Of a stretch of 64,000 nucleotides of DNA, positions 1-64,000 are shown one piece after another (position 1 is the first letter of the stretch; every line of letters begins with the position of its first letter). Source of the DNA: Roseinatronobacter alkalisoli. GTDB lineage: Bacteria > Pseudomonadota > Alphaproteobacteria > Rhodobacterales > Rhodobacteraceae. The translations under genes were made by a program, and so were the position numbers. The notes beneath the pieces are model-generated. The model made no database searches and had not been told where the DNA came from. It saw only the letters and a list, made by a program, of their open reading frames with translations. The stretch lies in the NCBI RefSeq assembly GCF_028745735.1, contig NZ_JAQZSM010000015.1:1-64000 (forward strand), written 5' to 3'.

Positions 1-76
1 ATGCAATCCGCGCCTTCATACCTTCAAGCGCGGCGCGCCAATCCGAAATCACTCCAGCCCAATCCGATACGGACAT
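1..76 (-). CDS. N-terminal start of an unidentified protein, cut off by the window edge
   Basis: The minus strand opens an ATG at position 76 and stays open for 25 codons to the window edge; it begins MSVSDWAGVISDW. A strong Shine-Dalgarno sequence (GGGGAGGAA, positions 81-90 on the complementary strand) sits about 7 bases before the ATG, and a sigma70-like promoter lies at 124-151. Start, ribosome site and promoter together make this a believable gene start. The fragment is too short for me to recognise a family, so no function is given. Confidence 0.6.
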   Translation of the reverse strand, partial: MSVSDWAGVISDWRAALEGMKARIA

Positions 77-123
77 CGAAATTCCTCCCCAATTGCTCAG
101 GCAGGATTGAATCAGATATCCAT

Positions 124-151
124 ATTATATGCAACTGTAGTACTAGTCCAA
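124..151 (-). promoter_or_regulatory. sigma70-like promoter for the minus-strand gene at 1-76
   Basis: Read on the minus strand, TTGGAC (146-151) and a perfect TATAAT (124-129) are separated by 16 bp, in a stretch much richer in AT than its surroundings. It points toward the gene that starts at 76. Confidence 0.5.
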
Positions 152-460
152 AACCGGTAATTTCAACAAGACCATAACGGCCAACGTCAGGGTAAAGATT
201 GTCCAGTGTATGTATAACGATGCAAGCCCCGCAAACGTTGGCCGACTACAAGTATATCATTGTGACGACGTCAGTTCCGCGCGTCCATACCACCCTACCC
301 GCCCCCCCTCTCCCGCACATCTTCTTTTGTCGCAAACCGGCGACCGGGCCCGGCGCGGGGGGCATGTCCCCCTGACCGCCGCCGATAAACAGGCTTGACC
401 AAAGGCGCGGTTCTGACAAGAGTACGAGGCACCAGATCATTGTCGCGCAAGGAGTATGTC
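152..460. other. intergenic region with no gene seen
   Basis: This divergent spacer lies between the gene at 1-76 and the secreted protein at 461. It contains a small perfect hairpin at 358-372 (five G, CATGT, five C). No ORF here has coding character. A promoter for the rightward gene is expected, but I see no convincing -10/-35 pair. Confidence 0.5.
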
Positions 461-847
461 GTGAAATCTGTTACCCTTCTGGCGCTTTTGCTGGTCTTGC
501 AAAGTGGCATACCTGCGCAGGCACAAACGCTGATTGAATCGTATCGGGCGTATATCGGCAAGGAAGATCTGTTCAATTCCAACGGCCAGCGCCTGACGCA
601 GCCATGGCAGATATTGCGGCAGGACCGCGCGAATTACCATCGTTTCGGCATTTCGCATCCCGGCGATGAATGGGACGGCTTCTTCGGCGATGCCGGGAAT
701 CGCGCGATCATGGAACGCATGCTGCAAAATGGCCGCATTGACCCGTCAGCGGCCCGTGCGTTGGTTGCGGGCGGGACGACAGTCCGGGTGGACATCTATG
801 GCCGCAATGGCCGGGGTGAAGCGCTGCAGATATATGTAGACCACTAG
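461..847 (+). CDS. small secreted protein of unknown function
   Basis: The protein has 128 residues. I chose the GTG at 461 because AAGGAG lies 6 bases upstream and translation from there gives a clean signal peptide: KS, then a hydrophobic stretch TLLALLLVL, then an AQA-type cleavage site near residue 22. The mature part (about 105 residues) has no motif I recognise. It is moderately polar, carries WD and FFGD segments, and ends in DH. It stands alone, with the membrane protein at 1008 downstream. It is probably periplasmic or exported; the function is unknown. Confidence 0.7.
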   Translation: MKSVTLLALLLVLQSGIPAQAQTLIESYRAYIGKEDLFNSNGQRLTQPWQILRQDRANYHRFGISHPGDEWDGFFGDAGNRAIMERMLQNGRIDPSAARALVAGGTTVRVDIYGRNGRGEALQIYVDH

Positions 848-1007
848 GCGCCCCGGTCAGCGTGAATGCCGGGCCATCCGCGCAAAGCCTGCTTGCATCC
901 GCGCCCCCTCTCCCCCTAATCTTTGCGCGTCTGATCTTTGCCCGTCCCCGGGGGGGGCGGCTTGGTGAAACGCGGCGGGCCGGGGCCAGCCGGATCGGGG
1001 GGATGGG

Positions 1008-1490
1008 ATGATGGACCGGGGGCGTGGTGCGAATAGTCTGCATGTCAGGGGCCTGGGTAATCTGGTCGTTCTGGCGTTTGTCATGATGATCCCGCTTGGG
1101 TTTGCAGGCCTTGGCGGGTGGTTCATTCTGGAAGAGATGCGCTTTTCCACCCGGGCCGTGAAGGTCGAGGCGACCGTGATCGACAGCGGGCGGATGGCGC
1201 GCGAGGATGGCGACCTGTTCCGCCCCGCATTCCGGTTCGAAACCCCGACCGGCGACATTGCAGAGGCGCGGACCCATATCGCCGCGTCGGATTACAGCTT
1301 TGCGCTGCATTCCACTGTGACGGTGCTCTATAACCCCGACTACCCCGATCAGGTGCGCCCGCACGGGTTCTGGATGCAATACGGATTCTGGGCAATTTTC
1401 CTTGGCCTGGGACTGGTGGTGTTTACGGCCCTCGCCTGGGGGATCGGCAGCATCATGCTGCTGGACCGCCGCGCCCGGAACACGCGATAG
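1008..1490 (+). CDS. DUF3592-family membrane protein
   Basis: The protein has 160 residues. One hydrophobic segment lies near residues 18-42 and a second near 125-150. Between them is a small extracytoplasmic beta-rich domain with the pattern VEATVIDSG ... P.FRFETPTG ... V.VLYNPDYPDQVRP, typical of DUF3592 proteins. The family has no established biochemical role. ATG codons at 1008 and 1011 are both possible starts, after a G-rich ribosome site. The gene is monocistronic, between the small secreted protein and ssrA. Confidence 0.7.
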   Translation: MMDRGRGANSLHVRGLGNLVVLAFVMMIPLGFAGLGGWFILEEMRFSTRAVKVEATVIDSGRMAREDGDLFRPAFRFETPTGDIAEARTHIAASDYSFALHSTVTVLYNPDYPDQVRPHGFWMQYGFWAIFLGLGLVVFTALAWGIGSIMLLDRRARNTR

Positions 1491-1579
1491 CGCCGCGCCG
1501 CTGCAAAGGGCAGGAATGCGGCCACGCCCCCTTGCATCCGCCCCGCCCAGCCCTTACATTTGAACTGTTCCGCAAGGGA

Positions 1580-1880
1580 CTATGGACATAAACGCGCTCG
1601 TAATAAGCGGATCGGACCCGGGGGCGGTACCCGGCGGCTCCACCATCCATCCTTCATTTGGGGACAATGGGGCCGAAACAGGATCGACGAACGTCTAAAG
1701 GGGTTAGCTTTGTCTCGGTGAGCCACCACCGTTATCGGTGCAAATCGTACAGTTGCAAATGACAACCGTGCTCCGGTAGCAGTTGCTGCGTAAGCAGTAA
1801 CCAAACCGAAACTTAAGCCCTTGCGCTTAGCCGCGTAAGGCGGGGTTCGCAGGCACCTGGCAACAGAAGCCTGCATTTTC
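1580..1880 (+). ncRNA. ssrA: two-piece (circularly permuted) tmRNA
   Basis: This RNA rescues stalled ribosomes and tags their products. The order is permuted. The acceptor piece comes first and ends with ACCA at 1642-1645. After a 23-base linker, the coding piece starts with GGGGCCG at 1669. Bases 1669-1675 pair with 1635-1641 to form a 7-bp acceptor stem (one G-T pair). The tag frame at 1755-1793 reads ANDNRAPVAVAA then TAA, an alphaproteobacterial-type degradation tag. The T arm is CCGGG (1618-1622) / CCCGG (1630-1634) with loop GGCGGTA instead of the usual TTCRA type. A hairpin at 1849-1874 lies near the 3' end. The outer boundaries are approximate. Confidence 0.92.
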
Positions 1881-2066
1881 AGACATTTGGACAGAAATCG
1901 GCGCGCAATTGCGCAACCCGGCACCACCTGGCAAAAAGTGGTAAAAAGCGCGGTCCCCCTCTTTCATTCGGGGATGATTTGCTTATGCTGCACGGGCATG
2001 CAGACGGGCATGTCACATGGGGCACGCCACATGGGGCATCGCAGAATACGAAGGTTGGACCAGCAG

Positions 2067-2537
2067 ATGACACGCGGCATAGATTACGGCAATTTGATGC
2101 ATGAAGCCATGCGCGGCCTGATCCGCAGCGTGATGGAAAGTGTTGCGCAGAACGGCCTGCCCGGCGCGCATCATTTCTTCATCACTGTCGATACCGGCCA
2201 TCCCGACATGCAGATGGCCGACTGGCTGCATGACCGCTATCCTGAAGAAATCACGCTGGTGGTGCAGAACTGGTTCGACAATCTGACTGTGGATGAGGAC
2301 GGCTTTGCCATTACGCTGAATTTCGGCAATTCGCCGGAGCCGCTTTATATTCCGTTTGATGCGATTTCGACCTTTGTTGACCCGTCGGTGGAATTCGGCC
2401 TGCGATTCGAATTGCAAAGCGAAGATGATGACGACGACGAGGATGAGGATGGCTTTGACGAAGCCCCGATGATGGAAGATGCCCCATCCGAAGAAAAAAG
2501 CGGTGAAGTCGTCAGTCTGGACAAATTCCGCAAATAG
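2067..2537 (+). CDS. sspB: SspB-type ClpXP adaptor
   Basis: SspB captures proteins carrying the ssrA tag and delivers them to the ClpXP protease. The 156-residue protein starts MTRGIDYGNLMHEAMRG, as alphaproteobacterial SspB proteins do. It has the globular SspB fold region (residues 1-115), followed by a long acidic linker (a run of D and E around 118-130) and a C-terminal tail EVVSLDKFRK of the kind that docks on ClpX. I chose the ATG at 2067 because the family begins there; a longer reading frame to 1887 overlaps the tmRNA. Its position directly after ssrA puts tag and adaptor side by side. Confidence 0.88.
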   Translation: MTRGIDYGNLMHEAMRGLIRSVMESVAQNGLPGAHHFFITVDTGHPDMQMADWLHDRYPEEITLVVQNWFDNLTVDEDGFAITLNFGNSPEPLYIPFDAISTFVDPSVEFGLRFELQSEDDDDDEDEDGFDEAPMMEDAPSEEKSGEVVSLDKFRK

Positions 2538-2629
2538 GCGTGCGCTCAGTATCTGGCGGAACATGCAAGGCCGGGCGGATATGGCGTGAAACGGGTGTCG
2601 GGACTCCCCAAGGCGCGGGGCAACACGCA

Positions 2630-2815
2630 CCAAGCCCGCGCCAGCGGTGGGCCGGGGTCTGCCGGTCCTGCGTTATAGAAGTTCACTTTATGCTGGCTCC
2701 ATACTCCGGCCTTCAAGGCCTGGCATGACGCTGGGGTAACCGGCAGGCCGCGGGACGGCCAGACCTGTGGCGCGGCGGGCTTGCGCCCTTGGCTCCGCGC
2801 AGGTTGGGTGCAAGG
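2630..2815 (+). repeat. family 1 palindromic intergenic repeat, copy 1
   Basis: The core TTCACTTTATGC (2682-2693) is flanked by a left arm at about 2634-2668 (CCGCGCCAGCGGTGGGCC, then GGTCTGCCGGTCC) and a right arm at about 2738-2780 (ACCGGCAGGCCGCGGGACGG, then GGCGCGGCGGGC) that are imperfect reverse complements. A tail resembling the other copies (CTTGGCTCCGCGC) runs to about 2810. It lies after sspB and before fumC. Confidence 0.85.
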
Positions 2816-2874
2816 CAGCCGCCGCCTCTTCCCCACCCCGAACAACATATTCCGGCCCGATCCGCCGGGGTATC

Positions 2875-2892
2875 AGTATGCAATCGCATACT
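2875..2892. promoter_or_regulatory. 18-bp palindrome upstream of fumC, possible operator
   Basis: A perfect 7-bp inverted repeat, AGTATGC - AATC - GCATACT, lies about 67 bp before the fumC start in a locally AT-richer stretch. The size and symmetry fit a dimeric regulator site. No regulator is encoded next to it, so the binder is unknown. Confidence 0.4.
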
Positions 2893-2958
2893 AATTGATT
2901 TCCCCCTGTCAAGCCGCTAAGCACTGGGCAAATCCTGTCCCATGAATGGAGCCTGCCC

Positions 2959-4353
2959 ATGACCACCACCCGTATTGAAACCGACAGTTTCGGCCCGCTG
3001 GACGTTCCCGCAGACAAATACTGGGGCGCGCAGACGCAACGCTCCATCATCAACTTCCCCATCGGCTGGGAACGCCAGCCTGTGCCCATTATCCGCGCGC
3101 TTGGCGCCATCAAATGGGCCTGCGCACTGGTCAACCGCGAACAGGGCACGCTGGACGCGGCGCTGGCAGATGCCATCACCCAGGCGGCGCAGGAAGTGTT
3201 CGAAGGCCGGTTTGACGACAATTTCCCGCTGGTCGTATGGCAAACCGGGTCAGGCACCCAATCCAACATGAACGCCAATGAAGTGATTTCCAACCGCGCG
3301 ATTGAAATTCTGGGCGGCGAAATGGGGTCGAAAAAGCCCGTTCACCCCAATGACCATTGCAATATGGGCCAGTCCAGCAACGACACGTTCCCCACCGCCA
3401 TGCATGTGGCCATCGGCATGCATGCGCGCGATGTGCTGCTGCCGGGGTTGCAGAAGCTGCATGACGCGCTGGCCGCGAAAGCGGAAGAATTCAAGAATAT
3501 CATCAAGATCGGCCGCACCCATACGCAGGATGCCACGCCCCTGACACTGGGGCAGGAATTCGGCGGCTATGCCCATCAGGTGAAAATGGGCATCGCGCGG
3601 GTGGAAATGTGCCTGCCCCATATCTATGAACTGGCACAGGGCGGCACGGCGGTCGGCACCGGGCTGAACACCCGCAAGGGCTGGGATGTGAATGTGGCGG
3701 GCCATATCGCCAAAATCACCGGCCTGCCCTTCGTCACGGCCCCCAATAAATTCGAGGCACTGGCCGCGCATGACGCGATGGTCATGTTCTCTGGCGCGCT
3801 GAAAACCGTGGCCGGGTCGCTGTTCAAGATCGCCAATGACATGCGGCTGCTGGGGTCTGGCCCGCGGTCGGGCTTGGGCGAACTGATCCTGCCGGAAAAT
3901 GAACCGGGCAGTTCCATCATGCCCGGCAAGGTAAACCCGACACAGGCCGAAGCGCTGACCATGGTCTGCGCGCATGTCATGGGCAATGACGCGGCGGTGG
4001 GGTTTGCAGGGTCACAGGGGCATTTCGAGTTGAATGTCTATAACCCGATGATGAGCTATAACGTGTTGCAATCCATGCAGCTTCTGGGCGATGCGGCATC
4101 AAGCTTCACTGACAACATGGTCGTAGGCACCCGCGCCAATGTGGAACGCATCGACAAGCTGATGAAGGAATCGCTGATGCTGGTCACCGCCCTTGCGCCC
4201 ACCATCGGCTATGACAACGCGACCAAGGTGGCCAAGACCGCGCATAAGAACGGCACCACCCTGCGCGAGGAAGCCATCGCGCTGGGGTTTGTCGATGGCG
4301 AAACCTTTGACCGCGTTGTGCGGCCAGAGGATATGATCGGCCCGAAGGACTGA
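2959..4353 (+). CDS. fumC: class II fumarate hydratase
   Basis: The enzyme hydrates fumarate reversibly to L-malate in the TCA cycle. It is 464 residues, normal for the iron-independent class II enzyme. Family signatures are in order: [13 protein letters not shown] near residues 97-109, [16 protein letters not shown] near 185-200, and the fumarase/aspartase signature [11 protein letters not shown] near 316-326. The ATG at 2959 follows GGAG with good spacing. The gene is monocistronic, with a repeat and an 18-bp palindrome upstream and tandem hairpins downstream. Confidence 0.97.
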
Positions 4354-4413
4354 AGATAAGGAGCACTCTGCCGCAGTTCAGACTTCGGCAAGAGTAGCCA
4401 CCCGCCCCGTATC

Positions 4414-4464
4414 CTGCCCGTGCGATGCACGGGCAGCGCCCGAACCGCCCCTCGGTTCGGGCGC
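4414..4464 (+). terminator. tandem hairpins after fumC
   Basis: Two strong hairpins share a base: 4414-4436 (10-bp stem CTGCCCGTGC, 3-base loop) and 4436-4464 (12-bp stem GCGCCCGAACCG, 5-base loop). Neither has a T tract, so they may stabilise the 3' end or act with a termination factor rather than as simple intrinsic terminators. Confidence 0.5.
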
Positions 4465-4546
4465 GGGGTCTTGTCGCAAAGCTATGGGAACACCCCCCCA
4501 ACATTCCCGGTTGCGCCCCCTGCCCCCGCCCCGCTACCATGCGGGC

Positions 4547-4729
4547 ATGAGCAAGATCATCAACCTTCGCATGGCCCGCAAACAGGCCACCAGGGCTGCC
4601 GCGCGCAAGCAGGCGGACGAGGCTGCCGCGAAGCATGGCCGCAGCAAGTCGGAACGCCAGCAGAATCAGGCAGCGACCGCGAAGGCGCGTGCCCATCTGG
4701 ACGCCCATATGCGCACGAGAGAGGAATGA
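4547..4729 (+). CDS. DUF4169-family small basic protein
   Basis: The protein has 60 residues and is almost entirely Lys, Arg, Ala, Glu and Gln. It begins MSKIINLRMARKQATRAA, the conserved opening of DUF4169 proteins, and is predicted to be one long basic helix. The internal ATG at 4547 matches the family start. Its stop overlaps the start of the next gene (ATGA), so the two are probably translated together. The function of the family is not established. Confidence 0.75.
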   Translation: MSKIINLRMARKQATRAAARKQADEAAAKHGRSKSERQQNQAATAKARAHLDAHMRTREE

Positions 4730-4944
4730 ACGGGCGGCCCGTCAAACATTCCCTGACCTTGCGCGGACATCGCACATCGGTATCGCTGGAAGATATCTTC
4801 TGGCGGGAATTCCGCCGGATCGCTGCGGAACGCAGGATGGCGCTGAACATGCTTGCCACGGAAATTGATGAAAGCCGGGGCGATATCGGGCTGGCTTCGG
4901 CGATCCGGGTGTTTGTGCTGGAAAATGCGCTGAAACGCCCATGA
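4726..4944 (+). CDS. ribbon-helix-helix domain protein
   Basis: The protein has 72 residues. The strand segment KHSLTLRGHRTSVSLEDIFW followed by two helices (REFRRIAAERRMALNMLATEID) fits the RHH_4-type ribbon-helix-helix fold, which usually makes a dimeric DNA-binding module. Charged residues sit in the predicted strand. It overlaps the upstream DUF4169 gene by 4 bp. It may regulate transcription, but no target is visible. Confidence 0.7.
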   Translation: MNGRPVKHSLTLRGHRTSVSLEDIFWREFRRIAAERRMALNMLATEIDESRGDIGLASAIRVFVLENALKRP

Positions 4945-5089
4945 CAGGACAGGCGCAACCACATTCCGGGCATGCGCCAGAACGACTGGTACGCGCATTT
5001 GTCACAGGACCGGAATCTTCGGTTCTGGCTGAAACCGCGCCCGCATCCGTTTCAGCATGTGACAGCGCAGGGGCGCGGCGCGCGCGGGT

Positions 5090-5590
5090 TCAGACCCCGG
5101 CGAGGACGCAAATCCCGTCCGCCAGAATGACAGTCGGCCGCTCGAACGTCAGTTCGCACAGCAACGCGCCCGCATCCGTGCGTTTGCGCACATTGATATC
5201 ATCGATCAACGCTTCGGCGGCACTTAACGCCGGTTTGCCGAACACGACCTGACTGCGCCAGTCCTGTATCGCCAGTTTCTGCCCGCGCCCGATAGTCAGC
5301 GCACGGTCCAGCCGCCCCGGCGCCATGCCAAGCCCCAGCGCCGATGGGTCAACCTGCACCAGATCATCGGCGCGCGCTTCATATTTGCGGATCGCGCGGA
5401 TTTCGACGATTTGTTCATCAACATCCAGCAACAGATCCCCCGCAAGCAGGGTTTCCACCCGGCGTGGCCCGGCAATGGTACGCACCAATGTCCCGGCGGC
5501 CAGACCCCGGGGTGCAATGCCCGCACCGGGATGGTGGCGTGACGGTCGTTGCCGCAAGGCCGGTGCAAGGGAAACTGTGCTTTCAAACAT
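5090..5590 (-). CDS. Hint-domain protein
   Basis: The protein has 166 residues. After about 35 residues, GLAAGTLVRTIAGPRRVETLLAGDLLLD matches the start of Hedgehog/intein (Hint_2) domains, with the pattern G-x-x-V-x-T-x-x-G.R.VE.L..GD. The usual self-splicing Cys or Ser at the domain start is not evident (Ala-Gly-Thr instead). The later part (FGKPALSAAEALID) also fits these alphaproteobacterial proteins. The ATG at 5590 has AGGAG 8 bases upstream; longer starts do not. The role is unknown. Stand-alone Hint_2 proteins are common in Rhodobacterales. Confidence 0.65.
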   Translation of the reverse strand: MFESTVSLAPALRQRPSRHHPGAGIAPRGLAAGTLVRTIAGPRRVETLLAGDLLLDVDEQIVEIRAIRKYEARADDLVQVDPSALGLGMAPGRLDRALTIGRGQKLAIQDWRSQVVFGKPALSAAEALIDDINVRKRTDAGALLCELTFERPTVILADGICVLAGV

Positions 5591-5788
5591 GTCCGAATCT
5601 CCTGCTGTAGTCTTGCCGGAAAGATGTAACGGCAAGGTTAACGCCTGCGGATAGTGTCAATGTTTCCATATTGGACACAATCAAGGGAAACTATGGCAGG
5701 ACTTGGGCAGGAACACGGAAAGGATATGGCAGCATCCGGCAAAAAACCCCTCGCATCCGCTTTTCGCTTTTGCTAGAGACAGCGCAAT

Positions 5789-5873
5789 GCGGGTGTGGCG
5801 AAATTGGCAGACGCACCAGATTTAGGTTCTGGCGCCGCGAGGCGTGGGGGTTCAAGTCCCTCCACCCGCACCA
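5789..5873 (+). tRNA. tRNA-Leu (anticodon TAG)
   Basis: An 85-base cloverleaf. The acceptor stem GCGGGTG (5789-5795) pairs with CACCCGC (5863-5869), the discriminator A is 5870, and CCA is encoded at 5871-5873. The anticodon stem CCAGA/TCTGG encloses the loop TTTAGGT with anticodon TAG at 5823-5825. A variable arm of class II length (GGCGCCGCGAGGCGT region) identifies Leu. The T loop is TTCAAGT. Confidence 0.96.
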
Positions 5874-5975
5874 TATTGACGTGAAAATAGCAGGCGCACC
5901 CTGCCCCCGGGACGCGCGTCGCGTTCGCGCAGGCCAGGGCGCGTCATTCAGCAGTCATTCAACAGACGGGCGCGA

Positions 5976-7238
5976 TTATAGCGCCCGCCAGCCGATATCG
6001 CGGCGGCAAAACCCCTCTGGCCAGTCGATCTGGTTCACCATGGCATAGGCGCGCGCCTGTGCCTGCGCCAGGGTTGCGCCGCGGGCGGTCACGTTCAGCA
6101 CCCTGCCGCCATTGGCCAGCAGCCTGCCATCCACCCGCACGGTTCCCGCATGGAACACCATATGCGCGCTGTCCTCTGGGCAATTCTCCACCCCTTTGAT
6201 TTCGGTATCTCTGGCATAGGCACCGGGATAGCCCTGCGCGGCCATCACAACTGTCATCGCGTGATCATCGGCCCAGTTGACGCGCATCTGGTCCAGCCGC
6301 CCATCAGCACAGGCCAGCATCAGGTCCAGCGCCTGCGCGCCAAGGCGCATCATCAGCACCTGACATTCCGGGTCACCGAAGCGCACGTTATATTCCACCA
6401 GCCGGGGCTGGCCGTCCCTGATCATCAGCCCGACATACAGCACCCCCTGATAGGGCATGCCGCGCCGCACCATTTCCGCCATTGTCGGGCGTACAATCTG
6501 GTCCAGCGCCGCGCCCGCAATCGCATCGCTCAGGACCGGGGCGGGCGAATAGGCGCCCATGCCGCCGGTATTGGGGCCGGTGTCGCCATCGCCCACGCGC
6601 TTGTGGTCCTGCGCGGTGCCGATGGGCAGGCAGGTTTCGCCATCGACCAGCACGAAGAAGCTGGCCTCTTCGCCTTCCATGAATTCCTCGATCACGACTT
6701 CGGCCCCGGCGGCGCCGAATTCACCGCTGAACATGGTGGCGACCGCGTCCAGCGCTTCCGCTTCTGTCATGGCGACAATGACGCCCTTGCCGGCGGCCAG
6801 CCCGTCGGCCTTGATGACAATCGGTGCGCCCTGTTCCAGCACATAGGCGCGCGCCGATTGCGCATCGGTGAAATGGGCATAGCCGGCTGTCGGGGCATTC
6901 ACGGCGGCGCAGATTTCCTTGGTAAATGCCTTGGACGCTTCCAGCCGTGCCGCTGCCGCCGACGGGCCGAAACAGGCAATGCCCGCCGCGCGCAACCTGT
7001 CGGCCACGCCGGCGGCCAGCGGTGCCTCTGGCCCGATGACGACGAAATCAATCGCGGTTTCCACGCAGAATGCAACAACCGCGCCACCATCATTGATGTC
7101 CAGCGCGGCGCATTCGGCAATCGCATCCATGCCCGCATTGCCCGGCGCACAGATCAGCCGGTCGCATTTGGGGTTTTGCATGATCGCCCAGGCCAGGGCA
7201 TGTTCACGCCCGCCGCTGCCCAACACCAGAATATTCAT
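5976..7238 (-). CDS. purD: phosphoribosylamine--glycine ligase
   Basis: The second step of purine synthesis joins glycine to 5-phosphoribosylamine using ATP. The protein has 420 residues, normal for PurD. It starts MNILVLGSGGREHALAW and has an ATP-grasp domain in the middle (APIVIKADGLAAGKGVIVA near 125-145) and the GDPECQ signature near 285. The ATG at 7238 has a GAGAGGG ribosome site; the reading frame continues 20 codons upstream without family similarity. It is divergent from xseA (53 bp apart). A GGGCGC/GCGCCC hairpin (5968-5986) overlaps the stop codon and may help end transcription toward tRNA-Leu. Confidence 0.97.
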   Translation of the reverse strand: MNILVLGSGGREHALAWAIMQNPKCDRLICAPGNAGMDAIAECAALDINDGGAVVAFCVETAIDFVVIGPEAPLAAGVADRLRAAGIACFGPSAAAARLEASKAFTKEICAAVNAPTAGYAHFTDAQSARAYVLEQGAPIVIKADGLAAGKGVIVAMTEAEALDAVATMFSGEFGAAGAEVVIEEFMEGEEASFFVLVDGETCLPIGTAQDHKRVGDGDTGPNTGGMGAYSPAPVLSDAIAGAALDQIVRPTMAEMVRRGMPYQGVLYVGLMIRDGQPRLVEYNVRFGDPECQVLMMRLGAQALDLMLACADGRLDQMRVNWADDHAMTVVMAAQGYPGAYARDTEIKGVENCPEDSAHMVFHAGTVRVDGRLLANGGRVLNVTARGATLAQAQARAYAMVNQIDWPEGFCRRDIGWRAL

Positions 7239-7291
7239 TGCTGCCCTCTCTTGGCCTTTACGCGCTTGCGTTCTAGGGTGCCTTTGCCCCC

Positions 7292-8725
7292 ATGACAAGC
7301 AATGGCGCGATAATGGACCTGATAGACGAACCAGCCAGCAACACCCCGGAATTTTCCGTGTCCGAAATTTCAGGCGCGGTCAAGCGCGTGCTGGAAGGGG
7401 AATTCGGGCGCGTGCGCGTGCGTGGCGAAGTGGGGCGCGTGGTGATTGCGCGCACGGGGCATATGTATTTCGACCTGAAAGATGACCGCGCGGTCATTGC
7501 CAGTGTCAGCTGGAAGGGTCAGGTCGCGCGCATGGCCGTGAAACCCGAAGAAGGCATGGAGGTCATTGCCACAGGCCGCCTGACCACCTTTGCGCCGCAG
7601 TCGAAATACCAGCTTCAGGTCGAAAGCATTGAACCTGCGGGCGCGGGTGCGCTGATGGCCATGCTGGAAAAACGCAAGGCGGCGCTGGCCGCCGAAGGGT
7701 TGTTTGGCGCGGAGCGCAAGCAACGCCTGCCCTATCTGCCGCGCGTGATCGGTGTGGTGACATCGCCGCAAGGCGCGGTGATCCGCGACATCCTGCACCG
7801 GTTGCGCGACCGGTTCGGGGTGCATGTGCTGCTGTGGCCGGTCGCGGTGCAGGGGCAGGGTTGCGCGCCCGAAGTGGCGCGCGCCATCAAGGGGTTCAAC
7901 GCCCTGCCCCATGACGGCCCCATCCCGCGCCCGGATGTGCTGATCGTGGCGCGTGGCGGTGGCTCTATCGAAGACCTGTGGGGGTTTAACGAAGAAATTG
8001 TCGTGCGCGCTGCCGCTGCAAGCCGCATTCCGCTGATTTCCGCCGTGGGGCATGAAACCGACACGACATTGATCGATTATGCCGCCGACCAGCGCGCGCC
8101 CACCCCCAGCGCGGCTGCGGAAATTGCCGTGCCGGTCCATGCTGATCTGGCCGCGCATCTGGCCAATCTGGATGCACGGCTGCTGCGTGCGGGCGGGCAT
8201 GCCATTTCCCAGCGCCAGCAACGCCTGCGCGATGTGGCGCGCGCCCTGCCCCGCGCGGACACGCTGCTGGCCCCTGCGGTGCAGCGGTTTGACCAATGGG
8301 CCGAGCGTTTCCCCGGATCGCTGCGCGCAGCCCTTCTGAGCAAAACCCAGGAATTGCGCCGCATTGCAGCCGGGTTGCGTGCCAATACCATCACCCATCA
8401 GATCGACAAGGGCCGCGAGCGGTTGGACGAACGCGCGGCCCGCGCAACCCGCGCTGTCACAAATTCCCTTGACCGGCAGGCCACCCGGCTTGCGGCCCTT
8501 GACCGCCTGCGCCAGTCACTTGGCTATCCCGCGACCTTGAAGCGCGGCTATGCCGTGGTGCGCGATGATGCGGGCGCGGTGCTGACAACCGCGCAGGGCG
8601 CAGGGCGCAAACCCGCCTTGCAGATCGAATTTTCAGACGGAACGCTGGATGTGCTGCCCCGCAAGCCGGAAAAACCCGCCAAATCCAAACCCCCGGCCCC
8701 ACCGCAACAGGGGGATCTGTTCTGA
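7292..8725 (+). CDS. xseA: exodeoxyribonuclease VII large subunit
   Basis: Subunit of the nuclease that degrades single-stranded DNA to oligonucleotides. The protein has 477 residues. An N-terminal OB-fold (about 15-110, with GEVGRVVIARTGHMYFDLKD) is followed by the catalytic domain (IGVVTSPQGAVIRDIL near 150-165, VARGGGSIEDLWGFNEE near 220). A long coiled-coil region follows, then the C-terminal LKRGYAVVRD segment and a Pro/Lys-rich tail. A second in-frame ATG at 7313 (MDLIDEP) is an equally plausible start. The gene is divergent from purD and is followed by family 1 and family 2 repeats. Confidence 0.96.
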   Translation: MTSNGAIMDLIDEPASNTPEFSVSEISGAVKRVLEGEFGRVRVRGEVGRVVIARTGHMYFDLKDDRAVIASVSWKGQVARMAVKPEEGMEVIATGRLTTFAPQSKYQLQVESIEPAGAGALMAMLEKRKAALAAEGLFGAERKQRLPYLPRVIGVVTSPQGAVIRDILHRLRDRFGVHVLLWPVAVQGQGCAPEVARAIKGFNALPHDGPIPRPDVLIVARGGGSIEDLWGFNEEIVVRAAAASRIPLISAVGHETDTTLIDYAADQRAPTPSAAAEIAVPVHADLAAHLANLDARLLRAGGHAISQRQQRLRDVARALPRADTLLAPAVQRFDQWAERFPGSLRAALLSKTQELRRIAAGLRANTITHQIDKGRERLDERAARATRAVTNSLDRQATRLAALDRLRQSLGYPATLKRGYAVVRDDAGAVLTTAQGAGRKPALQIEFSDGTLDVLPRKPEKPAKSKPPAPPQQGDLF

Positions 8726-8774
8726 CGGGCCGGGACTGAGCCGCGCTATCGGTGGGCTGGGCTATGGCGGGTTC

Positions 8775-8962
8775 CGGCGCATCAAAAAGGTGCAGAATCA
8801 AGGCCGCGAGGCTGGCCCACGCCACAGGCCCGGCCGTCCCGCGGCCTGCCGATGACCTGATGTCGGTTCAAGCCTTTGAACTTGGGAGTGTGCCGCCTGC
8901 ATAAAGTGAACTAATCCAATGTGGGACCGGCAGTCCCCGGCCCGCCGATGGCGCGGGCTATA
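8775..8962 (-). repeat. family 1 palindromic intergenic repeat, copy 2
   Basis: The core is on the minus strand (complement GCATAAAGTGAACT at 8899-8912, including GCATAAAGTGAA). Arms run about 8801-8855 and 8925-8959 with the usual GGCCTGCCG / CCGGCAGTCCCCGG relationship. It lies in the convergent gap between xseA and the secreted protein at 9106. A family 2 copy follows directly. Confidence 0.82.
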
Positions 8963-9080
8963 TTCATACACGCACATCCGCCACATACCGGATCCACCCA
9001 TTATTGCGTGCCTTGATTTCGCAGGTTCGAGGGGCGGAACACCAGTTCCCACTTTGTCCCACAACATGCTCTGATGCAAT
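8960..9080 (+). repeat. family 2 intergenic repeat (diverged copy)
   Basis: The right half, CCAGTTCCCACTTTGTCCC with ACAACATGC (about 9038-9073), closely matches copies at 24.7, 38.9 and 48.2 kb. The left half (TATTCATACACGCACATCCGCC) is weaker. It abuts family 1 copy 2. Confidence 0.6.
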
Positions 9081-9105
9081 GTTCCGGTGTGATCTTACCC
9101 GCCGC

Positions 9106-9528
9106 TCAGACCCCCACTTCGGGGCCGTGGCAGATCAGCGGGCGGGGGCTGTTTTCCACCTCATAAAGTTCGGTATCGGATGTATCGCCCATGAAACGGG
9201 CATTCAGCCCCCGATCGCTGCGCCAGAAAATCCAGCAATGCTCTGACCCCGGCGCGTCATCATAGACAAAGCAGATCTGCTCATCGCGGGGGAACCAGCT
9301 CCCCTCGCGGCATTCGTCGCCGATAAAGGCCCAGAGCGTGCGGCGGCCGGGGCGGAATTCTTCAACACCATAGGGCGCCCCGCCAGACCCGAAGGTCAGG
9401 GTGCGGCCCGTGACATAGGTTTCAAATTCCTCTGCGCTCATGGGGGTTTGCGCGCCAAGCGACAGCGCGGGAAGCATCAGCGCCAGCGCGGCCAGCCCAC
9501 CGCGCATATACCGTTTAACCATGTTCAT
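9106..9528 (-). CDS. small secreted protein of unknown function
   Basis: The protein has 140 residues. A basic start (MNMVKRYMRGG), a hydrophobic core and an LGAQT-type cleavage site near residue 27 give a standard signal peptide. The mature part has two cysteines in each half (ECREG, QICF, EHCW, LICHG), suggesting two disulphide bonds in the periplasm. The pattern RTLTFGSGG..YGVEEFRPGRRTLWAF...C..G.W is seen in uncharacterised Rhodobacterales proteins. Its ATG follows the stop of the upstream hydroxylase gene directly, with GGAGG at the junction, so the two are almost certainly cotranscribed. Confidence 0.72.
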   Translation of the reverse strand: MNMVKRYMRGGLAALALMLPALSLGAQTPMSAEEFETYVTGRTLTFGSGGAPYGVEEFRPGRRTLWAFIGDECREGSWFPRDEQICFVYDDAPGSEHCWIFWRSDRGLNARFMGDTSDTELYEVENSPRPLICHGPEVGV

Positions 9529-10572
9529 CTACGCCTCCGTTGCGGGTTGCGCATTGGCCAGAACCCTGTCCACGCGCTTATCCATCAGCTTGAACCACAA
9601 GGCGGGCACCAGTGCAACAATCCCCATTGCAGGTAACGAATAGGGCAGGACCGGATGATCTTCGGGCAGGCGCAGCGCCGGATAAATACGCGACGGGTTC
9701 GCATGATGGTCGGAATGGCGCGACGCATTGACCATCATATGGGATGAAAACCAATGCGGGCTGTTCCAGCTATGGTGGCTGGCCTGCGGCTCATAACTGC
9801 CATCGGGCAATCGGCGCCGCGCCAGCCCGTAATGTTGCAGGTAATCCACCATCGCCAGTTGCGATTGCGCATAAAAACACAGGCCCAGCCAGGCAAGCAC
9901 GCCCCCCCAGCCAAAGGCCAGCCCGAACACCGCCAGAAATGCCAGCCCCCCGCCCACATATTCCACATAGGGATTCATGCGCCCCGCGCGTGCCGCGCGC
10001 TGTTGCTCCACCCGGTAGCCGCGCGTGAAACTGCCCACCCAGCCGCGCAGGAAATAGCGATAGAAACTGCGCCCCTTGGGCGGGAAATTCGGGTCCAGCG
10101 GGGTGGACACATGGACATGGTGCAACAATCTGTGCGCCGTCGTATGATGCCCGTAAAGCATTGAAATATAGACCCACTTGCCCAGCGAAAACAGCGCCCT
10201 GTTGCCCCGGTGAATCAGTTCATGCGCGTTGGAATTGCTGACCTGGCCGAAATACAGCCCGAAGCCGAAAAACGCGCCCACCCGTTCGCCGCCCCCCAGC
10301 CCTGTCAGCCCTGCAACCGCCATGACCGCAAGCGGCATCAGCGCCAGATGGCTGAGGGCCAGGACAACGGACAGGGCATTAGCGGCGGGAAATTCCCCGC
10401 TTCCCGCGCCGTCAGGGTCCGGGCCCGGCAATATTTCATCCATCACGAAGGCAAAGAACGACGTATAGATCACCGCACCCCACAGCGCCGCCCCCCCGGC
10501 GAACCCGCCATAGGCCAGCAGGGGGACCGGCGCGACACTGGCAAGCGCAAAAGGCAGAACCGGTAAACGCAT
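9529..10572 (-). CDS. alkB: AlkB-type membrane diiron hydroxylase (alkane 1-monooxygenase family)
   Basis: Inner-membrane non-haem diiron oxygenase, expected to hydroxylate terminal methyl groups of alkanes or similar hydrophobic molecules using an electron donor such as rubredoxin. The protein has 347 residues and several membrane segments. The histidine boxes are present: HELIH (117-121), a second box ending HRLLHHVHV (147-154), DYLQHYGL (243-250) and RHSDHH (285-290). The last two are characteristic of AlkB rather than fatty acid desaturases. No rubredoxin gene is nearby. The ATG at 10572 is the only sensible start. It is cotranscribed with the small secreted protein. Confidence 0.88.
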   Translation of the reverse strand: MRLPVLPFALASVAPVPLLAYGGFAGGAALWGAVIYTSFFAFVMDEILPGPDPDGAGSGEFPAANALSVVLALSHLALMPLAVMAVAGLTGLGGGERVGAFFGFGLYFGQVSNSNAHELIHRGNRALFSLGKWVYISMLYGHHTTAHRLLHHVHVSTPLDPNFPPKGRSFYRYFLRGWVGSFTRGYRVEQQRAARAGRMNPYVEYVGGGLAFLAVFGLAFGWGGVLAWLGLCFYAQSQLAMVDYLQHYGLARRRLPDGSYEPQASHHSWNSPHWFSSHMMVNASRHSDHHANPSRIYPALRLPEDHPVLPYSLPAMGIVALVPALWFKLMDKRVDRVLANAQPATEA

Positions 10573-10646
10573 GACATCCCATCACATTGAAAACCCTGTA
10601 GAAGGGATAGCACGGTTTGCCATGCTGCACAGCCGCGCAAATTGCC

Positions 10647-11387
10647 TCAGGACAGGAAATTCAGCAAATCGGCCAGCGCCACAAATTCGCTGTTCTTTTT
10701 GCCCCGCTTGCGGTCGCGCCGGATCAGGGGCGCGACCAGGAACGCCACCACCGCCAACCCGCGCGCCATCTTGCGGGCCAGTGGCGCGACCTGCGCGTGG
10801 TCGGCATCGCCATAGGCGGCCAGCGCCCCCCCTGCCAATGCCGACATGTCGGTGTCATGCTGAAAGATGGAATGCAGGAAAATCAGCAGATCGCGCGCGC
10901 GCCGCCAGCGTGGTGCATCCAGCCGCGCGCCTGCTTCAAGGTCCAGAAACCGGATATCGGCCCCATCCCAGCATATATCGCGCAGGCGTGGGCGCCCATG
11001 CGCCAGCCCCGCCGCATGCAACCCCGCCAGCGCGCGTGCTGCTTGCGCCAGCAAAAAGACCATATCTTCCGCAGGGCCATGCTGCGCCAGATGGGACAGG
11101 GGCAAGCCCGCATCGGCAAGAATTACCATATCCGGGCTTTGCGCCATGATCGCGGGCACCGGTGCGCCCCGTTCGGCAAAAGCTGTCAGGCGGGCCATTT
11201 CACGCTGAAACGCCGCTGCGCCATTCCCCTTTTGCAGGCGCAACCGCAGGGGCGCTGCCTCTGGCCGTTTGATCCAGTAGCGGCGGCCATCCAGTTCAAT
11301 TGCCGCAACGCGCTGATGCGGCAATTCCCGCGCGGCGCGCAGCAGTCGCGCCGCATCCGGCGCGCTATCGGGGGTGGGGTTGACCAT
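10647..11387 (-). CDS. kinase-fold protein resembling lipopolysaccharide core kinases
   Basis: The protein has 246 residues. The layout is that of small LPS/Kdo-type kinases: a Lys in RRYWIKRPE (near 40), an Ala/Leu-rich helix, the catalytic loop HAAGLAHGRPRLRDI (near 125-140), and a metal-binding-type FLDLEAG (near 150). The catalytic loop has HGRPRLRD where active members have HGDLHxxN, so the aspartate is missing at the expected position. The C-terminal region is basic (RRDRKRGKK). It could be an altered kinase or a non-catalytic relative. It is monocistronic, and divergent from ftsY. Confidence 0.6.
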   Translation of the reverse strand: MVNPTPDSAPDAARLLRAARELPHQRVAAIELDGRRYWIKRPEAAPLRLRLQKGNGAAAFQREMARLTAFAERGAPVPAIMAQSPDMVILADAGLPLSHLAQHGPAEDMVFLLAQAARALAGLHAAGLAHGRPRLRDICWDGADIRFLDLEAGARLDAPRWRRARDLLIFLHSIFQHDTDMSALAGGALAAYGDADHAQVAPLARKMARGLAVVAFLVAPLIRRDRKRGKKNSEFVALADLLNFLS

Positions 11388-11507
11388 GCTGCCTATTGGA
11401 CCGCCGGGCCTGTGGGGTCAAGCATTCTGGCGCAATCACTTTTCAATCCGGCGCAGTTGGTTTAGCTGTCATGGCGTGATGCAGGAACATGCGCCAGGGG
11501 ATGTGCA

Positions 11508-12554
11508 ATGTCATTCTTCAAGAAGCTGAAAGAACGGATGTTCAAATCCTCGTCCAGACTGGACGAGGGGCTGGAGGCGCTGATTGACGACACCACTGCC
11601 CCGGCGGATACCGCCCCGCCCCCTGACGCACCACAGGGCGCACCCGGCAACAGCGCCCCGGCCCCCGCAGCACCCGGTATGCTGGGCCGGTTTCTGGGGC
11701 GCAGTGACGCGCCGCGCCGCGCGTTGGATGACGCCATGCTGGAGGCACTGGAAGATGTGCTGATTCAGGCAGATATGGGCGTTGACACCGCCATGCGTGT
11801 CACTGCCAATCTGGCCGAGGGGCATATGGGGCGCAAACTGTCGGTGGCGGAAATCAAGGCGCTTCTGGCAGATGAGATTGCGCGCATCATGGAACCGGTG
11901 GCGCGCCCTCTGCCGCTTTATCCCGCGCGCCCGCAAGTGGTGCTGGTGGTCGGCGTGAATGGCGCAGGCAAGACCACGACCATCGGCAAACTGGCCAGCC
12001 AGCTGCGCGGGGCGGGCAAATCCGTGATGATTGCGGCAGGCGACACATTCCGCGCCGCCGCCGTGGAACAGCTTCAGGTCTGGGGGGAACGTGCGGGCGT
12101 GCCGGTACTGACCGCGCCCGAAGGGTCGGACCCTGCGAGCCTTGCCTTTGACGCGCTGTCGCGCGCGAAGGCCGAAGGGATTGATCTGTTGATGATCGAC
12201 ACTGCAGGGCGGTTGCAGAACCGCGCGGACCTGATGGAAGAACTGGCCAAGATCCTGCGTGTGCTGCGCAAACTGGACCCGGACGCGCCGCATAACACCC
12301 TGCTGGTGCTGGATGCAACGACCGGGCAGAATGCGTTGAATCAGGTCGATATATTCCGGAAGCTGGCCAATGTGTCAGGGCTGATCATGACGAAACTGGA
12401 TGGCACGGCGCGCGGCGGGGTGCTTGTTGCGCTGGCTGACCGGTTCGGACTGCCGATTCATGCCATCGGCGTGGGTGAACAGATTGACGACCTGCAGGCG
12501 TTCGACCCCGCGGAATTTGCCGCCGCACTGGTGGGGACGGAGGCAGAGGGCTAG
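11508..12554 (+). CDS. ftsY: signal recognition particle receptor
   Basis: The membrane-associated GTPase receives ribosome-SRP complexes and hands nascent membrane proteins to SecYEG. The protein has 348 residues: a short basic start MSFFKKLKERMFKSSS, a Pro/Ala-rich linker (30-65), then the NG domain. GTPase motifs are complete: GVNGAGKTTT near 150, DTFRAAA near 178, DTAGR near 231, TKLDG near 294. It is shorter than E. coli FtsY because the acidic A domain is reduced, as usual in alphaproteobacteria. It is followed by a family 1 repeat in a convergent gap. Confidence 0.96.
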   Translation: MSFFKKLKERMFKSSSRLDEGLEALIDDTTAPADTAPPPDAPQGAPGNSAPAPAAPGMLGRFLGRSDAPRRALDDAMLEALEDVLIQADMGVDTAMRVTANLAEGHMGRKLSVAEIKALLADEIARIMEPVARPLPLYPARPQVVLVVGVNGAGKTTTIGKLASQLRGAGKSVMIAAGDTFRAAAVEQLQVWGERAGVPVLTAPEGSDPASLAFDALSRAKAEGIDLLMIDTAGRLQNRADLMEELAKILRVLRKLDPDAPHNTLLVLDATTGQNALNQVDIFRKLANVSGLIMTKLDGTARGGVLVALADRFGLPIHAIGVGEQIDDLQAFDPAEFAAALVGTEAEG

Positions 12555-12599
12555 GATAGCGCCGGGGCAAGGCGGGTTGATTGCGGGGTGAAGCGGGGG

Positions 12600-12785
12600 C
12601 GCGAGTCCCAAAGGCGCGGAGCCAAGGCCGCAGGCTGGCCCACGCCACCGGTGGGCCGTCCCGAGGCCTGCCGGTTCCGCTGGCGTTATGCCAAGCCTTG
12701 AATGACGGGGTATGGAGCTTGCATAAAGTGAACTTCTACTACGTCGGACCGACAGACCCCGGCCCACCGCTGGCGCGGGCTTGGC
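12600..12785 (-). repeat. family 1 palindromic intergenic repeat, copy 3
   Basis: The core is on the minus strand (complement GCATAAAGTGAAC at 12721-12733). Arms at about 12640-12680 (GGCCCACGCCACCGGTGGGC region) and 12746-12782 (GGCCCACCGCTGGCGCGGGC) carry GGTGGGCC on both sides, where copy 6 carries GGCGGGCC on both sides. It fills most of the convergent ftsY-yqgE gap. Confidence 0.85.
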
Positions 12786-12810
12786 ACAAACCACCCCGAC
12801 CAGCCCCCCC

Positions 12811-13383
12811 CTACGCATGGCCGGTCCGGCCCGACAGCATGCGCGGGTCCACACCAATCTTGCGCAGGGCCTTGTTCCATTTTTCGCTATCACTGGTGGC
12901 AAACAACAGCTCCGGGTCGGGATCGGCCAGCAGCCAGCCACCGGCATGCAGTTCTTGTTCCAGTTGCTGCGGCCCCCAGCCAGCGTAACCCAGCGCGGCA
13001 ATCGCCTGCGCCGGTCCCTGCCCGCGCGCCAGTTCTGCCAGAACATCGCATGATGTTGTCAGCACCACCCCGTCAATCACGTGAACGCTGCCATCAGCAC
13101 TGAAATAATCCTGCGAATGCAGCACGAACCCCCGTCCCGTTTCCACCGGCCCGCCGAAATGAATGGGGCCATCGGCCGGTTCCGGGTGCGCGCCCTCTCC
13201 CACCAGTTGCAGATGTTGCGCCAGCTTCTGTATCGACAGGTCCGGCAGGGGCTTGTTGATGATCAGCCCCATTGTGCCATCATCTGATTGCGCGCATAGA
13301 AAAATCACCGCATGCGCGAAGCGCAGGTCGGGCATGGCGGGGGTGGCAATCAGCAGTTTTCCTGTCAGGCTGGTCATGGGCAT
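12811..13383 (-). CDS. YqgE/AlgH family protein
   Basis: The protein has 190 residues. Family marks are MTSLTGKLLIATPAMPDLRFAHAVIFLCAQSDDGTMGLIINKP at the N-terminus, HFGGPVETGRGFVLH near 75-90, and GYAGWGPQQLEQEL near 130-143. These conserved proteins have no firmly established biochemical function. In-frame ATG codons at 13383 and 13377 are both possible. It is divergent from the DsbD-domain gene and convergent with ftsY. Confidence 0.88.
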   Translation of the reverse strand: MPMTSLTGKLLIATPAMPDLRFAHAVIFLCAQSDDGTMGLIINKPLPDLSIQKLAQHLQLVGEGAHPEPADGPIHFGGPVETGRGFVLHSQDYFSADGSVHVIDGVVLTTSCDVLAELARGQGPAQAIAALGYAGWGPQQLEQELHAGGWLLADPDPELLFATSDSEKWNKALRKIGVDPRMLSGRTGHA

Positions 13384-13533
13384 TCATCTTTGGCGGATAT
13401 TGCGCACAATGCCCAGCTTCGCGCAGGTTGCCAAGCGAAAGAACCGGACCATACCCAAACGAATATGTCACAGCTGCTTGTGGTCGCTGATTTGTGACTT
13501 CCGTTTCAGCCCCGGAAAGGGAATCTAGGCCGT

Positions 13534-14355
13534 ATGAAGATATGCCCCCCTTTTCGCGCATTGGCGCTTGCCGCTGCCCTGTTGTCGCCCTTCGCGGTGC
13601 AAGCCCAAAGCCCGGCGCCGTCGGATCTGGTGCAGGCCGGCATAAGGCCCGGCTGGAAAACCGCGTCGGGCACCTATATCGCGGCGCTACATCTGAAACT
13701 GTCGCCGGACTGGATTACCTATTGGCGCCATCCGGGCGAAAGCGGTATCGCACCCCGGCTGGACTGGGGCGCATCGTCCAATCTGGCGCATGTCAGGGTG
13801 CATTGGCCAGAGCCGCGCCTGTTCCTGAAGGCGGGTTTCAACAGTATCGGCTATGCGGGGGAACTTGTGTTGCCCGTTGAACTGACACCGCAGGATGCGG
13901 CGGCCCCAATCAGCTTTGACGCGACATTGAGCATTGGCGTATGCAACGATATCTGCGTGCCCGTCGATCTGCGGATGCAGACATCACTGAATGGTGGCGG
14001 GCAGCATGACAGCGTTATTGCATCCGCATTGACGCACCGGCCCGGCACTGCCCGCGCCGCCGGTTTACGCGGCCTGACATGCGCGCTTGACCCCGACAGC
14101 CGGGGCCTGCGGCTGAGCGTGCAGATGGATATTCCCAGCACCGGCAATCAGGAATTCCTGCTGGTGGAACTGCCCGGACAGGGCGCACGCAGCCATGTTC
14201 TGCCATCGCACCGCGAGGGCGGCACCATCACCGGGCAGACCCGCCTGCGCACGAAATCCGGTCAGGTGGGCGCGATTGACCGGTCTGCCATCAAGGTCAG
14301 TCTTGTCAGCGAGAATGGCACGCTTAGTCATCAGGGCTGCTCGCTCGCGCCGTGA
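13534..14355 (+). CDS. exported DsbD N-terminal-domain protein
   Basis: The protein has 273 residues with a signal peptide (MKICPPFRALALAAALLSPFAVQAQ). The mature part has the immunoglobulin-like DsbD alpha-domain signature: WKTASGTYIAALHLKLSPDWITYWRHPGESGIAP, then GVCNDICVP with Cys 137 and Cys 141, the pair that carries electrons in DsbD. The membrane and thioredoxin domains of full DsbD are absent, so it would need a separate membrane electron donor such as CcdA. The last 25 bases overlap the convergent RND gene. Confidence 0.75.
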   Translation: MKICPPFRALALAAALLSPFAVQAQSPAPSDLVQAGIRPGWKTASGTYIAALHLKLSPDWITYWRHPGESGIAPRLDWGASSNLAHVRVHWPEPRLFLKAGFNSIGYAGELVLPVELTPQDAAAPISFDATLSIGVCNDICVPVDLRMQTSLNGGGQHDSVIASALTHRPGTARAAGLRGLTCALDPDSRGLRLSVQMDIPSTGNQEFLLVELPGQGARSHVLPSHREGGTITGQTRLRTKSGQVGAIDRSAIKVSLVSENGTLSHQGCSLAP

Positions 14356-17300
14356 TCCTGTGCAGGGGTAGCGCGCGCCGACAGCCAGACAGCCAACGCC
14401 CCGATAACCCAGCCCAGCCCCAGTGCCAGCACCGATCCCGCCAGAAACAGCGCCATTGCGTGGCCCAGCGGGTCGGCCCCCATATCTGATGCCAGCCATG
14501 CCAGCCCGCCCGGCAGCGCCCCGTCGCGGAACACGGCCCCCATCGTGGCCATGAACCACAGCGCCAGAATGCCCGCCACCAGCACCGGCACTGCCAGCAC
14601 ACCACGCCCCCGCACAGGCAATGCAAACACCCGCCGCAAGGATGCGAACTGGCGCTGCACATCATGCCCGATGGCCAGAACCGCAGGCACCAGCAACAAC
14701 ACAATGACCATCCCGAAACCAAGCCCATAAGCCAGTGTAATGACAGTGGGTTTCAGGAATGCCGCTTCGGTCGAATTTTCAAACAGCAGCGGGCTAAGCC
14801 CCAGAACCGTCGTCAGCGTGGTCAGCAGCACCGGGCGCAACCGGTCGCAGGCTGCATCAATGATGGACGGCACAAGCCCGCGATCACGGGCATACTGGTC
14901 CACAGTGGTCACCAGAACAATGGAATCATTGATGATGATCCCCACCATGCCCACCATGCCGACAATCGAGAACATCGACATGGCCATGTCCCAGCTGACA
15001 TGGCCGTATATCACACCGATCATGCCAAAGGGGATGACCGACATGACAACCATCGGGCGTGTCCAGCTGGAAAACACCCAGGCCAGCGTCAGGTAAATCA
15101 GGATCAGGCACAGACCAAGCCCGATTGCGGCATCGGACATGAATTCGCGTTCCTGCTCCGCCTGCCCGGACAGGCGGGTGGTGATGCCGAAATCGGCCTC
15201 TATCTGCGGCAATATCTGTGTGCTCAGCGCAAGGGACACTTCGCGCGCGCGCGCCGGGTCATCTTCGGACAGATCGCCGCTGACAGTGACAACACGCACG
15301 CCGTTTTCACGCCGCACAGTGGAAAACCCCTGCCGTTCGCGCACGGACACAATGTCGCCCAGCGGCACATAGGCGCCAGCTTCGGCGCGCATCATCATGC
15401 TGTCCAGAAAATCAGCAGCGCGCGCGGCTTCGGGCAGTTCCACGCGCACGCGCCCGGTGCGGATACCATCGGGGAAGGTCGCAGCTTCCACGCCCGACAG
15501 GCGGTTGCGCAGGTCGCGCGACAACGCGTCTATGGTGAAGCCAAGCGCCTGCCCCTGCGGTGTCAGTTCCAGCAGAAGTTCAGATTTGTCATAGGGCAGG
15601 TTGTCTTCCAGCCCGGTGATTTCGGGGAACGGGGCCAAGGCCACGCGCAGCGCTTCGGCGGCGGCCTTCAGGGTTTCGGAATCACCGCCAGCCAGATCAA
15701 CCGACAGCGTGTCCCCGCCCGGCCCGGTGCCCCAGGACCGGAAGGACAGTTCTTCCATCCGGGGATGGGGGCGCACTTCGTCCTGCAAGGCAGATGCGAA
15801 GGCAAAGGACGTGATGGTTCGGGAATCAACATCGACCAGTTCAATGCTGATGGACCCCAGCAGATGCGCATCCTTGTTTTCCGCCGCCGCAGACGGGCGG
15901 CCGGACTGCCCGCCCACTTCTACCATCACAAAAGTGGTAGGGTTGCGCCCTTCTTCATCCACCACACCGGCAATGACGGCATCCGTGGCGCGCTGCAATT
16001 CGCGCAACATTTCGATCGTGTCTTCGCGGCTGGCCCCGTCTGTCATGACAATATTGCCAGTGACAGATCCCTGTTCGGGCGGGTTGAAAAACCGGAAGGG
16101 CAGATCGCCGCGCAGCAGGAACGCCACCTGCGTGGCCAGAAGTGCAATCAGCAACGCCACAACGGGATAGCGGGCAAACACCACAAAGCGCATGAAGGGG
16201 CGGAACAGGCGTTCGCGCGCCCAGCGAAACCCGCGGTTCACCTGCCGCGACGGCCAGTCATACCAGCGCTGTTTCAGCCCGCTGGCAATGGCGTGATACA
16301 TGTGATTGGGCAGGATCAGGAAGCATTCCACCAGCGATGCGATCAGCACTGCGATCACTGTCAGCGGAATATCGGCGATCAATGTGCCGAATCGCCCGCC
16401 GATCAGGACAAGCGCCCCGAAGGCCAGAATGGTGGTGATGGTGGCTGCGAAAACCGGCTGCGCCATGCGGGTTGCGGCGTTTTCGGCGGCCTGCGCGGGG
16501 TCTTCGCCCAGTTCGCGGGCGCGGTAATCGGCATGTTCCCCCACCACGATGGCATCATCCACCACGATGCCAAGGGTGATGATCAGCGCAAAAAGCGAGA
16601 TCATGTTGAAACTCAGCCCCATCAGATACATGACCGCAATCGCCGCCAGCATCGCCGCTGGTATACCCGCAGACACCCAGAAGGCCGTACGCGCATTCAG
16701 AAACAGGAACAGCAGCACAACCACCAGCCCCAGCCCCAGCAGCCCGTTCTTGACCAGCAGCATGATCCGCCCGGAAATGAATTCCGCCCGCGTCGATACC
16801 AGTTCGATGCGCGTGCCATCGGGCAGGTTGGCGTTCATCTGCGCGGCCAGTTCCTGCACCCGCGCCTGAATGGCGATGGCATCGCCCTGTTCCGACCGGT
16901 CCACCCGCATGGTAATGGCGGGGTTTTCCCCCACGAAAAACGCGCGGTCGCGGTCGATCATCCCTTCGGTGACATCTGCGACGTCGCCAATGCGCAGCAC
17001 CGACCCATCAGGGCGCGTGCGCAGCGCAATTGCGGCAATATCGGTTGCGCTGCGCCGTTCCGCGCCAGTACGCACCCGCGCCGCGCCTGATGACAGCTCG
17101 CCCGTCGGGTCCATGCTGATCGTGGCGCGGATGGCCTGCGCGATATCGGCCATGCCAATGTCATGTTCAACCAGATTGCGCGGCGGCAGTTCAACGACCA
17201 CTTCGGCGCTGGCGACACCCGACACGCTGACCCGCGTGATCCCGTCATCAAACAGGCGCGCGGAAAATTCATCTGCGAAACGCGCAAGCTGTTCCACGGC

Positions 17301-17789
17301 AACCGGGCCGGTCACCACCAGATTCGTCACCCGGTCAGACCAGCCGGACCGGCGCGCAACAGGGTCTTCGGCGTCATCGGGCAGGTTTCCGACCGTGTCC
17401 AGCGCGTCCTGCACATCGGCGCTGGCGCGGCCCATATCCCAGCCGGTTTCGAATTCCACAGTGAAGCGCGCGCGCCCTTCGGTGGACTGGCTGGACACCC
17501 TTGCCACCCCTTCGACCGCCTGAAGTGTGGGGCTGACAAGCTGCACGATGGCGGCATCCACATCTTCGGCCCCGGCACCGGGCCATGGGATATCAACGCG
17601 GATATTGTCCACCACCACATCGGGGAAAAACTGCGCCCGCATCTGCGGGATTGCGGCCAGCCCCGAGACCAGCATGATGACCAGCAGCAGGTTTGCCGCT
17701 GTTTTATGGCGGGTGAAATAGCGGAAAGCCCCCAGCGCCTGAACCGCCAGCCGGTCCTTTGCGCTGCGCAATGTGGTCTGATCGGTCAT
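14331..17789 (-). CDS. RND-family efflux permease (AcrB-type)
   Basis: Inner-membrane proton-driven efflux transporter, expected to work with the adaptor just upstream and an outer-membrane channel encoded elsewhere. The protein has 1152 residues, slightly long. The N-terminal membrane helix is followed by AAIPQMRAQFFPDVVVDNIRVDIPWPGAGAEDVD. TM4 carries the proton-relay aspartates (GIVVDDAIVVGEH near 410), and the second half repeats the pattern (IIINDSIVLVTTVDQY). After the usual end, an extra stretch of about 110 residues contains two more hydrophobic segments. The start at 17789 lies 4 bp after the adaptor stop. Confidence 0.92.
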   Translation of the reverse strand: MTDQTTLRSAKDRLAVQALGAFRYFTRHKTAANLLLVIMLVSGLAAIPQMRAQFFPDVVVDNIRVDIPWPGAGAEDVDAAIVQLVSPTLQAVEGVARVSSQSTEGRARFTVEFETGWDMGRASADVQDALDTVGNLPDDAEDPVARRSGWSDRVTNLVVTGPVAVEQLARFADEFSARLFDDGITRVSVSGVASAEVVVELPPRNLVEHDIGMADIAQAIRATISMDPTGELSSGAARVRTGAERRSATDIAAIALRTRPDGSVLRIGDVADVTEGMIDRDRAFFVGENPAITMRVDRSEQGDAIAIQARVQELAAQMNANLPDGTRIELVSTRAEFISGRIMLLVKNGLLGLGLVVVLLFLFLNARTAFWVSAGIPAAMLAAIAVMYLMGLSFNMISLFALIITLGIVVDDAIVVGEHADYRARELGEDPAQAAENAATRMAQPVFAATITTILAFGALVLIGGRFGTLIADIPLTVIAVLIASLVECFLILPNHMYHAIASGLKQRWYDWPSRQVNRGFRWARERLFRPFMRFVVFARYPVVALLIALLATQVAFLLRGDLPFRFFNPPEQGSVTGNIVMTDGASREDTIEMLRELQRATDAVIAGVVDEEGRNPTTFVMVEVGGQSGRPSAAAENKDAHLLGSISIELVDVDSRTITSFAFASALQDEVRPHPRMEELSFRSWGTGPGGDTLSVDLAGGDSETLKAAAEALRVALAPFPEITGLEDNLPYDKSELLLELTPQGQALGFTIDALSRDLRNRLSGVEAATFPDGIRTGRVRVELPEAARAADFLDSMMMRAEAGAYVPLGDIVSVRERQGFSTVRRENGVRVVTVSGDLSEDDPARAREVSLALSTQILPQIEADFGITTRLSGQAEQEREFMSDAAIGLGLCLILIYLTLAWVFSSWTRPMVVMSVIPFGMIGVIYGHVSWDMAMSMFSIVGMVGMVGIIINDSIVLVTTVDQYARDRGLVPSIIDAACDRLRPVLLTTLTTVLGLSPLLFENSTEAAFLKPTVITLAYGLGFGMVIVLLLVPAVLAIGHDVQRQFASLRRVFALPVRGRGVLAVPVLVAGILALWFMATMGAVFRDGALPGGLAWLASDMGADPLGHAMALFLAGSVLALGLGWVIGALAVWLSARATPAQDHGASEQP

Positions 17790-17793
17790 GTAT

Positions 17794-19299
17794 TCAGCCC
17801 CCGCGCATAGGACCGCCGCCCTGCCCTGCACCGCCCTGTCCGGCACCGGTATTTTCGATGCGTTCGATCATCTGTGCGGGCACCTGATCCTGCGACAATT
17901 GCGCAAGAAGGCGCGCGCGTATCTGTTCGGGCATGCGGGAATTGCCTTCGACCTGGGCAATCAGGCGGGCGCGGTGGCTGGCATCCAGGGTCACCATTTC
18001 GGCGGCTTCCGGCAACGGCCCGCCATCGGCGCTTTCGCGTCGCGGGCTGACCTGAATGCCAGTGCCCAGATTGGGGGTGACTTCGCGCACAACCTCGCGC
18101 CCGGCAAGCCCGTCCGCGCGGATGATGACATCATCGCCCTGTCTGCGCAGCACGGAAACAGGCATCGCCGTCAGGCGGTTATCGTCATTGATGACCAGCA
18201 CATTCCCCGCCGCATTCACCGCCGATGCGGGCAGCAACGCCACATTCTGCAACGCGGGTTCCTGCAGGCGCACGGTCACGAAATCACCGGGGCGAAAACC
18301 GCGCGGGGCGTTCAGTTCCACGAATAGCCGCCGCCCGCTTTGCCCCTGTTCCACAGTGGCAGAGGCCCGCAGCACCCGCCCCGGTGACGTGATTTCGAAC
18401 CCTGCCACTTCCAGCGCGATTTCAGCACCCGCATCACGCAGCGCGCCGTCATCATTCAGCAGGCGCAGATATTGCGCCGTGGACAGGCGCACCGACACTT
18501 CCAGCGCGGCAGGGTCGATGATGCGTGCCAGCTGTTCGCTGGTATTCACAATGCGCCCTTCGACGATATTCACATCTGCCAGCGTGCCGGTGAAACTGGC
18601 GTGAACGCGCGTGTCATCCAGTCTGCGCTGCGCCTCATTCACGGAAATGCGCTGCCGTTCCAGCGCGGTGCGCGCCTGATCCGCGCGCGCATCTGCCTGC
18701 GCCTGCGCCTGCCTGCGCCCGACAACGGCCTGACGTGCCGATGACAGCGCAAGTTCGGCTTCTTCAAGCGCGGCTTCGGTGGCAACGCCGCGTTCGGCCA
18801 GCCCCTGCCTGCGGATCAGGGCACGTTCGCGCAGGTCATATTGCGCCTGCGCGGCATCCACATCTTCGGCGGCAAGCGACAGGGCGCGTTCGGCATCGCG
18901 CAATTCGGCCTGCGCGCGCGACAGGTCCGATTGCGCCAGCGCCAGCGCAGATATCGCATCCGCAGGGTCAATCCGGAACAGCAACTGCCCTTCGGTGACT
19001 TCTGCGCCATCTTCAAACCCCTGCGCCACTTCCAGCACCCGCCCACCGACAGGCGCGCGCAATTCCAGCGCCCGCTGGGTGCGCACTTCGCCAAAGGCCG
19101 ACAGGGTGGGCGATATTTCTGCCGGGGTTACCGGAACCGCACGCACTGTGAACACCCGTTCACGCCCGGTCGCGGGCCTGCCGGTTGCTTCATTGCGGTC
19201 CTGAATTGCAGAAAACAGGGTATATCCGGCATAGCCGAGCGCCGCCACTGAACACGCCGCCAGTAACAGGGCAACAAGACTTCGGGTCAGAAAACGCAT
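17794..19299 (-). CDS. RND efflux periplasmic adaptor (membrane fusion protein)
   Basis: This links the downstream RND permease to an outer-membrane channel. The protein has 501 residues. An N-terminal anchor helix (RSLVALLLAACSVAALGYAG) is followed by a lipoyl half (APVGGRVLEVAQGFEDGAEV), a long Ala/Arg/Glu-rich alpha-helical hairpin (about 115-235), the second lipoyl half with DTRVHASFTGTLADVNIVEG, then beta-barrel and membrane-proximal domains. The tail adds a Gln/Arg-rich helix and a Gly-rich end (GGAGQGGGPMRGG). GGAG lies 6 bases before the ATG at 19299. It forms an operon with the permease. Confidence 0.9.
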   Translation of the reverse strand: MRFLTRSLVALLLAACSVAALGYAGYTLFSAIQDRNEATGRPATGRERVFTVRAVPVTPAEISPTLSAFGEVRTQRALELRAPVGGRVLEVAQGFEDGAEVTEGQLLFRIDPADAISALALAQSDLSRAQAELRDAERALSLAAEDVDAAQAQYDLRERALIRRQGLAERGVATEAALEEAELALSSARQAVVGRRQAQAQADARADQARTALERQRISVNEAQRRLDDTRVHASFTGTLADVNIVEGRIVNTSEQLARIIDPAALEVSVRLSTAQYLRLLNDDGALRDAGAEIALEVAGFEITSPGRVLRASATVEQGQSGRRLFVELNAPRGFRPGDFVTVRLQEPALQNVALLPASAVNAAGNVLVINDDNRLTAMPVSVLRRQGDDVIIRADGLAGREVVREVTPNLGTGIQVSPRRESADGGPLPEAAEMVTLDASHRARLIAQVEGNSRMPEQIRARLLAQLSQDQVPAQMIERIENTGAGQGGAGQGGGPMRGG

Positions 19300-19386
19300 G
19301 ACTACTCCGGTTCGGCGCGCTGTGCGCATGACAGGTGTTACGCCGCAAACGCGACCCTGGTTCACCCCATGATAACGCAGAATATT

Positions 19387-19929
19387 TTATTTCCGTCGCA
19401 GATGTTCGTCCAGACGGGGTAAAATCTCGACAAAGTTACAAGGACGGTGCCTGTAATCGAACTGACGGGCCAATATTTCATCCCAGGCATCGCGGCAGGC
19501 ACCGGGCGATCCCGGCAGCGCAAACAGATATGTGCCCTGCGCCACCCCCGCACAGGCCCGCGACTGGATGGCCGATGTGCCGATTTTCTGCATGGAAACA
19601 ATCGTGAAGATGGTGCCGAATGCCTCTATCTCTTTTTCATAGACATCGCGGTGGGCCTCTACGGTGACATCGCGGCCCGTCAGGCCAGTGCCGCCGGTGG
19701 TCAGAATTGCATCAATTCCGGGATCTGCACACCATGCGCGCAATCTGGCGGCAATATCGCTGCGTTCATCGCGCAGGATGTCACGCGCGGCCAGAACATG
19801 GCCTGCCGCGCTGATCCGTTCTGCAAGCGTGTCGCCCGATCTGTCGGACCCCGCATCGCGCGTGTCCGAAACCGTCAGAACCGCAAAACGCACTGGCAGA
19901 AAGGGTCTGGTATCATCAAGCGGGGTCAT
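19387..19929 (-). CDS. moaB: molybdenum cofactor biosynthesis protein B
   Basis: MoaB/MogA-fold protein of molybdopterin biosynthesis; MogA-type members adenylylate molybdopterin before molybdenum insertion. The protein has 180 residues. Signatures are FAVLTVSDTRDAGSDRSGDTLAE at the N-terminus, DAILTTGGTGLTGRDVTVEA near 85-105, and GTYLFALPGSPGACRDAWDEIL near 140-160. The ATG at 19929 lies 4 bp downstream of the uracil-DNA glycosylase stop, so the pair forms an operon. Confidence 0.92.
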   Translation of the reverse strand: MTPLDDTRPFLPVRFAVLTVSDTRDAGSDRSGDTLAERISAAGHVLAARDILRDERSDIAARLRAWCADPGIDAILTTGGTGLTGRDVTVEAHRDVYEKEIEAFGTIFTIVSMQKIGTSAIQSRACAGVAQGTYLFALPGSPGACRDAWDEILARQFDYRHRPCNFVEILPRLDEHLRRK

Positions 19930-19933
19930 CTGG

Positions 19934-20749
19934 TCATGTCCTGAGCTTCGCCTGCAGGGACAGAAGATCCGCCCATGCATGGCGTTTCATCGCCGGGTTG
20001 CGCAGCAGATAGGCCGGGTGCAGCATCGGCAGGCAGGGGCGGCCCACCAGGTCGCACCATTGCCCGCGCAGCCGGGTAATCCCTTCGGTCGTGTTCAGCA
20101 TGGTGCCCGCCGAAATGCGCCCCATCAGGATGACGAATTCCGGATCAATCAATTCGATATGACGCTGCACAAAGGGGCGCATCATTGCGCGTTCTTCCGC
20201 TGACGGGTCGCGGTTCTGCGGGGGCCGCCATGGCAGGATATTGGTGATATAAAGCGCATGGGCCGGGTCCGGGTTTTCGCGCCCCATGTCTATGGCAGCA
20301 AACATCCGGTCCAGAAGCTGGCCCGCCTCGCCCACGAAGGGGCGGCCCTGGCGGTCTTCCTCGCGCCCCGGCGCTTCGCCAATGATCATGACGCGGGCAT
20401 TGCGCTGGCCATCGGCAAAAACCAGATTGCGGGCGCCCAGTTTCAGGTCGCAATGATCAAACGCGGCCAAAGCGTCCTGCAACGCATCCAGATCGGGGGC
20501 TGATTCGGCCGCCTGCGTTGCGATGGCCACAGGGTCGGCCAGCGGTTCCGGCCCGACAGCCACAGGGGTGCTGACGGGGCCTGCGGCAGGCGCAGATGCC
20601 GCCGCCTGCGCGGTTTCACGCTTTTCAGGCAGGTCATAGCGGCACAGGGGCGCGTCGCATATAGCGTCATCCGCACCCATTTCCACCTGCCATTCAAGGG
20701 CAGCGCGCGCGAGTTGCCAGTCAGTTTCCCAAGGGTCCGTTGCGGTCAT
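19934..20749 (-). CDS. uracil-DNA glycosylase, family 4 type
   Basis: Removes uracil from DNA during base-excision repair. The protein has 271 residues. The C-terminal catalytic domain (from about 100) has VMIIGEAPGREEDRQGRPFVGEAGQLLDRM, YITNILPWRPPQNRDP and MLHPAYLLRNP, the three active-site motifs of the family 4/SPO1-related glycosylases. The four-cysteine iron-sulphur pattern of thermophilic family 4 enzymes is only partly visible (FDHCDLK near 100). An Ala/Pro-rich linker precedes the domain. The ATG at 20749 was chosen over a TTG two codons upstream. It is divergent from pyrB. Confidence 0.85.
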   Translation of the reverse strand: MTATDPWETDWQLARAALEWQVEMGADDAICDAPLCRYDLPEKRETAQAAASAPAAGPVSTPVAVGPEPLADPVAIATQAAESAPDLDALQDALAAFDHCDLKLGARNLVFADGQRNARVMIIGEAPGREEDRQGRPFVGEAGQLLDRMFAAIDMGRENPDPAHALYITNILPWRPPQNRDPSAEERAMMRPFVQRHIELIDPEFVILMGRISAGTMLNTTEGITRLRGQWCDLVGRPCLPMLHPAYLLRNPAMKRHAWADLLSLQAKLRT

Positions 20750-20850
20750 ACACAAACATATGCCGGAGCGCGCCGCGCGCGTAAAGCGGCCTTGTCGTTA
20801 TGGCGCGCGGTTTCTATAACGGGGCCATTCGCGGCGTCAGAGGGCGAGAG

Positions 20851-21819
20851 ATGACATTCACGCAAAATCACCTTCTGGGGATCGAACCGCTGCAGCCTGC
20901 GGAAATCACCACAATCCTTGATCTGGCCGAAGATTATGTCGCGCTGAACCGCTCCGCCGAGAAACACGCAACCGCGCTGTCGGGCATGACGCAGATCAAC
21001 ATGTTCTTTGAAGCGTCAACCCGCACGCAGGCCAGTTTCGAGCTGGCAGGCAAGCGGCTGGGCGCGGATGTGATGAATATGGCCATGGCGCAGTCCAGCC
21101 TGAAGAAGGGTGAAACCCTGATCGACACGGCACTGACGCTGAACGCCATGCATCCCGACCTGCTGGTCGTGCGCCATGGCAGTTCCGGCGCGGTCAACCT
21201 GCTGGCCGAGAAGGTGAATTGCGCAGTGCTGAATGCGGGCGATGGCAGGCATGAACACCCCACCCAGGCGCTGCTGGACGCGCTGACCATCCGGCGTGCC
21301 AAGGGGCGGCTGCACCGGCTGACCGTGGCCATATGCGGCGATATTGCCCATAGCCGGGTGGCGCGGTCGAACCTGCTGCTGCTGGGCAAGATGGAAAACC
21401 GCGTGCGGCTGGTCGGCCCGCCCACATTGATGCCAGCCCAAGTGGCCGAATTCGGGGTCGAAGTGTTTGACGACATGCGCGCCGGTCTGGAAGGGGCCGA
21501 TGTTGTCATGATGCTGCGCCTGCAACGCGAACGCATGGATGGCGGCTTTGTCCCGTCGGAACGCGAATATTTTCACCGCTACGGGCTGGATGCCGAAAAA
21601 CTGGCCTATGCGAAGGAAGATGCGATTGTCATGCATCCCGGCCCCATGAACCGCGGCGTGGAAATCGACGGTGCGATTGCCGATGACATCAACCGATCCG
21701 TCATTCAGGAACAGGTGGAAATGGGCGTTGCCGTGCGCATGGCCGCGATGGACCTGCTGGCGGGCAATCTGCGCCGCAGGCGCGAAAGTCAGCGGTTGCG
21801 GGGGGTAGGTCATGGGTGA
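20851..21819 (+). CDS. pyrB: aspartate carbamoyltransferase catalytic chain
   Basis: Joins carbamoyl phosphate and aspartate to give carbamoyl aspartate, the first committed step of pyrimidine synthesis. The protein has 322 residues. Motifs include the carbamoyl phosphate loop [15 protein letters not shown] (56-60 core STRTQ), [16 protein letters not shown] near 130, and [12 protein letters not shown] near 261. The ATG at 20851 has GAGAG just upstream; the reading frame extends 17 codons further without support. It overlaps the next gene by 8 bp. The nearby dihydroorotase-like protein lacks metal ligands and may be a structural partner of this enzyme. Confidence 0.96.
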
Positions 21820-22282
21820 ACAAGTTCGTGCAAGCGGTTCTGGCGACACGGTTTTTGACCCGGAGCCGGGTGAAAAGAAGCTGCGCGACATCCGGTCCGA
21901 CAAGACCACCTATTGGCGCGATCATGGCGTGATGGCGGTGCTGGGCATGGGCGTGGTGGGCATGGTGCTGGCCTTTATCGGGTCGGAACATGTGGCCATC
22001 GGGTCACTTGGTGCCGTGCTGGCGCTGGCTGTGCGGGGCGTATGGCTTTATTCCGAGCAGATGAAATTCTGCTGGACCCTGACCAATATGCGCCTGATCG
22101 GCCCCGGCGGGCGGCAGGTCTATCTGCTGGAACTGGAAAAGGTGCGCCGCCTGTTCGGCGACATCCAGATCATCACCAGATCCGGCGACAAGCATCTGAT
22201 CAAACATGTCGCAGGCGCTGAAGCGATCATGGCCGCGATCGAGGCCGCACGCGACAAACGCGCAAGGCGCAAGGGGGCATGA
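21812..22282 (+). CDS. membrane protein with bacterial PH-like domain, between pyrB and pyrC
   Basis: The protein has 156 residues. After a polar N-terminus come two hydrophobic segments ([17 protein letters not shown] and [20 protein letters not shown], about 42-80). The pattern [44 protein letters not shown]...IMAAIEAA follows and fits bacterial PH (bPH_2, YdbS-like) domains. The start overlaps pyrB by 8 bp, so translation is coupled. Location between pyrB and pyrC suggests cotranscription; no link to pyrimidine synthesis is evident. Confidence 0.7.
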
Positions 22283-22403
22283 TGATGGCAGCCATCCCCA
22301 TGCATTCCGCCAAGGCAGGGGGGCTGTCTGCCCCCCTTTGGCCTGCGGCCCATTCCGCCCGCGCGTATTTCCGGCAAGATGAAGCACAGGGACAATTGCG
22401 CAG

Positions 22404-23678
22404 ATGATGACATGGTTCGGGAATGCCCGCCTGATTGACCCTGAAGCCGGGGCAGAACGTAACGGCACGCTGTTGCTGCGCGAGGGCGTGATTGCGGAAA
22501 TCGACGCCCCCTGCCCCGATGGTGCGGAAGTGGTTGAGTGCAAAGGCAAATGTCTGGCCCCCGGTATTGTCGATATGGGGGTTCAGGTGGGCGAACCGGG
22601 CGCGCAGCATAAGGAAAGCCTGCGCACGGCGGGGCTTGCTGCCGCGAAGGGTGGTGTCACCACCATCATCATGCGCCCCGACACTGTGCCTGCGATCGAT
22701 ACACCAGAGGTGCTGGAATATGTCACCCGCCGCGCGGCGGCGCGCACGCCGGTCAATATCCGGGCGATGGCCACATTGACGCGCGGGCGCGAAGGCCGTG
22801 AAATGGCCGAAATCGGCTTTCTTATGGATGCAGGCGCTGTGGCATTTACCGATGGCGACCATGTGACCGCCGATACAAGGATACTGGCGCGCTGCATGAG
22901 TTATGCGAAGGGACTGGGGGCGCTGATTGTCGGGCATCCGCAGGATCAGGGCCTGTCGCGCGGGGCCTGTGTGACCAGCGGCAAATTTGCGTCCTTGCGG
23001 GGCCTGCCCGCAGTGTCACCCATGGCGGAACGGATGGGGTTTGACCGCGACATGGGCCTGGTCGAGATGACAGGCGTGCGCTATCATGCCGATCAGATCA
23101 CCTGTGCGCGCACATTGCCTGCGCTGGAACGCGCGAAAGCCAACGGGCTGGATGTGACAGCGGGGATTTCCATTCATCACCTGACCCTGAATGAACTGGA
23201 TGTCGGCGATTACCGGACCTTCTTCAAGTTCACGCCGCCCCTGCGCCACGAGGATGACCGCCGCGCCATGGTCGAGGCGGTGGCAACGGGGTTGATTGAC
23301 ATCATCTGTTCCATGCATACCCCGCAGGACGAGGAATCAAAGCGCCTGCCGTTTGAAGAAGCAGCGGCGGGTGCGGTCGGTCTGGAAACGCTGCTGCCTG
23401 CGGCAATGCGGCTTTATCATTCCGGTGGGGTGTCGCTGCCGCAGATCTGGCGCGCCATGTCGCTGAACCCGGCGCGGCGGCTGGGCCTGCCAGCAGGGCG
23501 GCTGTCCGTAGGCGCACCGGGGGATCTGGTGCTGTTTGACCCCGACGCCCCCTTTGTGCTGGACCGTTTCACGCTGCAATCGAAATCCAGGAACACCCCC
23601 TTTGACGGTGCCCGGATGGAAGGGCGGGTGCTGGCAACCTATGTCGGCGGCGTCTGTGTTCACCGGCAGGAAGGCTGA
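22404..23678 (+). CDS. pyrC: dihydroorotase-like protein lacking the metal-binding motif (PyrC' type)
   Basis: The protein has 424 residues and the amidohydrolase fold of type I dihydroorotases (LAPGIVDMG..., GGVTTIIMRPDT, HHLTLNELDVGDYRTFFKFTPPLR, SMHTPQDEESKRLPFEEAAAGAVGLETLLP). The DxHxH zinc motif is replaced: D57-M-G59-V-Q61. The late TDHAPH aspartate motif reads SMHTPQ. It therefore probably does not hydrolyse dihydroorotate. In Pseudomonas, a similar inactive PyrC' assembles with PyrB; linkage to pyrB here fits that role, which is inference. An active dihydroorotase should exist elsewhere. The start is 22404 or 22407. Confidence 0.85.
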   Translation: MMTWFGNARLIDPEAGAERNGTLLLREGVIAEIDAPCPDGAEVVECKGKCLAPGIVDMGVQVGEPGAQHKESLRTAGLAAAKGGVTTIIMRPDTVPAIDTPEVLEYVTRRAAARTPVNIRAMATLTRGREGREMAEIGFLMDAGAVAFTDGDHVTADTRILARCMSYAKGLGALIVGHPQDQGLSRGACVTSGKFASLRGLPAVSPMAERMGFDRDMGLVEMTGVRYHADQITCARTLPALERAKANGLDVTAGISIHHLTLNELDVGDYRTFFKFTPPLRHEDDRRAMVEAVATGLIDIICSMHTPQDEESKRLPFEEAAAGAVGLETLLPAAMRLYHSGGVSLPQIWRAMSLNPARRLGLPAGRLSVGAPGDLVLFDPDAPFVLDRFTLQSKSRNTPFDGARMEGRVLATYVGGVCVHRQEG

Positions 23679-23681
23679 ACC

Positions 23682-24284
23682 ATGCCCGAATTTCTGACAC
23701 CATTCTGGATTCTGGCACTCGTGGCCGTGCTGGCCTACGCGCTGGGGTCCGTCCCCTTTGGCGTGGTAATTGCGAAGCTGATGGGGCTGGGCAATCTGCG
23801 CGAGATCGGATCGGGCAATATTGGTGCCACGAATGTCATGCGCACCGGCAACAAGCTGGCGGGGGGGCTGACGTTCCTTCTGGACGCGGCCAAGGGCGGC
23901 ATTGCCGCGCTGCTGGCGTGGTGGGCCATCGGGCCGGATGCGGCGCAGGTTGCTGCACTGGCCGCGTTTCTGGGGCATCTGTACCCTGTCTATCTTGGGT
24001 TCAGGGGCGGCAAAGGGGTTGCAACCTTCATCGGGGTGGCGCTCGCGCTGGCCTGGCCGGTGGGGCTGGCGACCTGCGCGACATGGCTGCTGACGTTCAA
24101 ACTGAGCCGCTATTCGTCGCTTTCGGCGCTGGTGGCTTGCGGGTTCAGTTCAATCTATGCCGCATTTCTGGGCTATATGCCACTTGTGGCGCTGCTGGTG
24201 GTCATGAAGCTGCTGGTCTTCTACAGCCACCGCGAGAACATTCGCCGCCTGCTGGCCCGGACCGAACCACGCTTCAGGAAGTAG
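23682..24284 (+). CDS. plsY: acyl-phosphate:glycerol-3-phosphate acyltransferase
   Basis: Membrane enzyme that transfers an acyl group from acyl phosphate to glycerol-3-phosphate, the first step of phospholipid synthesis. The protein has 200 residues with about five membrane helices. The conserved loops are present: ALGSVPFGVVIAKLMGLGNLREIGSGNIGATNVMR, FLGHLYPVYLGFRGGKGVATFIG, and YSHRENIRRLLARTEPRF at the C-terminus. It starts 4 bp after pyrC with an AGGAAGG ribosome site inside the pyrC end, so it belongs to the pyrB-pyrC operon. Confidence 0.95.
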   Translation: MPEFLTPFWILALVAVLAYALGSVPFGVVIAKLMGLGNLREIGSGNIGATNVMRTGNKLAGGLTFLLDAAKGGIAALLAWWAIGPDAAQVAALAAFLGHLYPVYLGFRGGKGVATFIGVALALAWPVGLATCATWLLTFKLSRYSSLSALVACGFSSIYAAFLGYMPLVALLVVMKLLVFYSHRENIRRLLARTEPRFRK

Positions 24285-24344
24285 CCGCGCTGCCGGTCGA
24301 GGGCGGGAGGCTGCTCTGAACGGGGCTGAAACGGCGCTGGGGCG

Positions 24345-24485
24345 AATAGCCCGCGCCAACTGCCGGTCCCACGCCCGGAGAAGTTCACTTTATGCAGGCG
24401 GCATACTCCGATTTTCAAGGCCTGGCGTGACATCAGCAAAACCGGCAGGCCGCGGGACGGCCCGCCGATAGCGCGTTTTCCGGGC
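24345..24485 (+). repeat. family 1 palindromic intergenic repeat, copy 4 (short left arm)
   Basis: Core AAGTTCACTTTATGCAGGCG at 24381-24400. The left arm is shortened (AGCCCGCGCCAACTGCCGGTCCC), lacking the GGCGGGCCGGGGTC segment. The right arm, ACCGGCAGGCCGCGGGACGG then CCCGCCGATAGCGCG (24441-24474), is intact. It lies in the convergent plsY-pcs gap. Confidence 0.82.
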
Positions 24486-24599
24486 TTTCGCCGCGCCACT
24501 GGCGCGACGGTCCCTTCAAACCCTATCGGCCTTTGCGCCGCGCCATGGGGGTTCGTTATATCGCCGCGCCCCCCCCGCGAGAGGCGGACCCGCTTCATA

Positions 24600-24708
24600 G
24601 CGTGCCCGCGTTCATTCACATTCACGCAAGTCACGCCGTACCCCCCCTTTGACTACGCATGTCCGGGAAACGCAAACCAGTTCCCAGCTTGTCCCGCAAC
24701 ATGCTGAT
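24600..24708 (+). repeat. family 2 intergenic repeat
   Basis: CGCGTTCATTCACATTCACGC (from 24608) is followed by ACGCATGTCCGGGAAACG and CCAGTTCCCAGCTTGTCCC with GCAACATGC (to 24705). It matches the copy at 48.15 kb over its whole length and the reversed copy at 38.9 kb. It sits between family 1 copies 4 and 5. Confidence 0.72.
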
Positions 24709-24895
24709 GCCCGCGCCAGCGGCGGGCCGGGGACTGCTGGTTCGGCGTGGGGGGAGTTCACTTTATGCAGGCGGCATGACTCCGGCTTTCAAGGCGTGAG
24801 TCAAGATCAGCCAAACCGGCAGGCTGCGGGACGGTCCGCCGATGGCGTGAGCCAGCCTTGCGGTGTTAAGCCCGCGCCTTGGGCTTCCCCGTATC
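24709..24895 (+). repeat. family 1 palindromic intergenic repeat, copy 5
   Basis: Core GAGTTCACTTTATGCAGGCG at 24753-24772. The left arm CCCGCGCCAGCGGCGGGCC (24710-24728) and the right arm CCGGCAGGCTGCGGGACGG then TCCGCCGATGGCG pair imperfectly. The tail extends to about 24890. It is the second copy in the plsY-pcs gap, in the same orientation as copy 4. Confidence 0.83.
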
Positions 24896-24925
24896 CGCCG
24901 CACCCCTGCGAGAGGCGATCCTGCG

Positions 24926-25618
24926 CTAGCGCCGTTCAGGCAGCATTTGCTGCGCGATCCCGGCAAAAGACAGATACAGCGTTGTCGCAATCAGCCCCAG
25001 CGTGACAGGCTGCGGCTGCGCGAATCCTGTCCATGCTGCCCACCCCGCCAGCACTGTCCAGACCAGCGCCACCGGAAGCGACAGCGCGCGCCAGCGTCTG
25101 GTGCGCACGGGATGGATGAATTTCAGCGGGCTGAACATGGCCACGGCCAGAAAACCCACAATCGCCAGAATGACCCAGAATGACGGCTGCGCGGCGAAAA
25201 TGACAATCGCTGCCATGTTCCAGCAGGCCGGAAACCCCTGAAAACTGTTGTCGGGGTTTTTCATGCGCGTATCGGCAAAATAGATCACACTGGCAAAGGT
25301 GATCACGATAATCGCGATCCAGCCCGTCCAGCCCGGCAGCAGATTGGACTGAAACAACGCAAACGCCGGAATGAACACATAGGTCAGATAATCAATGATC
25401 AGATCCAGCAATTCGCCGTCAATATTGGGGGCATTCGCCTTGACATGATAGTGCCGTGCCAATGGCCCGTCGATGCCATCCACGACAAAGGCCACGACCA
25501 GCCACAAAAACATCATCGGCCAGTCGCCCTTTGCGGCTTCCAGCAGGGCGAGCATGGAAAACACGGCACCTGTGGCGGTGAACAGATGGACCGAATAGGC
25601 GGGAAGTTTTGCTTTCAC
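24926..25618 (-). CDS. pcs: phosphatidylcholine synthase
   Basis: Condenses CDP-diacylglycerol with choline to give phosphatidylcholine directly, a bacterial route. The protein has 230 residues and about eight membrane segments. The CDP-alcohol phosphotransferase motif has the long spacing typical of Pcs: D50-G51-x2-A54-R55-x12-G68-x3-D72-x3-D76. VHLFTATGAVFSMLAL at the start also fits. It starts at a GTG (25618) preceded by GAGGA. It is convergent with plsY, so two phospholipid genes face each other across a repeat-filled gap. Confidence 0.93.
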   Translation of the reverse strand: MKAKLPAYSVHLFTATGAVFSMLALLEAAKGDWPMMFLWLVVAFVVDGIDGPLARHYHVKANAPNIDGELLDLIIDYLTYVFIPAFALFQSNLLPGWTGWIAIIVITFASVIYFADTRMKNPDNSFQGFPACWNMAAIVIFAAQPSFWVILAIVGFLAVAMFSPLKFIHPVRTRRWRALSLPVALVWTVLAGWAAWTGFAQPQPVTLGLIATTLYLSFAGIAQQMLPERR

Positions 25619-25681
25619 GTTGTCCTCGGTTTTTCTGGCCGACAGATGGGCGTGGGTTACGGATGCCGGCGCGGTCTGAAA

Positions 25682-26620
25682 TCAGCCCTGCGCACGGGGA
25701 TGGGCGGCGTCATAAATCTCCATCAGTCTGGACGAATCCACAGCGGTGTAAACCTGCGTTGACTGCAACGAGGCATGCCCCAGCAATTCCTGTATCGCGC
25801 GCAGGTCACCGCCTGCGGCCAGAAGATGGGTGGCAAAGGAATGGCGCAGCGCATGCGGGGTCGCGGTGGCGGGCAGGCCAAGCTGCATGCGCGCGCTTTC
25901 CATGACCCGCGCGATATGGCGGCGCGACAGCGCCCCCCCCCGCGTGGCGCGGAACAAAGGTGCATCGGAAGATGGCGCATAGGGACAGGCCGCGACATAT
26001 TCCGCAACCGCCGCGCGCGCCACAGGCAGAACCGGAACCAGACGTTCCTTGCCACCCTTGCCCACAATGCGCAGCAGATCGCGCAGCGGCACATCGCTGC
26101 CCGTCAGCGACAGCGCTTCGGATATGCGCAGCCCGCAGCCATAAAGCAGCGTCAGAACGGCCGTGTCACGCAGACCGGTCCAGTCCTGCGCAGTCTGCGT
26201 GCCGACGGATGACAGCATGTCGCGCGCGGCAGATTCACTTAGCGGGCGCGGCAGGTTGCGCATGTGTTTGGGCGCGCGCGCAGCCAGAATCGCGGAAATA
26301 TCCATACCGTCACGTTCGGCCAGCCAGCGGGCAAACCCCTTCACCGCTGATAATTGCCGCGCAAGGCTGCGCCCGCCAATGCCGCGCGCGCGTTCCGAGG
26401 CCATCCAGGCGCGCATATCCGACAAGGTGACATTGGCCAGCGCACCAGTGCCCTGCGCGCCACCGTGATGATGTGTCAGAAAGCCCAGAAACCCCGCCAC
26501 ATCGCGGGTATAGCCGTCCAGCGTATGCGCGGATGCATCATTCAGCGCAGAAAGCTGGTCCAGCCAGGTCTGCAATGCGTCACGCTGACCTGCGGACAGA
26601 TGCAGCCCGCCACCTGTCAT
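25682..26620 (-). CDS. xerC: tyrosine recombinase XerC
   Basis: Site-specific recombinase that resolves chromosome dimers at dif with XerD. The protein has 312 residues. The N-terminal core-binding domain (about 10-105) is followed by a catalytic domain with all expected residues: Arg in CGLRISEALSL (near 163), Lys in GKGGKERLVPV, HxxR in HALRHSFATHLLAAGGD (near 257), His in LGHASLQSTQ, and the nucleophile Tyr in QVYTAVD (near 290). It overlaps the upstream DUF484 gene by 4 bp, the same pairing as in many proteobacteria. Confidence 0.94.
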   Translation of the reverse strand: MTGGGLHLSAGQRDALQTWLDQLSALNDASAHTLDGYTRDVAGFLGFLTHHHGGAQGTGALANVTLSDMRAWMASERARGIGGRSLARQLSAVKGFARWLAERDGMDISAILAARAPKHMRNLPRPLSESAARDMLSSVGTQTAQDWTGLRDTAVLTLLYGCGLRISEALSLTGSDVPLRDLLRIVGKGGKERLVPVLPVARAAVAEYVAACPYAPSSDAPLFRATRGGALSRRHIARVMESARMQLGLPATATPHALRHSFATHLLAAGGDLRAIQELLGHASLQSTQVYTAVDSSRLMEIYDAAHPRAQG

Positions 26621-27336
26621 GCCAGCCAGCGGCGCATGGACCGTTCGAATATCCCCGCGAAGAATGCCAGCAGATCCGTGCCCTGCCCCGGCTTGAACAT
26701 ATGCGGATTATCCGACGCCATGACCAGCAGACCGCCCATGCGCTGCGCCCCCAGATCAAGCCGCATGCAGGCTTCAGACCGCAATTCCGCACTGCGCGGA
26801 CCATAAAGCTGATCTGTCTGCGGAATGCTCTGGCGCAGGATAACCTGCCTGCCACTGGGCTGCGCGCGCCCTGCCGACATATAACTGTCGATGAAACCCG
26901 GTTCCACCACGCACAGAACTTTGGAAATCCGTTCCAGCGCGGGGTCCGGGGCGGCAGCCGGGCTTTCCAGCACCAGCTTGATCGCGTCCACCCGCAGGAT
27001 TTCGGCCACATCACTGCCCAGATTGCGCAGGAAATCCTCAAACTGGTCAGGGTCCAGCATGCGCAGGATCGCGCGGTGTATCTGGTTCGTGCCCGACAGG
27101 TTTTCATAGGCTGCGGCAATCACCGCGCGGTGGGTTTCTTCCAGCCGGTCAAGCCGCGCTTCCAGCCGTTCCATCGCCAGACCGCGCAGGTCAACGATAT
27201 TTTCCCCCATGCCGCGTTCACTGGCCGACACCAGCACGCGCATCACGTCCTTGTCGTCCAGAACAAGGCCGGGGTCCGATTTGATCCGCGCGCGGAATTC
27301 TTCAAGCCCGTCGGGTTTGACTGCTGTTTCTGCCAT
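26617..27336 (-). CDS. DUF484 family protein
   Basis: The protein has 239 residues. A helical N-terminus (LEEFRARIKSDPGLVLDDKDVMRVLV and LRGLAMERLEARLDRLEETHRAVIAAA) is followed by a GAF-like domain (DQFEDFLRNLGSDVAEILRVDAIKLVLE ... GGLLVMASDNPHMFKPGQGTDLLAFFAGIFER), the standard DUF484 layout. It sits directly upstream of xerC with a 4-bp overlap, the usual context of this family. The biochemical role is not known; the GAF-like fold suggests small-molecule sensing. Confidence 0.9.
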   Translation of the reverse strand: MAETAVKPDGLEEFRARIKSDPGLVLDDKDVMRVLVSASERGMGENIVDLRGLAMERLEARLDRLEETHRAVIAAAYENLSGTNQIHRAILRMLDPDQFEDFLRNLGSDVAEILRVDAIKLVLESPAAAPDPALERISKVLCVVEPGFIDSYMSAGRAQPSGRQVILRQSIPQTDQLYGPRSAELRSEACMRLDLGAQRMGGLLVMASDNPHMFKPGQGTDLLAFFAGIFERSMRRWLA

Positions 27337-27393
27337 GGTTATGCCTGTCCGTTGACTGCTGCTTTTTTATTGTTCCTGCGGACTATAGCAAAT

Positions 27394-28047
27394 CTACAGG
27401 ATTTTTTGACCTGTTTTTTCCCAATCCTTCATGAATTGTGCCAGACCTGCATCTGTCAGCGGATGGCTGGCCAGTTTGCGGATGACTTCGGGCGGGGCGG
27501 TCATGACGTCGGCGCCAATCCGCGCCACGTCCAGAACATGGTTCACCGACCGGATGGACGCGGCCAGAATCTGGGTTTCAAACCCGTAATTGTCATAGAC
27601 AGTGCGGATATCCTCGATCAGTTCCATCCCGTCCAGCGCCAGATCATCCAGCCGCCCGATAAAGGGCGAAATGAAGGTGGCACCCGCTTTGGCCGCCAGC
27701 AACGCCTGATTGGCGCTGAAGCACAGGGTCACATTGACCATCTTGCCCTCGCCTGTCAGCACCTTGCACGCTTTCAGCCCGTCCCATGTCAGCGGCAGCT
27801 TGACTGCGATATTGGGCGCGATGTCCGCCAGTTTGCGCCCTTCGGCGATCATGGCATCAGCGTCCAGCGCCACAACTTCGGCGGAAACCGGGCCTTCGAC
27901 AATGCCGCAGATCTCGCGCGTGACTTCAATAATGTCGCGCCCCGATTTCAGGATCAGCGAGGGGTTGGTTGTCACCCCGTCCACCATGCCCAGATCATGC
28001 AATTCGCGGATGGCGGTTACATCGGCGGTATCGACAAAGAACTTCAT
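27394..28047 (-). CDS. fsa: fructose-6-phosphate aldolase / small transaldolase
   Basis: The protein has 217 residues, the length of the small transaldolase (TalC/FSA) subfamily. It starts [32 protein letters not shown]; the Schiff-base lysine lies in [14 protein letters not shown] (near 87); [11 protein letters not shown] follows. It either cleaves fructose-6-phosphate to dihydroxyacetone and glyceraldehyde-3-phosphate or acts as the pentose-phosphate transaldolase; sequence reading does not decide between them. It is divergent from priA, 81 bp apart. Confidence 0.9.
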
Positions 28048-28128
28048 TTCATGCCCCCTTCGGGTTGCAGCCAGTGTTTGGCGGCGTCATACCTGATCTT
28101 GCCGCTTGCAGGAACCCCAATTTGCGCC

Positions 28129-30336
28129 ATGCCCCATAACCCCGCCCCCGATTTCTTTGACGAAGGCACGCCCTGCGCTGTGTTGACCACCGAACCGGTG
28201 GGCAGTGGCGTGCTGGATTATCTGGCCCCCGAAGGCGGGTGCTGGCTGGGGGCCTTTGTCGATGTGCCATTGGGGCCGCGCCGCGTGGTGGGGGTGGTCT
28301 GGGGGCAGGCCGAAGGCAAGTTTGCCCGCAACAAGCTGCGCCAGGTCATCCGGGTGCTGGATGCCGCCCCCCTGCGCGCGGAATTGCGTGATTTCCTGAC
28401 CCGCGTGGCCGACTACACCCTGACCCCCCTGCCCGCGATGCTACGCCTTGCAACGCGCGTGCCGGGGCTGGGTGACGGGCCTGCCACCCGTAAGCTGCTG
28501 TTTCGCGGCCCAGACCTGCCACCGCGCATGACCGACGCGCGCGAACGTGTTCTGGCGGCGCTGGACAGCTTCGGCGGCGCAGGCCTGACACCGGGCGAGT
28601 TGGCACAGGCGGCGGGCGTGTCCGGTGCCGTGGTGCGCGGGCTGGTCAAGACCGGCGGGCTGGTTGAACAGGACGCGCCCCGCGATCAGCCCTATGCGCC
28701 ACTGAACCCCGCCCTGCCCCGCAGCGCGTTAAGCGATGATCAGGCACAGGCGGCGCAACATCTGCGCGATGCGGTCACGCAGGACAAATTCGGGGCCACA
28801 TTGCTGAAGGGCGTCACCGGATCTGGCAAGACCGAAGTCTATCTGGAAGCGATCGCGGCCTGCTTAGCACGCGGGCGGCAGGCGCTGGTTCTGCTGCCGG
28901 AAATCGCGCTGACATCGGAATTCCTGACCCGCGTGGAAGGGCGCTTTGGCGCGCGCCCGGCCGAATGGCATTCCGGCGTTACCGTGACCGAACGCCGCCG
29001 CTGCTGGCGTATGGTGGCCCAGGGCGATGCGCAGCTGGTGGTCGGCGCGCGCTCCGCACTGTTCCTGCCCTTCCGCGATCTGGGTCTGGTGGTGGTGGAT
29101 GAAGAACATGACACATCCTACAAACAGGAAGAAGGGGCGTTGTATAATGCCCGCGACATGGCGGTGCTGCGCGCATCACTGAACGGGGCGCAGGCGGTGC
29201 TGGCCTCTGCCACGCCATCGCTGGAAAGCTGGGCCAATGCGGCATCCGGGAAATATGCGCGCCTTGATCTGACCACGCGCTTTGGCCCCAACACATTGCC
29301 CGATATGCGCGCCATTGATCTGCGCGCCGAAGAATTGCCCGCCAATCGCTGGATTTCCCCCAGCCTGCAAAGCGCGGTCAACGCGCGCATTCAGGCCGGT
29401 GAACAGGCGCTTTTATTCCTGAACCGGCGCGGCTATGCGCCGCTGACCCTGTGCCGCGCCTGCGGCCATCAGGTCGGCTGCAGCGAATGTGACGCGCGCA
29501 TGGTCGAACACCGGTTCCTGAAACGCCTTGTGTGCCATCAATGCGGGGCAAGCGCGCCTATTCCCACGGCCTGCCCCGCCTGCGGGGCCGAGGACCGCAT
29601 GGCCCCTGTCGGCCCCGGTGTTGAACGGCTGGAAGAAGAAGCCCGCGCCCTGTGGCCCGATGCGCGGGTTCTGGTGCTGTCATCGGACCTGTTCGGGTCC
29701 GCGCGTGCGCTGAAGGATCATATCGCGGCCATTGCTGCGGGGGGCGCCGACATCATCATCGGCACCCAGATCGTGGCCAAAGGGCATAATTTCCCGCTGC
29801 TGACGCTGGTGGGGGTGATTGATGCCGATCTGGGCCTGTCGGGGTCCGACCTGCGGGCGGCGGAACGTGTGTTCCAACTGGTGCGGCAGGTCGCAGGCCG
29901 CGCAGGGCGCGCCGAAAAGGCCGGGCTGGCGCTGGTGCAGACCAGCCAGCCGGACCACCCCGTCATCCGCGCCATCCTGTCGGGCGATGAAGAAGCGTTC
30001 TGGCGTACCGAAGCAGACGCCCGTTTCGCATTGGGCATGCCCCCATATGGACGGCTGGCGGGGATCATCATCTCCTCCACCAATATGGAAGATGCCTTTG
30101 CGCTGGGCCAGCGGCTGGCCATGCAGGCGGCCCCGCTGGCGCGTATCGGTGCGCAGGTCTTTGGCCCCGCCCCTGCGCCGATTGCCCGCATCCGTGGCCG
30201 CCACAGGGTGCGCCTGCTGGTCAAGGCCCCCAAGGGCGCGCCCCTGCAAGCGGCGCTGCGTGCATGGGTTGCCCCGCATAAACTGACGCGCGATCTGCGC
30301 CTGTCCATCGATATTGACCCGCAAAGTTTTCTGTAA
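28129..30336 (+). CDS. priA: primosomal protein N' (replication restart helicase)
   Basis: Superfamily 2 helicase that reloads the replisome at collapsed forks. The protein has 735 residues. The N-terminal DNA-binding domain (FFDEGTPCAVLTTEPVGSGVLDYLAP, DVPLGPRRVVGVVWG) is followed by Walker A GVTGSGKTEVYLEAI (near 227), Walker B VVVDEEHDTSYKQEEG (near 325), the zinc-binding insertion CRACGHQVGCSECDARM ... CHQCGASAPIPTACPACG (near 445-485), and IIIGTQIVAKGHNFP. The ATG at 28129 fits the family start; the open frame runs far upstream through antisense sequence and is not coding. Confidence 0.95.
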   Translation: MPHNPAPDFFDEGTPCAVLTTEPVGSGVLDYLAPEGGCWLGAFVDVPLGPRRVVGVVWGQAEGKFARNKLRQVIRVLDAAPLRAELRDFLTRVADYTLTPLPAMLRLATRVPGLGDGPATRKLLFRGPDLPPRMTDARERVLAALDSFGGAGLTPGELAQAAGVSGAVVRGLVKTGGLVEQDAPRDQPYAPLNPALPRSALSDDQAQAAQHLRDAVTQDKFGATLLKGVTGSGKTEVYLEAIAACLARGRQALVLLPEIALTSEFLTRVEGRFGARPAEWHSGVTVTERRRCWRMVAQGDAQLVVGARSALFLPFRDLGLVVVDEEHDTSYKQEEGALYNARDMAVLRASLNGAQAVLASATPSLESWANAASGKYARLDLTTRFGPNTLPDMRAIDLRAEELPANRWISPSLQSAVNARIQAGEQALLFLNRRGYAPLTLCRACGHQVGCSECDARMVEHRFLKRLVCHQCGASAPIPTACPACGAEDRMAPVGPGVERLEEEARALWPDARVLVLSSDLFGSARALKDHIAAIAAGGADIIIGTQIVAKGHNFPLLTLVGVIDADLGLSGSDLRAAERVFQLVRQVAGRAGRAEKAGLALVQTSQPDHPVIRAILSGDEEAFWRTEADARFALGMPPYGRLAGIIISSTNMEDAFALGQRLAMQAAPLARIGAQVFGPAPAPIARIRGRHRVRLLVKAPKGAPLQAALRAWVAPHKLTRDLRLSIDIDPQSFL

Positions 30337-30392
30337 CTGCTTGCGGATTGGCCCCGCCGCGTTACCTGTTGTTCCAGCACAGATGAAGGACC

Positions 30393-31049
30393 ATGCCCAT
30401 GTTTGGATTGCCGGACCAGAAAACCCGGATGATCGGCGCCGCAGACGCCCTGCCCGGTCGCGCAACGCCCATCCCCACTGCCGACACCCACGCGGTGTTC
30501 AACCGCCCGCTACAGGCACCCCCGCCCGACGGCATGCAGATTGCGCTGTTCGGCATGGGCTGTTTCTGGGGGGTGGAGCGGATTTTCTGGCAGGTTCCGG
30601 GCGTGTGGCTGACAGCTGTGGGCTATGCAGGCGGGTTCACCCCCAACCCCACCTATGAAGAGGTCTGCTCTGGCAAGACCGGCCATAACGAAGTTGTGCA
30701 AGTCACCTTCGACCCGGCCATTGTCAGCTATGACGCGCTGCTGCAACGCTTCTGGGAAGGGCACGACCCGACCCAGGGCATGCGTCAGGGCAATGACCGC
30801 GGCACGCAATACCGATCCGGCATCTATTGCCACACGCCAGAACACAAGGCCGCTGCGCAAGCCAGCCGCGACACCTACGCCGCGCGTCTGGCACAGGCGG
30901 GGCATGGGGCCATCACCACTGAAATTCTGGATGCGCCGGAATTTTACTATGCCGAAGATTACCACCAGCAATACCTGCACAAGAACCCCCAGGGCTATTG
31001 CGGGATTGGCGGAACCGGTGTCACTTGCCCCATCGGCCTGCCCGGCTGA
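30393..31049 (+). CDS. msrA: peptide methionine sulfoxide reductase MsrA
   Basis: Reduces the S form of methionine sulfoxide in proteins. The protein has 218 residues, and the catalytic Cys 57 lies in [12 protein letters not shown]. Other marks are [49 protein letters not shown] and AEDYHQQYL. Likely resolving cysteines lie in the tail ([13 protein letters not shown]). AAGGA lies just before the ATG at 30393; 30399 is a second choice. A large inverted repeat follows the stop. Confidence 0.96.
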
Positions 31050-31061
31050 CAGAATGCCCGC

Positions 31062-31132
31062 CTGTTGCGCCGCCTTGATGGGGGGCGCATGGGTGGGCGG
31101 GTGGGGCGCACCCCATCAAGGCGGCGCAACAG
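31062..31132 (+). terminator. 22-bp perfect inverted repeat after msrA
   Basis: Arms at 31062-31083 and 31111-31132 are exact reverse complements for 22 bp (starting CTGTTGCGCCGCC) around a 27-base G-rich loop. It begins 12 bp after the msrA stop. There is no T tract. The stem is far longer than an ordinary terminator and is not related to repeat families 1 or 2. Confidence 0.65.
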
Positions 31133-31206
31133 CTTGACGCTTATGTGCGCGGCATGTATCGCGGCGCTGACCCTTGCGAAATCGCATTAGCCAAAGGCTG
31201 CCTGCC

Positions 31207-32079
31207 ATGCCCACTTTCACCGCGCTGACCACCCTGCCCACATCCCAGGCAGCCTATGCCCTGTCCGAAGCCATGGAAAACATGGAACCCGAACCCACCG
31301 GTGTCGGCGTGTTCGAGTTGGAGGATGGCTCCGGCCTGTGGGAAGTCGGCGGGTATTTCACTGAAACCCCTGATGACATCGAACTGACGCTTCTGGCCGA
31401 AGCCTTTGGCGCGAAACCCTTTCTTGTGACCGAATTGCCGGAAATCGACTGGGTTGCCAAAGTGCGCCGCGACCTGTCCCCCGTAGAGGCTGGTCGCTTC
31501 TTCGTCTATGGCAGCCATGATGCGGACAAACTGCCTGCCGGGCGCGTGGGCCTGCTGATCGAAGCATCCATGGCCTTTGGCACCGGCCATCACGGCACCA
31601 CATTGGGCTGTCTGCGCGCGCTCGACCGGCTGGACACTGACGGGTTCTGCGGCCGTAAAGTTGTCGATATCGGCTGTGGCACGGCAGTTCTGGCCATGGG
31701 CGCCGCCAAAATCTGGCCCGACCCTGTTCTGGCCAGCGATATTGACGAAGTGGCCGTGGACGTGGCGCAGGCCAATATCACCGCCAATGACCTGCAAGGC
31801 CGCGTTCACTGCGTGGAGGCCACAGGGTTCGACCATCCTGACCTGCAGGCCCATGCGCCATATGATCTGGTCTTCGCCAATATCCTGATGGCCCCGCTGA
31901 TTGATCTGGCCCCCGATATGGGCAGGCTGACCGGCGCGGGCGGGTATGCCATTTTGTCGGGGCTTCTGGTGGAACAGGCCGACAAGGTTCTGCAAGCCTA
32001 TGAAGCGGCAGGATTTTCGCTGCATCACCGCGAAGATATCGGCGACTGGGCCACGCTGACATTGACCAGATTGCCCTGA
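31207..32079 (+). CDS. prmA: ribosomal protein L11 methyltransferase
   Basis: SAM-dependent methyltransferase that trimethylates ribosomal protein L11. The protein has 290 residues. The N-terminal substrate domain (to about 100) is followed by the Rossmann methyltransferase domain: EASMAFGTGHHGTTLGCLRAL near 120, SAM motif I VVDIGCGTAVLAMGAAK near 153, and motif IV DLVFANILMAPLIDL near 225. The ATG at 31207 gives the family start; an upstream in-frame start at 31174 has no support. It is the sole gene between the long inverted repeat and a small membrane protein. Confidence 0.93.
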   Translation: MPTFTALTTLPTSQAAYALSEAMENMEPEPTGVGVFELEDGSGLWEVGGYFTETPDDIELTLLAEAFGAKPFLVTELPEIDWVAKVRRDLSPVEAGRFFVYGSHDADKLPAGRVGLLIEASMAFGTGHHGTTLGCLRALDRLDTDGFCGRKVVDIGCGTAVLAMGAAKIWPDPVLASDIDEVAVDVAQANITANDLQGRVHCVEATGFDHPDLQAHAPYDLVFANILMAPLIDLAPDMGRLTGAGGYAILSGLLVEQADKVLQAYEAAGFSLHHREDIGDWATLTLTRLP

Positions 32080-32093
32080 TACAGGTCGGATCG

Positions 32094-32126
32094 GGGGCGG
32101 TCACATACAGGATACGCCCCGCCCAA
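32094..32126 (+). terminator. weak hairpin after prmA
   Basis: GGGGCG (32094-32099) pairs with CGCCCC (32115-32120) around a 15-base loop, followed shortly by AATTTT. It is a modest terminator candidate 14 bp after the prmA stop. Confidence 0.35.
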
Positions 32127-32203
32127 TTTTCGCCAGATTACCGGTTTAGGTTCTGATAACCGGAACCAGCTATGATCATGTGCGATAATTCAGGGGAAAC
32201 GAC

Positions 32204-32602
32204 ATGAGCGCGGAACAACACGATGATTTCAGAATGCGCCGCTCTGCAATCATCAAGACCCATTTGCGCAATGATCCCAGAATTCGCGCGGCCCGGCGCA
32301 GTATGCGCCTGCGCGTCATGCGGGGGGCGGTCAGCTATACGCTGATCCTGACTGCCACGCTGATACTGGCCAAAAGCGTTACCATGGCCGTGCATGACAG
32401 CGCGTCCTACCGCCAGCTTGTCGCGCCCGCCGTTGCGAACCTGAACGACACGAACATCATGTACCGCGCCCTGATGCCCGATGCGCTGAGCGCGCAGATT
32501 GCGGGCATCATCCGCCCCTATCTGACCGCCGATAGCGGTGCGGTTGACCCCGAAACCCGCAACAGCCAGGTGGTGCCACTGACCCTGCTGAGCGAAAACT
32601 GA
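32204..32602 (+). CDS. small single-pass membrane protein of unknown function
   Basis: The protein has 132 residues. The first 40 residues are very basic and polar (RMRRSAIIKTHLRNDPRIRAARRSMRLRVMRG), followed by one hydrophobic segment (AVSYTLILTATLILAKSVTMAV, about 41-62) and a polar tail of about 70 residues. Positive charge before the helix predicts a cytoplasmic N-terminus and periplasmic tail. GGGGAAA precedes the ATG. No family is recognised. It is monocistronic between prmA and the tig terminator. Confidence 0.65.
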   Translation: MSAEQHDDFRMRRSAIIKTHLRNDPRIRAARRSMRLRVMRGAVSYTLILTATLILAKSVTMAVHDSASYRQLVAPAVANLNDTNIMYRALMPDALSAQIAGIIRPYLTADSGAVDPETRNSQVVPLTLLSEN

Positions 32603-32688
32603 ACAGACGCGCGGAATTCTTGCGCAGCGCGGCGCGGGTCGGCCCCCCTGTAAGCTACTTCTGAAATCACCCTGCTCCCCCCGGACAG

Positions 32689-32714
32689 AAAAAGGGCGAC
32701 CCATTGGGTCGCCC
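32689..32714 (-). terminator. intrinsic terminator of tig
   Basis: On the minus strand a perfect stem GGGCGACCC/GGGTCGCCC (32694-32714) with a 3-base loop is followed by five T (32689-32693). It lies 42 bp past the trigger factor stop. Confidence 0.85.
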
Positions 32715-32755
32715 GTGTCATTCGCTCCGGCAAATCGCGGGGGTTGGGCCGCAGA

Positions 32756-34090
32756 TCAGCCTTCGTTTTCCAGATCTTCGATTGCCTTTTGCAGCTCGTC
32801 CTTGGTGACTTCTTTTTCAGTCACAGTGATCTGCCCGACAATGTGATCGACAACCTTGTCTTCGAAGATGGGTGCGCGCAGCTGTTGCTGCATCTGCGGG
32901 TTCTTCTGGATGAATTCGAAGAACTGACGCTCCTGACCGGGGTACTGACGGGCCTGTGCGATGACAGCCTGCGTCATTTCCTGATCAGTCACTTCCACTT
33001 CTGCTTTCTGGCCGATATCGGCCAGCAGCAGACCCAGCTTCACGCGGCGCACGGCCAGCTTGTCGCTTTCTTCGGTGGTTTCGATATCGCCATGGCTGTG
33101 ATCGTGCTGGTCCACATCGGTCTGGGAATCATGCCACAGCTGATGCGCGATCTGCTTGCTTTCCGCTTCGACCAGCGAGGGCGGCAGGTCGAAATTCACG
33201 GCTTCGTCCAGCGCGTCCAGCAAGCCGCGCTTCAGGATCGCACGCGATGCCTGCGCATATTCTGCTTCCAGACGTTCCGCAATCTGGGCTTTCAGCGCGG
33301 CCAGATCATCGGCGCCGAACTGTTTGGCCAGTTCGTCATCGATCACTGCTTCGGCGGGTGCTTTCACGGCCTTGATGGTGCAGTCAAACACGGCTTCCTT
33401 GCCCGCCAGATGCGCGGCACCGTATTCTTCCGGAAAGCTGACGGTCACGGATTTTTCGTCACCGGTTTTCACGCCGACAAGCTGTTCCTCAAACCCGGGA
33501 ATGAACTGACCGGACCCCAGCACCAGCGGGAAATCTTCGGCAGCGCCGCCTTCAAAGGCTTCGCCATCGATCTTGCCCAGGAAATTCATGGTGACCTGAT
33601 CGCCGTTTTCGGCAGCGCCATCCTTGTCGTCGAAGTTCTGTGCCGATTTCGCCAGGTTCTGCAGCGCTTCGTCCACGGCGGCATCATCTGCCTTGACGAC
33701 GGGCTTTTCCAGCGAAATGCCGGACAGGTCCGGCGCTTCGATCGCGGGCAGCGCTTCGTAGTTCAGCGCCACGACAACATCGTCGCCTTCTTTCCAGTCG
33801 TCATTGGTCATCTTGACGTCAGGCTGCACTGCGGGGCGGTCGCCGCTGTCCTCAAAGTGCTTGTTCATCGCGCCATCAACGGCGTCCTGCATCGCTTCGC
33901 CCAGCAGGCGCTGGCCAAATTGCTTTTTCAGCAGTGCCATCGGCACCTTGCCCTTGCGAAAGCCCTTCATTTCGACCTCGGGCTGTGCCTCGATCAGCTT
34001 TTCATTGACCTTCGCTTCAAGCTCGGCTGCGGTCACAGTGATGGTATAACCGCGCTTCAGGCCGTCATTCAGGGTTTCGGTAACTTGCAT
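32756..34090 (-). CDS. tig: trigger factor
   Basis: Ribosome-bound chaperone and peptidyl-prolyl isomerase that meets nascent chains at the exit tunnel. The protein has 444 residues. The N-terminal ribosome-binding domain has the signature [18 protein letters not shown] (near 43-60). The FKBP-like domain has [39 protein letters not shown] (near 165-205). The C-terminal helical arms follow and end in an acidic tail. GAGGA precedes the ATG at 34090. It is monocistronic with its own terminator. Confidence 0.96.
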
Positions 34091-34241
34091 GGGCGTCCTC
34101 AGATAAGGTGACAGGCCGCCTGAACGGCGGCCTGGGGAATTTCGGTCTTAGTAAGGGGCCGGGCGCGCAGGATCAAGCCTGATTCTGGAAAAGCACGGCC
34201 CTGCCGCGCCGCAACCACGATATTCGCAAACGAAAGCCCCG

Positions 34242-34739
34242 TCAGGCCCCGGCCTTGCGCGCATCGATCGCTCTGCGTTCGATCTTGTCCAGCAATCCGG
34301 CCAGTTGCGTTTTTTCTGCGGCGGTCAGTCCGGCAAGCAGGGTTTCTTCATGCCGGATCAGGCTTTCAACAACCTTTTCCAGCAACGCCTCTCCCGCCGG
34401 GGTAGCGCGCAGCGCATAGGAGCGGCGGTCCTGCGGCACCCTGTTGCGGGTGATCAGGCCCAGCTTTTCCAGTTCATCCACCAGAAGCACCGCACGCGAA
34501 CGTTCGATACTCAACGCAAGCGAAAGCTGGCTTTGGCTGAGGTTCGGGTTCTCAACAATGATATGCAGCGCCGATGATGTTGTGACCCGCAGGCCGAAGG
34601 TTTCAATCGCGGCCTGTGCATTGCTGTGAATATGCACATAGGCACGCTTCATCCTGTAGCCGATATAGCGGCGCAGAAACGCATCCGTCACCGGCAGGTC
34701 GCCCGCATCGGTGTTATCGCCCTTGAAACTGTCGGGCAT
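34242..34739 (-). CDS. MarR-family transcriptional regulator
   Basis: The protein has 165 residues. Helical dimerisation ends flank a winged helix-turn-helix: LHIIVENPNLSQSQLSLALSIERSRAVLLVDELEKLGLITR (near 58-98), then the wing RVPQDRRSYALRATPAGEALL. MarR proteins usually repress a nearby gene and are released by aromatic or phenolic ligands. The adjacent ABC importer operon and its own promoter are the closest candidates. A possible operator lies at 34799-34819. The ligand cannot be told from sequence. Confidence 0.85.
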   Translation of the reverse strand: MPDSFKGDNTDAGDLPVTDAFLRRYIGYRMKRAYVHIHSNAQAAIETFGLRVTTSSALHIIVENPNLSQSQLSLALSIERSRAVLLVDELEKLGLITRNRVPQDRRSYALRATPAGEALLEKVVESLIRHEETLLAGLTAAEKTQLAGLLDKIERRAIDARKAGA

Positions 34740-34798
34740 GCGGCCCCTCCCTTAGCTTATTGCACCGGACCGGACTGAACCAACACCCCGCACACCAG

Positions 34799-34819
34799 AT
34801 TGTTGTCAAAATTAGCAAT
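34799..34819. promoter_or_regulatory. candidate MarR operator
   Basis: An imperfect inverted repeat, ATTGTT-N9-AGCAAT, lies 60 bp upstream of the marR start, in the AT-rich gap between marR and the end of the ABC importer operon. Spacing fits a MarR-type dimer site. Confidence 0.3.
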
Positions 34820-34872
34820 TACCATGGGCAAAGGTCAATCCATAGCGCACAATCTGCCCCCCGGCTGCAAAC

Positions 34873-35862
34873 TCATTCATTTTCCGCGATCAGAAAACAC
34901 GCAGCGCATCCTGTGGCGGTGCGGCGGGGCTCCGGAATCTTCTGCTTGCAGACATCCATGACCGAAGGGCAGCGCGGGTGAAACGCACAGCCCGGCGGCG
35001 GGTTGATCGGGTTCGGGATTTCACCGGTCACCGGTGTGCGCCTGCGCCCCGACAGCGCCAGATCGGGCACTGCGTCCAGCAGCATGCGGGTATAGGGGTG
35101 CTGGGGGTCGGTGAACAGGCGCTTGGCATCCGCTTCTTCGACCAGACGGCCCAGATACAGCACGCCAATGCGGTTGGCCATATGGCGCACCACGCTAAGG
35201 TCATGGCTAATCAGCAGATATGTCAGGCCGAATTCATCCTGAAGATCGCGCATCAGGTTCAGGATCTGCGCCTGCACTGACACGTCCAGCGCCGATGTGG
35301 GTTCATCGCAGACAATGAATTCGGGTTTCGATGACAAGGCGCGCGCGATGGCAATGCGCTGGCGCTGGCCGCCGGAAAATTCATGCGGGAATTTATCGGC
35401 GTCATTGGACGACAGGCCAACCACCTCCAGCAGGCGGCCCACCTCGCGGTTTATATCCGCGCCGCTGGCAATGCCAAAGGTGCGGATGGGTTCGGCGATG
35501 ATGGCGCCCACACGCCAGCGCGGGTTCAGGCTGGCAAAGGGATCCTGAAAGATCATCTGGAACCGGCGGCGCAGCTGGCGCATGGCCGCCCCCTGTTCAA
35601 AGCGCATTTCCTGCCCGTCAAACAGGATTTGCCCGCGCGACGGGTCCAGCAACCCGACGATCATTTTCGCAATCGTCGATTTGCCCGAACCGGATTCCCC
35701 TACAAGGGCGAATGTTTCACCCCGCCGGATTTCGAAATCCACATCCGCGGCGGCAGTCAGGAATTGCTTTTCCTCGCGTTCCAGAACGCGGTTCAGCCAG
35801 GGTTTGGACACATCGAAATAGCGGGTCAGGCCCTTGACCTGCAACAAAGGGGTGTCAGTCAT
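34873..35862 (-). CDS. dipeptide/oligopeptide-type ABC transporter, ATP-binding protein (DppF/OppF type)
   Basis: One of two ATPases that power peptide-type import. The protein has 329 residues. Walker A lies in ALVGESGSGKSTIAKMI (near 58), the signature in PHEFSGGQRQRIAIARAL (near 165), and Walker B in FIVCDEPTSALDVS (near 188). The C-terminal oligopeptide-ATPase extension (NPINPPPGCAFHPRCPSVMDVCKQKIPEP) carries three cysteines; in this family this region can bind an iron-sulphur cluster. It overlaps the preceding ATPase gene by 8 bp. It is the last gene of the importer operon. Confidence 0.9.
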   Translation of the reverse strand: MTDTPLLQVKGLTRYFDVSKPWLNRVLEREEKQFLTAAADVDFEIRRGETFALVGESGSGKSTIAKMIVGLLDPSRGQILFDGQEMRFEQGAAMRQLRRRFQMIFQDPFASLNPRWRVGAIIAEPIRTFGIASGADINREVGRLLEVVGLSSNDADKFPHEFSGGQRQRIAIARALSSKPEFIVCDEPTSALDVSVQAQILNLMRDLQDEFGLTYLLISHDLSVVRHMANRIGVLYLGRLVEEADAKRLFTDPQHPYTRMLLDAVPDLALSGRRRTPVTGEIPNPINPPPGCAFHPRCPSVMDVCKQKIPEPRRTATGCAACFLIAENE

Positions 35863-36853
35863 GGCGCACCTCCTGCGTGGCGGGGTCATAGAGCCAGCAC
35901 GCGACCTGTCGTCCGCCTGCGCGGTCAATCAATTCGGGGCGTTGCGTGCGGCAGCGGTCGAACACATGCGGGCAACGCGGGTTGAACGCACATCCCTGCG
36001 GTATGGCGTTCAGGCGCGGCATGGAACCGGGGATCTGCGTCAGGCGGGGGGCGGTCTGCGTCAATGTCGGAATGGCCCCCATCAACCCTGCCGTATAGGG
36101 GTGTTCAGCCGCCTGAATGACATCGCGCACCGGGCCGATTTCGGCCACCCGACCGGCATAGAGTACTGCAACACGGTCGGCGGTTTCGGCAATCACCCCC
36201 ATATCATGGGTGATCAGCATGACAGAGGCGCCCCGTTCAGCGCAGATTTCCTTCAGCACATCGATGATCTGCGCCTGAACCGACACATCCAGCGCAGTGG
36301 TCGGTTCATCGGCAATCACCAGTTCCGGTTCTGCGGCCAGCGCCAGTGCAATCACCACCCGTTGACGCATGCCGCCCGAAAAATGATGCGGGTAATCATC
36401 AATCCGGCGCGCGGCAGCCGGAATGCCAACACGGTCCAGCAGCGCCACGGCGCGCGCGCGGGCCTCTTTCTCGGATACATCCATATGGGTGCGGATGGTT
36501 TCGATCAGCTGTTGTGCGACAGTATATAGCGGGTTCAGGCTGGTCAGCGGATCCTGAAACACCATACCGATACGGCGCCCGCGAATGCGGCGCATCTTTT
36601 CGGGGGCCAGGTTGTCGATACGTTCCCCCCGCAGCCGGATTTCCCCCCCGGCTATGCGCCCCGGTGGTTCCAGCAGGCCGATGATGGCCGCGCCGGTCAG
36701 CGATTTGCCCGCGCCGGATTCGCCCACCATGCCCAGAACCTCGCCCTTGGCAATGTCAAAGGACACATGATCCAGCGCGCGCAATGTGCCGCGCCGCGTG
36801 GGGAATTCCACGATCAGGTCACGAACGGAAAGCAGCGGTTCAGCCGTCATCAT
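35855..36853 (-). CDS. dipeptide/oligopeptide-type ABC transporter, ATP-binding protein (DppD/OppD type)
   Basis: Partner ATPase of the same importer. The protein has 332 residues. Walker A is MVGESGAGKSLTGAAIIGL (near 45), the signature PHHFSGGMRQRVVIALAL (near 155), Walker B LVIADEPTTALDVS (near 178), and the cysteine-bearing C-terminal extension IPQGCAFNPRCPHVFDRC. The ATG at 36853 overlaps the permease stop by one base (TGATG), so translation is coupled to it. Confidence 0.9.
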   Translation of the reverse strand: MMTAEPLLSVRDLIVEFPTRRGTLRALDHVSFDIAKGEVLGMVGESGAGKSLTGAAIIGLLEPPGRIAGGEIRLRGERIDNLAPEKMRRIRGRRIGMVFQDPLTSLNPLYTVAQQLIETIRTHMDVSEKEARARAVALLDRVGIPAAARRIDDYPHHFSGGMRQRVVIALALAAEPELVIADEPTTALDVSVQAQIIDVLKEICAERGASVMLITHDMGVIAETADRVAVLYAGRVAEIGPVRDVIQAAEHPYTAGLMGAIPTLTQTAPRLTQIPGSMPRLNAIPQGCAFNPRCPHVFDRCRTQRPELIDRAGGRQVACWLYDPATQEVRHD

Positions 36854-37794
36854 CAGCGCAACCTCGGGTTCAGGGCATCGCGCAGCCAGTCGCCCAGCAG
36901 ATTGACCGCCAGCGCCAGCGCAAGCAGCGTGATCGACGGGAACAGCAGAATCCACCATTCGCCGGAAAACAGGTATTGCTGGCCAATACGGATCAGCGTC
37001 CCAAGGCTGGGCTGCGTGGGGGGCACCCCCACCCCCAGAAATGACAGCGTGGCTTCGGCGATGATGGCCAGCGCCAGCCCGATTGTGGCAATCACCAGCA
37101 CCGGCCCCATGACATTGGGCAGAATATGACGCAGCAGGATTTTCACGGGATGCGCCCCGATCACGCGCGCGGCCTGCACATACTCCTTGTTTTTTTCCAC
37201 CATGGTCGCCCCGCGCACAACGCGGGCATATTGCACCCAGTCCGACAGGCCAATCGCCACGATCAGCACCCAGATCGCCATGATTTCGCGGTACGCGGGC
37301 GGGATGAAACCGCGCGCCACGCCGAAAATCAGCAGCGCCAGCAGAATGGACGGAAATGTCAGCTGGACATCGGCCACCCGCATCAGCAGGCTGTCCACCC
37401 AGCCGCCGCGATAGCCCGCGATCAGCCCCAGCGTAATGCCGAGTGTCATGGCGAACAGCACTGCTGCAAACCCCACGAACAGTGAAATCCGCGCGCCATA
37501 CAGAATGGTCGAAAACACATCGCGGCCCTGATTATCGGTGCCCAGCCAATAGACATTGCCGGTAAACGCATTGGGTTCCATGGGCGGGGTGAACCCGTCC
37601 ATCAGGTTCAGCGATGCGGGGTTGAACGGGTCATATGGCGCAATCAGCGGCGCAAATACCGCCGCAAGAATGATGATCAGCGACACCACTGCCGCGACCA
37701 CAGCGACAGGCGAATGGCGGAAGGAATAGGCAATGTCGCTGTCCCATGCGCCGGCAAATCTGCCAGGGGCGCGCGGTTTTTGCGTCTCATTCAT
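36853..37794 (-). CDS. dipeptide/oligopeptide-type ABC transporter, permease (DppC/OppC type)
   Basis: The protein has 313 residues. It has an N-terminal OppC-type segment (RHSPVAVVAAVVSLIIILAAVFAPLIAPYDPF) and the NVYWLGTDNQGRDVFSTILYGARISL signature. Five further membrane helices follow, and the ATPase-coupling EAA loop is EYVQAARVIGAHPVKILLRHILPNV (near 215). It pairs with the DppB-type permease 14 bp upstream. Confidence 0.92.
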   Translation of the reverse strand: MNETQKPRAPGRFAGAWDSDIAYSFRHSPVAVVAAVVSLIIILAAVFAPLIAPYDPFNPASLNLMDGFTPPMEPNAFTGNVYWLGTDNQGRDVFSTILYGARISLFVGFAAVLFAMTLGITLGLIAGYRGGWVDSLLMRVADVQLTFPSILLALLIFGVARGFIPPAYREIMAIWVLIVAIGLSDWVQYARVVRGATMVEKNKEYVQAARVIGAHPVKILLRHILPNVMGPVLVIATIGLALAIIAEATLSFLGVGVPPTQPSLGTLIRIGQQYLFSGEWWILLFPSITLLALALAVNLLGDWLRDALNPRLR

Positions 37795-37808
37795 GGCCTG
37801 TGCTCCTT

Positions 37809-38795
37809 TCAGTGGCCCGCGGCACTGCGGTCAAGCCGCAGGCGGGGGTCAACCAGATAATACAGCAGATCGACGATCAGGTTGATCACGACGAACACCA
37901 GCGCAATCAGCATCAGATAGGCCGCCATCACCGGCACATCGACAAAGCGGACCGAATTGATGAACAGCGCCCCCACACCCGGCCACTGGAACACGGTTTC
38001 CGTGATGATCGAAAACGCAATGATCGACCCCAGTTGCAGCCCGGTAATGGTGATAACCGGAACCAGCGTGTTTTTCAGCGCATGGCCGAAATTCACAGCG
38101 CGGTTTGACAGCCCCCGCGCGCGGGCGAATTTGATGTAATCGGCGCGCAGCACTTCCAGCATTTCAGCGCGCACAAGACGCATGATCAGGGTCATCTGAT
38201 ACAGGCCCAGCGTGATGGCAGGCAGGATCAGCGACATGCGCCCGCTTTCGGTCAGAAAACCAGTGCGCCACCCGCCCCCCACATGGACCACCTCGCCGCG
38301 CCCGAAGGACGGCAGCCACTGCAATTCAACCGCGAAAACCCAGATCAGCAGCACACCAATCAGAAATGTCGGCAGCGACACCCCGATCAGCGACACGGTC
38401 ATGATGGAACTGGACAGCCAGCCACCGCGCCGCAAGGCGGTATAGACGCCGAACCCCACCCCGAACAGAAACGCCGCAATCCCCGATACCAGCGCCAGTT
38501 CCAGCGTGGCTGGCAGGCGCGACAGGATCAGTTCCATCACCGGTTGTTGCAGCCGGTAGGAAATGCCGAAATCCCCCGACATTGCACGGGACACAAAGGT
38601 AAAGAACTGCACCACGAACGGGTCATTCAGGCCCAGCGCATCGCGCAGTTCCACGCGCTCTGCCAGGGTTGCTTCCTGCCCCAGCATCGACACGATCGGG
38701 TCGCCCACGAAGCGAAACAGCGAAAACGCCACCAACGCCACGGTCAGCATGACAATCACGGATTGCAGCACCCGTCGCAGGATGAAAGCAAGCAT
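37809..38795 (-). CDS. dipeptide/oligopeptide-type ABC transporter, permease (DppB/OppB type)
   Basis: The protein has 328 residues and six membrane helices. It begins MLAFILRRVLQSVIVMLTVALVAFSLFRFVGDPI, as OppB/DppB permeases do. GDFGISYRLQQPVMELILSRLPATLELAL and the EAA loop DYIKFARARGLSNRAVNFGHALKN (near 225) are typical. The ATG at 38795 has GGAGGG upstream. It is separated from the binding-protein gene by 206 bp containing a terminator and a family 2 repeat, which likely sets membrane components at lower expression than the binding protein. Confidence 0.92.
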   Translation of the reverse strand: MLAFILRRVLQSVIVMLTVALVAFSLFRFVGDPIVSMLGQEATLAERVELRDALGLNDPFVVQFFTFVSRAMSGDFGISYRLQQPVMELILSRLPATLELALVSGIAAFLFGVGFGVYTALRRGGWLSSSIMTVSLIGVSLPTFLIGVLLIWVFAVELQWLPSFGRGEVVHVGGGWRTGFLTESGRMSLILPAITLGLYQMTLIMRLVRAEMLEVLRADYIKFARARGLSNRAVNFGHALKNTLVPVITITGLQLGSIIAFSIITETVFQWPGVGALFINSVRFVDVPVMAAYLMLIALVFVVINLIVDLLYYLVDPRLRLDRSAAGH

Positions 38796-38844
38796 GGCAG
38801 AACCCTCCAGGCGGAACAAAGGTCAGCTTTGCTGAACTGGCGCA

Positions 38845-38945
38845 TGCCACGGGACAAAGCGGGAACCGGCTTTCCGCTTTCCGGACATGCGTTATCAATA
38901 GTTTAGAGCATGCGTGCGCGAATTCAAACCGACACGATGCGCGCG
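38845..38945 (-). repeat. family 2 intergenic repeat, inverted copy
   Basis: The minus strand reads CGCATCGTGTCGGTTTGAAT ... ACGCATGTCCGGAAAGCGG ... CCGGTTCCCGCTTTGTCCCG then GGCATGC, matching the copies at 24.65 and 48.2 kb throughout. This is the only copy inside an operon, between the substrate-binding protein and the first permease gene. Confidence 0.7.
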
Positions 38946-38955
38946 CTGTAAAGAA

Positions 38956-38985
38956 ACGCCCGCGTGGGGTAAATCACGCGGGCGT
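38956..38985 (-). terminator. terminator/attenuator after the ABC substrate-binding protein gene
   Basis: An 11-bp minus-strand stem ACGCCCGCGTG/CACGCGGGCGT with an 8-base loop is followed by TTTCTTT. It lies 16 bp past the stop of the binding-protein gene and before the permease genes, so it probably lets only part of the transcription through. Confidence 0.7.
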
Positions 38986-39001
38986 CTGATGCGGGCCGTG
39001 A

Positions 39002-40597
39002 TCAGTCGAAGGTCACGGTGGTCATATGCGGCTGGTTTTCAGGATGCACATCAAGGGTGATCCCGTCGCGCATGGCATAGGCCAGCATCTGGTTATGCAC
39101 GTTCAGGAAGATGCGGTCTTCCATCACCTGTTCCCAGATTTCCGCAATCACCGCGTCGCGCGCATCCAGATCGGTCATTGTCGCAATCGATTCGATCTTG
39201 GCATCCAGTTCGGGGTTGGAATAGCGGGTGCCGTTGAACGACCCGTAAGACCCTTCGCGCGTATGCACCAGGAAATCGAACACATACTGGCTGTCAAAGG
39301 TCGGAACCCCCCAGCCCAGCATGTAGAAATCGGTATCCCAGTTTTCGATCAGCGGGAAATGCAGCGAACGGGTCTGCGACACCAGATTGACACGGATATT
39401 GGCGCGCGCCAGCATCCCCACCAATGCTTGGCAGATTGCTTCATCGTTCAGATAGCGGTCATTGGGGCAGTTCAGGTCAACGGTAAACCCGTTCGGATAG
39501 CCCGCCTCGGCCACCAGTTCGGCAGCGCGTGCATAATCGGGTTCACCGAACGCATCCATTTCTTCGGTCCAGCCATTGACGAAGGGCGGCAAAGGCGCTG
39601 CGGATGGCTGCGATTCACCGCGCATCACCACCTGACGAATGGCGTTGCGGTCCAGCGACAAGGCCATCGCTTCGCGCACTTCGGGCTTGGCGAAGGGGTT
39701 ATCCTCGGCGTCGGACGTGGCCAGCTTGTCCGATGTCATGTCATAGCTGAAGAAAATGTTGCGGTTTTCCGGCCCGCGCACAACCTTGATGCCATCGGTC
39801 TGTTCCAGCCGTGCAATATCCTGCACCGGCACGTCCTGCACCACGTCAACTTCGCCCGACAGCAGGGCCGCAACACGGGTCGCAGCTTCGGAAATCGGGG
39901 TATAGATGATTTCGGTCACAGCGGGGGCGTCGCCCCAATGGCCGTCGAACACCTGCAGCACAGTGCGCACTTCGGGGTCGCGTTCCACCAGCATATAGGG
40001 ACCGGTGCCATTGGTGTTGCGCACCGAATAGGCTTCTTCACCGGCCGCAAAGTTGGGCGCGGTTTCAACGCCGTTTTCTTCGGCCCATGCTTTGGACATG
40101 ATGAATGTGTTGGTCAGGTTCTGCACATAAAGCGGCGCAGGGCCGGACAGACGCACATGGACGGTCGTGTCGTCAACAGCAGTCACTTCTTCCACTGCGG
40201 CATGCAGCGCGGACATGCCCGATGGCGGTGTACGCGCCCTGTCCAGCGAGAAGACGACATCTTCCGCTGTCATGGCAGTCCCGTCATGGAAGGTGACACC
40301 TTCGCGGATCTTGAATTCCCAGATCGTATCATCTTCTTCGCTGATACCCCATTCTGTCGCAAGGCGCGGGGTCAGCGTACCGTCAACCGACCGCCCGACC
40401 AGCGTTTCATAGATATGGTGGTTCAGCGTATGGGTCGGACCTTCGTTCTGGCTGTGCGGGTCCAGTGTCAGCGCATCGCCCACGCGCGCCCAGCGCAGCG
40501 TTTCGGCATTTGCAGCACCCGCGAAGGCCAGCGCAACAGCAGCGGCCCCCAGCATCAGACGTGCGCGAAGCCCGGTCTGGTTAAGATTTATCGACAT
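39002..40597 (-). CDS. peptide-type ABC transporter, periplasmic substrate-binding protein
   Basis: Family 5 solute-binding protein that captures the substrate for the importer. The protein has 531 residues, with a signal peptide (LMLGAAAVALAFAGAANAET, cleaved near 31). Family marks are ETLRWARVGDALTLDPHSQNEG, EFKIREGVTFHDGTAMTAEDVVFSLDR, NTNGTGPYMLVERDPE and KPEVREAMALSLDRNAIRQVV. AGGGAG precedes the ATG at 40597. The substrate is unknown; this family binds dipeptides, oligopeptides, nickel, haem or sugars. It is divergent from the acid-sugar kinase and GntR genes, which may hint at the substrate class. Confidence 0.92.
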   Translation of the reverse strand: MSINLNQTGLRARLMLGAAAVALAFAGAANAETLRWARVGDALTLDPHSQNEGPTHTLNHHIYETLVGRSVDGTLTPRLATEWGISEEDDTIWEFKIREGVTFHDGTAMTAEDVVFSLDRARTPPSGMSALHAAVEEVTAVDDTTVHVRLSGPAPLYVQNLTNTFIMSKAWAEENGVETAPNFAAGEEAYSVRNTNGTGPYMLVERDPEVRTVLQVFDGHWGDAPAVTEIIYTPISEAATRVAALLSGEVDVVQDVPVQDIARLEQTDGIKVVRGPENRNIFFSYDMTSDKLATSDAEDNPFAKPEVREAMALSLDRNAIRQVVMRGESQPSAAPLPPFVNGWTEEMDAFGEPDYARAAELVAEAGYPNGFTVDLNCPNDRYLNDEAICQALVGMLARANIRVNLVSQTRSLHFPLIENWDTDFYMLGWGVPTFDSQYVFDFLVHTREGSYGSFNGTRYSNPELDAKIESIATMTDLDARDAVIAEIWEQVMEDRIFLNVHNQMLAYAMRDGITLDVHPENQPHMTTVTFD

Positions 40598-40625
40598 AAC
40601 AATCTCCCTGTCATGAGGTGACATC

Positions 40626-40654
40626 CCGTTTCGGTGATTTGCACACCGTTTCGG
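40626..40654. promoter_or_regulatory. two direct repeats upstream of the ABC importer operon
   Basis: CCGTTTCGG occurs at 40626-40634 and again at 40646-40654, exactly 20 bp apart (two helical turns). They lie 29-57 bp upstream of the binding-protein start. The spacing suits a regulator bound on one face of the DNA. Confidence 0.35.
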
Positions 40655-40678
40655 GGACTGGGTAAAGGCTGGATAAGT

Positions 40679-40694
40679 TTGACCAAAGAGTCAA
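40679..40694. promoter_or_regulatory. candidate operator in the importer/kinase divergent region
   Basis: A perfect inverted repeat, TTGAC-CAAAGA-GTCAA, in the 309-bp divergent spacer at 40598-40906. It could serve either direction. The GntR protein encoded at 41968 is one possible binder. Confidence 0.35.
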
Positions 40695-40878
40695 TTCCAT
40701 ATCGCATTCCTGCACAGCTTCCCTATGGACAACTTCGCCCATCTGCCACTTGCTTTTGCAGCGCTGCACCGCAGCATACGCTGGGTTTCAGCCACCCGCG
40801 GGCGGCACACCCGTTGGCTGCGGCACCTGCGCTGCGGTTTCGTGACTTGCCATCGCGGGGGCAGGCAAATATACAAAA

Positions 40879-40892
40879 TTACATACTTGTAA
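40879..40892. promoter_or_regulatory. candidate GntR operator before the acid-sugar kinase gene
   Basis: A perfect inverted repeat, TTACA-TACT-TGTAA, 15 bp before the kinase ATG in an AT-rich stretch. The short TGTA/TACA half sites suit FadR-type GntR repressors. Autoregulation of the kinase-gntR operon is the simple reading. Confidence 0.4.
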
Positions 40893-40906
40893 ACCAAAGG
40901 GCAGGC

Positions 40907-41971
40907 ATGCAGCGTATCGCCATAATTGCGGATGATCTGACCGGCGCGCTTGACAGTGCCGCGGCATTTGCAATGCAGAATCTGACAACCCGTGTCGTGA
41001 CAGAAACCGCCGGTTTCATCGATGCGCTGCGCGATCCCGGCTTGCAGGTGGTCGCAGTGTCAACCGGCACCCGCGAAGGCACCGCCGACAATGCAACAGC
41101 CACAATCTGCATGATCGGTGCCAGCTTGCAGGAATTCGACGGGCTGGTGTTCAAGAAGGTCGACAGCCGGTTAAAAGGCCATGTCGCGGCTGAAATCGCG
41201 CAATTGCGCCGGTTCCGCCATGCCCCCCCACTGGCTTGTCCGGCAATTCCGCGCCTGAATCGTTTTGTCATTGACGGGGCGGTTACCGGCGCAGGCGTGC
41301 CCGTCCCCATTGATGTCGCAGGCCGCGTGGGCATTGCGCGCACCATCGTTGACGCAACCACCGACAGCGACATAGACGCCGCGCTGCCATCGCGGCTTGA
41401 CGACAACCTGTATATCGGGGCCGCCGGGCTGGCGGAAGCGCTTGCGCGCCGCCTGGCAGGCCAGTCACACTGCCCGCCCCTGCCGCCATTGCCGGTGCCG
41501 TTGCTGCTGGCCATCGGGTCGCGCGACCCGGTAACCCTGTCGCAGTTGGATGCCATGTCGCAGTCCGTGGTTGCCGCACCCGACGGCATTGTCCCATCTT
41601 TTGCGCTGCACCCGGTTACAGTTATACAAATGACGGAAAACACCCCCGATCTGGACCCGGGACTTGCCGCTGACAGTTTCGCCACCGGGATTGCCAGTGC
41701 CCTGCGCAATGGGCCGCGCAGCCTGTTTGCCTGTGGCGGGGAAACTGCGCAAGCCATCCTGAAACACCTTGGCATCGTGCGGCTTGACCTGCTGGGAGAG
41801 GTTCTGCCCGGCGTACCCCTGTCGCGCTGCGCGGATACGGGCTTGATTATTGTGACGAAATCGGGTGGCTTTGGAACAAGGGATCTGTTGAGCAACCTGA
41901 TTGCGCATGTGGATTCCCATCGCCCGACCACCACCCCGCCAGCCACAGCAAAGGCACGCCCGGACTCATGA
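40907..41971 (+). CDS. four-carbon acid sugar kinase family protein (DUF1537/OtnK type)
   Basis: Members phosphorylate four-carbon acid sugars such as D-threonate or 3-oxo-tetronate, or relatives. The protein has 354 residues, shorter than the usual ~420. The N-terminal domain is clear (AIIADDLTGALDSAAAFA, VVAVSTGTRE, FKKVDSRLKGHVAAEI), and the nucleotide-binding end is clear (SLFACGGETAQAILKHLGI, GEVLPGVPLSRC, IVTKSGGFGTRDLL). The middle linker is short. It overlaps the gntR start by 4 bp. No aldolase or PdxA2-type dehydrogenase lies next to it, so the pathway is incomplete here. Confidence 0.85.
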   Translation: MQRIAIIADDLTGALDSAAAFAMQNLTTRVVTETAGFIDALRDPGLQVVAVSTGTREGTADNATATICMIGASLQEFDGLVFKKVDSRLKGHVAAEIAQLRRFRHAPPLACPAIPRLNRFVIDGAVTGAGVPVPIDVAGRVGIARTIVDATTDSDIDAALPSRLDDNLYIGAAGLAEALARRLAGQSHCPPLPPLPVPLLLAIGSRDPVTLSQLDAMSQSVVAAPDGIVPSFALHPVTVIQMTENTPDLDPGLAADSFATGIASALRNGPRSLFACGGETAQAILKHLGIVRLDLLGEVLPGVPLSRCADTGLIIVTKSGGFGTRDLLSNLIAHVDSHRPTTTPPATAKARPDS

Positions 41972-42693
41972 AGGATGACAAACCACGCGCCCGCCCGCCC
42001 CTGAGCGAGAAGGTCTATCACCTTCTGCTGACGCGCATCACGAATGGCGACTATCAGGCCAATCAGAAACTTCCGACCGAAGCCGCGCTGTCGCTGGAAT
42101 TCGGGGTGTCGCGCCCTGTGCTGCGGGCGGCCATGGAACGGCTGCGCGAAGAAGGGCTGATTTATTCGCGCCAGGGCGCAGGCAGCTATGCGCGCATCCC
42201 GGTTTCTGCCGGTGTGGGGTATGCGCGGGTTGAAACGCTGGCCGATATCCAGCGCTGCTATGAATTCCGCATTCTGCTGGAATCAGAGGCCGCGAGTCTG
42301 GCAGCGCTGCGCCATAACACAGCCGCGCTGGCGGAAATCGACCGCGCCCTGCAGCTTTTGCAGGATGCAACAGGGTCGCTGCAACACCGCGAGGATGCTG
42401 ACTTCGCCTTTCACCTTGCCATCGGCAAGGCCGCCAACAACCAGTATTTCGACACCACCATGCGCGCCCTGCGCGCACATATCAATGTGGGTATGAAACT
42501 GCACGGACAGTCATTGATGAATGACGGCGCAAAAGGGCTGGAGGACGTGCTGGCCGAACATCGCGCCATTCGCGAAGCAGTGGCCGCGCGCGACCCGGAA
42601 GCAGCCGCGCACCAGATGCGCGCCCATCTGGAACATTCGCGCGACCGGCTGTTTGGCGGCGGTCTGATCGACCTGCGCCAGAGCGACAGTTAG
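41968..42693 (+). CDS. GntR-family transcriptional regulator (FadR/FCD subfamily)
   Basis: The protein has 241 residues. The winged helix-turn-helix (LLLTRITNGDYQANQKLPTEAALSLEFGVSRPVLRAAMERLREEGLIYSRQGAGSYA, about 18-75) is followed by an all-helical FCD domain (CYEFRILLESEAASLAALRH ... DADFAFHLAIGKAANNQYF ... EHRAIREAVAARDPEAAAHQMRAHLEHS). The FCD histidines and aspartate that usually hold a metal are present. Cotranscription with the acid-sugar kinase suggests it senses that substrate. Confidence 0.9.
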   Translation: MKDDKPRARPPLSEKVYHLLLTRITNGDYQANQKLPTEAALSLEFGVSRPVLRAAMERLREEGLIYSRQGAGSYARIPVSAGVGYARVETLADIQRCYEFRILLESEAASLAALRHNTAALAEIDRALQLLQDATGSLQHREDADFAFHLAIGKAANNQYFDTTMRALRAHINVGMKLHGQSLMNDGAKGLEDVLAEHRAIREAVAARDPEAAAHQMRAHLEHSRDRLFGGGLIDLRQSDS

Positions 42694-42749
42694 ATCACGT
42701 CCGGTTGCACGGGTGGCTGAATTCGGGGTAACGCGTGTATGTCGGGGCT

Positions 42750-42938
42750 TGTAGCCCGCGCTACCGGCGGGCCGGGGTCTGCCGGTCCCACGTGAAAGAA
42801 GTTCACTTTATGCAGGCGGCACAATCCAAAGCTCAAAGGCTTGGCTTGTCGCTGGCGTAACCGGCAGACCGCAGGACGGCCCGCCGGTAGCGCGGCGGCC
42901 TTGCGGCCTTTGCTCCGCGCGTTTGGGTGCGCGGCGGC
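42750..42938 (+). repeat. family 1 palindromic intergenic repeat, copy 6 (best-paired)
   Basis: Core AAGTTCACTTTATGCAGGCG at 42799-42818. The outer arms GCGCTACCGGCGGGCC (42759-42774) and GGCCCGCCGGTAGCGC (42878-42893) are exact reverse complements, and GGTCTGCCGGT faces ACCGGCAGACC inside them. A tail CTTTGCTCCGCGCG then TTGGGTGCG extends to about 42932, as in copy 1. It lies in the convergent gap between gntR and the second RND pump. Confidence 0.88.
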
Positions 42939-43018
42939 GCTGTTTTACACCAGCACCCCGCAAAGGGCATGTTCCAACCTGATCATCACGCGACACCCGA
43001 AACTGCCAGCACCCCGTG

Positions 43019-46000
43019 TCATTCCGCCGGGTGTTCTGCCATATCCCGGACCGGGGCCAGTAATGTCCGGCGCGCAATCAGGACATAGAATGCCGGCACC
43101 ACAAACAGCGTGAACAGCGTGCCTATGGTAATGCCCGAAAAGATCACCAACCCCATCGAGAACCGCGCCGCCGCCCCTGCCCCGCTGGCCACCATCAGCG
43201 GCACAACACCCAGCGCCGTTGCCGCCGTGGTCATCAGGATGGGGCGCAGCCGCAGCCGCGCGGATGTGACGATGGCGCCTGCCCGGTCACGCCCCTTGTC
43301 GCGGCGCAACTGGTTGGCGAATTCCACCAGCAGAATGCCGTGCTTGGTAATCAACCCGATCAGCGTGATCAGCCCGACCTGCGTATAGATATTCAGCGTG
43401 CCCAGACCCAGATTCAGCGGAACAATCACCCCGAAAATCGACAAGGGCACTGACATCAGCACAATGAACGGGTCACGCAGGCTTTCAAATTGCGCCGCCA
43501 GCACCAGATAGATCACGACAATCGCCAACCCGAAGGCCAGCAGGATTGTATTGCCTTCGGATTGTTCCAGCCGCGACTGGCCCGCGTAATCCAGAAAGAA
43601 CCCGTCCGCCAGTTCCGCGCGCGCAATATCTTCCAGCGCCGCCAGCCCGTCCCCGGTGGAGGTGCCGATCATCGGCATGGCGGTCAGTGTCGCGGAATTC
43701 AGCTGGTTGAACTGTTCAATCGACTGGGGCGCAACGGCGGTGCTGATTTCTGTCACAGCCGACAGCGGCACCATCTCACCCGACATGGACCGGATATGGA
43801 ATTCACCCAGCCGTTCGGGGTTGTCGCGATAAGCCTGCGGCACCTGCATGATGATGTCATAGCTTTTGGAATCGCGGTCAAATTGCGCAATCGCTCCATC
43901 CCCCACCAGCAAACCAAGGGCAGACCCGATCTGATTGGCGGGGATATTCAGCGCGGCGGCGCGGTCGCGGTCGATGGACACGACAACCTGTGTGGTGTCA
44001 AAGGACATGGAATTCTGCACCACCAGAAACCGCCCCGATGCCTCGGCCGCCAGCTTTATACGCTCTGACATCTCATACACTTCGGACGGGTCACCGGTGG
44101 ACTGCACCACCAGTGAAATCGGCAATCCCCCACCCGCGCCGGGCAGGCTGGGCGGCGCAAAGACAAAGGCCTGCACACCCGCAATCGGGGACAGCCGCGC
44201 CTGCAGATCCTGCTGGATTTCGGCCTGGCTGCGGTCCCTGTCGGCCCAGTCATCGAAGGCCCAAAGCATGATGCCGCTATTGGTCGCACCACCGAACCCA
44301 ACGATCGAAAAATTCGCCCGCGCTTCTGGCAGGTCCGATGTCAGGTCCGCCATCTGCGCGATATAATGGCTGGTATAATCAATCGTCGCATATGATGGCG
44401 CATTGACGAAGGAAAACAGCGCGCCGATATCTTCTTCCGGGGCCAGTTCGCTTGATGTCTTGGTGAACAGGAACCCTGTCACCCCGGTCAGCACGATGAC
44501 AATCATCAACGTGACCGGCGTGAACCGCAATGTCGATGTCAGACGCCGTGCATACCATGTTTCCAGACGGTCGAACCCGCGGTCCAGTGCTTTCTGAAAC
44601 CGGTTGCCACCACCGCCCGCGCGCAATACCCGCGCCGCCATCATTGGTGATATGGTCAGCGCGACCACACCGGAAATGAACACCGCCCCTGCCAGCGCCA
44701 CAGCAAATTCCCGAAACAGCGCACCTGTCAGCCCACCAATGAAAAACAGCGGCAGGAACACGGCAATCAGCGTCATCATCATGGAAATGATGGCCACTGA
44801 CAATTCGCGCATCGATGTGAACGCGGCCTGCAACGGGGTTTGCCCGTTCTCGATATGGCGCTGGACATTTTCCACCACGATGATGGCGTCATCCACCACC
44901 AGCCCGATGGCCAGCACCATGGCCAGCAGTGTCAGCAGATTTATCGAATACCCCGCGACAAACAGCATGAACAACACGCCCACCAGCGACAGCGGAATCG
45001 CCACAAGCGGGATGGACACTGACCGCACCGACCCCAGAAACAGCAGGATGATCAGCGCAACAATGGCCGTGGCCAGCACAATCGTGACCAGAACCTCGTT
45101 GATGGAGGCCGAAATCTGTTCGGTCGCGTCATACATCATGTCCATGGTCATGCCGTCAGGCAGGCTTGCCTGAATGGCCGGAAGTTCCGCCAGCACTGCC
45201 GCTGCAACATCCAACGGGTTGGCCGCCGGGTTGGGAAACACCCCGATGAATGTGCCGGGCCGCCCGTCAAAGGACACCACCATGTCGGTGCTGGCCGCCG
45301 CCAGTTCCACATGCGCCACATCGCGCAGGCGCACAACATCGTTGCCCGACCCTGCCAATGGCAATTGCCCAAAGGTTTCAGGCGTTTGCAGGGTTGAATC
45401 AATGTCAATCGCATAGCCGACAAGTTCATTGCGGGTACGCCCCGGCGCTGCCAGAAAATTCGCGGCATTGATGGCCTGCGCCACTTCTCCCGCGGTCAGG
45501 CCCTGCCCGGCCAGTCGCACCGGGTCAATCCAGACCCGCATGGCATAATTCGCCGCCCCCATCACCTGGGATTCAGCCACCCCTTCGATAGTGGACATGC
45601 GCGGGACAATCACCCGTTCTATGTATTCGGTGACCTGTTCAGCACTCATCGCGGGGTTCTGCACGGCCAGATACATGGTGGCGAATGTCTGGCCCGTGCC
45701 CTTGACGATATTGGGGTCCATCGCATCCGATGGCAGGCGCGAACGCACCTCCTGCACCTTGGACATGACTTCGGTCAGGGCAATGTCGGGGTCCTGGCCC
45801 AATGCCATATTCACTGTCACAACCGACGCCGATGGCCGGGACTGGCTGGTGACGTAATCCACCCCTTCGGCCGATGCGACAGCGGCGGAAATCGGGGCCG
45901 TGACAAACCCTTGAATCAGTTCAGCAGACGCGCCGGGATAAATTGTTGTCACGGAAATGACGGTTTCATCCACCTGCGGGTATTGGCGGGTCTGCAACCC

Positions 46001-46090
46001 GAAGGCCCCCATCAGGCCCAACAACACAATCATCAACCCCAGCACGGCAGATCCGACAGGGCGTTTGATGAACGGGGCGGAAATATTCAT
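43019..46090 (-). CDS. RND-family multidrug efflux permease (HAE1)
   Basis: Inner-membrane proton-driven drug exporter. The protein has 1023 residues, the standard length. The start is MNISAPFIKRPVGSAVLGLMIVLLGLMGAFGLQTRQYPQVDE. TM4 carries the proton-relay pair (GLVVDDAIIVVENVQRHIE, near 400-412). The C-terminal half ends LMVASGAGAAARFSMGLVIFSGITIGTLFTLFVVPAFYVL. GLITKHGILLVEFANQLR is typical of the MexF/AcrB group. It overlaps the adaptor stop by 4 bp. The operon is probably controlled by the divergent TetR protein. Confidence 0.95.
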   Translation of the reverse strand: MNISAPFIKRPVGSAVLGLMIVLLGLMGAFGLQTRQYPQVDETVISVTTIYPGASAELIQGFVTAPISAAVASAEGVDYVTSQSRPSASVVTVNMALGQDPDIALTEVMSKVQEVRSRLPSDAMDPNIVKGTGQTFATMYLAVQNPAMSAEQVTEYIERVIVPRMSTIEGVAESQVMGAANYAMRVWIDPVRLAGQGLTAGEVAQAINAANFLAAPGRTRNELVGYAIDIDSTLQTPETFGQLPLAGSGNDVVRLRDVAHVELAAASTDMVVSFDGRPGTFIGVFPNPAANPLDVAAAVLAELPAIQASLPDGMTMDMMYDATEQISASINEVLVTIVLATAIVALIILLFLGSVRSVSIPLVAIPLSLVGVLFMLFVAGYSINLLTLLAMVLAIGLVVDDAIIVVENVQRHIENGQTPLQAAFTSMRELSVAIISMMMTLIAVFLPLFFIGGLTGALFREFAVALAGAVFISGVVALTISPMMAARVLRAGGGGNRFQKALDRGFDRLETWYARRLTSTLRFTPVTLMIVIVLTGVTGFLFTKTSSELAPEEDIGALFSFVNAPSYATIDYTSHYIAQMADLTSDLPEARANFSIVGFGGATNSGIMLWAFDDWADRDRSQAEIQQDLQARLSPIAGVQAFVFAPPSLPGAGGGLPISLVVQSTGDPSEVYEMSERIKLAAEASGRFLVVQNSMSFDTTQVVVSIDRDRAAALNIPANQIGSALGLLVGDGAIAQFDRDSKSYDIIMQVPQAYRDNPERLGEFHIRSMSGEMVPLSAVTEISTAVAPQSIEQFNQLNSATLTAMPMIGTSTGDGLAALEDIARAELADGFFLDYAGQSRLEQSEGNTILLAFGLAIVVIYLVLAAQFESLRDPFIVLMSVPLSIFGVIVPLNLGLGTLNIYTQVGLITLIGLITKHGILLVEFANQLRRDKGRDRAGAIVTSARLRLRPILMTTAATALGVVPLMVASGAGAAARFSMGLVIFSGITIGTLFTLFVVPAFYVLIARRTLLAPVRDMAEHPAE

Positions 46091-47184
46091 TGCGCCACCT
46101 CTGGTGTGGTCGTCTCTGCAAGGGTCACGGGCGCGCGGTTCGACAACCGGTTCTGACCCGCGCTGACCACACGGTCCCCGTCTGCAATACCCTCGACAAT
46201 TTCAACCACGCCATTATTGCGCCGCCCCGTCGTGACAAAGGTCTGGCGCACCACCAGTTGGTCCGCATCCTCCTCTGACGGGCGCACGACATAGGCGAAA
46301 TCACCATACAGGCTGGTGACAACGGCATTCTGCGGCAGGGCAATGACACCATCTTCCTGCGGCAGCCGGATTTCAACCCGCGCAAACTGGCCAGGTGTCA
46401 AGCTGCGCCCGGGGTTTTCAACTGTGCCGCGCACGGCAACCATGCGCGAATTCGGATCGACGCGCGGGTCAATGCCGCTAATCTCGCCGCGGAAACGGCG
46501 GTCATCACCCTGCACGCGGATATCCAGCGCCTGCCCGATATGTAACGCGGGCAGCGCCTGCTCCGGCAGGCTGAAATCCACCCGCATCTGGTCCAGTTCC
46601 TGCAACGTCGCGACGACCGTGCCGGGCGTGATATGCTGGCCCGCATCCACACGCGGAAGGCCGATAACACCTGCAAACGGGGCCACAAGGCGGCGCTGCT
46701 GGATGACCGCTTCCGCGCGTGCCATCTGCGCGGTTGCCACATCGAACGCGGCGCGCGTCTGGTCAAGCTGGACATTCGCTGTGACGCCCCGGCTTTGTAG
46801 CTCAAGCGCGCGATCAAGGTTCAGGCGCTCCAGCGCAAGCTGGCTTTGCGTCGCATTCAGGTCGGCGCGCTGCACCTCATCGTCAAGGCGCAACAGGATA
46901 TCGCCTTGCATGACTTCGGCATTCGACGAAAAGCCGATCTCGCGCACGATGCCCGCTGCTTCCACTGTCAGTTCAACCCCTTGCGCGGCATTCACGGTGC
47001 CAATGGCATTCAGCACCGGCGACCATGTTTCCGGCTGCACCTCAATCGTTTCCACCGGCATGGATTGCACTGGTCGGTTGGCCAGAAACTGCGCAATCAT
47101 CTGGTCCCGGAACAGGTTAAACCCGATCAGGCCACCGGCCAGCACAACAAGCAGCACGGCTGCGATGATAAAGCGTTTCAGCAT
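46087..47184 (-). CDS. RND efflux periplasmic adaptor
   Basis: Adaptor for the downstream permease. The protein has 365 residues. The N-terminal anchor (KRFIIAAVLLVVLAGGLIGFNLF) is followed by the lipoyl half near 70-100 (VEAAGIVREIGFSSNAEVMQGDILLRLD), a short helical hairpin, the second lipoyl half RRLVAPFAGVIGLPRVDAGQHITPG, the beta-barrel, and the membrane-proximal domain. The ribosome site before 47184 is weak. The divergent tetR start is 87 bp away, with a candidate operator between them. Confidence 0.92.
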   Translation of the reverse strand: MLKRFIIAAVLLVVLAGGLIGFNLFRDQMIAQFLANRPVQSMPVETIEVQPETWSPVLNAIGTVNAAQGVELTVEAAGIVREIGFSSNAEVMQGDILLRLDDEVQRADLNATQSQLALERLNLDRALELQSRGVTANVQLDQTRAAFDVATAQMARAEAVIQQRRLVAPFAGVIGLPRVDAGQHITPGTVVATLQELDQMRVDFSLPEQALPALHIGQALDIRVQGDDRRFRGEISGIDPRVDPNSRMVAVRGTVENPGRSLTPGQFARVEIRLPQEDGVIALPQNAVVTSLYGDFAYVVRPSEEDADQLVVRQTFVTTGRRNNGVVEIVEGIADGDRVVSAGQNRLSNRAPVTLAETTTPEVAQ

Positions 47185-47232
47185 GGGGGGGCATATCCAT
47201 CAGATAAGTGATTGCATCTTGCAGCGGTCAAC

Positions 47233-47252
47233 TATACCGTCCAGACGGTTTA
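47233..47252. promoter_or_regulatory. candidate TetR operator between efflux operon and its repressor gene
   Basis: A near-palindromic TATACCGTCCAGACGGTTTA, with perfect inner arms ACCGT/ACGGT, sits in the 86-bp divergent spacer, 19 bp before the tetR start. This form (TA..ACCG....CGGT..TA) is usual for TetR/AcrR repressors of efflux pumps. Confidence 0.6.
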
Positions 47253-47270
47253 GTCAAGATTGGGGGGCAT

Positions 47271-47855
47271 ATGTCAGAAGCGAAAAACACCGGCTCAGGG
47301 TTGTCCACGCGGCACCGCATTCTGAATGCCGCCGAAACGCTTGCGCGCACGCTTGGGCCTGCCAATATTTCTCTTGATGCTGTCGCAGCCGCAGCAGGCG
47401 TGTCAAAGGGCGGGTTGCTGTATCATTTCCCGTCCAAGGCGCGGCTGCTGGAAGGTGTTGTGGAAAACCATCTGAAAAACCTGGATATTTCATTGAAAAA
47501 GCAAGAAAATTCAGGGCAGAAAAACGCCGTCATCATATCGTATCTGCAGCATTTCCTTGACGAACAGGACCGGAACACGCATCCGCCATCAGGGCTACTG
47601 GCAGCACTTGCGGAAAACCCGCAGATGCTGACACCTGTGCGCGAACATACCGCTGTTTTCCTGCAACGCATCAGATCGAACGCGTCAGACCCTGACCTGG
47701 CAACCTTGGCCTATCTGGCAGTGGACGGGTTACGCAGTGCTGAATTATTGGGCACACAGGTATTGGGCGCGGCGGAAAGGCGCGAACTGATAAAACGGGC
47801 AATGCGCTGTCTTGCCGATCAGCCGGACAGGCCACCCGCAGTTCCCCCCCGCTAA
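47271..47855 (+). CDS. TetR-family transcriptional repressor
   Basis: The protein has 194 residues. The N-terminal TetR helix-turn-helix is TRHRILNAAETLARTLGPANISLDAVAAAAGVSKGGLLYHFPSKARLLEGVV (about 13-65). The ligand-binding helices follow, in the TetR_C arrangement often seen with KGGLLYHFP proteins. I chose the ATG at 47271, which follows a G-rich stretch; the longer frame includes the operator. It is divergent from the RND operon, so it very likely represses that pump and itself. Confidence 0.9.
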   Translation: MSEAKNTGSGLSTRHRILNAAETLARTLGPANISLDAVAAAAGVSKGGLLYHFPSKARLLEGVVENHLKNLDISLKKQENSGQKNAVIISYLQHFLDEQDRNTHPPSGLLAALAENPQMLTPVREHTAVFLQRIRSNASDPDLATLAYLAVDGLRSAELLGTQVLGAAERRELIKRAMRCLADQPDRPPAVPPR

Positions 47856-47879
47856 GGGCGCATCGCATATCGTCCCGGA

Positions 47880-47945
47880 ACCTGCGCGCGTTCATTCGCA
47901 TTCGTGCGATTGGCACTGTCGTATTGTTTCCGCACATGCGGGGCG
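47880..47945 (+). repeat. partial family 2 repeat
   Basis: GCGCGTTCATTCGCATTCGT, then GCGATT and a CGCACATGCGG end, match the left half of family 2; the CCGGTTCCC..TTTGTCCC half is missing. It lies right after tetR, 200 bp from a fuller copy. Confidence 0.45.
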
Positions 47946-48010
47946 CACGCAATCCCGGTTCCCGCCATTGCGTGTTGCGACGGGTTCTGCACTCAGATGG
48001 CATGGAAAAC

Positions 48011-48035
48011 GCCCCCGGGGGAAAACCCCGGGGGC
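48011..48035. terminator. strong hairpin between tetR and the chemoreceptor gene
   Basis: GCCCCCGGGG - GAAAA - CCCCGGGGGC is a perfect 10-bp GC stem in the convergent gap. Without a T tract on either strand, its action as a terminator is uncertain. The 424-bp gap 47856-48279 holds this hairpin and two family 2 repeats and nothing else I can see. Confidence 0.5.
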
Positions 48036-48149
48036 GCCTCTACAACCACATCTGTTCTGCGGTCATTGCCCTGTTGCTCAGGAATGAACAAGATGGTGCC
48101 GGGGGCCGGACGTGACCTGCGGCATCAGGTCCCGCAGCGGCATCCTGGA

Positions 48150-48250
48150 TGCGTGTCGCGTTCATTCGCCTTCACGCGGCCACGCCCTGATATTTTGACA
48201 TCACGCATATCCGGGAAGCAGAAAACCGGTACCCAGTTTGTCGCACGCCA
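48150..48250 (+). repeat. family 2 intergenic repeat
   Basis: TGCGTGTCGCGTTCATTCGC ... CACGCATATCCGGGAAGCAG ... CCGGTACCCAGTTTGTCGCA then CGCCATGCC. It matches the copies at 24.6 and 38.9 kb over about 100 bp. It lies 30 bp from the end of the convergent chemoreceptor gene. Confidence 0.72.
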
Positions 48251-48279
48251 TGCCCTCACTGCCAGGCGGGTATCGCACA

Positions 48280-50490
48280 TCAGAACTCGACCAGTCTGGC
48301 TTGTGCCCCATCCGCTTGCCGTCCGACAACCCGTTTGGACTGAAACCCACCGGCGGATATTGCTGTTTCGCTCTTTGGCATTTGCAGAACCCGTGCGGAC
48401 CGTCCGGCAGATTTCTCAAATCTGAAATTGGACAATTCGCTCAGCAATATATCCGCCTGCTGCTGCAGAGAATCGGCGGCGGCGTTGGTTTCTTCGGCAA
48501 CAGCCGCATTCTGCTGTGTCACCTGATCAAGTTGATTCACACCGGAATTGATCTCGCCCAATGCACTTGACTGATCCGCCGCGGCGATTGCGATTGCAGA
48601 TGCCTGATCGGACACATCTTTCGCCTTGTGCAGTATCTGCTCCAGACTTCCGCCTGTTCTTGTAACAAGCGACGAGCCGGCTTCGACCTGTTGCGCACTT
48701 TCAGAGATCAGCCCCTTGATTTCCCGCGCCGATTCAGAAGCGCGCTGTGCCAGCCCGCGAACTTCAGAGGCGACGACAGCAAAACCACGACCGGCTTCTC
48801 CCGCGCGGGCAGCCTCAACGCCGGCATTCAGGGCCAGCAGATTGGTCTGAAAGGCAATATCGTCGATTACGCCGATGATCCTGTTTATCTGATCAGAGGA
48901 TTTCTCAATCTTCTGCATTGCGGAAATCGCGTCCCGCACAATGCTGGTCCCCTCCTCTGCTATCATACGATTATCGCGGGTCATGTTCTCGGCGGTTTTC
49001 GCGAGCGCCGCTGTGGAGCGCACGCTCTCGGTCAGCTCATTCAGGGCTGCGGCCGATTCCTCCAGCGTTGCGGCCTGGGTTTCGGCACGACCAGACAAAT
49101 CCTGGGCCGCTGATGTAATCTCCTCAGACCCCCCGCGCACCTGCTCCGCGACACCAACAATGCGTGACATCGTGTCGGCCAGGTTTGACGCAACAGTGTT
49201 GAACGCGGTGCGCAGTTCTTCGTATTCCGCAGGGAAAGGGTCATTTTCCGGGCTTGGAATAGCGTGGGTCAACTCCCCCTGTGCAAGGCGCGTCAGTGCA
49301 TCCTCAATATCGCGCACGACACGCGCCTGACGCCGGCGCTCTTGCTCCTGTTTCTCATTCGCCACCGCTTCGGTGCGGCGCGCCTCTTCTTCCGCATCAC
49401 GTCGCGCGACCGCGTTATCCTTGAAAACCCGCAGGGCCTGCGTCATTTGTGTCAGGTCGCCCTTGCCGTCTGAACTGGCGATCTCAAGGGACAGATCCCC
49501 CTCGGCAAGGCGATTGGTCTGCTGAAGAAGCATCGCAAGGCGGCGCGAAAGCGTCACGGACAACACCCCGGCGATCGCGGCCCCAAGCAGCGCGGCAAAG
49601 GCCACTCCGGCCAGGACCGAAAAAACGGTTCCGTCGATCAGATTATGCGCGGAAGCATTCAGTTTTTCCCGTTCAGCAAGGATTTCGGCCTGCACCGTGC
49701 TGAGTTGCGCGATAACCTCTGTGGTTGTTTCATGAATCGCTGACAGGGCTGCGCGGCTGGTCATTTCAGCGTCACGCATATCATTCACAACGGCCCAGAA
49801 ATCACTCAGGCCACGTTGTGCGGCCCCGAGGAGCGCGCGTTCTTCTGCCATAAGCGCACCGACAGGCAAACGGGACACATATTCAAGCGTAGTTTCATAA
49901 GGTGCCGTCGCCGTATCCAGTTCCGAGAGCGGCATTCCATCGACGAATCTGTCGACACGCACCCTTGTCACCAGGAAATTTTCAGACGCCCGCAGTGCAA
50001 GATATGCAGCCGCATCCGCATCGCGCGTTTCCAGTAACGTCACGAGCCGCCCCAGATTGCGGCGATGCTCAATCCCCAGATCCTGCAGCTTTTCCTTCAG
50101 TTCTTCACGTTGCTTGTAAAGCGCCACAAATGTTGAAAGCTCCTCGATATGACGATCTTTCAACACCACCATATGCCGCGCAGTTGCGAATCCAGCATCG
50201 ACGAGTGCCACAGCGGCGCGGCGGACATCCAGCATTTCGGAAACTGCGGTGTCACCATCCGCCGGATCAGCTGTTTGCGTGAAAACACGGACGGCCAGGC
50301 CCGCTTCTGCGATCTCTCGTCCGAGTTCGGCCGCGGAAATGGCAACTTCCATGGCGTCCTCTATACCATAGACGGCGCCACTCATTGCGGCGAGCCGCTG
50401 CCAGCTGAACAATCCCAAGCCAATGATCAGGATCAGGACAACGGCAAAACCGCCGGCGATTTGTGTTGATATGTTGGTATTTTTAATCAT
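48280..50490 (-). CDS. methyl-accepting chemotaxis protein with large periplasmic sensor
   Basis: Chemoreceptor that controls CheA. The protein has 736 residues. One membrane helix lies near 10-32 and a periplasmic helical sensor at about 33-280. A second membrane helix is near 287-312, HAMP at about 313-365, and a second HAMP-like segment ([41 protein letters not shown]) follows. The signalling coiled coil has the conserved tip [44 protein letters not shown]. There is no C-terminal CheR-tethering pentapeptide. GAGGG precedes the ATG at 50490. Confidence 0.93.
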
Positions 50491-50590
50491 GGTTACCCTC
50501 GGCACTTGGCTGGTTTTGGCGGAACTTGTTTGGTCGGGCCGGAACCCGTCTGGTTTTGGCGTGTCGCATCTTCGCGATCATGTTCAGTCA

Positions 50591-52243
50591 TCACGCCTCC
50601 CTGGCAAAGCTTATGATAGGGACGGGGTCGGGCATCGCTTGCGGATGCACGACGTCGGACCAGTCCATGCGCCCCGGTGTCGTCAGATATGCCTGCAATG
50701 TTGCCACCAGTTCATCTGCCTGTTTGCTGATGCTGACGGCCACGGATTGCGCATCCTGGGCGGCGGACTGGGTCTGGTGATTGATGGCATCTGCGTGATC
50801 AATCACTGCGCCTGTCTGATGCAGCCCCGTCACCTGATCGGTTGAAGTCACGGCAATCCGGTCCATGAGATTGCGGACCTCTGATGCGCGTTCAACAATG
50901 CCGGACAAGGCTTCGGTCGTGCGGCGCACAAGACCGGACCCAGTGCTGACATGGCTGGTCCCTTGCGCGATAAGCGCACGGATTTCACGGGCAGAGCCGG
51001 AGGCGCGTTCCGCCAGCCCGCGCACCTCTGCCGCCACCACGGCAAAACCGCGCCCCGCATCGCCCGCACGTGCGGCCTCGACGCCCGCGTTCAGGGCCAG
51101 AAGGTTGGTCTGAAAGGCAATATCTTCGATCACTCCGATGATCCGCGAAATCTGTTCAGAGCTGTCCTCAATCGCGCGCATTGCGTCTACGGCGTCCTGC
51201 ATGATGGACCGCCCCGCTGCCGCCTGATTTTCGTTTTCGCGGCTTTCGGCGGTCGCCTTGCGCGAGTCGGACTGGCTGGATTCCACCAGTTCGATGACGC
51301 GCTGCAATGCACTCCGCCCCTCGCGCAGGCTGGCGGTCTGGGCTTCCGCACGCTCCGACAGCTGCTGCGCCGCACGTTCGATTTCCACAGCTTCGGCCCG
51401 CACAGATCCGGCGACGAGATCAACCCGGACCATCAACTCATCCTGCAACCGCAAGGTCTGATTATAGGCCTGGCGGATCGTCTCATATTCTTCGGGGAAA
51501 GGGTCATCATCGGGATTGTCGATAGGGGTTTTCAGGTTCCCCTCCGACAGGCGGATAAGGCCCGCTTCGACATCCCGGACAACGCGCTGCTGGCGCGCAG
51601 CCAATGCCGCCCTTTGTGCTGCGGCGCGATCAGCCATTTCCGCCTGTTCAAGACGCAGCTTCTCTGTTTCCTGCATGGCCATCTGCGCTTTTTCTGCGTC
51701 ATCAGCAGCCCCGGTCAACGTGCGTCGCAGGATTTCCCCGATGACGACAAGTGCCGCAGCCTCGATGAGAAGGATTGATCCATGCAGGAATGCACGCCCG
51801 ATATCCGTGCCCCCCGGCAGCACAGCTGCGGGCGCGACAATCGTCAGTATCAGATGGTGGATCGCAACAATTCCGGCATAAAGGATGATCGCCCGCCAGT
51901 TGCAATAGATCCCGAGCACAGCTAAAGCGGCGAAAAACTGCATATGCATATCCGGCTGCCACGGATGTCCGGAAAACTGTGCGACGAGCAATGCAACACC
52001 CACCGCGAGCGCCGCCGCGGAAGTCAGTTGCACGGCTTCCCCTTCGGGGTTGCGCCGGTATTCCAGCGTGACGATGGCCGCCAGAAGCGACATGCAGACA
52101 AGTATATAGAGCGAGGGAACAGAAAGCGCCCAGCCGATGACCGCCGCCTGAACAACCATTCCCCATAGCAGAAAGCCGATTCCGAGCGCGCCCCAGCGGC
52201 GAATGACCGGCATCTTCGCAAAGCTGTTGGTGTTCGTAGCCAT
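50591..52243 (-). CDS. methyl-accepting chemotaxis protein with multi-helix membrane sensor
   Basis: The protein has 550 residues. Instead of a periplasmic domain, the N-terminus has about six closely spaced membrane helices (about 18-180) with a histidine pair in [24 protein letters not shown] short coiled coil and HAMP-like segment ([41 protein letters not shown]) follow, then the signalling domain with the tip [44 protein letters not shown]. It may sense a membrane-linked or intracellular signal. It is close to the other receptor (100 bp) and 2 bp downstream of a small gene. Confidence 0.92.
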
Positions 52244-52245
52244 TC

Positions 52246-52584
52246 CTAGATTTCCTTTGCAACGGGGGCTGTGGCGCAAAAGGCGGCCGGACGGGCCGCA
52301 AGGCGGATCACGGGCACCGACACAAGACCTGCCAGACCCGTGCGCAGCTGTTCAGGCTGGTTGGTCAGGTCAAGTTCCACCAGATAGCCGTTCCAGCGCA
52401 GGTCGCGGATCGGCAGACCCAGCTGCGCAACTTCGCGCAGAATCATCGCGCGCGACATTGTGGGCGGGAATATAAGCGCGGCCGTATCATCGCGCGTGTC
52501 CGGCAGGACATGCAGCACGCTCAATGCGATCAAGCCCGACAGGGACACCGCAAGGGGGGATATATATTCAGACAGGAATTGCAT
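52246..52584 (-). CDS. small membrane-anchored protein in the chemotaxis operon, unknown
   Basis: The protein has 112 residues. One hydrophobic N-terminal segment ([21 protein letters not shown], about 8-28) is followed by a soluble part of about 85 residues ([59 protein letters not shown]) with alternating strand and helix character. It resembles periplasmic small alpha/beta domains, but I recognise no family. It stops 2 bp before the receptor gene start, so it is cotranscribed with the receptor. A role in sensing or receptor assembly is possible but unproven. Confidence 0.65.
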
Positions 52585-52695
52585 CACTTCAGTTCCCTTC
52601 GCGTTGGCATCAGCATACCCGCTGCGTATTAATGAGTGATTATCGCGCCCGCCCTTCCGGGCCGTGTACCGGCGTGTTGCATGACATTCTTTGCC

Positions 52696-53214
52696 TCAGA
52701 AAAGTTCAACCTCGCCGGGGGCCGTGCGCACCGGCTTCTCGGCAGGTGGGGGGGCTTCATTGCCCAGCAGCTGCATCTGAACCCGCCCCGTGGTCGGCCA
52801 GAACCGGATCCGCCGGGCCTCATTCCCGCAGAGATCCCCGCTCACGACGCGGATGCCGTCATTCTGAAGAATCCTCTGGGCCATCTCGGCGTTGCGCCGT
52901 CCGATATCGGGCAATGTCGGTATCATGCGCGCGCCACCAAACAGCTTTGCCTGCATCCGGTTGCGCAGCGCCCCCTGCCGCAACAACCCGTTGATCAGCA
53001 CTTCCATCGCGGCAGCCGCATAGCGTATATCCCCCGAGCCCGAGGCAGATTCCGGCAGCAGAAAATGGTTCATCCCCCCGATTCCGCATTCCGGATCATA
53101 AATGCAGGCCGCAACACATGACCCCAGCACAGTGGTGATGACAGTTCCCGGCTGCCCGGAAATCTGATGCTCCCCCTGGACAATATGAATGACCTTGTTT
53201 TGCGGACCGGTCAT
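52696..53214 (-). CDS. cheD: chemoreceptor glutamine deamidase CheD
   Basis: Deamidates receptor glutamines to glutamates so that CheR and CheB can act on them. The protein has 172 residues. The catalytic Cys lies in VLGSCVAACIYDP (near 32), the His in GGMNHFLLP (near 49), and FGGARMIP (near 93) completes the family pattern. It overlaps the cheB stop by 4 bp and is translated with it. An Ala/Pro-rich tail follows the domain. Confidence 0.93.
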   Translation of the reverse strand: MTGPQNKVIHIVQGEHQISGQPGTVITTVLGSCVAACIYDPECGIGGMNHFLLPESASGSGDIRYAAAAMEVLINGLLRQGALRNRMQAKLFGGARMIPTLPDIGRRNAEMAQRILQNDGIRVVSGDLCGNEARRIRFWPTTGRVQMQLLGNEAPPPAEKPVRTAPGEVELF

Positions 53215-54221
53215 GGCAATGCCCGTCCCTGCAGGCCGGCAGACCGCGCCTGATCGCGCAAAAGCGCCTTCGCGATGAACGCCAGCGGCAATACATCGAC
53301 CGCACCGCCCAGTTCGACCGCAACCCGCGGCATGCCCCAGACCACGGAACTGCCCTTGTCCTGTGCCACGGTATAGGCCCCGGCCGCGCGCAGATCACGC
53401 ATTCCCGCTGCACCATCAGCACCCATTCCCGTCAGAATGGCGGCACTGACCGGCACCCGGCCCGCCAATGCGGCACCATGTCCGAACAGGACATCCACAG
53501 ACGGGCAATGACCCGATACCGCGCCACTGTCGAGAAGGCGTGTCACCAACCCGCCCCGCCGCACGACACCAAGATGACGGTCATTCCCGGCGGCAATGTA
53601 AACTGTCCCGCTGCGCAGCGGCATACCGTCGTCCGCGGGGACAACATTGGGGAGAACCATGTCATCCAGTCGGCGAATCATCCGCTCGGCAAAACCGGGG
53701 CGGATGTGCTGAACCACCATTGTCGGCGGGCAATCAACGGGAAACGCGGAAAGAATCGTCTCCAGCGCGGGAATACCGCCGGTTGACGCCCCGATCATCA
53801 CCATCTTGCTGACAGGCGGCGCAGCAGGAACCACAGCAGGTCGCGCGGAAGCCTGACGTGGAGGCGGCGGACGCGCATCAATGCCCAGCCCCGCACTCAG
53901 CAATCCGACCAGACGGCATGCCGAATCACGCCCCTCAAGCCGGAATACATTCCCGGCCACAGCCTCCGCCGCCCCGCCATAAACCACCAGATCGGCAGAA
54001 ATCATTTTCAGCATGTCGATCAGCGCATCAAATTCATGCGCGCGGGCGAATTCCGCAGCGACAGCAACGCGCCTGGGCATGTGCATTTCCGCATGTTGAT
54101 AGGTTTCACCCAAAGTACCGGCATCAATAGCAGTGTAGATGCCCGCATCCGCACAGGCGGCCAGCAGCATTTTCCGCCGGGCGCGATTCGGGTCGGCAAT
54201 AAGAATAACCGGATCAGTCAC
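53211..54221 (-). CDS. cheB: CheB protein-glutamate methylesterase with degenerate receiver
   Basis: Removes methyl groups from chemoreceptors. The protein has 336 residues. The methylesterase domain (about 137-336) is intact: Ser 146 in IGASTGG, His 172 in VVQHIRPGF, Asp 269 in TGMGADG. The first 110 residues start like a receiver (VILIADPNRARRKML), but the phosphate-accepting aspartate motif (DxxMPxxDG) is absent, so normal CheA phosphorylation is unlikely. I chose the GTG at 54221 because AAGGAG sits 6 bases upstream; a TTG at 54239 is less likely. It overlaps cheD. Confidence 0.9.
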   Translation of the reverse strand: MTDPVILIADPNRARRKMLLAACADAGIYTAIDAGTLGETYQHAEMHMPRRVAVAAEFARAHEFDALIDMLKMISADLVVYGGAAEAVAGNVFRLEGRDSACRLVGLLSAGLGIDARPPPPRQASARPAVVPAAPPVSKMVMIGASTGGIPALETILSAFPVDCPPTMVVQHIRPGFAERMIRRLDDMVLPNVVPADDGMPLRSGTVYIAAGNDRHLGVVRRGGLVTRLLDSGAVSGHCPSVDVLFGHGAALAGRVPVSAAILTGMGADGAAGMRDLRAAGAYTVAQDKGSSVVWGMPRVAVELGGAVDVLPLAFIAKALLRDQARSAGLQGRALP

Positions 54222-54263
54222 TTGAGACTCCTTCAGCAATCGGACTGACCCTAGCCCATACTA

Positions 54264-54333
54264 CTTAAGAAACTCTGTGCATCCGGGACCGCCCCGGACA
54301 AAAGAACCGATCTGGATGAAACCAATTCTTAAG
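54264..54333. promoter_or_regulatory. divergent regulatory region between cheB and the cheY-cheA operon
   Basis: The 212-bp spacer separates the two halves of the chemotaxis locus. CTTAAGAA (54264-54271) and TTCTTAAG (54326-54333) form an exact 8-bp inverted repeat about 54 bp apart, with a TCCGGG/CCCGGA hairpin between them. The layout could let one regulator control both directions. Confidence 0.35.
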
Positions 54334-54433
54334 GGAGCGGTGCTAACCATCAGTGAAATGCGAACCGACTATCGCAAAGTACAATGTTCAGATGCGTCAT
54401 CGGCCCGCAGCGGGCCGCGTCAAAGGGGGTGCC

Positions 54434-54709
54434 ATGCCAGACCTGAAACTGCCGGAAGTCCTTGACCAGCGCGGCGCGCAGATCGTCGCCACGCAACTGC
54501 TGGAGCGAACGGGGCAAGACATGAGGATTGATGCATCCGCAATCACGCGACTGGGGGCAGTCGGCCTGGAAATGCTGATTGCCGCGCACCGTCAATGGCA
54601 GGAAGACGGCGCGCGTTTCGAAATCGAAAACTGGTCAGACGCCGCATTGCGCACATTGGCAATTCTTGATGCTGATCCACAGACCCTGAACCTGGAGGCC
54701 TGCAAATGA
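54434..54709 (+). CDS. STAS-domain protein of the chemotaxis operon
   Basis: The protein has 91 residues: LKLPEVLDQRGAQIVATQLLERTGQDMRIDASAITRLGAVGLEMLIAAHRQWQEDGARFEIENWSDAALRTLAIL. This is the anti-sigma-antagonist-like STAS fold, with the strand-helix pattern and the usual IDAS..TRLG region where other members have a phosphorylatable Ser. I chose the ATG at 54434 (GGGGG upstream). It overlaps cheY by 4 bp and heads the operon. Such small STAS proteins are common first genes of alphaproteobacterial che operons; the role is not established. Confidence 0.75.
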   Translation: MPDLKLPEVLDQRGAQIVATQLLERTGQDMRIDASAITRLGAVGLEMLIAAHRQWQEDGARFEIENWSDAALRTLAILDADPQTLNLEACK

Positions 54710-55074
54710 CGGCGCGTATTCTGGCGGTCGATGATTCCCCGACGATACGAGGACTCGTTGCTGATGTTCTGCGCAAGGCAGGGTTCGAGGTTTTCCTGGC
54801 CTCAGATGGAGTTGAGGGTGTGGGAACACTGGCGGATGCCGATCCCGACCTTATCATCACCGATATCAACATGCCCAAGATGGATGGGTTTGGCCTGATC
54901 GAGTCAGTGCGCGCGACCGGAAGCTACTCCAGCATTCCCATACTCGTTCTGACCACCGAAAGCAGCGACGCGCTCAAGGCACGCGCGCGCAATGCCGGGG
55001 CGACCGGCTGGATTGTCAAACCCTTCGATGATGAGCGCTTCCTTACAGTGATCGACCGGGTATTGGGGAGGTAA
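54706..55074 (+). CDS. cheY: CheY-type single-domain response regulator
   Basis: The protein has 122 residues. The receiver is complete: acidic pair Asp 9/Asp 10, phosphoacceptor Asp 53 in LIITDINMPKMDG, Thr 83/84 in LVLTTESSD, and Lys 105 in WIVKPF. It probably carries the signal from CheA to the flagellar motor or acts as a phosphate sink. It is coupled to the STAS gene upstream and lies 5 bp before cheA. Confidence 0.92.
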   Translation: MTARILAVDDSPTIRGLVADVLRKAGFEVFLASDGVEGVGTLADADPDLIITDINMPKMDGFGLIESVRATGSYSSIPILVLTTESSDALKARARNAGATGWIVKPFDDERFLTVIDRVLGR

Positions 55075-55079
55075 TCGCG

Positions 55080-57195
55080 ATGACGGACAGGGACGAATTC
55101 CTGGAAATGTTCTTTACCGAATGCGACGAGTTGCTGGACAGTCTCGCCACCGGATTGCGGGCAATGGACGTACCCGGTCACGAAATGGAAACCGTGCATT
55201 CCGTTTTCAGGGCAGTGCATTCCATGAAAGGGGCCGCAGCCGCATTCGGACTGACCGATCTTGTCACCTTCGCCCACCGGTTCGAGACTGTTCTTGATCT
55301 GCTGCGCAGCGACAGGCTGACAGCCGATCAGGATGTAATGACAGTGCTGCATCGCGCCTCCGATCTGCTGACGGATCTCGTTGCCGCGGCCCGGCAATCT
55401 ATCCCGGCGGATTCCACACGCATGCAGGACCTTCTGGCAGAACTGGACCGGCTGATTGGCGATGACGACGATGCAGAGGATGACAGTGACCTGCAGGCGG
55501 CTTTCGTTCCCATCACGCTCGATTTCGCGCCGATCGAGTCCCCCCCCCCCGCCACGGGCGCGCTACCGGATCAGCATGATGCCGGACCCGGAATTATACC
55601 GCACAGGCAACGATCCGGCGGCATTGTTGCATGCTTTGGCGCAGCTTGGCGATGCCGCAGTGACGCTGGATACAAAGAACGTTCCCAAACTTTCAGTATG
55701 GTCGCAGGATGAGGCCCGCCTGCGGTGGGACATAAACCTTCACACAGAAGCCACACTGGCGGATATCGAGCATATTTTCGAATTCGTCGTCGATTGTTGC
55801 CAGCTGGAAATCACCCGGGAACCGGATCAGCCCATGCCTGACGCGCCGCCGGACGCAGTTGCGCCCGCGACAGGGATGGCCCCCGTGGAACCGCCCACGC
55901 AGCCCACGGATACCGTGGGGAATGACAAGACCGCCACGGCGCAGGAACCCGTCGCATCGCGGGCCGCGGCGGCTGCGCCTGCCGGGCAGGCAGCGACAAT
56001 CCGGGTAAGTCTGGACCGTGTGGACAAGCTGATGAACATGATCGGTGAACTGGTCATCAAGGAAGCAATGCTGTATCAGGTCATCGAAACAGCAGGTTTC
56101 ACGGAAGAACCGGATGTCGTGACGGCGCTTGAAGGCATCCGTCAGCTTGCAGGCGACATTCAGGAAAGCGTCATGTCGATCAGGGCGCAACCGCTGAAAC
56201 TCGTGTTCCAGCGCATGCACCGTATCCTGCGCGAAGCCGCAGACGCGACCGGAAAAAAAGTCCGTCTGGATACGTCAGGCGAAAATACCGAAGTCGATAA
56301 AACCATGATCGAGCGGTTGATCGACCCCCTGACCCATATGATCCGAAATTCCATCGATCATGGGCTGGAAGATGCGATCACCCGTCAGCGCCGCGGCAAA
56401 CCGCAGGAAGGCACAATCACGCTTTCTGCTGCCCACCGCTCCGGGCGCGTCCAGATCGAGGTGTCCGACGATGGCGGCGGTATCAACCGTGACCGTGTCC
56501 GCCAGATTGCCGAAGATCGCGGCCTTATTTCAGCGGGTGCCACCCTTTCCCCGAACGAGATTGACTCGCTGCTGTTCCTGCCGGGCTTTTCTTCAAAGGA
56601 CGAAGTGTCGGCACTGTCCGGGCGCGGCGTCGGACTGGACGTGGTCCGGCGCGAAATCATGTCGCTGGGCGGGCGGGTGATGATCCAGTCAAAAGAAGGG
56701 GAAGGCACGACCTTCTCCATCGCATTACCCCTGACGCTTGCAGTGCTGGAAGGCATGCTTATCCAGCTGCGCGACCAGACAATGGTGCTGCCGATAACGG
56801 CAGTGCAGGAAACGCTGCGCCCGACATCGGCAACACTGCACGGCATCGGCAAAAATGGCAGGGTACTTTCCAATCGGGGCGAGTTGATCCCGATCATCGA
56901 CCTCGCCTGTTCATTCGGGCTGCGGGATGCGCCTGCACCGCTTGATGGCGGGGTATTGATTGTCGTCGAAACAGACAGCAACAAACGTGCGGCCTTGCAC
57001 GTTGACGGGATATTCGACCAACGCCAGGTCGTCATCAAAAGCCTGGAAGAAAACTATGGCCGCGTGCCGGGGGTTTCGGCCGCGACGATCCTGGGTGATG
57101 GCAACATCGCGCTGATCATCGATCCTGAAGAAATCGTTCTTTCATCATTGTCCGAGCAAGGTCGCTCTGCAATCGCTTTCGCAGTAAACGGGTAA
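55080..57195 (+). CDS. cheA: chemotaxis histidine kinase CheA, split by a frameshift at a C11 tract
   Basis: Kinase that phosphorylates CheY (and CheB). The first frame (55080-55712) encodes the P1 phosphotransfer domain, with His 47 in FRAVHSMKGAAAAFG, then an acidic linker, and goes wrong after a run of 11 C (55540-55550). The second frame continues RARYRISMMPDPELYRTGND and contains all remaining domains: dimerisation (VSLDRVDKLMNMIGELV), the ATPase with MIRNSIDHGLEDA, GGGINRDRVRQIA and LSGRGVGLDVVRREI, and the CheW-like P5 domain. With 10 C the frames join into one 704-residue protein. As given, the full protein needs slippage or a changed tract length. Confidence 0.9.
55540..55550 (+). 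repeat. homopolymer of 11 C inside cheA
   Basis: Eleven uninterrupted C between GAGT and GCCACGG, in the Pro-rich linker after the P1 domain. The flanking frames match a continuous CheA only if one C is removed (or two are added). Such tracts change length by strand slippage in replication and are also prone to sequencing error. Confidence 0.9.
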
Positions 57196-57199
57196 CGCA

Positions 57200-57670
57200 A
57201 TGCTAGAAACCATGTCTCATAATTCCGCAGGAAAACAAGATGTTGTCGCCTTCAAACTGGCTGAACAGGATTTCTGCATCGATATCAGTCTGGTGCGCGA
57301 AATCCGGGGATGGGCACCAACCACTGTCCTGCCCCATGCCCCATGCTACGTAAAAGGCGTGATAAACCTGCGCGGATCGGTGGTCACGGTGGTGGATCTG
57401 TCTGCCCGGCTGGGTTTCGGTCCGTCAGATCCTTCGCAGCGCCATGTTGTCATCATCGCTTTCCACGAGGGCCGGATCGTCGGATTACTGGCTGATCTTG
57501 TTTCGGATATCGTGACAATCAACGAAGAAAATATTCAGGCGGTCCCGGATATTGCATCTGATCCCTCAAGGGAATTCATCACCGGAATGATCACTTTCGA
57601 CGATGGGCGGATATTGCGCAAGATCGACCTTGCGCAATTGCTGCCGGCACCACAGCTGGCGAGCGCGTGA
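57200..57670 (+). CDS. cheW: chemotaxis coupling protein CheW
   Basis: Links receptors to CheA. The protein has 156 residues. The CheW fold runs the whole length: VVAFKLAEQDFCIDISLVREIRG, LPHAPCYVKGVINLRGSVVTVVDLSARLG (the conserved NLRG loop near 55), GRIVGLLADLVSDIVTINEENIQ, and FITGMITFDDGRILRKIDLAQLL. It lies 4 bp after cheA and overlaps cheR at GTGA. ATG codons at 57200 and 57212 are both possible starts, neither with a strong ribosome site. Confidence 0.94.
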   Translation: MLETMSHNSAGKQDVVAFKLAEQDFCIDISLVREIRGWAPTTVLPHAPCYVKGVINLRGSVVTVVDLSARLGFGPSDPSQRHVVIIAFHEGRIVGLLADLVSDIVTINEENIQAVPDIASDPSREFITGMITFDDGRILRKIDLAQLLPAPQLASA

Positions 57671-58530
57671 ACACCATGCGGGTTGAAACGCCACCGTCCC
57701 TGACCACCGATCAGTTCAGTCGGCTGGCCCGGATCGTCCATGACGATTCGGGAATCGTGCTGACAGAGGCAAAGCGCGGATTGCTGATGGCCCGCCTGAA
57801 CCGGCGTCTGCGGGCGCTGGGACTTGCCGAATACGGGGCATATTGCGCGCTCCTGAACAGTCCCGGCGGCGCGTCCGAACGGCGGCATATGCTGTCGGCA
57901 GTGACGACGAATGTGACCGCATTCTTCAGGGAATCCCATCATTTTGATGCTCTGACACGGCAGGTTCTGCCACCGCTGATCGAAGCCGCGCGCAAGGGTC
58001 GGCGGGTAAGGTTGTGGTCGGCCGCCTGTTCATCCGGCGAAGAGCCCTATTCGATGGCCATATCGGTGCTGGAGTGTTTTCCTGATGCCGCCCGATATGA
58101 TCTGCTTATCCTGGCCACCGATATTGACCCCGTGATGGTTGCCAAAGCGCAGGCCGGGGTATTTCCCGAAACATCTGTGCAGGGGCTGGCGCCCGCGAAA
58201 CTCAGTACGCATTTCACGCGCACCGGCACGTCATATGAAGCTGGCGCGCCTTTGCGAAGCATCATGCGATTCGCCGAACTGAACCTGCATCACGAATGGC
58301 CATTTTCCGGGCAGTTCGATGTCATTTTCTGCCGCAATGTCGTCATCTATTTTGACGGGGATGCACGCAGGCTGCTGTGGCAACGATTTGCAGCGCAGCT
58401 TCATGCGGGCGGGCATTTGTTCATTGGCCATTCAGAACGACTCGACGGACCGGCAAGCGCCACCTTCCGCCTCGCCGGACCCACCCATTATGTAAATACC
58501 GCGCCTTCACCGGCCGGGCAATCTGTATAG
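57667..58530 (+). CDS. cheR: chemoreceptor glutamate methyltransferase CheR
   Basis: Methylates receptor glutamates with SAM. The protein has 287 residues. The N-terminal helical domain (FSRLARIVHDDSGIVLTEAKRGLLMARLNRRLRALGL) is followed by the methyltransferase domain: LSAVTTNVTAFFRESHHFDAL, the SAM loop LWSAACSSGEEPYSMAI near 118-134, ILATDIDPVMVAKAQAGVF, and FDVIFCRNVVIYFD. It starts at a GTG (57667) overlapping the cheW stop, with an ATG three codons later as an alternative. Confidence 0.95.
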   Translation: MNTMRVETPPSLTTDQFSRLARIVHDDSGIVLTEAKRGLLMARLNRRLRALGLAEYGAYCALLNSPGGASERRHMLSAVTTNVTAFFRESHHFDALTRQVLPPLIEAARKGRRVRLWSAACSSGEEPYSMAISVLECFPDAARYDLLILATDIDPVMVAKAQAGVFPETSVQGLAPAKLSTHFTRTGTSYEAGAPLRSIMRFAELNLHHEWPFSGQFDVIFCRNVVIYFDGDARRLLWQRFAAQLHAGGHLFIGHSERLDGPASATFRLAGPTHYVNTAPSPAGQSV

Positions 58531-58543
58531 GAAAGATAAATCC

Positions 58544-58933
58544 ATGCTGCTAAAATCTCAGCTTCGCGTCATGGTCGTTGATGATATGTCGGTCAGCCGC
58601 GGCCTTATTGAACAGGCGCTTGACTGGGCGGGAATATCAAATGTGCAATATGAAGCGGATGGCGCAAGCGCACTGAAACGGCTGGTTGCTGCGCCGGTTC
58701 ACCTTGTCATTTCCGACTATAACATGCCCGGAATGGATGGAATTAGCCTGCTGGAGGCGCTTCGCTCCAATAAGACCACGCACCGTATGGGTTTCATATT
58801 GATTACTGGCAAAGCAGACCGCCCCTTGCTGGAGCGTGGCCAGCGCGCGGGAATGAACAATTTCCTGACAAAGCCGTTCACCAAGGAAGCACTGCTGCGT
58901 TGTGTTGAATCTGTCACAGGGAAATTGCAATGA
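58544..58933 (+). CDS. second CheY-type response regulator
   Basis: The protein has 129 residues. The receiver is complete: Asp 13/Asp 14, phosphoacceptor Asp 58 in LVISDYNMPGMDG, Thr 88 in ILITGKAD, and Lys 110 in FLTKPF. It differs enough from the first CheY (different beta4-alpha4 region) to have a separate output or act as a sink. It overlaps the next small gene by 4 bp. Confidence 0.9.
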   Translation: MLLKSQLRVMVVDDMSVSRGLIEQALDWAGISNVQYEADGASALKRLVAAPVHLVISDYNMPGMDGISLLEALRSNKTTHRMGFILITGKADRPLLERGQRAGMNNFLTKPFTKEALLRCVESVTGKLQ

Positions 58934-59316
58934 CCTATGCACGCGCGCAGGCGCCCGCCCCCCCGGTTGAGAACGGGCGCGTCGCCCTTTCGGACGGATT
59001 GTTGCGCGCCGCCGATGAAGCCAGGCTTTTGTCGCAACAAGCCGCACGACTGGATGCCAATATCGGGGCCGCGCTTGCGCAAGCTGATCCTGGTGTGACG
59101 CGCGATCTGCAAAATGCCGATATCCTGCGTCAGGGCCTAGAAGGATTGACGCAGTTCCTGACTGCACTTGTGGAAACACTGGACCGGGACGGAACATGCA
59201 ATCCGGTTGTGGCAACCGAAGCGTTGCTGATGCGGGACCAATCCCTTCGGCTGGCGCATGGTGCCGCATTTTCCCCAGCGAAAACTGTCAGCGCCGCTGA
59301 TCTTTGGGACCAGTGA
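58930..59316 (+). CDS. unknown small helical protein at the end of the chemotaxis operon
   Basis: The protein has 128 residues, predicted mainly helical (SDGLLRAADEARLLSQQAARLDANIGAALAQ ... LQNADILRQGLEGLTQFLTALVETLDRDGTC), with no signal peptide or membrane segment. The ATGA overlap with the second cheY implies coupled translation and matched amounts. A coiled-coil partner or phosphatase of that CheY (CheZ-like role) is conceivable, but the CheZ active-site pattern is not evident. I recognise no family. Confidence 0.65.
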   Translation: MTYARAQAPAPPVENGRVALSDGLLRAADEARLLSQQAARLDANIGAALAQADPGVTRDLQNADILRQGLEGLTQFLTALVETLDRDGTCNPVVATEALLMRDQSLRLAHGAAFSPAKTVSAADLWDQ

Positions 59317-59491
59317 TACGCAGCGTCCACCCGGCCGGAGGTTGCAGAGCCGCAGTAGTGATATCGGCAGACGGAACCAGCGCACAATATCCAACTATAG
59401 CTATTTGTTATGCTAATGAACGCGCTTCAGATTTGCATGACCCCCAGTACGCATGGGATCAGAGTCATGATCAGAATTCAGGGAGTCGCCA

Positions 59492-60223
59492 ATGACAACG
59501 CCGAAAACCGCACTTGTCATCTCTGCTCATGCAGCCGATTTCGTGTGGCGCTGCGGGGGCGCCATCGCGCTGCATGCCGAAATGGGCTATCAGGTCACGG
59601 TGGCCTGCCTGTCATTCGGCGAACGCGGCGAAAGCGCGCGGTTGTGGAAAGAGGGGAAATCACTGGAGGAGGTGAAATCCATCCGCCGCGCCGAGGCAGA
59701 GGCCGCCGCCGATGTGTTGGGGGTGCATCATCTGGAATGCTTTGACCTTGGCGATTACCCGCTGCATCTGGAACAGGATGACAAGCTGCGGCTGGTCGAT
59801 CTGATCCGCAAGGTGCAGCCCGCCTTCATGCTGTGCCACAGCCAGTATGACCCCTATAACACCGATCACATGTATACCACGCAGATCGCGCTGGAATGCC
59901 GCATGATCGCGCAGGCCTGGGGGCATAATCCGGGTGAGAAAGTACTGGGGGCACCGCAACTTTACCTGTTTGAGCCGCACCAGACCGAACAGATGGGCTG
60001 GAAACCGGACACGTTTCTGGACATCACACCGGTCTGGGACAAGAAACGCGCGGCCATGGAACATATGAACGGGCAGGTTCATCTGTGGGAGTATTACACC
60101 CGCGTCGCCCAGCAGCGTGCCAATCATTTCAAACGTAATTCGGGCGGCATGTCAGGCGGGCGTGATTGCAAATATGCCGAAGGGTTCCAGTCCGTCTTTC
60201 CGCGCACGGTGGATGAACTTTAA
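59492..60223 (+). CDS. galB: 4-oxalomesaconate hydratase (GalB type, PIG-L fold)
   Basis: Adds water to 4-oxalomesaconate to give 4-carboxy-4-hydroxy-2-oxoadipate in the gallate/protocatechuate 4,5-cleavage route. The protein has 243 residues with the PIG-L LmbE fold. The metal site appears kept (His 13, Asp 16, His 126 in YNTDHMY), but the deacetylase base of the AHPDD motif is Ala 15 (SAHAADFVW), as in GalB-type hydratases. GESARLW and HSQYDPYNTDH also fit. GGGAG precedes the ATG. It is the first gene of the catabolic operon, followed by a 14-bp gap. Confidence 0.82.
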   Translation: MTTPKTALVISAHAADFVWRCGGAIALHAEMGYQVTVACLSFGERGESARLWKEGKSLEEVKSIRRAEAEAAADVLGVHHLECFDLGDYPLHLEQDDKLRLVDLIRKVQPAFMLCHSQYDPYNTDHMYTTQIALECRMIAQAWGHNPGEKVLGAPQLYLFEPHQTEQMGWKPDTFLDITPVWDKKRAAMEHMNGQVHLWEYYTRVAQQRANHFKRNSGGMSGGRDCKYAEGFQSVFPRTVDEL

Positions 60224-60237
60224 CAGCGGAGCGGGAC

Positions 60238-61203
60238 ATGAGCATACCCACAAACCCCAGCTTTGATATTGCCCATCTGGGCCATGTCGAAATGCTGACC
60301 GACAAGTTCGATGAAAGTCTGGATTTCTTCACGCGCGTCTATGGGTTGAAACTGTCTGCACAGGACGCGACCAGCGCCTATCTGCGCGCTTGGGACGATT
60401 ACGAATTCGCCAGCCTGAAACTGACGCGCGCAGACACAACCGGGATTGGCCATATCGGCTATCGCGCCGCCAGCCCGGACGCGCTGGAACGCCGTGTGGC
60501 GGTGATCGAGGCATCGGGGTTCAGGGTGCATGGCTGGCATGACGGCGACGAAAGCCATGGCCGCGCCTTCCGGTTCGAAGACCCGTTCGGCCATGTGTTT
60601 GAAATATACTACGACACCCGCCGCGCCGAACCCGAAGCCCCCGACCACCCCGCGCTGAAAAACACGGCCAGCGCATTTACGGGCGCTGCCCCGCGCCGCA
60701 TTGACCATCTGAACCTGCTGGCCGCCGATGTGCGCGAATTCCGCCGCTTCATGGAAACCTGCCTTGGCGCGCGCGTGACCGAATATATTCAGCTGGACAA
60801 TGGCCGTATCGGGGGGTGCTGGTTCACCATCAACAACAAGACCTATGATCTGGCCTGCACTGAGGAACATGGCGGCGGGCATGCGCGGCTGCATCACCTC
60901 ACCTATGCCACGGACCAACGCGAGGATATTCTGCGCGCAGCGGATATTTTCCTGCAAAACGGGGTGCATATTGAAACCGGCCCCCATAAGCACGCCATTC
61001 AGGGTACGTTTTTCCTGTATGTGTGGGAGCCTGCGGGCAATCGCGTGGAACTGGCCAATGCGGGTGCGCGGCTGATCCTTGCGCCCGATTGGGAACCGGT
61101 CTGCTGGACCGAGTCTGACCGCAGGAAGGGGCAGGCCTGGGGGCTGAAAACCATCGACACATTCCATACGCACGGCACGCCCCCCGTGCCACAGAAAGGC
61201 TGA
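60238..61203 (+). CDS. type I (VOC) extradiol ring-cleavage dioxygenase
   Basis: The protein has 321 residues in two glyoxalase-fold (VOC) domains, like catechol 2,3-dioxygenase. Domain 1 (5-130) is structural; domain 2 carries the iron ligands: His 157 in RRIDHLNLL, His 219 or 220 in ARLHHLTYA, and Glu 271 in PAGNRVELAN. It should cleave a catechol next to the two hydroxyls using O2 and Fe(II). The gene context (oxalomesaconate enzymes) implies a carboxylated catechol, whereas gallate and protocatechuate 4,5-dioxygenases belong to the unrelated LigAB class. The substrate is therefore open. Confidence 0.85.
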   Translation: MSIPTNPSFDIAHLGHVEMLTDKFDESLDFFTRVYGLKLSAQDATSAYLRAWDDYEFASLKLTRADTTGIGHIGYRAASPDALERRVAVIEASGFRVHGWHDGDESHGRAFRFEDPFGHVFEIYYDTRRAEPEAPDHPALKNTASAFTGAAPRRIDHLNLLAADVREFRRFMETCLGARVTEYIQLDNGRIGGCWFTINNKTYDLACTEEHGGGHARLHHLTYATDQREDILRAADIFLQNGVHIETGPHKHAIQGTFFLYVWEPAGNRVELANAGARLILAPDWEPVCWTESDRRKGQAWGLKTIDTFHTHGTPPVPQKG

Positions 61204-61206
61204 TCC

Positions 61207-61878
61207 ATGTCCGTTGTCGTTCAGAACATTCCACGCGCAGACCCCGCCGTTATTGACGCGCTTGGCCGCGCGGGCGTGGCAACCGTGCACGAAGCGCAGG
61301 GGCGCACGGGCTGTCTGGCCTCGCATATGCGGCCCATCTGGCGCGGCGCACGGATTGCGGGGTCGGCGGTGACCATCAGCGCGCCGCCCGGCGATAACTG
61401 GATGCTGCATGTCGCGATTGAGCAGTTGCAGCAAGGCGATATTCTGGTGCTGGCCCCGACCAGCCCCTGCGACAATGGCTATTTCGGGGATCTGCTGGCC
61501 ACCAGCGCCATGGCGCGGGGCTGTCGCGGGTTGATCATTGACGCCGGTGTGCGTGATGTGACCGATTTGCAGGAGATGGGCTTTCCGGTCTGGTCGAAGG
61601 CTATTTCGGCGCAGGGCACTGTCAAGGAAACGCCGGGGTCGGTGAACGTGCCCATTGTCTGCGCGGGTCAGGCGATTGCGGCGGGCGATGTGGTCATTGC
61701 CGATGATGATGGCGTGGTTGTCGTGCCACAGGCGCAGGCCGCGGATGTGGCGCGCAAGGCCAAAGAACGGCTGGACGCGGAAGAGGCCAAGCGCGTGCGT
61801 CTGGCCGCAGGCGAACTGGGGCTGGATATCTATAATATGCGCCAGAGACTGGCCGAGAAGGGCCTGAAATACATCTGA
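61207..61878 (+). CDS. 4-carboxy-4-hydroxy-2-oxoadipate aldolase (HMG/CHA aldolase family)
   Basis: Class II aldolase expected to split 4-carboxy-4-hydroxy-2-oxoadipate to pyruvate and oxaloacetate; family members also decarboxylate oxaloacetate. The protein has 223 residues. It has the RraA-like fold with [42 protein letters not shown], and the active-site stretch [28 protein letters not shown], which contains the catalytic Arg and metal-linked Asp of the LigK/GalC group. It starts 3 bp after the dioxygenase gene and belongs to the operon. Confidence 0.9.
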
Positions 61879-61920
61879 TACGTGCCCCGGGGGCGTTTCC
61901 GGCAAGATGAAAGGGTTTTC

Positions 61921-63006
61921 ATGCACGAGACCGAGCATCAGGGAATTCCCTGTCTGTGGATGCGGGGGGGGACATCGAAAGGGGTCTACCTGCTGGCCGC
62001 GGACCTGCCTGCGGAAAGTGGCGCGCGCGATGCGCTGTTGCTGCGCATCATGGGCAGCCCTGATCCGCGCCAGATTGACGGGATCGGGGGCGGCGATCCG
62101 CTGACATCCAAAGTGGCGGTTCTGGCCCCGTCAACGCGCGCGGATGCCGATGTCGATTACCTGTTCCTGCAGGTTTTCGTGGATCAGGCGCTGGTGTCAG
62201 ATGCGCAGGGCTGCGGCAATATTCTGGCTGGTGTCGGGCCAGCGGCGATTGAGCGCGGGCTGGTTGCAGCGCAGGACGGGGAAACGCCGGTGCGCATTCA
62301 CATGCGCAACACGGGCGAAGTTGCGCTGGCGCGGGTGCAGACGCCGGGCGGGCATGTCAGCTACGATGGGGATACCGCCATTGACGGGGTGCCGGGCCAG
62401 CATGCCGCCCTGCCCTTGCTGTTTGAGAATATTGCAGGGTCCATGTGCGGGGCGCTGCTGCCCACTGGACATGTGGTGGATGTGGTGGAAGGCACCGAGG
62501 TGACCTGCATCGATAATGGCATGCCTATTGTCGTGCTGCGCGCGGCTGATTTCGGGATCAGCGGACAGGAAAGCCGCGAGGATCTGGACGCCAATGCGGA
62601 CCTGAAATCGCGGCTGGAGGCAATTCGTCTGGCGGTCGGGCCGATGATGAATCTTGGTGATGTGCGCGATAAATCCGTGCCCAAGATGACGCTGGTGTCC
62701 GAAGCGAGTGCAGGCGGTGCGATTTCCACGCGCAGTTTCATTCCGCATCGTTGCCATGCGACCATCGGCGTGTTTGCCGCCGTGTCGGTTGCCACGGCCT
62801 GCACGCTGCCGGGAAGTGTGGCGTATCCGCTGGCGCGCAGGCCCGAAGATGGCCGCTACAGCGTTGAACACCCGACCGGGGCCGCCGAAGTGCTGATCGA
62901 AACGGATGCAGGCGGTACGGTGACGCGCGCAGGCGTCATGCGCACGGCCCGCAAAATTCTGGACGGACGGGTTTTCCCCGCGCCACCAACCCCGCCCAAG
63001 ACGTGA
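61921..63006 (+). CDS. galD: 4-oxalomesaconate tautomerase (GalD, PrpF family)
   Basis: Interconverts keto and enol forms of 4-oxalomesaconate ahead of GalB. The protein has 361 residues of the PrpF/diaminopimelate-epimerase-like fold: IPCLWMRGGTSKGVYLLAADLP at the start, GIGGGDPLTSKVAVL near 50-65, the CGN-type SDAQGCGNILAGVGPAAIE near 95-112, and TGHVVDVVEGTEVTCIDNGMPIVVL near 185. I chose the ATG at 61921, which gives the family N-terminus; an upstream in-frame start at 61882 is unlikely. The terminator at 63011 ends the operon. Confidence 0.9.
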   Translation: MHETEHQGIPCLWMRGGTSKGVYLLAADLPAESGARDALLLRIMGSPDPRQIDGIGGGDPLTSKVAVLAPSTRADADVDYLFLQVFVDQALVSDAQGCGNILAGVGPAAIERGLVAAQDGETPVRIHMRNTGEVALARVQTPGGHVSYDGDTAIDGVPGQHAALPLLFENIAGSMCGALLPTGHVVDVVEGTEVTCIDNGMPIVVLRAADFGISGQESREDLDANADLKSRLEAIRLAVGPMMNLGDVRDKSVPKMTLVSEASAGGAISTRSFIPHRCHATIGVFAAVSVATACTLPGSVAYPLARRPEDGRYSVEHPTGAAEVLIETDAGGTVTRAGVMRTARKILDGRVFPAPPTPPKT

Positions 63007-63010
63007 AAAA

Positions 63011-63028
63011 GGGGCCGCAAAAGGCCCC
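63011..63028. terminator. bidirectional terminator between galD and the amidohydrolase gene
   Basis: GGGGCC-GCAAAA-GGCCCC is flanked by AAAAA on the left and CTTT on the right, so it can work as an intrinsic terminator for both convergent genes. Confidence 0.8.
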
Positions 63029-63035
63029 CTTTCCG

Positions 63036-63914
63036 CTATTTCAGTTTCAGCAGGCGTGCCGCGTTTTCCTTCAGGATCAGCGGGCGTACCTCGTCACGGA
63101 TGGGCAGTTCCGCAAAGTCACTCAGCCAGCGGTCCGGCGTGATGGCAGGCCAGTCCGACCCGAACAGCATTTTCCGTTTCAGAAGCGTGTTCGCGTAATG
63201 CGTGAATATCGGCGGAAAATATTTCGGCGACCACCCCGACATGTCGATATAGACATTCGGTTTGTGCTGCGCGACGGACAGCCCTTCTTCCGTCCAGGGA
63301 AAGGACGGGTGCGCCATGACGATTTGCGTATCGGGGAAATCCACCGCGACATCATCCAGATGCATCGGGTTGGAATATTTCAGCCGCATGCCCATGCCGC
63401 CGCGCATACCGGACCCCACCCCTGTCTGGCCGGTATGGAACAGCATCACCGCGCCTTCTTCGGCAATAGCTTCATACAAGGGATAGGCCATGCGGTCATT
63501 CGGGAAGAAACCCTGCATTGTCGGGTGGAACTTGAACCCCTTGACCCCGAAGTCCCGCACAAGGCGGCGAGCTTCGCGCGCGCCAAGTTTCCCCTTGGCC
63601 GGATCGATCGAGGCGAAGGGAATCAAAATATCCGAATTTTCCGCGCAATGTTGCGCGATTTCTTCGTTCGTGTGCCGGTAAAACCCGGTTTCGCGTTCGG
63701 CATCGACACCGAAAATCACTGCGGCAATCTTGCGTTCGCGGTAATATGCGGCGGTTTGCGGCACCGTGGGCAGCATACCGTCCACCCCGGCGGGGTTTTT
63801 GAAATACGCGGCCATCCCTTGCTGGAATTCGTTATAGCCATCATCGCGGTGGCAGTTGCAGGGTTCTTCCGCATGGGTGTGAAAGTCGATTGCGATAATC
63901 TCGTCCAGGTTCAT
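63036..63914 (-). CDS. amidohydrolase family 2 protein (TIM-barrel metal hydrolase/decarboxylase)
   Basis: The protein has 292 residues. The metal site pattern is complete: DFHTH (10-14), HTGQTG (near 165), MAHPSFPW (near 210) and FGSDWP (near 260). The group includes ACMSD-type decarboxylases, LigI lactonase and LigJ hydratase. Next to the galB-galD operon, a role in the same aromatic acid route is likely: lactone opening, hydration or substrate decarboxylation. AAAGGAT lies before the ATG at 63914. It is convergent with galD. Confidence 0.82.
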   Translation of the reverse strand: MNLDEIIAIDFHTHAEEPCNCHRDDGYNEFQQGMAAYFKNPAGVDGMLPTVPQTAAYYRERKIAAVIFGVDAERETGFYRHTNEEIAQHCAENSDILIPFASIDPAKGKLGAREARRLVRDFGVKGFKFHPTMQGFFPNDRMAYPLYEAIAEEGAVMLFHTGQTGVGSGMRGGMGMRLKYSNPMHLDDVAVDFPDTQIVMAHPSFPWTEEGLSVAQHKPNVYIDMSGWSPKYFPPIFTHYANTLLKRKMLFGSDWPAITPDRWLSDFAELPIRDEVRPLILKENAARLLKLK

Positions 63915-63963
63915 CGGCTGATCCTTTCGCAGGTAGTGTGAAGGGGGACAGGCAACAGGCCGG

Positions 63964-64000
63964 TCACGGCGCGTCCGGGGCTTTCAGCCGGGCGGTGCGT
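63964..64000 (-). CDS. possible C-terminal end of an upstream gene, cut by the window edge
   Basis: On the minus strand an open frame enters from the window edge and ends RTARLKAPDAP then TGA at 63964-63966, 49 bp before the amidohydrolase start. The distance fits an operon. It is too short to identify and could be chance. Confidence 0.3.
   Translation of the reverse strand, partial: RTARLKAPDAP

Follow-up and report, generated by a model that had tools for sequence, protein, structure and literature searches.

The question raised by this locus is what the six palindromic repeats are that recur between the genes of the window, i.e., the 64,000-nt stretch of Roseinatronobacter alkalisoli DNA analyzed here, and how such repeats come to occupy and keep their sites. 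All six copies reported in an earlier note on this DNA are present in the window, as confirmed by the positions of the conserved core, TTCACTTTATGC, and by matches to the core model. They also have the architecture described there, consisting of a left arm, the core, a variable middle, a right arm complementary to the left one and a CTTKGCTCCGCGC-like tail. The limits of the copies given below are those of the core model. The arm positions in copy 6 were counted from the sequence, and the pairing of these arms is supported on alignment A4.

2627..2801, plus strand: copy 1, core at 2682, in a gap between tandem genes
8789..8965, minus strand: copy 2, core at 8899-8910, between convergent genes
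12613..12787, minus strand: copy 3, core at 12721-12732, between convergent genes
24324..24497, plus strand: copy 4, core at 24384, in a convergent gap shared with copy 5
24702..24878, plus strand: copy 5, core at 24757, in the convergent gap shared with copy 4
42747..42921, plus strand: copy 6, core at 42802, between convergent genes
42754..42786, plus strand: left arm of copy 6
42802..42813, plus strand: core TTCACTTTATGC of copy 6, in the apical loop
42860..42896, plus strand: right arm of copy 6
42897..42921, plus strand: side hairpin GGCC..GGCC and conserved tail TTTGCTCCGCGC of copy 6

The minus-strand copies are those at 8789 and 12613. Copy 6 scores highest among the window copies (189 bits), and the left arm of copy 4 (at 24324) is missing 14 nt. 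As judged by eye from the translations, copy 1 resides between an SspB-like and a fumC-like gene, copy 2 between an xseA-like gene ending at 8725 and a minus-strand gene starting from 9106, and copy 3 between an ftsY-like gene ending at 12554 and a minus-strand gene starting from 12811.

The repeats are neither products of chance nor confined to the six copies. The core TTCACTTTATGC occurs 61 times exactly in the 4.84-Mb genome that contains the window, compared with zero occurrences of the reversed control. A covariance search of the same genome, in which 150 candidates were scored, yielded 139 matches at E<=0.001 with E-values down to 5e-41. These represent 138 places, as the match C38:70912-71084 is the other-strand reading of another match. 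The expectation of hundreds of copies per genome was mildly too high. GC content was 0.61-0.79 over the matches examined. Shortened copies of 66-80 nt, absent from the earlier note, also occur and read by eye as deletions between short direct repeats inside the stem. The relatives G012 and G020 carry at least 113 copies each, and 6 of 24 members of the genus have no detectable copy. A broader model matched 97 of the 198 genomes sampled from the Rhodobacteraceae (96 of 197 sampled genera; up to 14 candidates scored per genome under strict filters), so that the element is spread across the family. In the class-wide search (up to nine candidates per genome, strict filters), four of 289 genomes matched, all within the Rhodobacteraceae. 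Note that the family name is used in its broad sense; NCBI places Roseinatronobacter in the Paracoccaceae and Pseudosulfitobacter in the Roseobacteraceae. Matches of an 18-base pattern in Polaromonas, Agaribacter and Parabacteroides were dismissed as chance, the architecture of the element being absent there. Phage carriage, searched for with one copy as query, gave no match.

The core unit comprises about 175 bp and reaches up to about 265 bp when outer arms are included. The latter extend some 35-45 nt per side past the core model, end in TGGCC...GGCCA in G012 and G020 and, like the side hairpin located towards the right of the element, had escaped the earlier note. Terminal inverted repeats are present, and the main arms covary. 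When 36 copies representing 29 genera are compared, changes on both sides are seen at 20 of the 36 stem pairs, and 132 covariation cells were observed compared with 38.7 +/- 6.0 in shuffles. The element has a covarying structure, in line with the earlier suggestion of a structured RNA or DNA element. The right arm takes part in two mutually exclusive, covarying pairings; in copy 6 the tail TTTGCTCCGCGC can pair with it as an alternative to the left arm. In the CTTTAT of the core, T, T, A and T are invariant or nearly so in A4. When single, the strand reading TTCACTTTATGC is predicted to form a long, imperfectly paired hairpin whose apical loop is conserved, followed on the 3' side by a side hairpin. 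Mismatches indicate that this one strand is probably the structured one: G-T outnumbers A-C by 27 to 5 at pairs predicted from both strands when four weak apical pairs are omitted, a bias that is gone when these pairs are kept (33 versus 29), and in G012 plus G020 G-T is favored in only 10 columns versus 9. A count of 54 G-T versus 6 A-C on a structure derived from the plus strand was set aside as biased by that choice. Variation among copies is mosaic, r2 between sites falling from 0.30-0.48 at 1-2 bp to 0.04 at 12-24 bp. Such low linkage could also result from old copies that mutated independently.

With regard to genomic context, the copies reside mostly at gene ends. The set examined comprised 97 of 136 matches (38 matches that read a place already counted from its other strand were left out, as was a fragment at a tile edge; copies within one gap were counted separately), with genes called by our own hexamer script. 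Sixty copies lie between convergent and three between divergent genes, compared with 153 convergent and 156 divergent junctions among 1062 in the background. No gene was called inside the unit, and among the 97 copies overlap with called genes never exceeded 40 nt (two copies extend 18 and 36 nt into a called gene), in agreement with the statement that the element carries no ORF. In tandem gaps, 12 copies had the same and 22 the opposite orientation as the genes (p 0.12; further counts of same and opposite were 4 and 3, and 6 and 6), i.e., there is no preference relative to the genes. In window positions 1-14000, 13 intrinsic terminators were called compared with 13.7 expected by chance, and none fell in the three copies located there.

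Comparison of close relatives revealed that sites are kept, while the residents of shared sites differ from each other like paralogues and occur in either orientation. G012 and G020 are about 95% identical. All 17 mapped sites were occupied in both, a count biased towards presence as many G012 pieces had been chosen for containing the core; mapping took 17 of 39 G020 copies, and for the other 22 there was either no G012 sequence or the flanks were of insufficient length or gave no match. On contigs C31 and C2 alone, all eight sites in aligned parts were shared and three were flipped. Across the 17 sites, flanks were mostly 94-98% identical (range 84-98%) and element identity was 0.79-0.98. At ten sites the residents were no more alike than paralogues, and four sites were inverted, one of these with weak support (f:15779, where G012 has a gap of 1.9 kb and one of the flanks is just 84% identical). 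Three of the six window sites were examined in G012 and G020, and two of these were flipped: copies 2 and 3 have the opposite orientation in both relatives. Copy 1 is also present in both, and the corresponding gap is too short in eight other members of the genus. An inverted swap was likewise found between two plasmids of Pseudosulfitobacter pseudonitzschiae, where L308 (plus) and L313 (minus) occupy one site with flanks 0.959 and 0.997 identical and elements just 0.615 alike in the same orientation. In L309, a copy adjoins what appears by eye to be the remaining end of the copy occupying that place in L314. Furthermore, G021 contains three unlinked copies that are 95-99% alike and differ in their flanks.

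The flips are not explained by in-place inversion alone because the flipped pairs are only 0.81-0.87 alike. Misassembly was rejected as well: the two inverted window sites agree between G012, a metagenome assembly, and G020, the replaced copies are not exact duplicates of others compared, and the P. pseudonitzschiae swap rests on records titled complete. No donor for a replaced site was found: in a comparison of 35 copies from G012 and 38 from G020, no paralogue pair exceeded 0.87. Donors may lie outside this subset, since both genomes have far larger copy complements.

The partner transposase with matching ends and the target-site duplications that the earlier note had suggested looking for did not emerge. 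The Y1 transposase profile PF01797 had no match in G000, G007, G010, G012, G018, G019 and G021 and one 30-residue match below cut-off in G020. Overall, three of 24 genomes matched, one above cut-off (G001, with two copies of the element), and a RAYT/Y1 driver is thus ruled out for the genus, unless its gene has diverged beyond the reach of the profile. Reverse transcriptase (PF00078) was not detected in G000, G007, G010, G012, G018 and G019 and is present in G020 and G021; with five of seven genomes with at least 33 copies lacking it, it was rejected as the driver. In the sequence covered, none of 15 partial matches (one listed twice) was a composite copy with a gene between two halves. As judged by eye, L038 has a gene inside the copy resembling an IS110-type transposase insertion, and L009 is a truncated copy adjoining a SulP-like gene. 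Neither TA ends nor a target duplication was seen by eye at the flipped G012/G020 sites or the three alike G021 copies, a comparison that contained no clean empty site.

The dispersed copies of 95-99% likeness together with the replacement at fixed sites support the earlier suggestion of a miniature mobile element. We consider the chances even that it is a non-coding mobile palindrome of the Rhodobacteraceae that is copied onto or into existing copies. New copies would arise from copying of a folded copy onto, or into, a resident one, with self-targeting through the arms common to the copies; sites would then persist, their content would turn over and orientation would be random. The host may tolerate copies only where neither promoter nor coding sequence is hit, which would account for their excess between convergent genes. 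The enzyme may belong to the host, as a recombination or repair activity that works on hairpins at the replication fork. More tentatively, and with the balance tilting against it, this may be a hairpin class that spreads strand-specifically over its own copies without Y1 transposase or reverse transcriptase, using docking sites that form a near-fixed network and lie mostly where gene ends converge; the inserts there would be swapped and inverted faster than the flanks diverge. Against self-targeting stand the lack of a partner gene, a recognized target-site duplication and a donor, the fit of ectopic gene conversion to many replacements, the loss of strand bias when the four apical pairs are kept and the six genus members without a detectable copy. 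Gene conversion, a doubtful but serious candidate, would act RecA-dependently on static old repeats, homogenizing and sometimes inverting them, with palindromic arms that pair either way. Hairpin cleavage by SbcCD is a possible trigger of such conversion. The sharing of all mapped sites between G012 and G020, the mosaic variation with linkage near background beyond about 12-25 bp, and the deletions between short direct repeats in the stem, as expected of hairpins at forks, are consistent with it. However, the P. pseudonitzschiae copies swapped at 0.615 likeness are poor conversion substrates, the closely similar, unlinked copies with differing flanks require dispersal or whole-unit conversion, and gene conversion alone does not generate more than 100 sites.

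We regard it as unlikely that the element serves the host at gene ends and is selected in place, be it as a bidirectional transcript end, an mRNA 3' stabilizer or a binding site for nucleoid or supercoiling proteins. The location of 60 of the 97 copies between convergent genes, the conserved loop motif in a covarying structure and the two exclusive pairings of the right arm would suit such a role, but orientation is indifferent to tandem genes (12 same, 22 opposite), no terminator was called in the three copies of window positions 1-14000 and six of the 24 genus members have no detectable copy. A miniature transposon of the classical type, mobilized in trans by the DDE transposase of an unrecognized IS, is quite improbable: the size, the absence of a gene, the terminal inverted arms and the closely similar dispersed copies agree with it, whereas no target duplication was seen by eye, none of the 15 partial matches was a composite copy built around a transposase, and the arms are variable and decayed rather than sharp. 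That the repeats are REPINs driven by a RAYT (Y1) transposase is hardly credible. They are extragenic hairpins in many copies with a single-strand logic, as described in PMC3116915, yet PF01797 is absent from the main carriers apart from the sub-cut-off fragment in G020, and the element is several times the length of a REP.

Dispersed palindromes form a visible share of many bacterial genomes, and their spread is only partly settled, namely for RAYT-driven REPs. Here, a large family lacks the usual enzymes in most main carriers and has differing or inverted residents at sites shared between genomes about 95% alike; its mechanism is therefore testable in cultivable marine and alkaliphilic bacteria. 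Orientation and sequence at such loci are also unsuitable as simple orthologous markers.

As far as named families are concerned, no Rfam 15 family reaches its gathering cut-off on any copy, in line with the earlier note, which had not recognized a named family; two hits that fall well short of their cut-offs touch a copy, F6 sRNA with 16.5 versus 46 bits and mir-557 with 24.2 versus 93 bits. Searches of open-licence papers, among them PMC2267715, PMC3116915, PMC8266576 and PMC2229807, likewise did not reveal the element as a named family. The repeats are thus apparently a large family of non-coding, folded DNA elements undescribed so far. The sole open-licence paper containing the core word concerns myelin. 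REPs are known for an excess at gene ends. REPINs and REP-BIMEs with RAYT resemble the element in being multicopy extragenic hairpins and in their single-strand logic. Unlike REPs, which are hairpins of tens of nt with GTAG, arranged in inverted pairs, the element is much longer, at about 175-265 bp, and has a single long stem. By eye, its A4 consensus shows no GTAG, and in its main carriers no Y1 transposase scores above cut-off.

The CcrM-associated CIR repeats of Caulobacter are, according to PMC2229807, inverted repeats of about 110 bp with exposed GANTC that are not found inside genes and are conserved between species; the element is likewise alphaproteobacterial, intergenic, built of inverted repeats and conserved between species, and part of its copies carry GANTC. 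CIR, however, consists of two arms joined by a linker, and the element is one long 5'-3' hairpin with a side hairpin. GANTC occupies the tail position in 24 of 36 copies across genera, 9 of 61 in G000 and 18 of 71 in G012 plus G020, and is thus not constant. This comparison is by description, and under strict filters the element has no match in the class outside the Rhodobacteraceae. ERIC/IRU and other MITE-like repeats resemble it as imperfect palindromes of 100-200 bp that are mostly intergenic, may fold as RNA and span a whole bacterial family. The passages on them in PMC2229807 table TA ends and target duplications, call a bacterial MITE A+T-rich and do not mention residents being replaced and inverted at fixed sites. 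In the element neither TA ends nor target duplications were seen, and with its GC content it is not A+T-rich. Neisserial intergenic mosaic elements are dispersed 3'-end repeats with short borders around unrelated inserts, whose inner parts are exchanged. The element resembles them in its dispersal at 3' ends and in the exchange of inner parts, but where they combine short borders with unrelated inserts, its whole unit is one folded family.

The positions that the earlier note had given for six copies of a palindromic element in the window were borne out, and two of the six lie on the minus strand. Across the window's genome (4.84 Mb) the 12-base core recurs exactly 61 times, versus none for the reversed control, and a covariance model built on 26 copies yielded 139 matches at E ≤ 0.001 (150 candidates scored), i.e., 138 places once one opposite-strand reading was removed. 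Of 24 genomes sampled in the genus, the broader model matches 18; copy numbers range from 0 to at least 113, a figure close to the limit of 115 candidates. In the family it matches 97 genomes out of 198, representing 96 of the 197 genera, and the narrower model 54 of 198. A search of the class with strict filters, scoring at most nine candidates per genome, matched four of 289 genomes, every one inside the window's family. Named carriers are Roseinatronobacter sp. S2, the metagenome-assembled genome JAFIEO01, Pseudosulfitobacter pseudonitzschiae and Salipiger profundus, and a plasmid match at 80% identity was found in Roseinatronobacter. Phage records gave no match to the one copy used as query, and no Rfam family scored above its cut-off on any copy searched.

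A family-wide alignment of 36 copies (eight from the genus, the other 28 each representing a different genus) shows a fold with a stem of 32 pairs and a side hairpin of four, in which 93.9% of cells hold standard pairs. Both sides have changed in 20 of the 36 pairs, with 132 doubly changed cells compared to 38.7 in shuffles, and the paired fraction falls to 32-51% when the partner is slid along as a control. Alternatively, the right arm can pair with the tail in place of the main stem. Since double-sided changes also support this fold (15 cells including the side hairpin versus 3.4 in shuffles; three of its seven own pairs changed on both sides), the element seems to keep two mutually exclusive folds. 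The alignment further reveals a conserved apical CTTTAT, unpaired in the folds counted, and further along CCAAATCG. In other genera the tail often has GATTC, which is a site for GANTC methylation, whereas TGCTC or TGTTC predominates in the window's genome and TGCTC in G012 (a metagenome assembly) and G020, two genomes of the same genus. Outer arms extend about 35-45 nt past the model limits; in G012 and G020 they terminate in TGGCC...GGCCA and comprise at least two types, TGAAGC/GCTTCA and TTTTGC/GCAAAA, left and right types agreeing often, but not always, within a copy. Shortened copies of 66-80 nt, with differing breakpoints in P. pseudonitzschiae, have by eye lost their inner part between short direct repeats, a loss that points to hairpin formation in replicating DNA. 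Weak extra model matches near a first copy at two loci (L267:1736-1907 and L265:1315-1387) are perhaps decayed second copies.

Non-standard pairs, read on the core-bearing strand with pairs predicted from both strands, are skewed. G-T exceeds A-C by 27 to 5 family-wide when four weak apical pairs are omitted (summed from the pair table), by 100 to 51 within the window's genome (17 to 8 by columns) and by 64 to 21 within G012 and G020 (10 to 9 by columns), all counted on mutually related copies; with the four apical pairs included, the family-wide counts of 33 and 29 do not differ (p 0.70). No such difference is expected of a double-stranded palindrome, and therefore selection may act on one strand, either as RNA or as single-stranded DNA. 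This evidence is moderate, and the G-T excess could also come from mutation that is biased by strand.

Three of the six window sites were compared across genomes. The fumC site holds a copy in the window's genome, G012 and G020, and a gap of 69-104 nt without a copy in eight other genus members; at the two other sites the window's copies are inverted relative to G012 and G020. The latter two genomes are colinear at mostly 94-97% identity, and all 17 of the 39 G020 copies that could be mapped onto available G012 sequence fall at sites occupied in both. Orientation is the same at 13 sites and opposite at four; at one of these four the gap is larger and one flank is weak. Identity of the flanking DNA is mostly 94-98% (full range 84-98%), and in aligned sites high identity persists right up to the element ends. 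The residents themselves are 0.92-0.98 identical at seven sites and 0.79-0.88 at ten, compared with about 0.76-0.90 between paralogues (8 by 8 comparison). The flips are therefore not simple in-place inversions; the two residents of a site seem to be distinct copies. Paralogues aligned with their outer arms (35 from G012, 38 from G020) reach a mean of 0.69 and a maximum of 0.87, and donors may be among the uncompared copies, since each genome has at least 113.

Similar turnover is seen within P. pseudonitzschiae. One plasmid site carries a plus-strand copy in strain SM26-46 (428-kb plasmid) and a minus-strand copy of a different subfamily in MC36-22 (281-kb plasmid); the residents are 0.615 alike in the same orientation, the flanks 0.959 and 0.997. 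At a second site, the copy in locus L309 adjoins what by eye is an apparent remnant of the subfamily resident in L314, whose strain also carries an extra gene there. The eleven full-length records listed for this site are all identical, so there was no turnover among those near-clonal plasmids. A third site holds a full copy in one strain and a shortened one in the two other records compared.

These observations agree with a folded, non-coding mobile element whose insertions fall on or over copies of itself, which would keep the sites and change the inserts. The strongest rival is gene conversion of static repeats. Variation is shuffled among copies: r2 drops from 0.30-0.48 at 1-2 bp to 0.04 over 12-24 bp, and its value of 0.02 over 50-200 bp compares with roughly 0.015 expected by chance. 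Some long-range exceptions are base-pair partners, and all four combinations occur at nearly all distant site pairs. Shuffling alone could also stem from independent mutation of old copies. Against conversion as the only process, the swap joins copies just 0.615 alike, and dispersed copies can be 95-99% alike. Three copies at unlinked places in G021, another genome of the genus, agree at 231/242, 233/236 and 222/227 aligned positions and differ in their flanks outside the element.

By our own gene calls, 97 copies in stretches of the window's genome and G020 occupy 60 convergent, 34 tandem and three divergent gaps, against 153, 753 and 156 background junctions (Fisher, p 6e-31 for the convergent excess and 2e-4 for the divergent deficit). 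Overlap with called genes never exceeds 40 nt, two copies reaching 18 and 36 nt. In tandem gaps, orientation is not clearly biased (12 same, 22 opposite, p 0.12). In G007 and G021, also of the genus, another subtype has 12 of 19 copies in convergent gaps versus 26 of 180 in the background. Single loci were taken from 28 other genera, plus one more from the genus; of these 29, 12 are convergent, 12 tandem and four divergent, and the last lies at a contig edge and could not be used. We propose host tolerance as the reason for the convergent excess. Window positions 24324-24878 hold a same-orientation pair of copies 204 bp apart within one convergent gap, and positions 1528-1877 an ordinary alphaproteobacterial permuted tmRNA gene. 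A SorX small RNA gene (L266:2857-2931) lies about 1.2 kb from a copy. Another palindromic repeat of about 105 bp, by eye unrelated to the element, seen at L211:2559-2666 and 15175-15280, has about 24 places in G020, where the one at C1:2697475 adjoins an element copy (2697306-2697479).

As to candidate drivers, a profile for Y1/RAYT, the transposase driving REP/REPIN repeats, found no match in G000 (the window's genome), G007, G010, G012, G018, G019 or G021, all of the genus, and a single fragment below cut-off in G020. Reverse transcriptase is present in G020 and G021 and was not found in the other six genomes. There was no composite element among the partial hits, and no terminator was called within the three copies scanned. 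IS110-type elements can enter palindromic repeats; in locus L038 (JAFIEO010000073.1, about 4770 to the end), the loop of a copy is by eye interrupted by an IS110-family-like transposase gene. Several of the defining features of REPINs and MITEs that were tested are lacking in the element, but it works like the dispersed palindromic repeats REPIN, ERIC and, going by its published description, CIR (PMC3116915, PMC8266576, PMC2229807).
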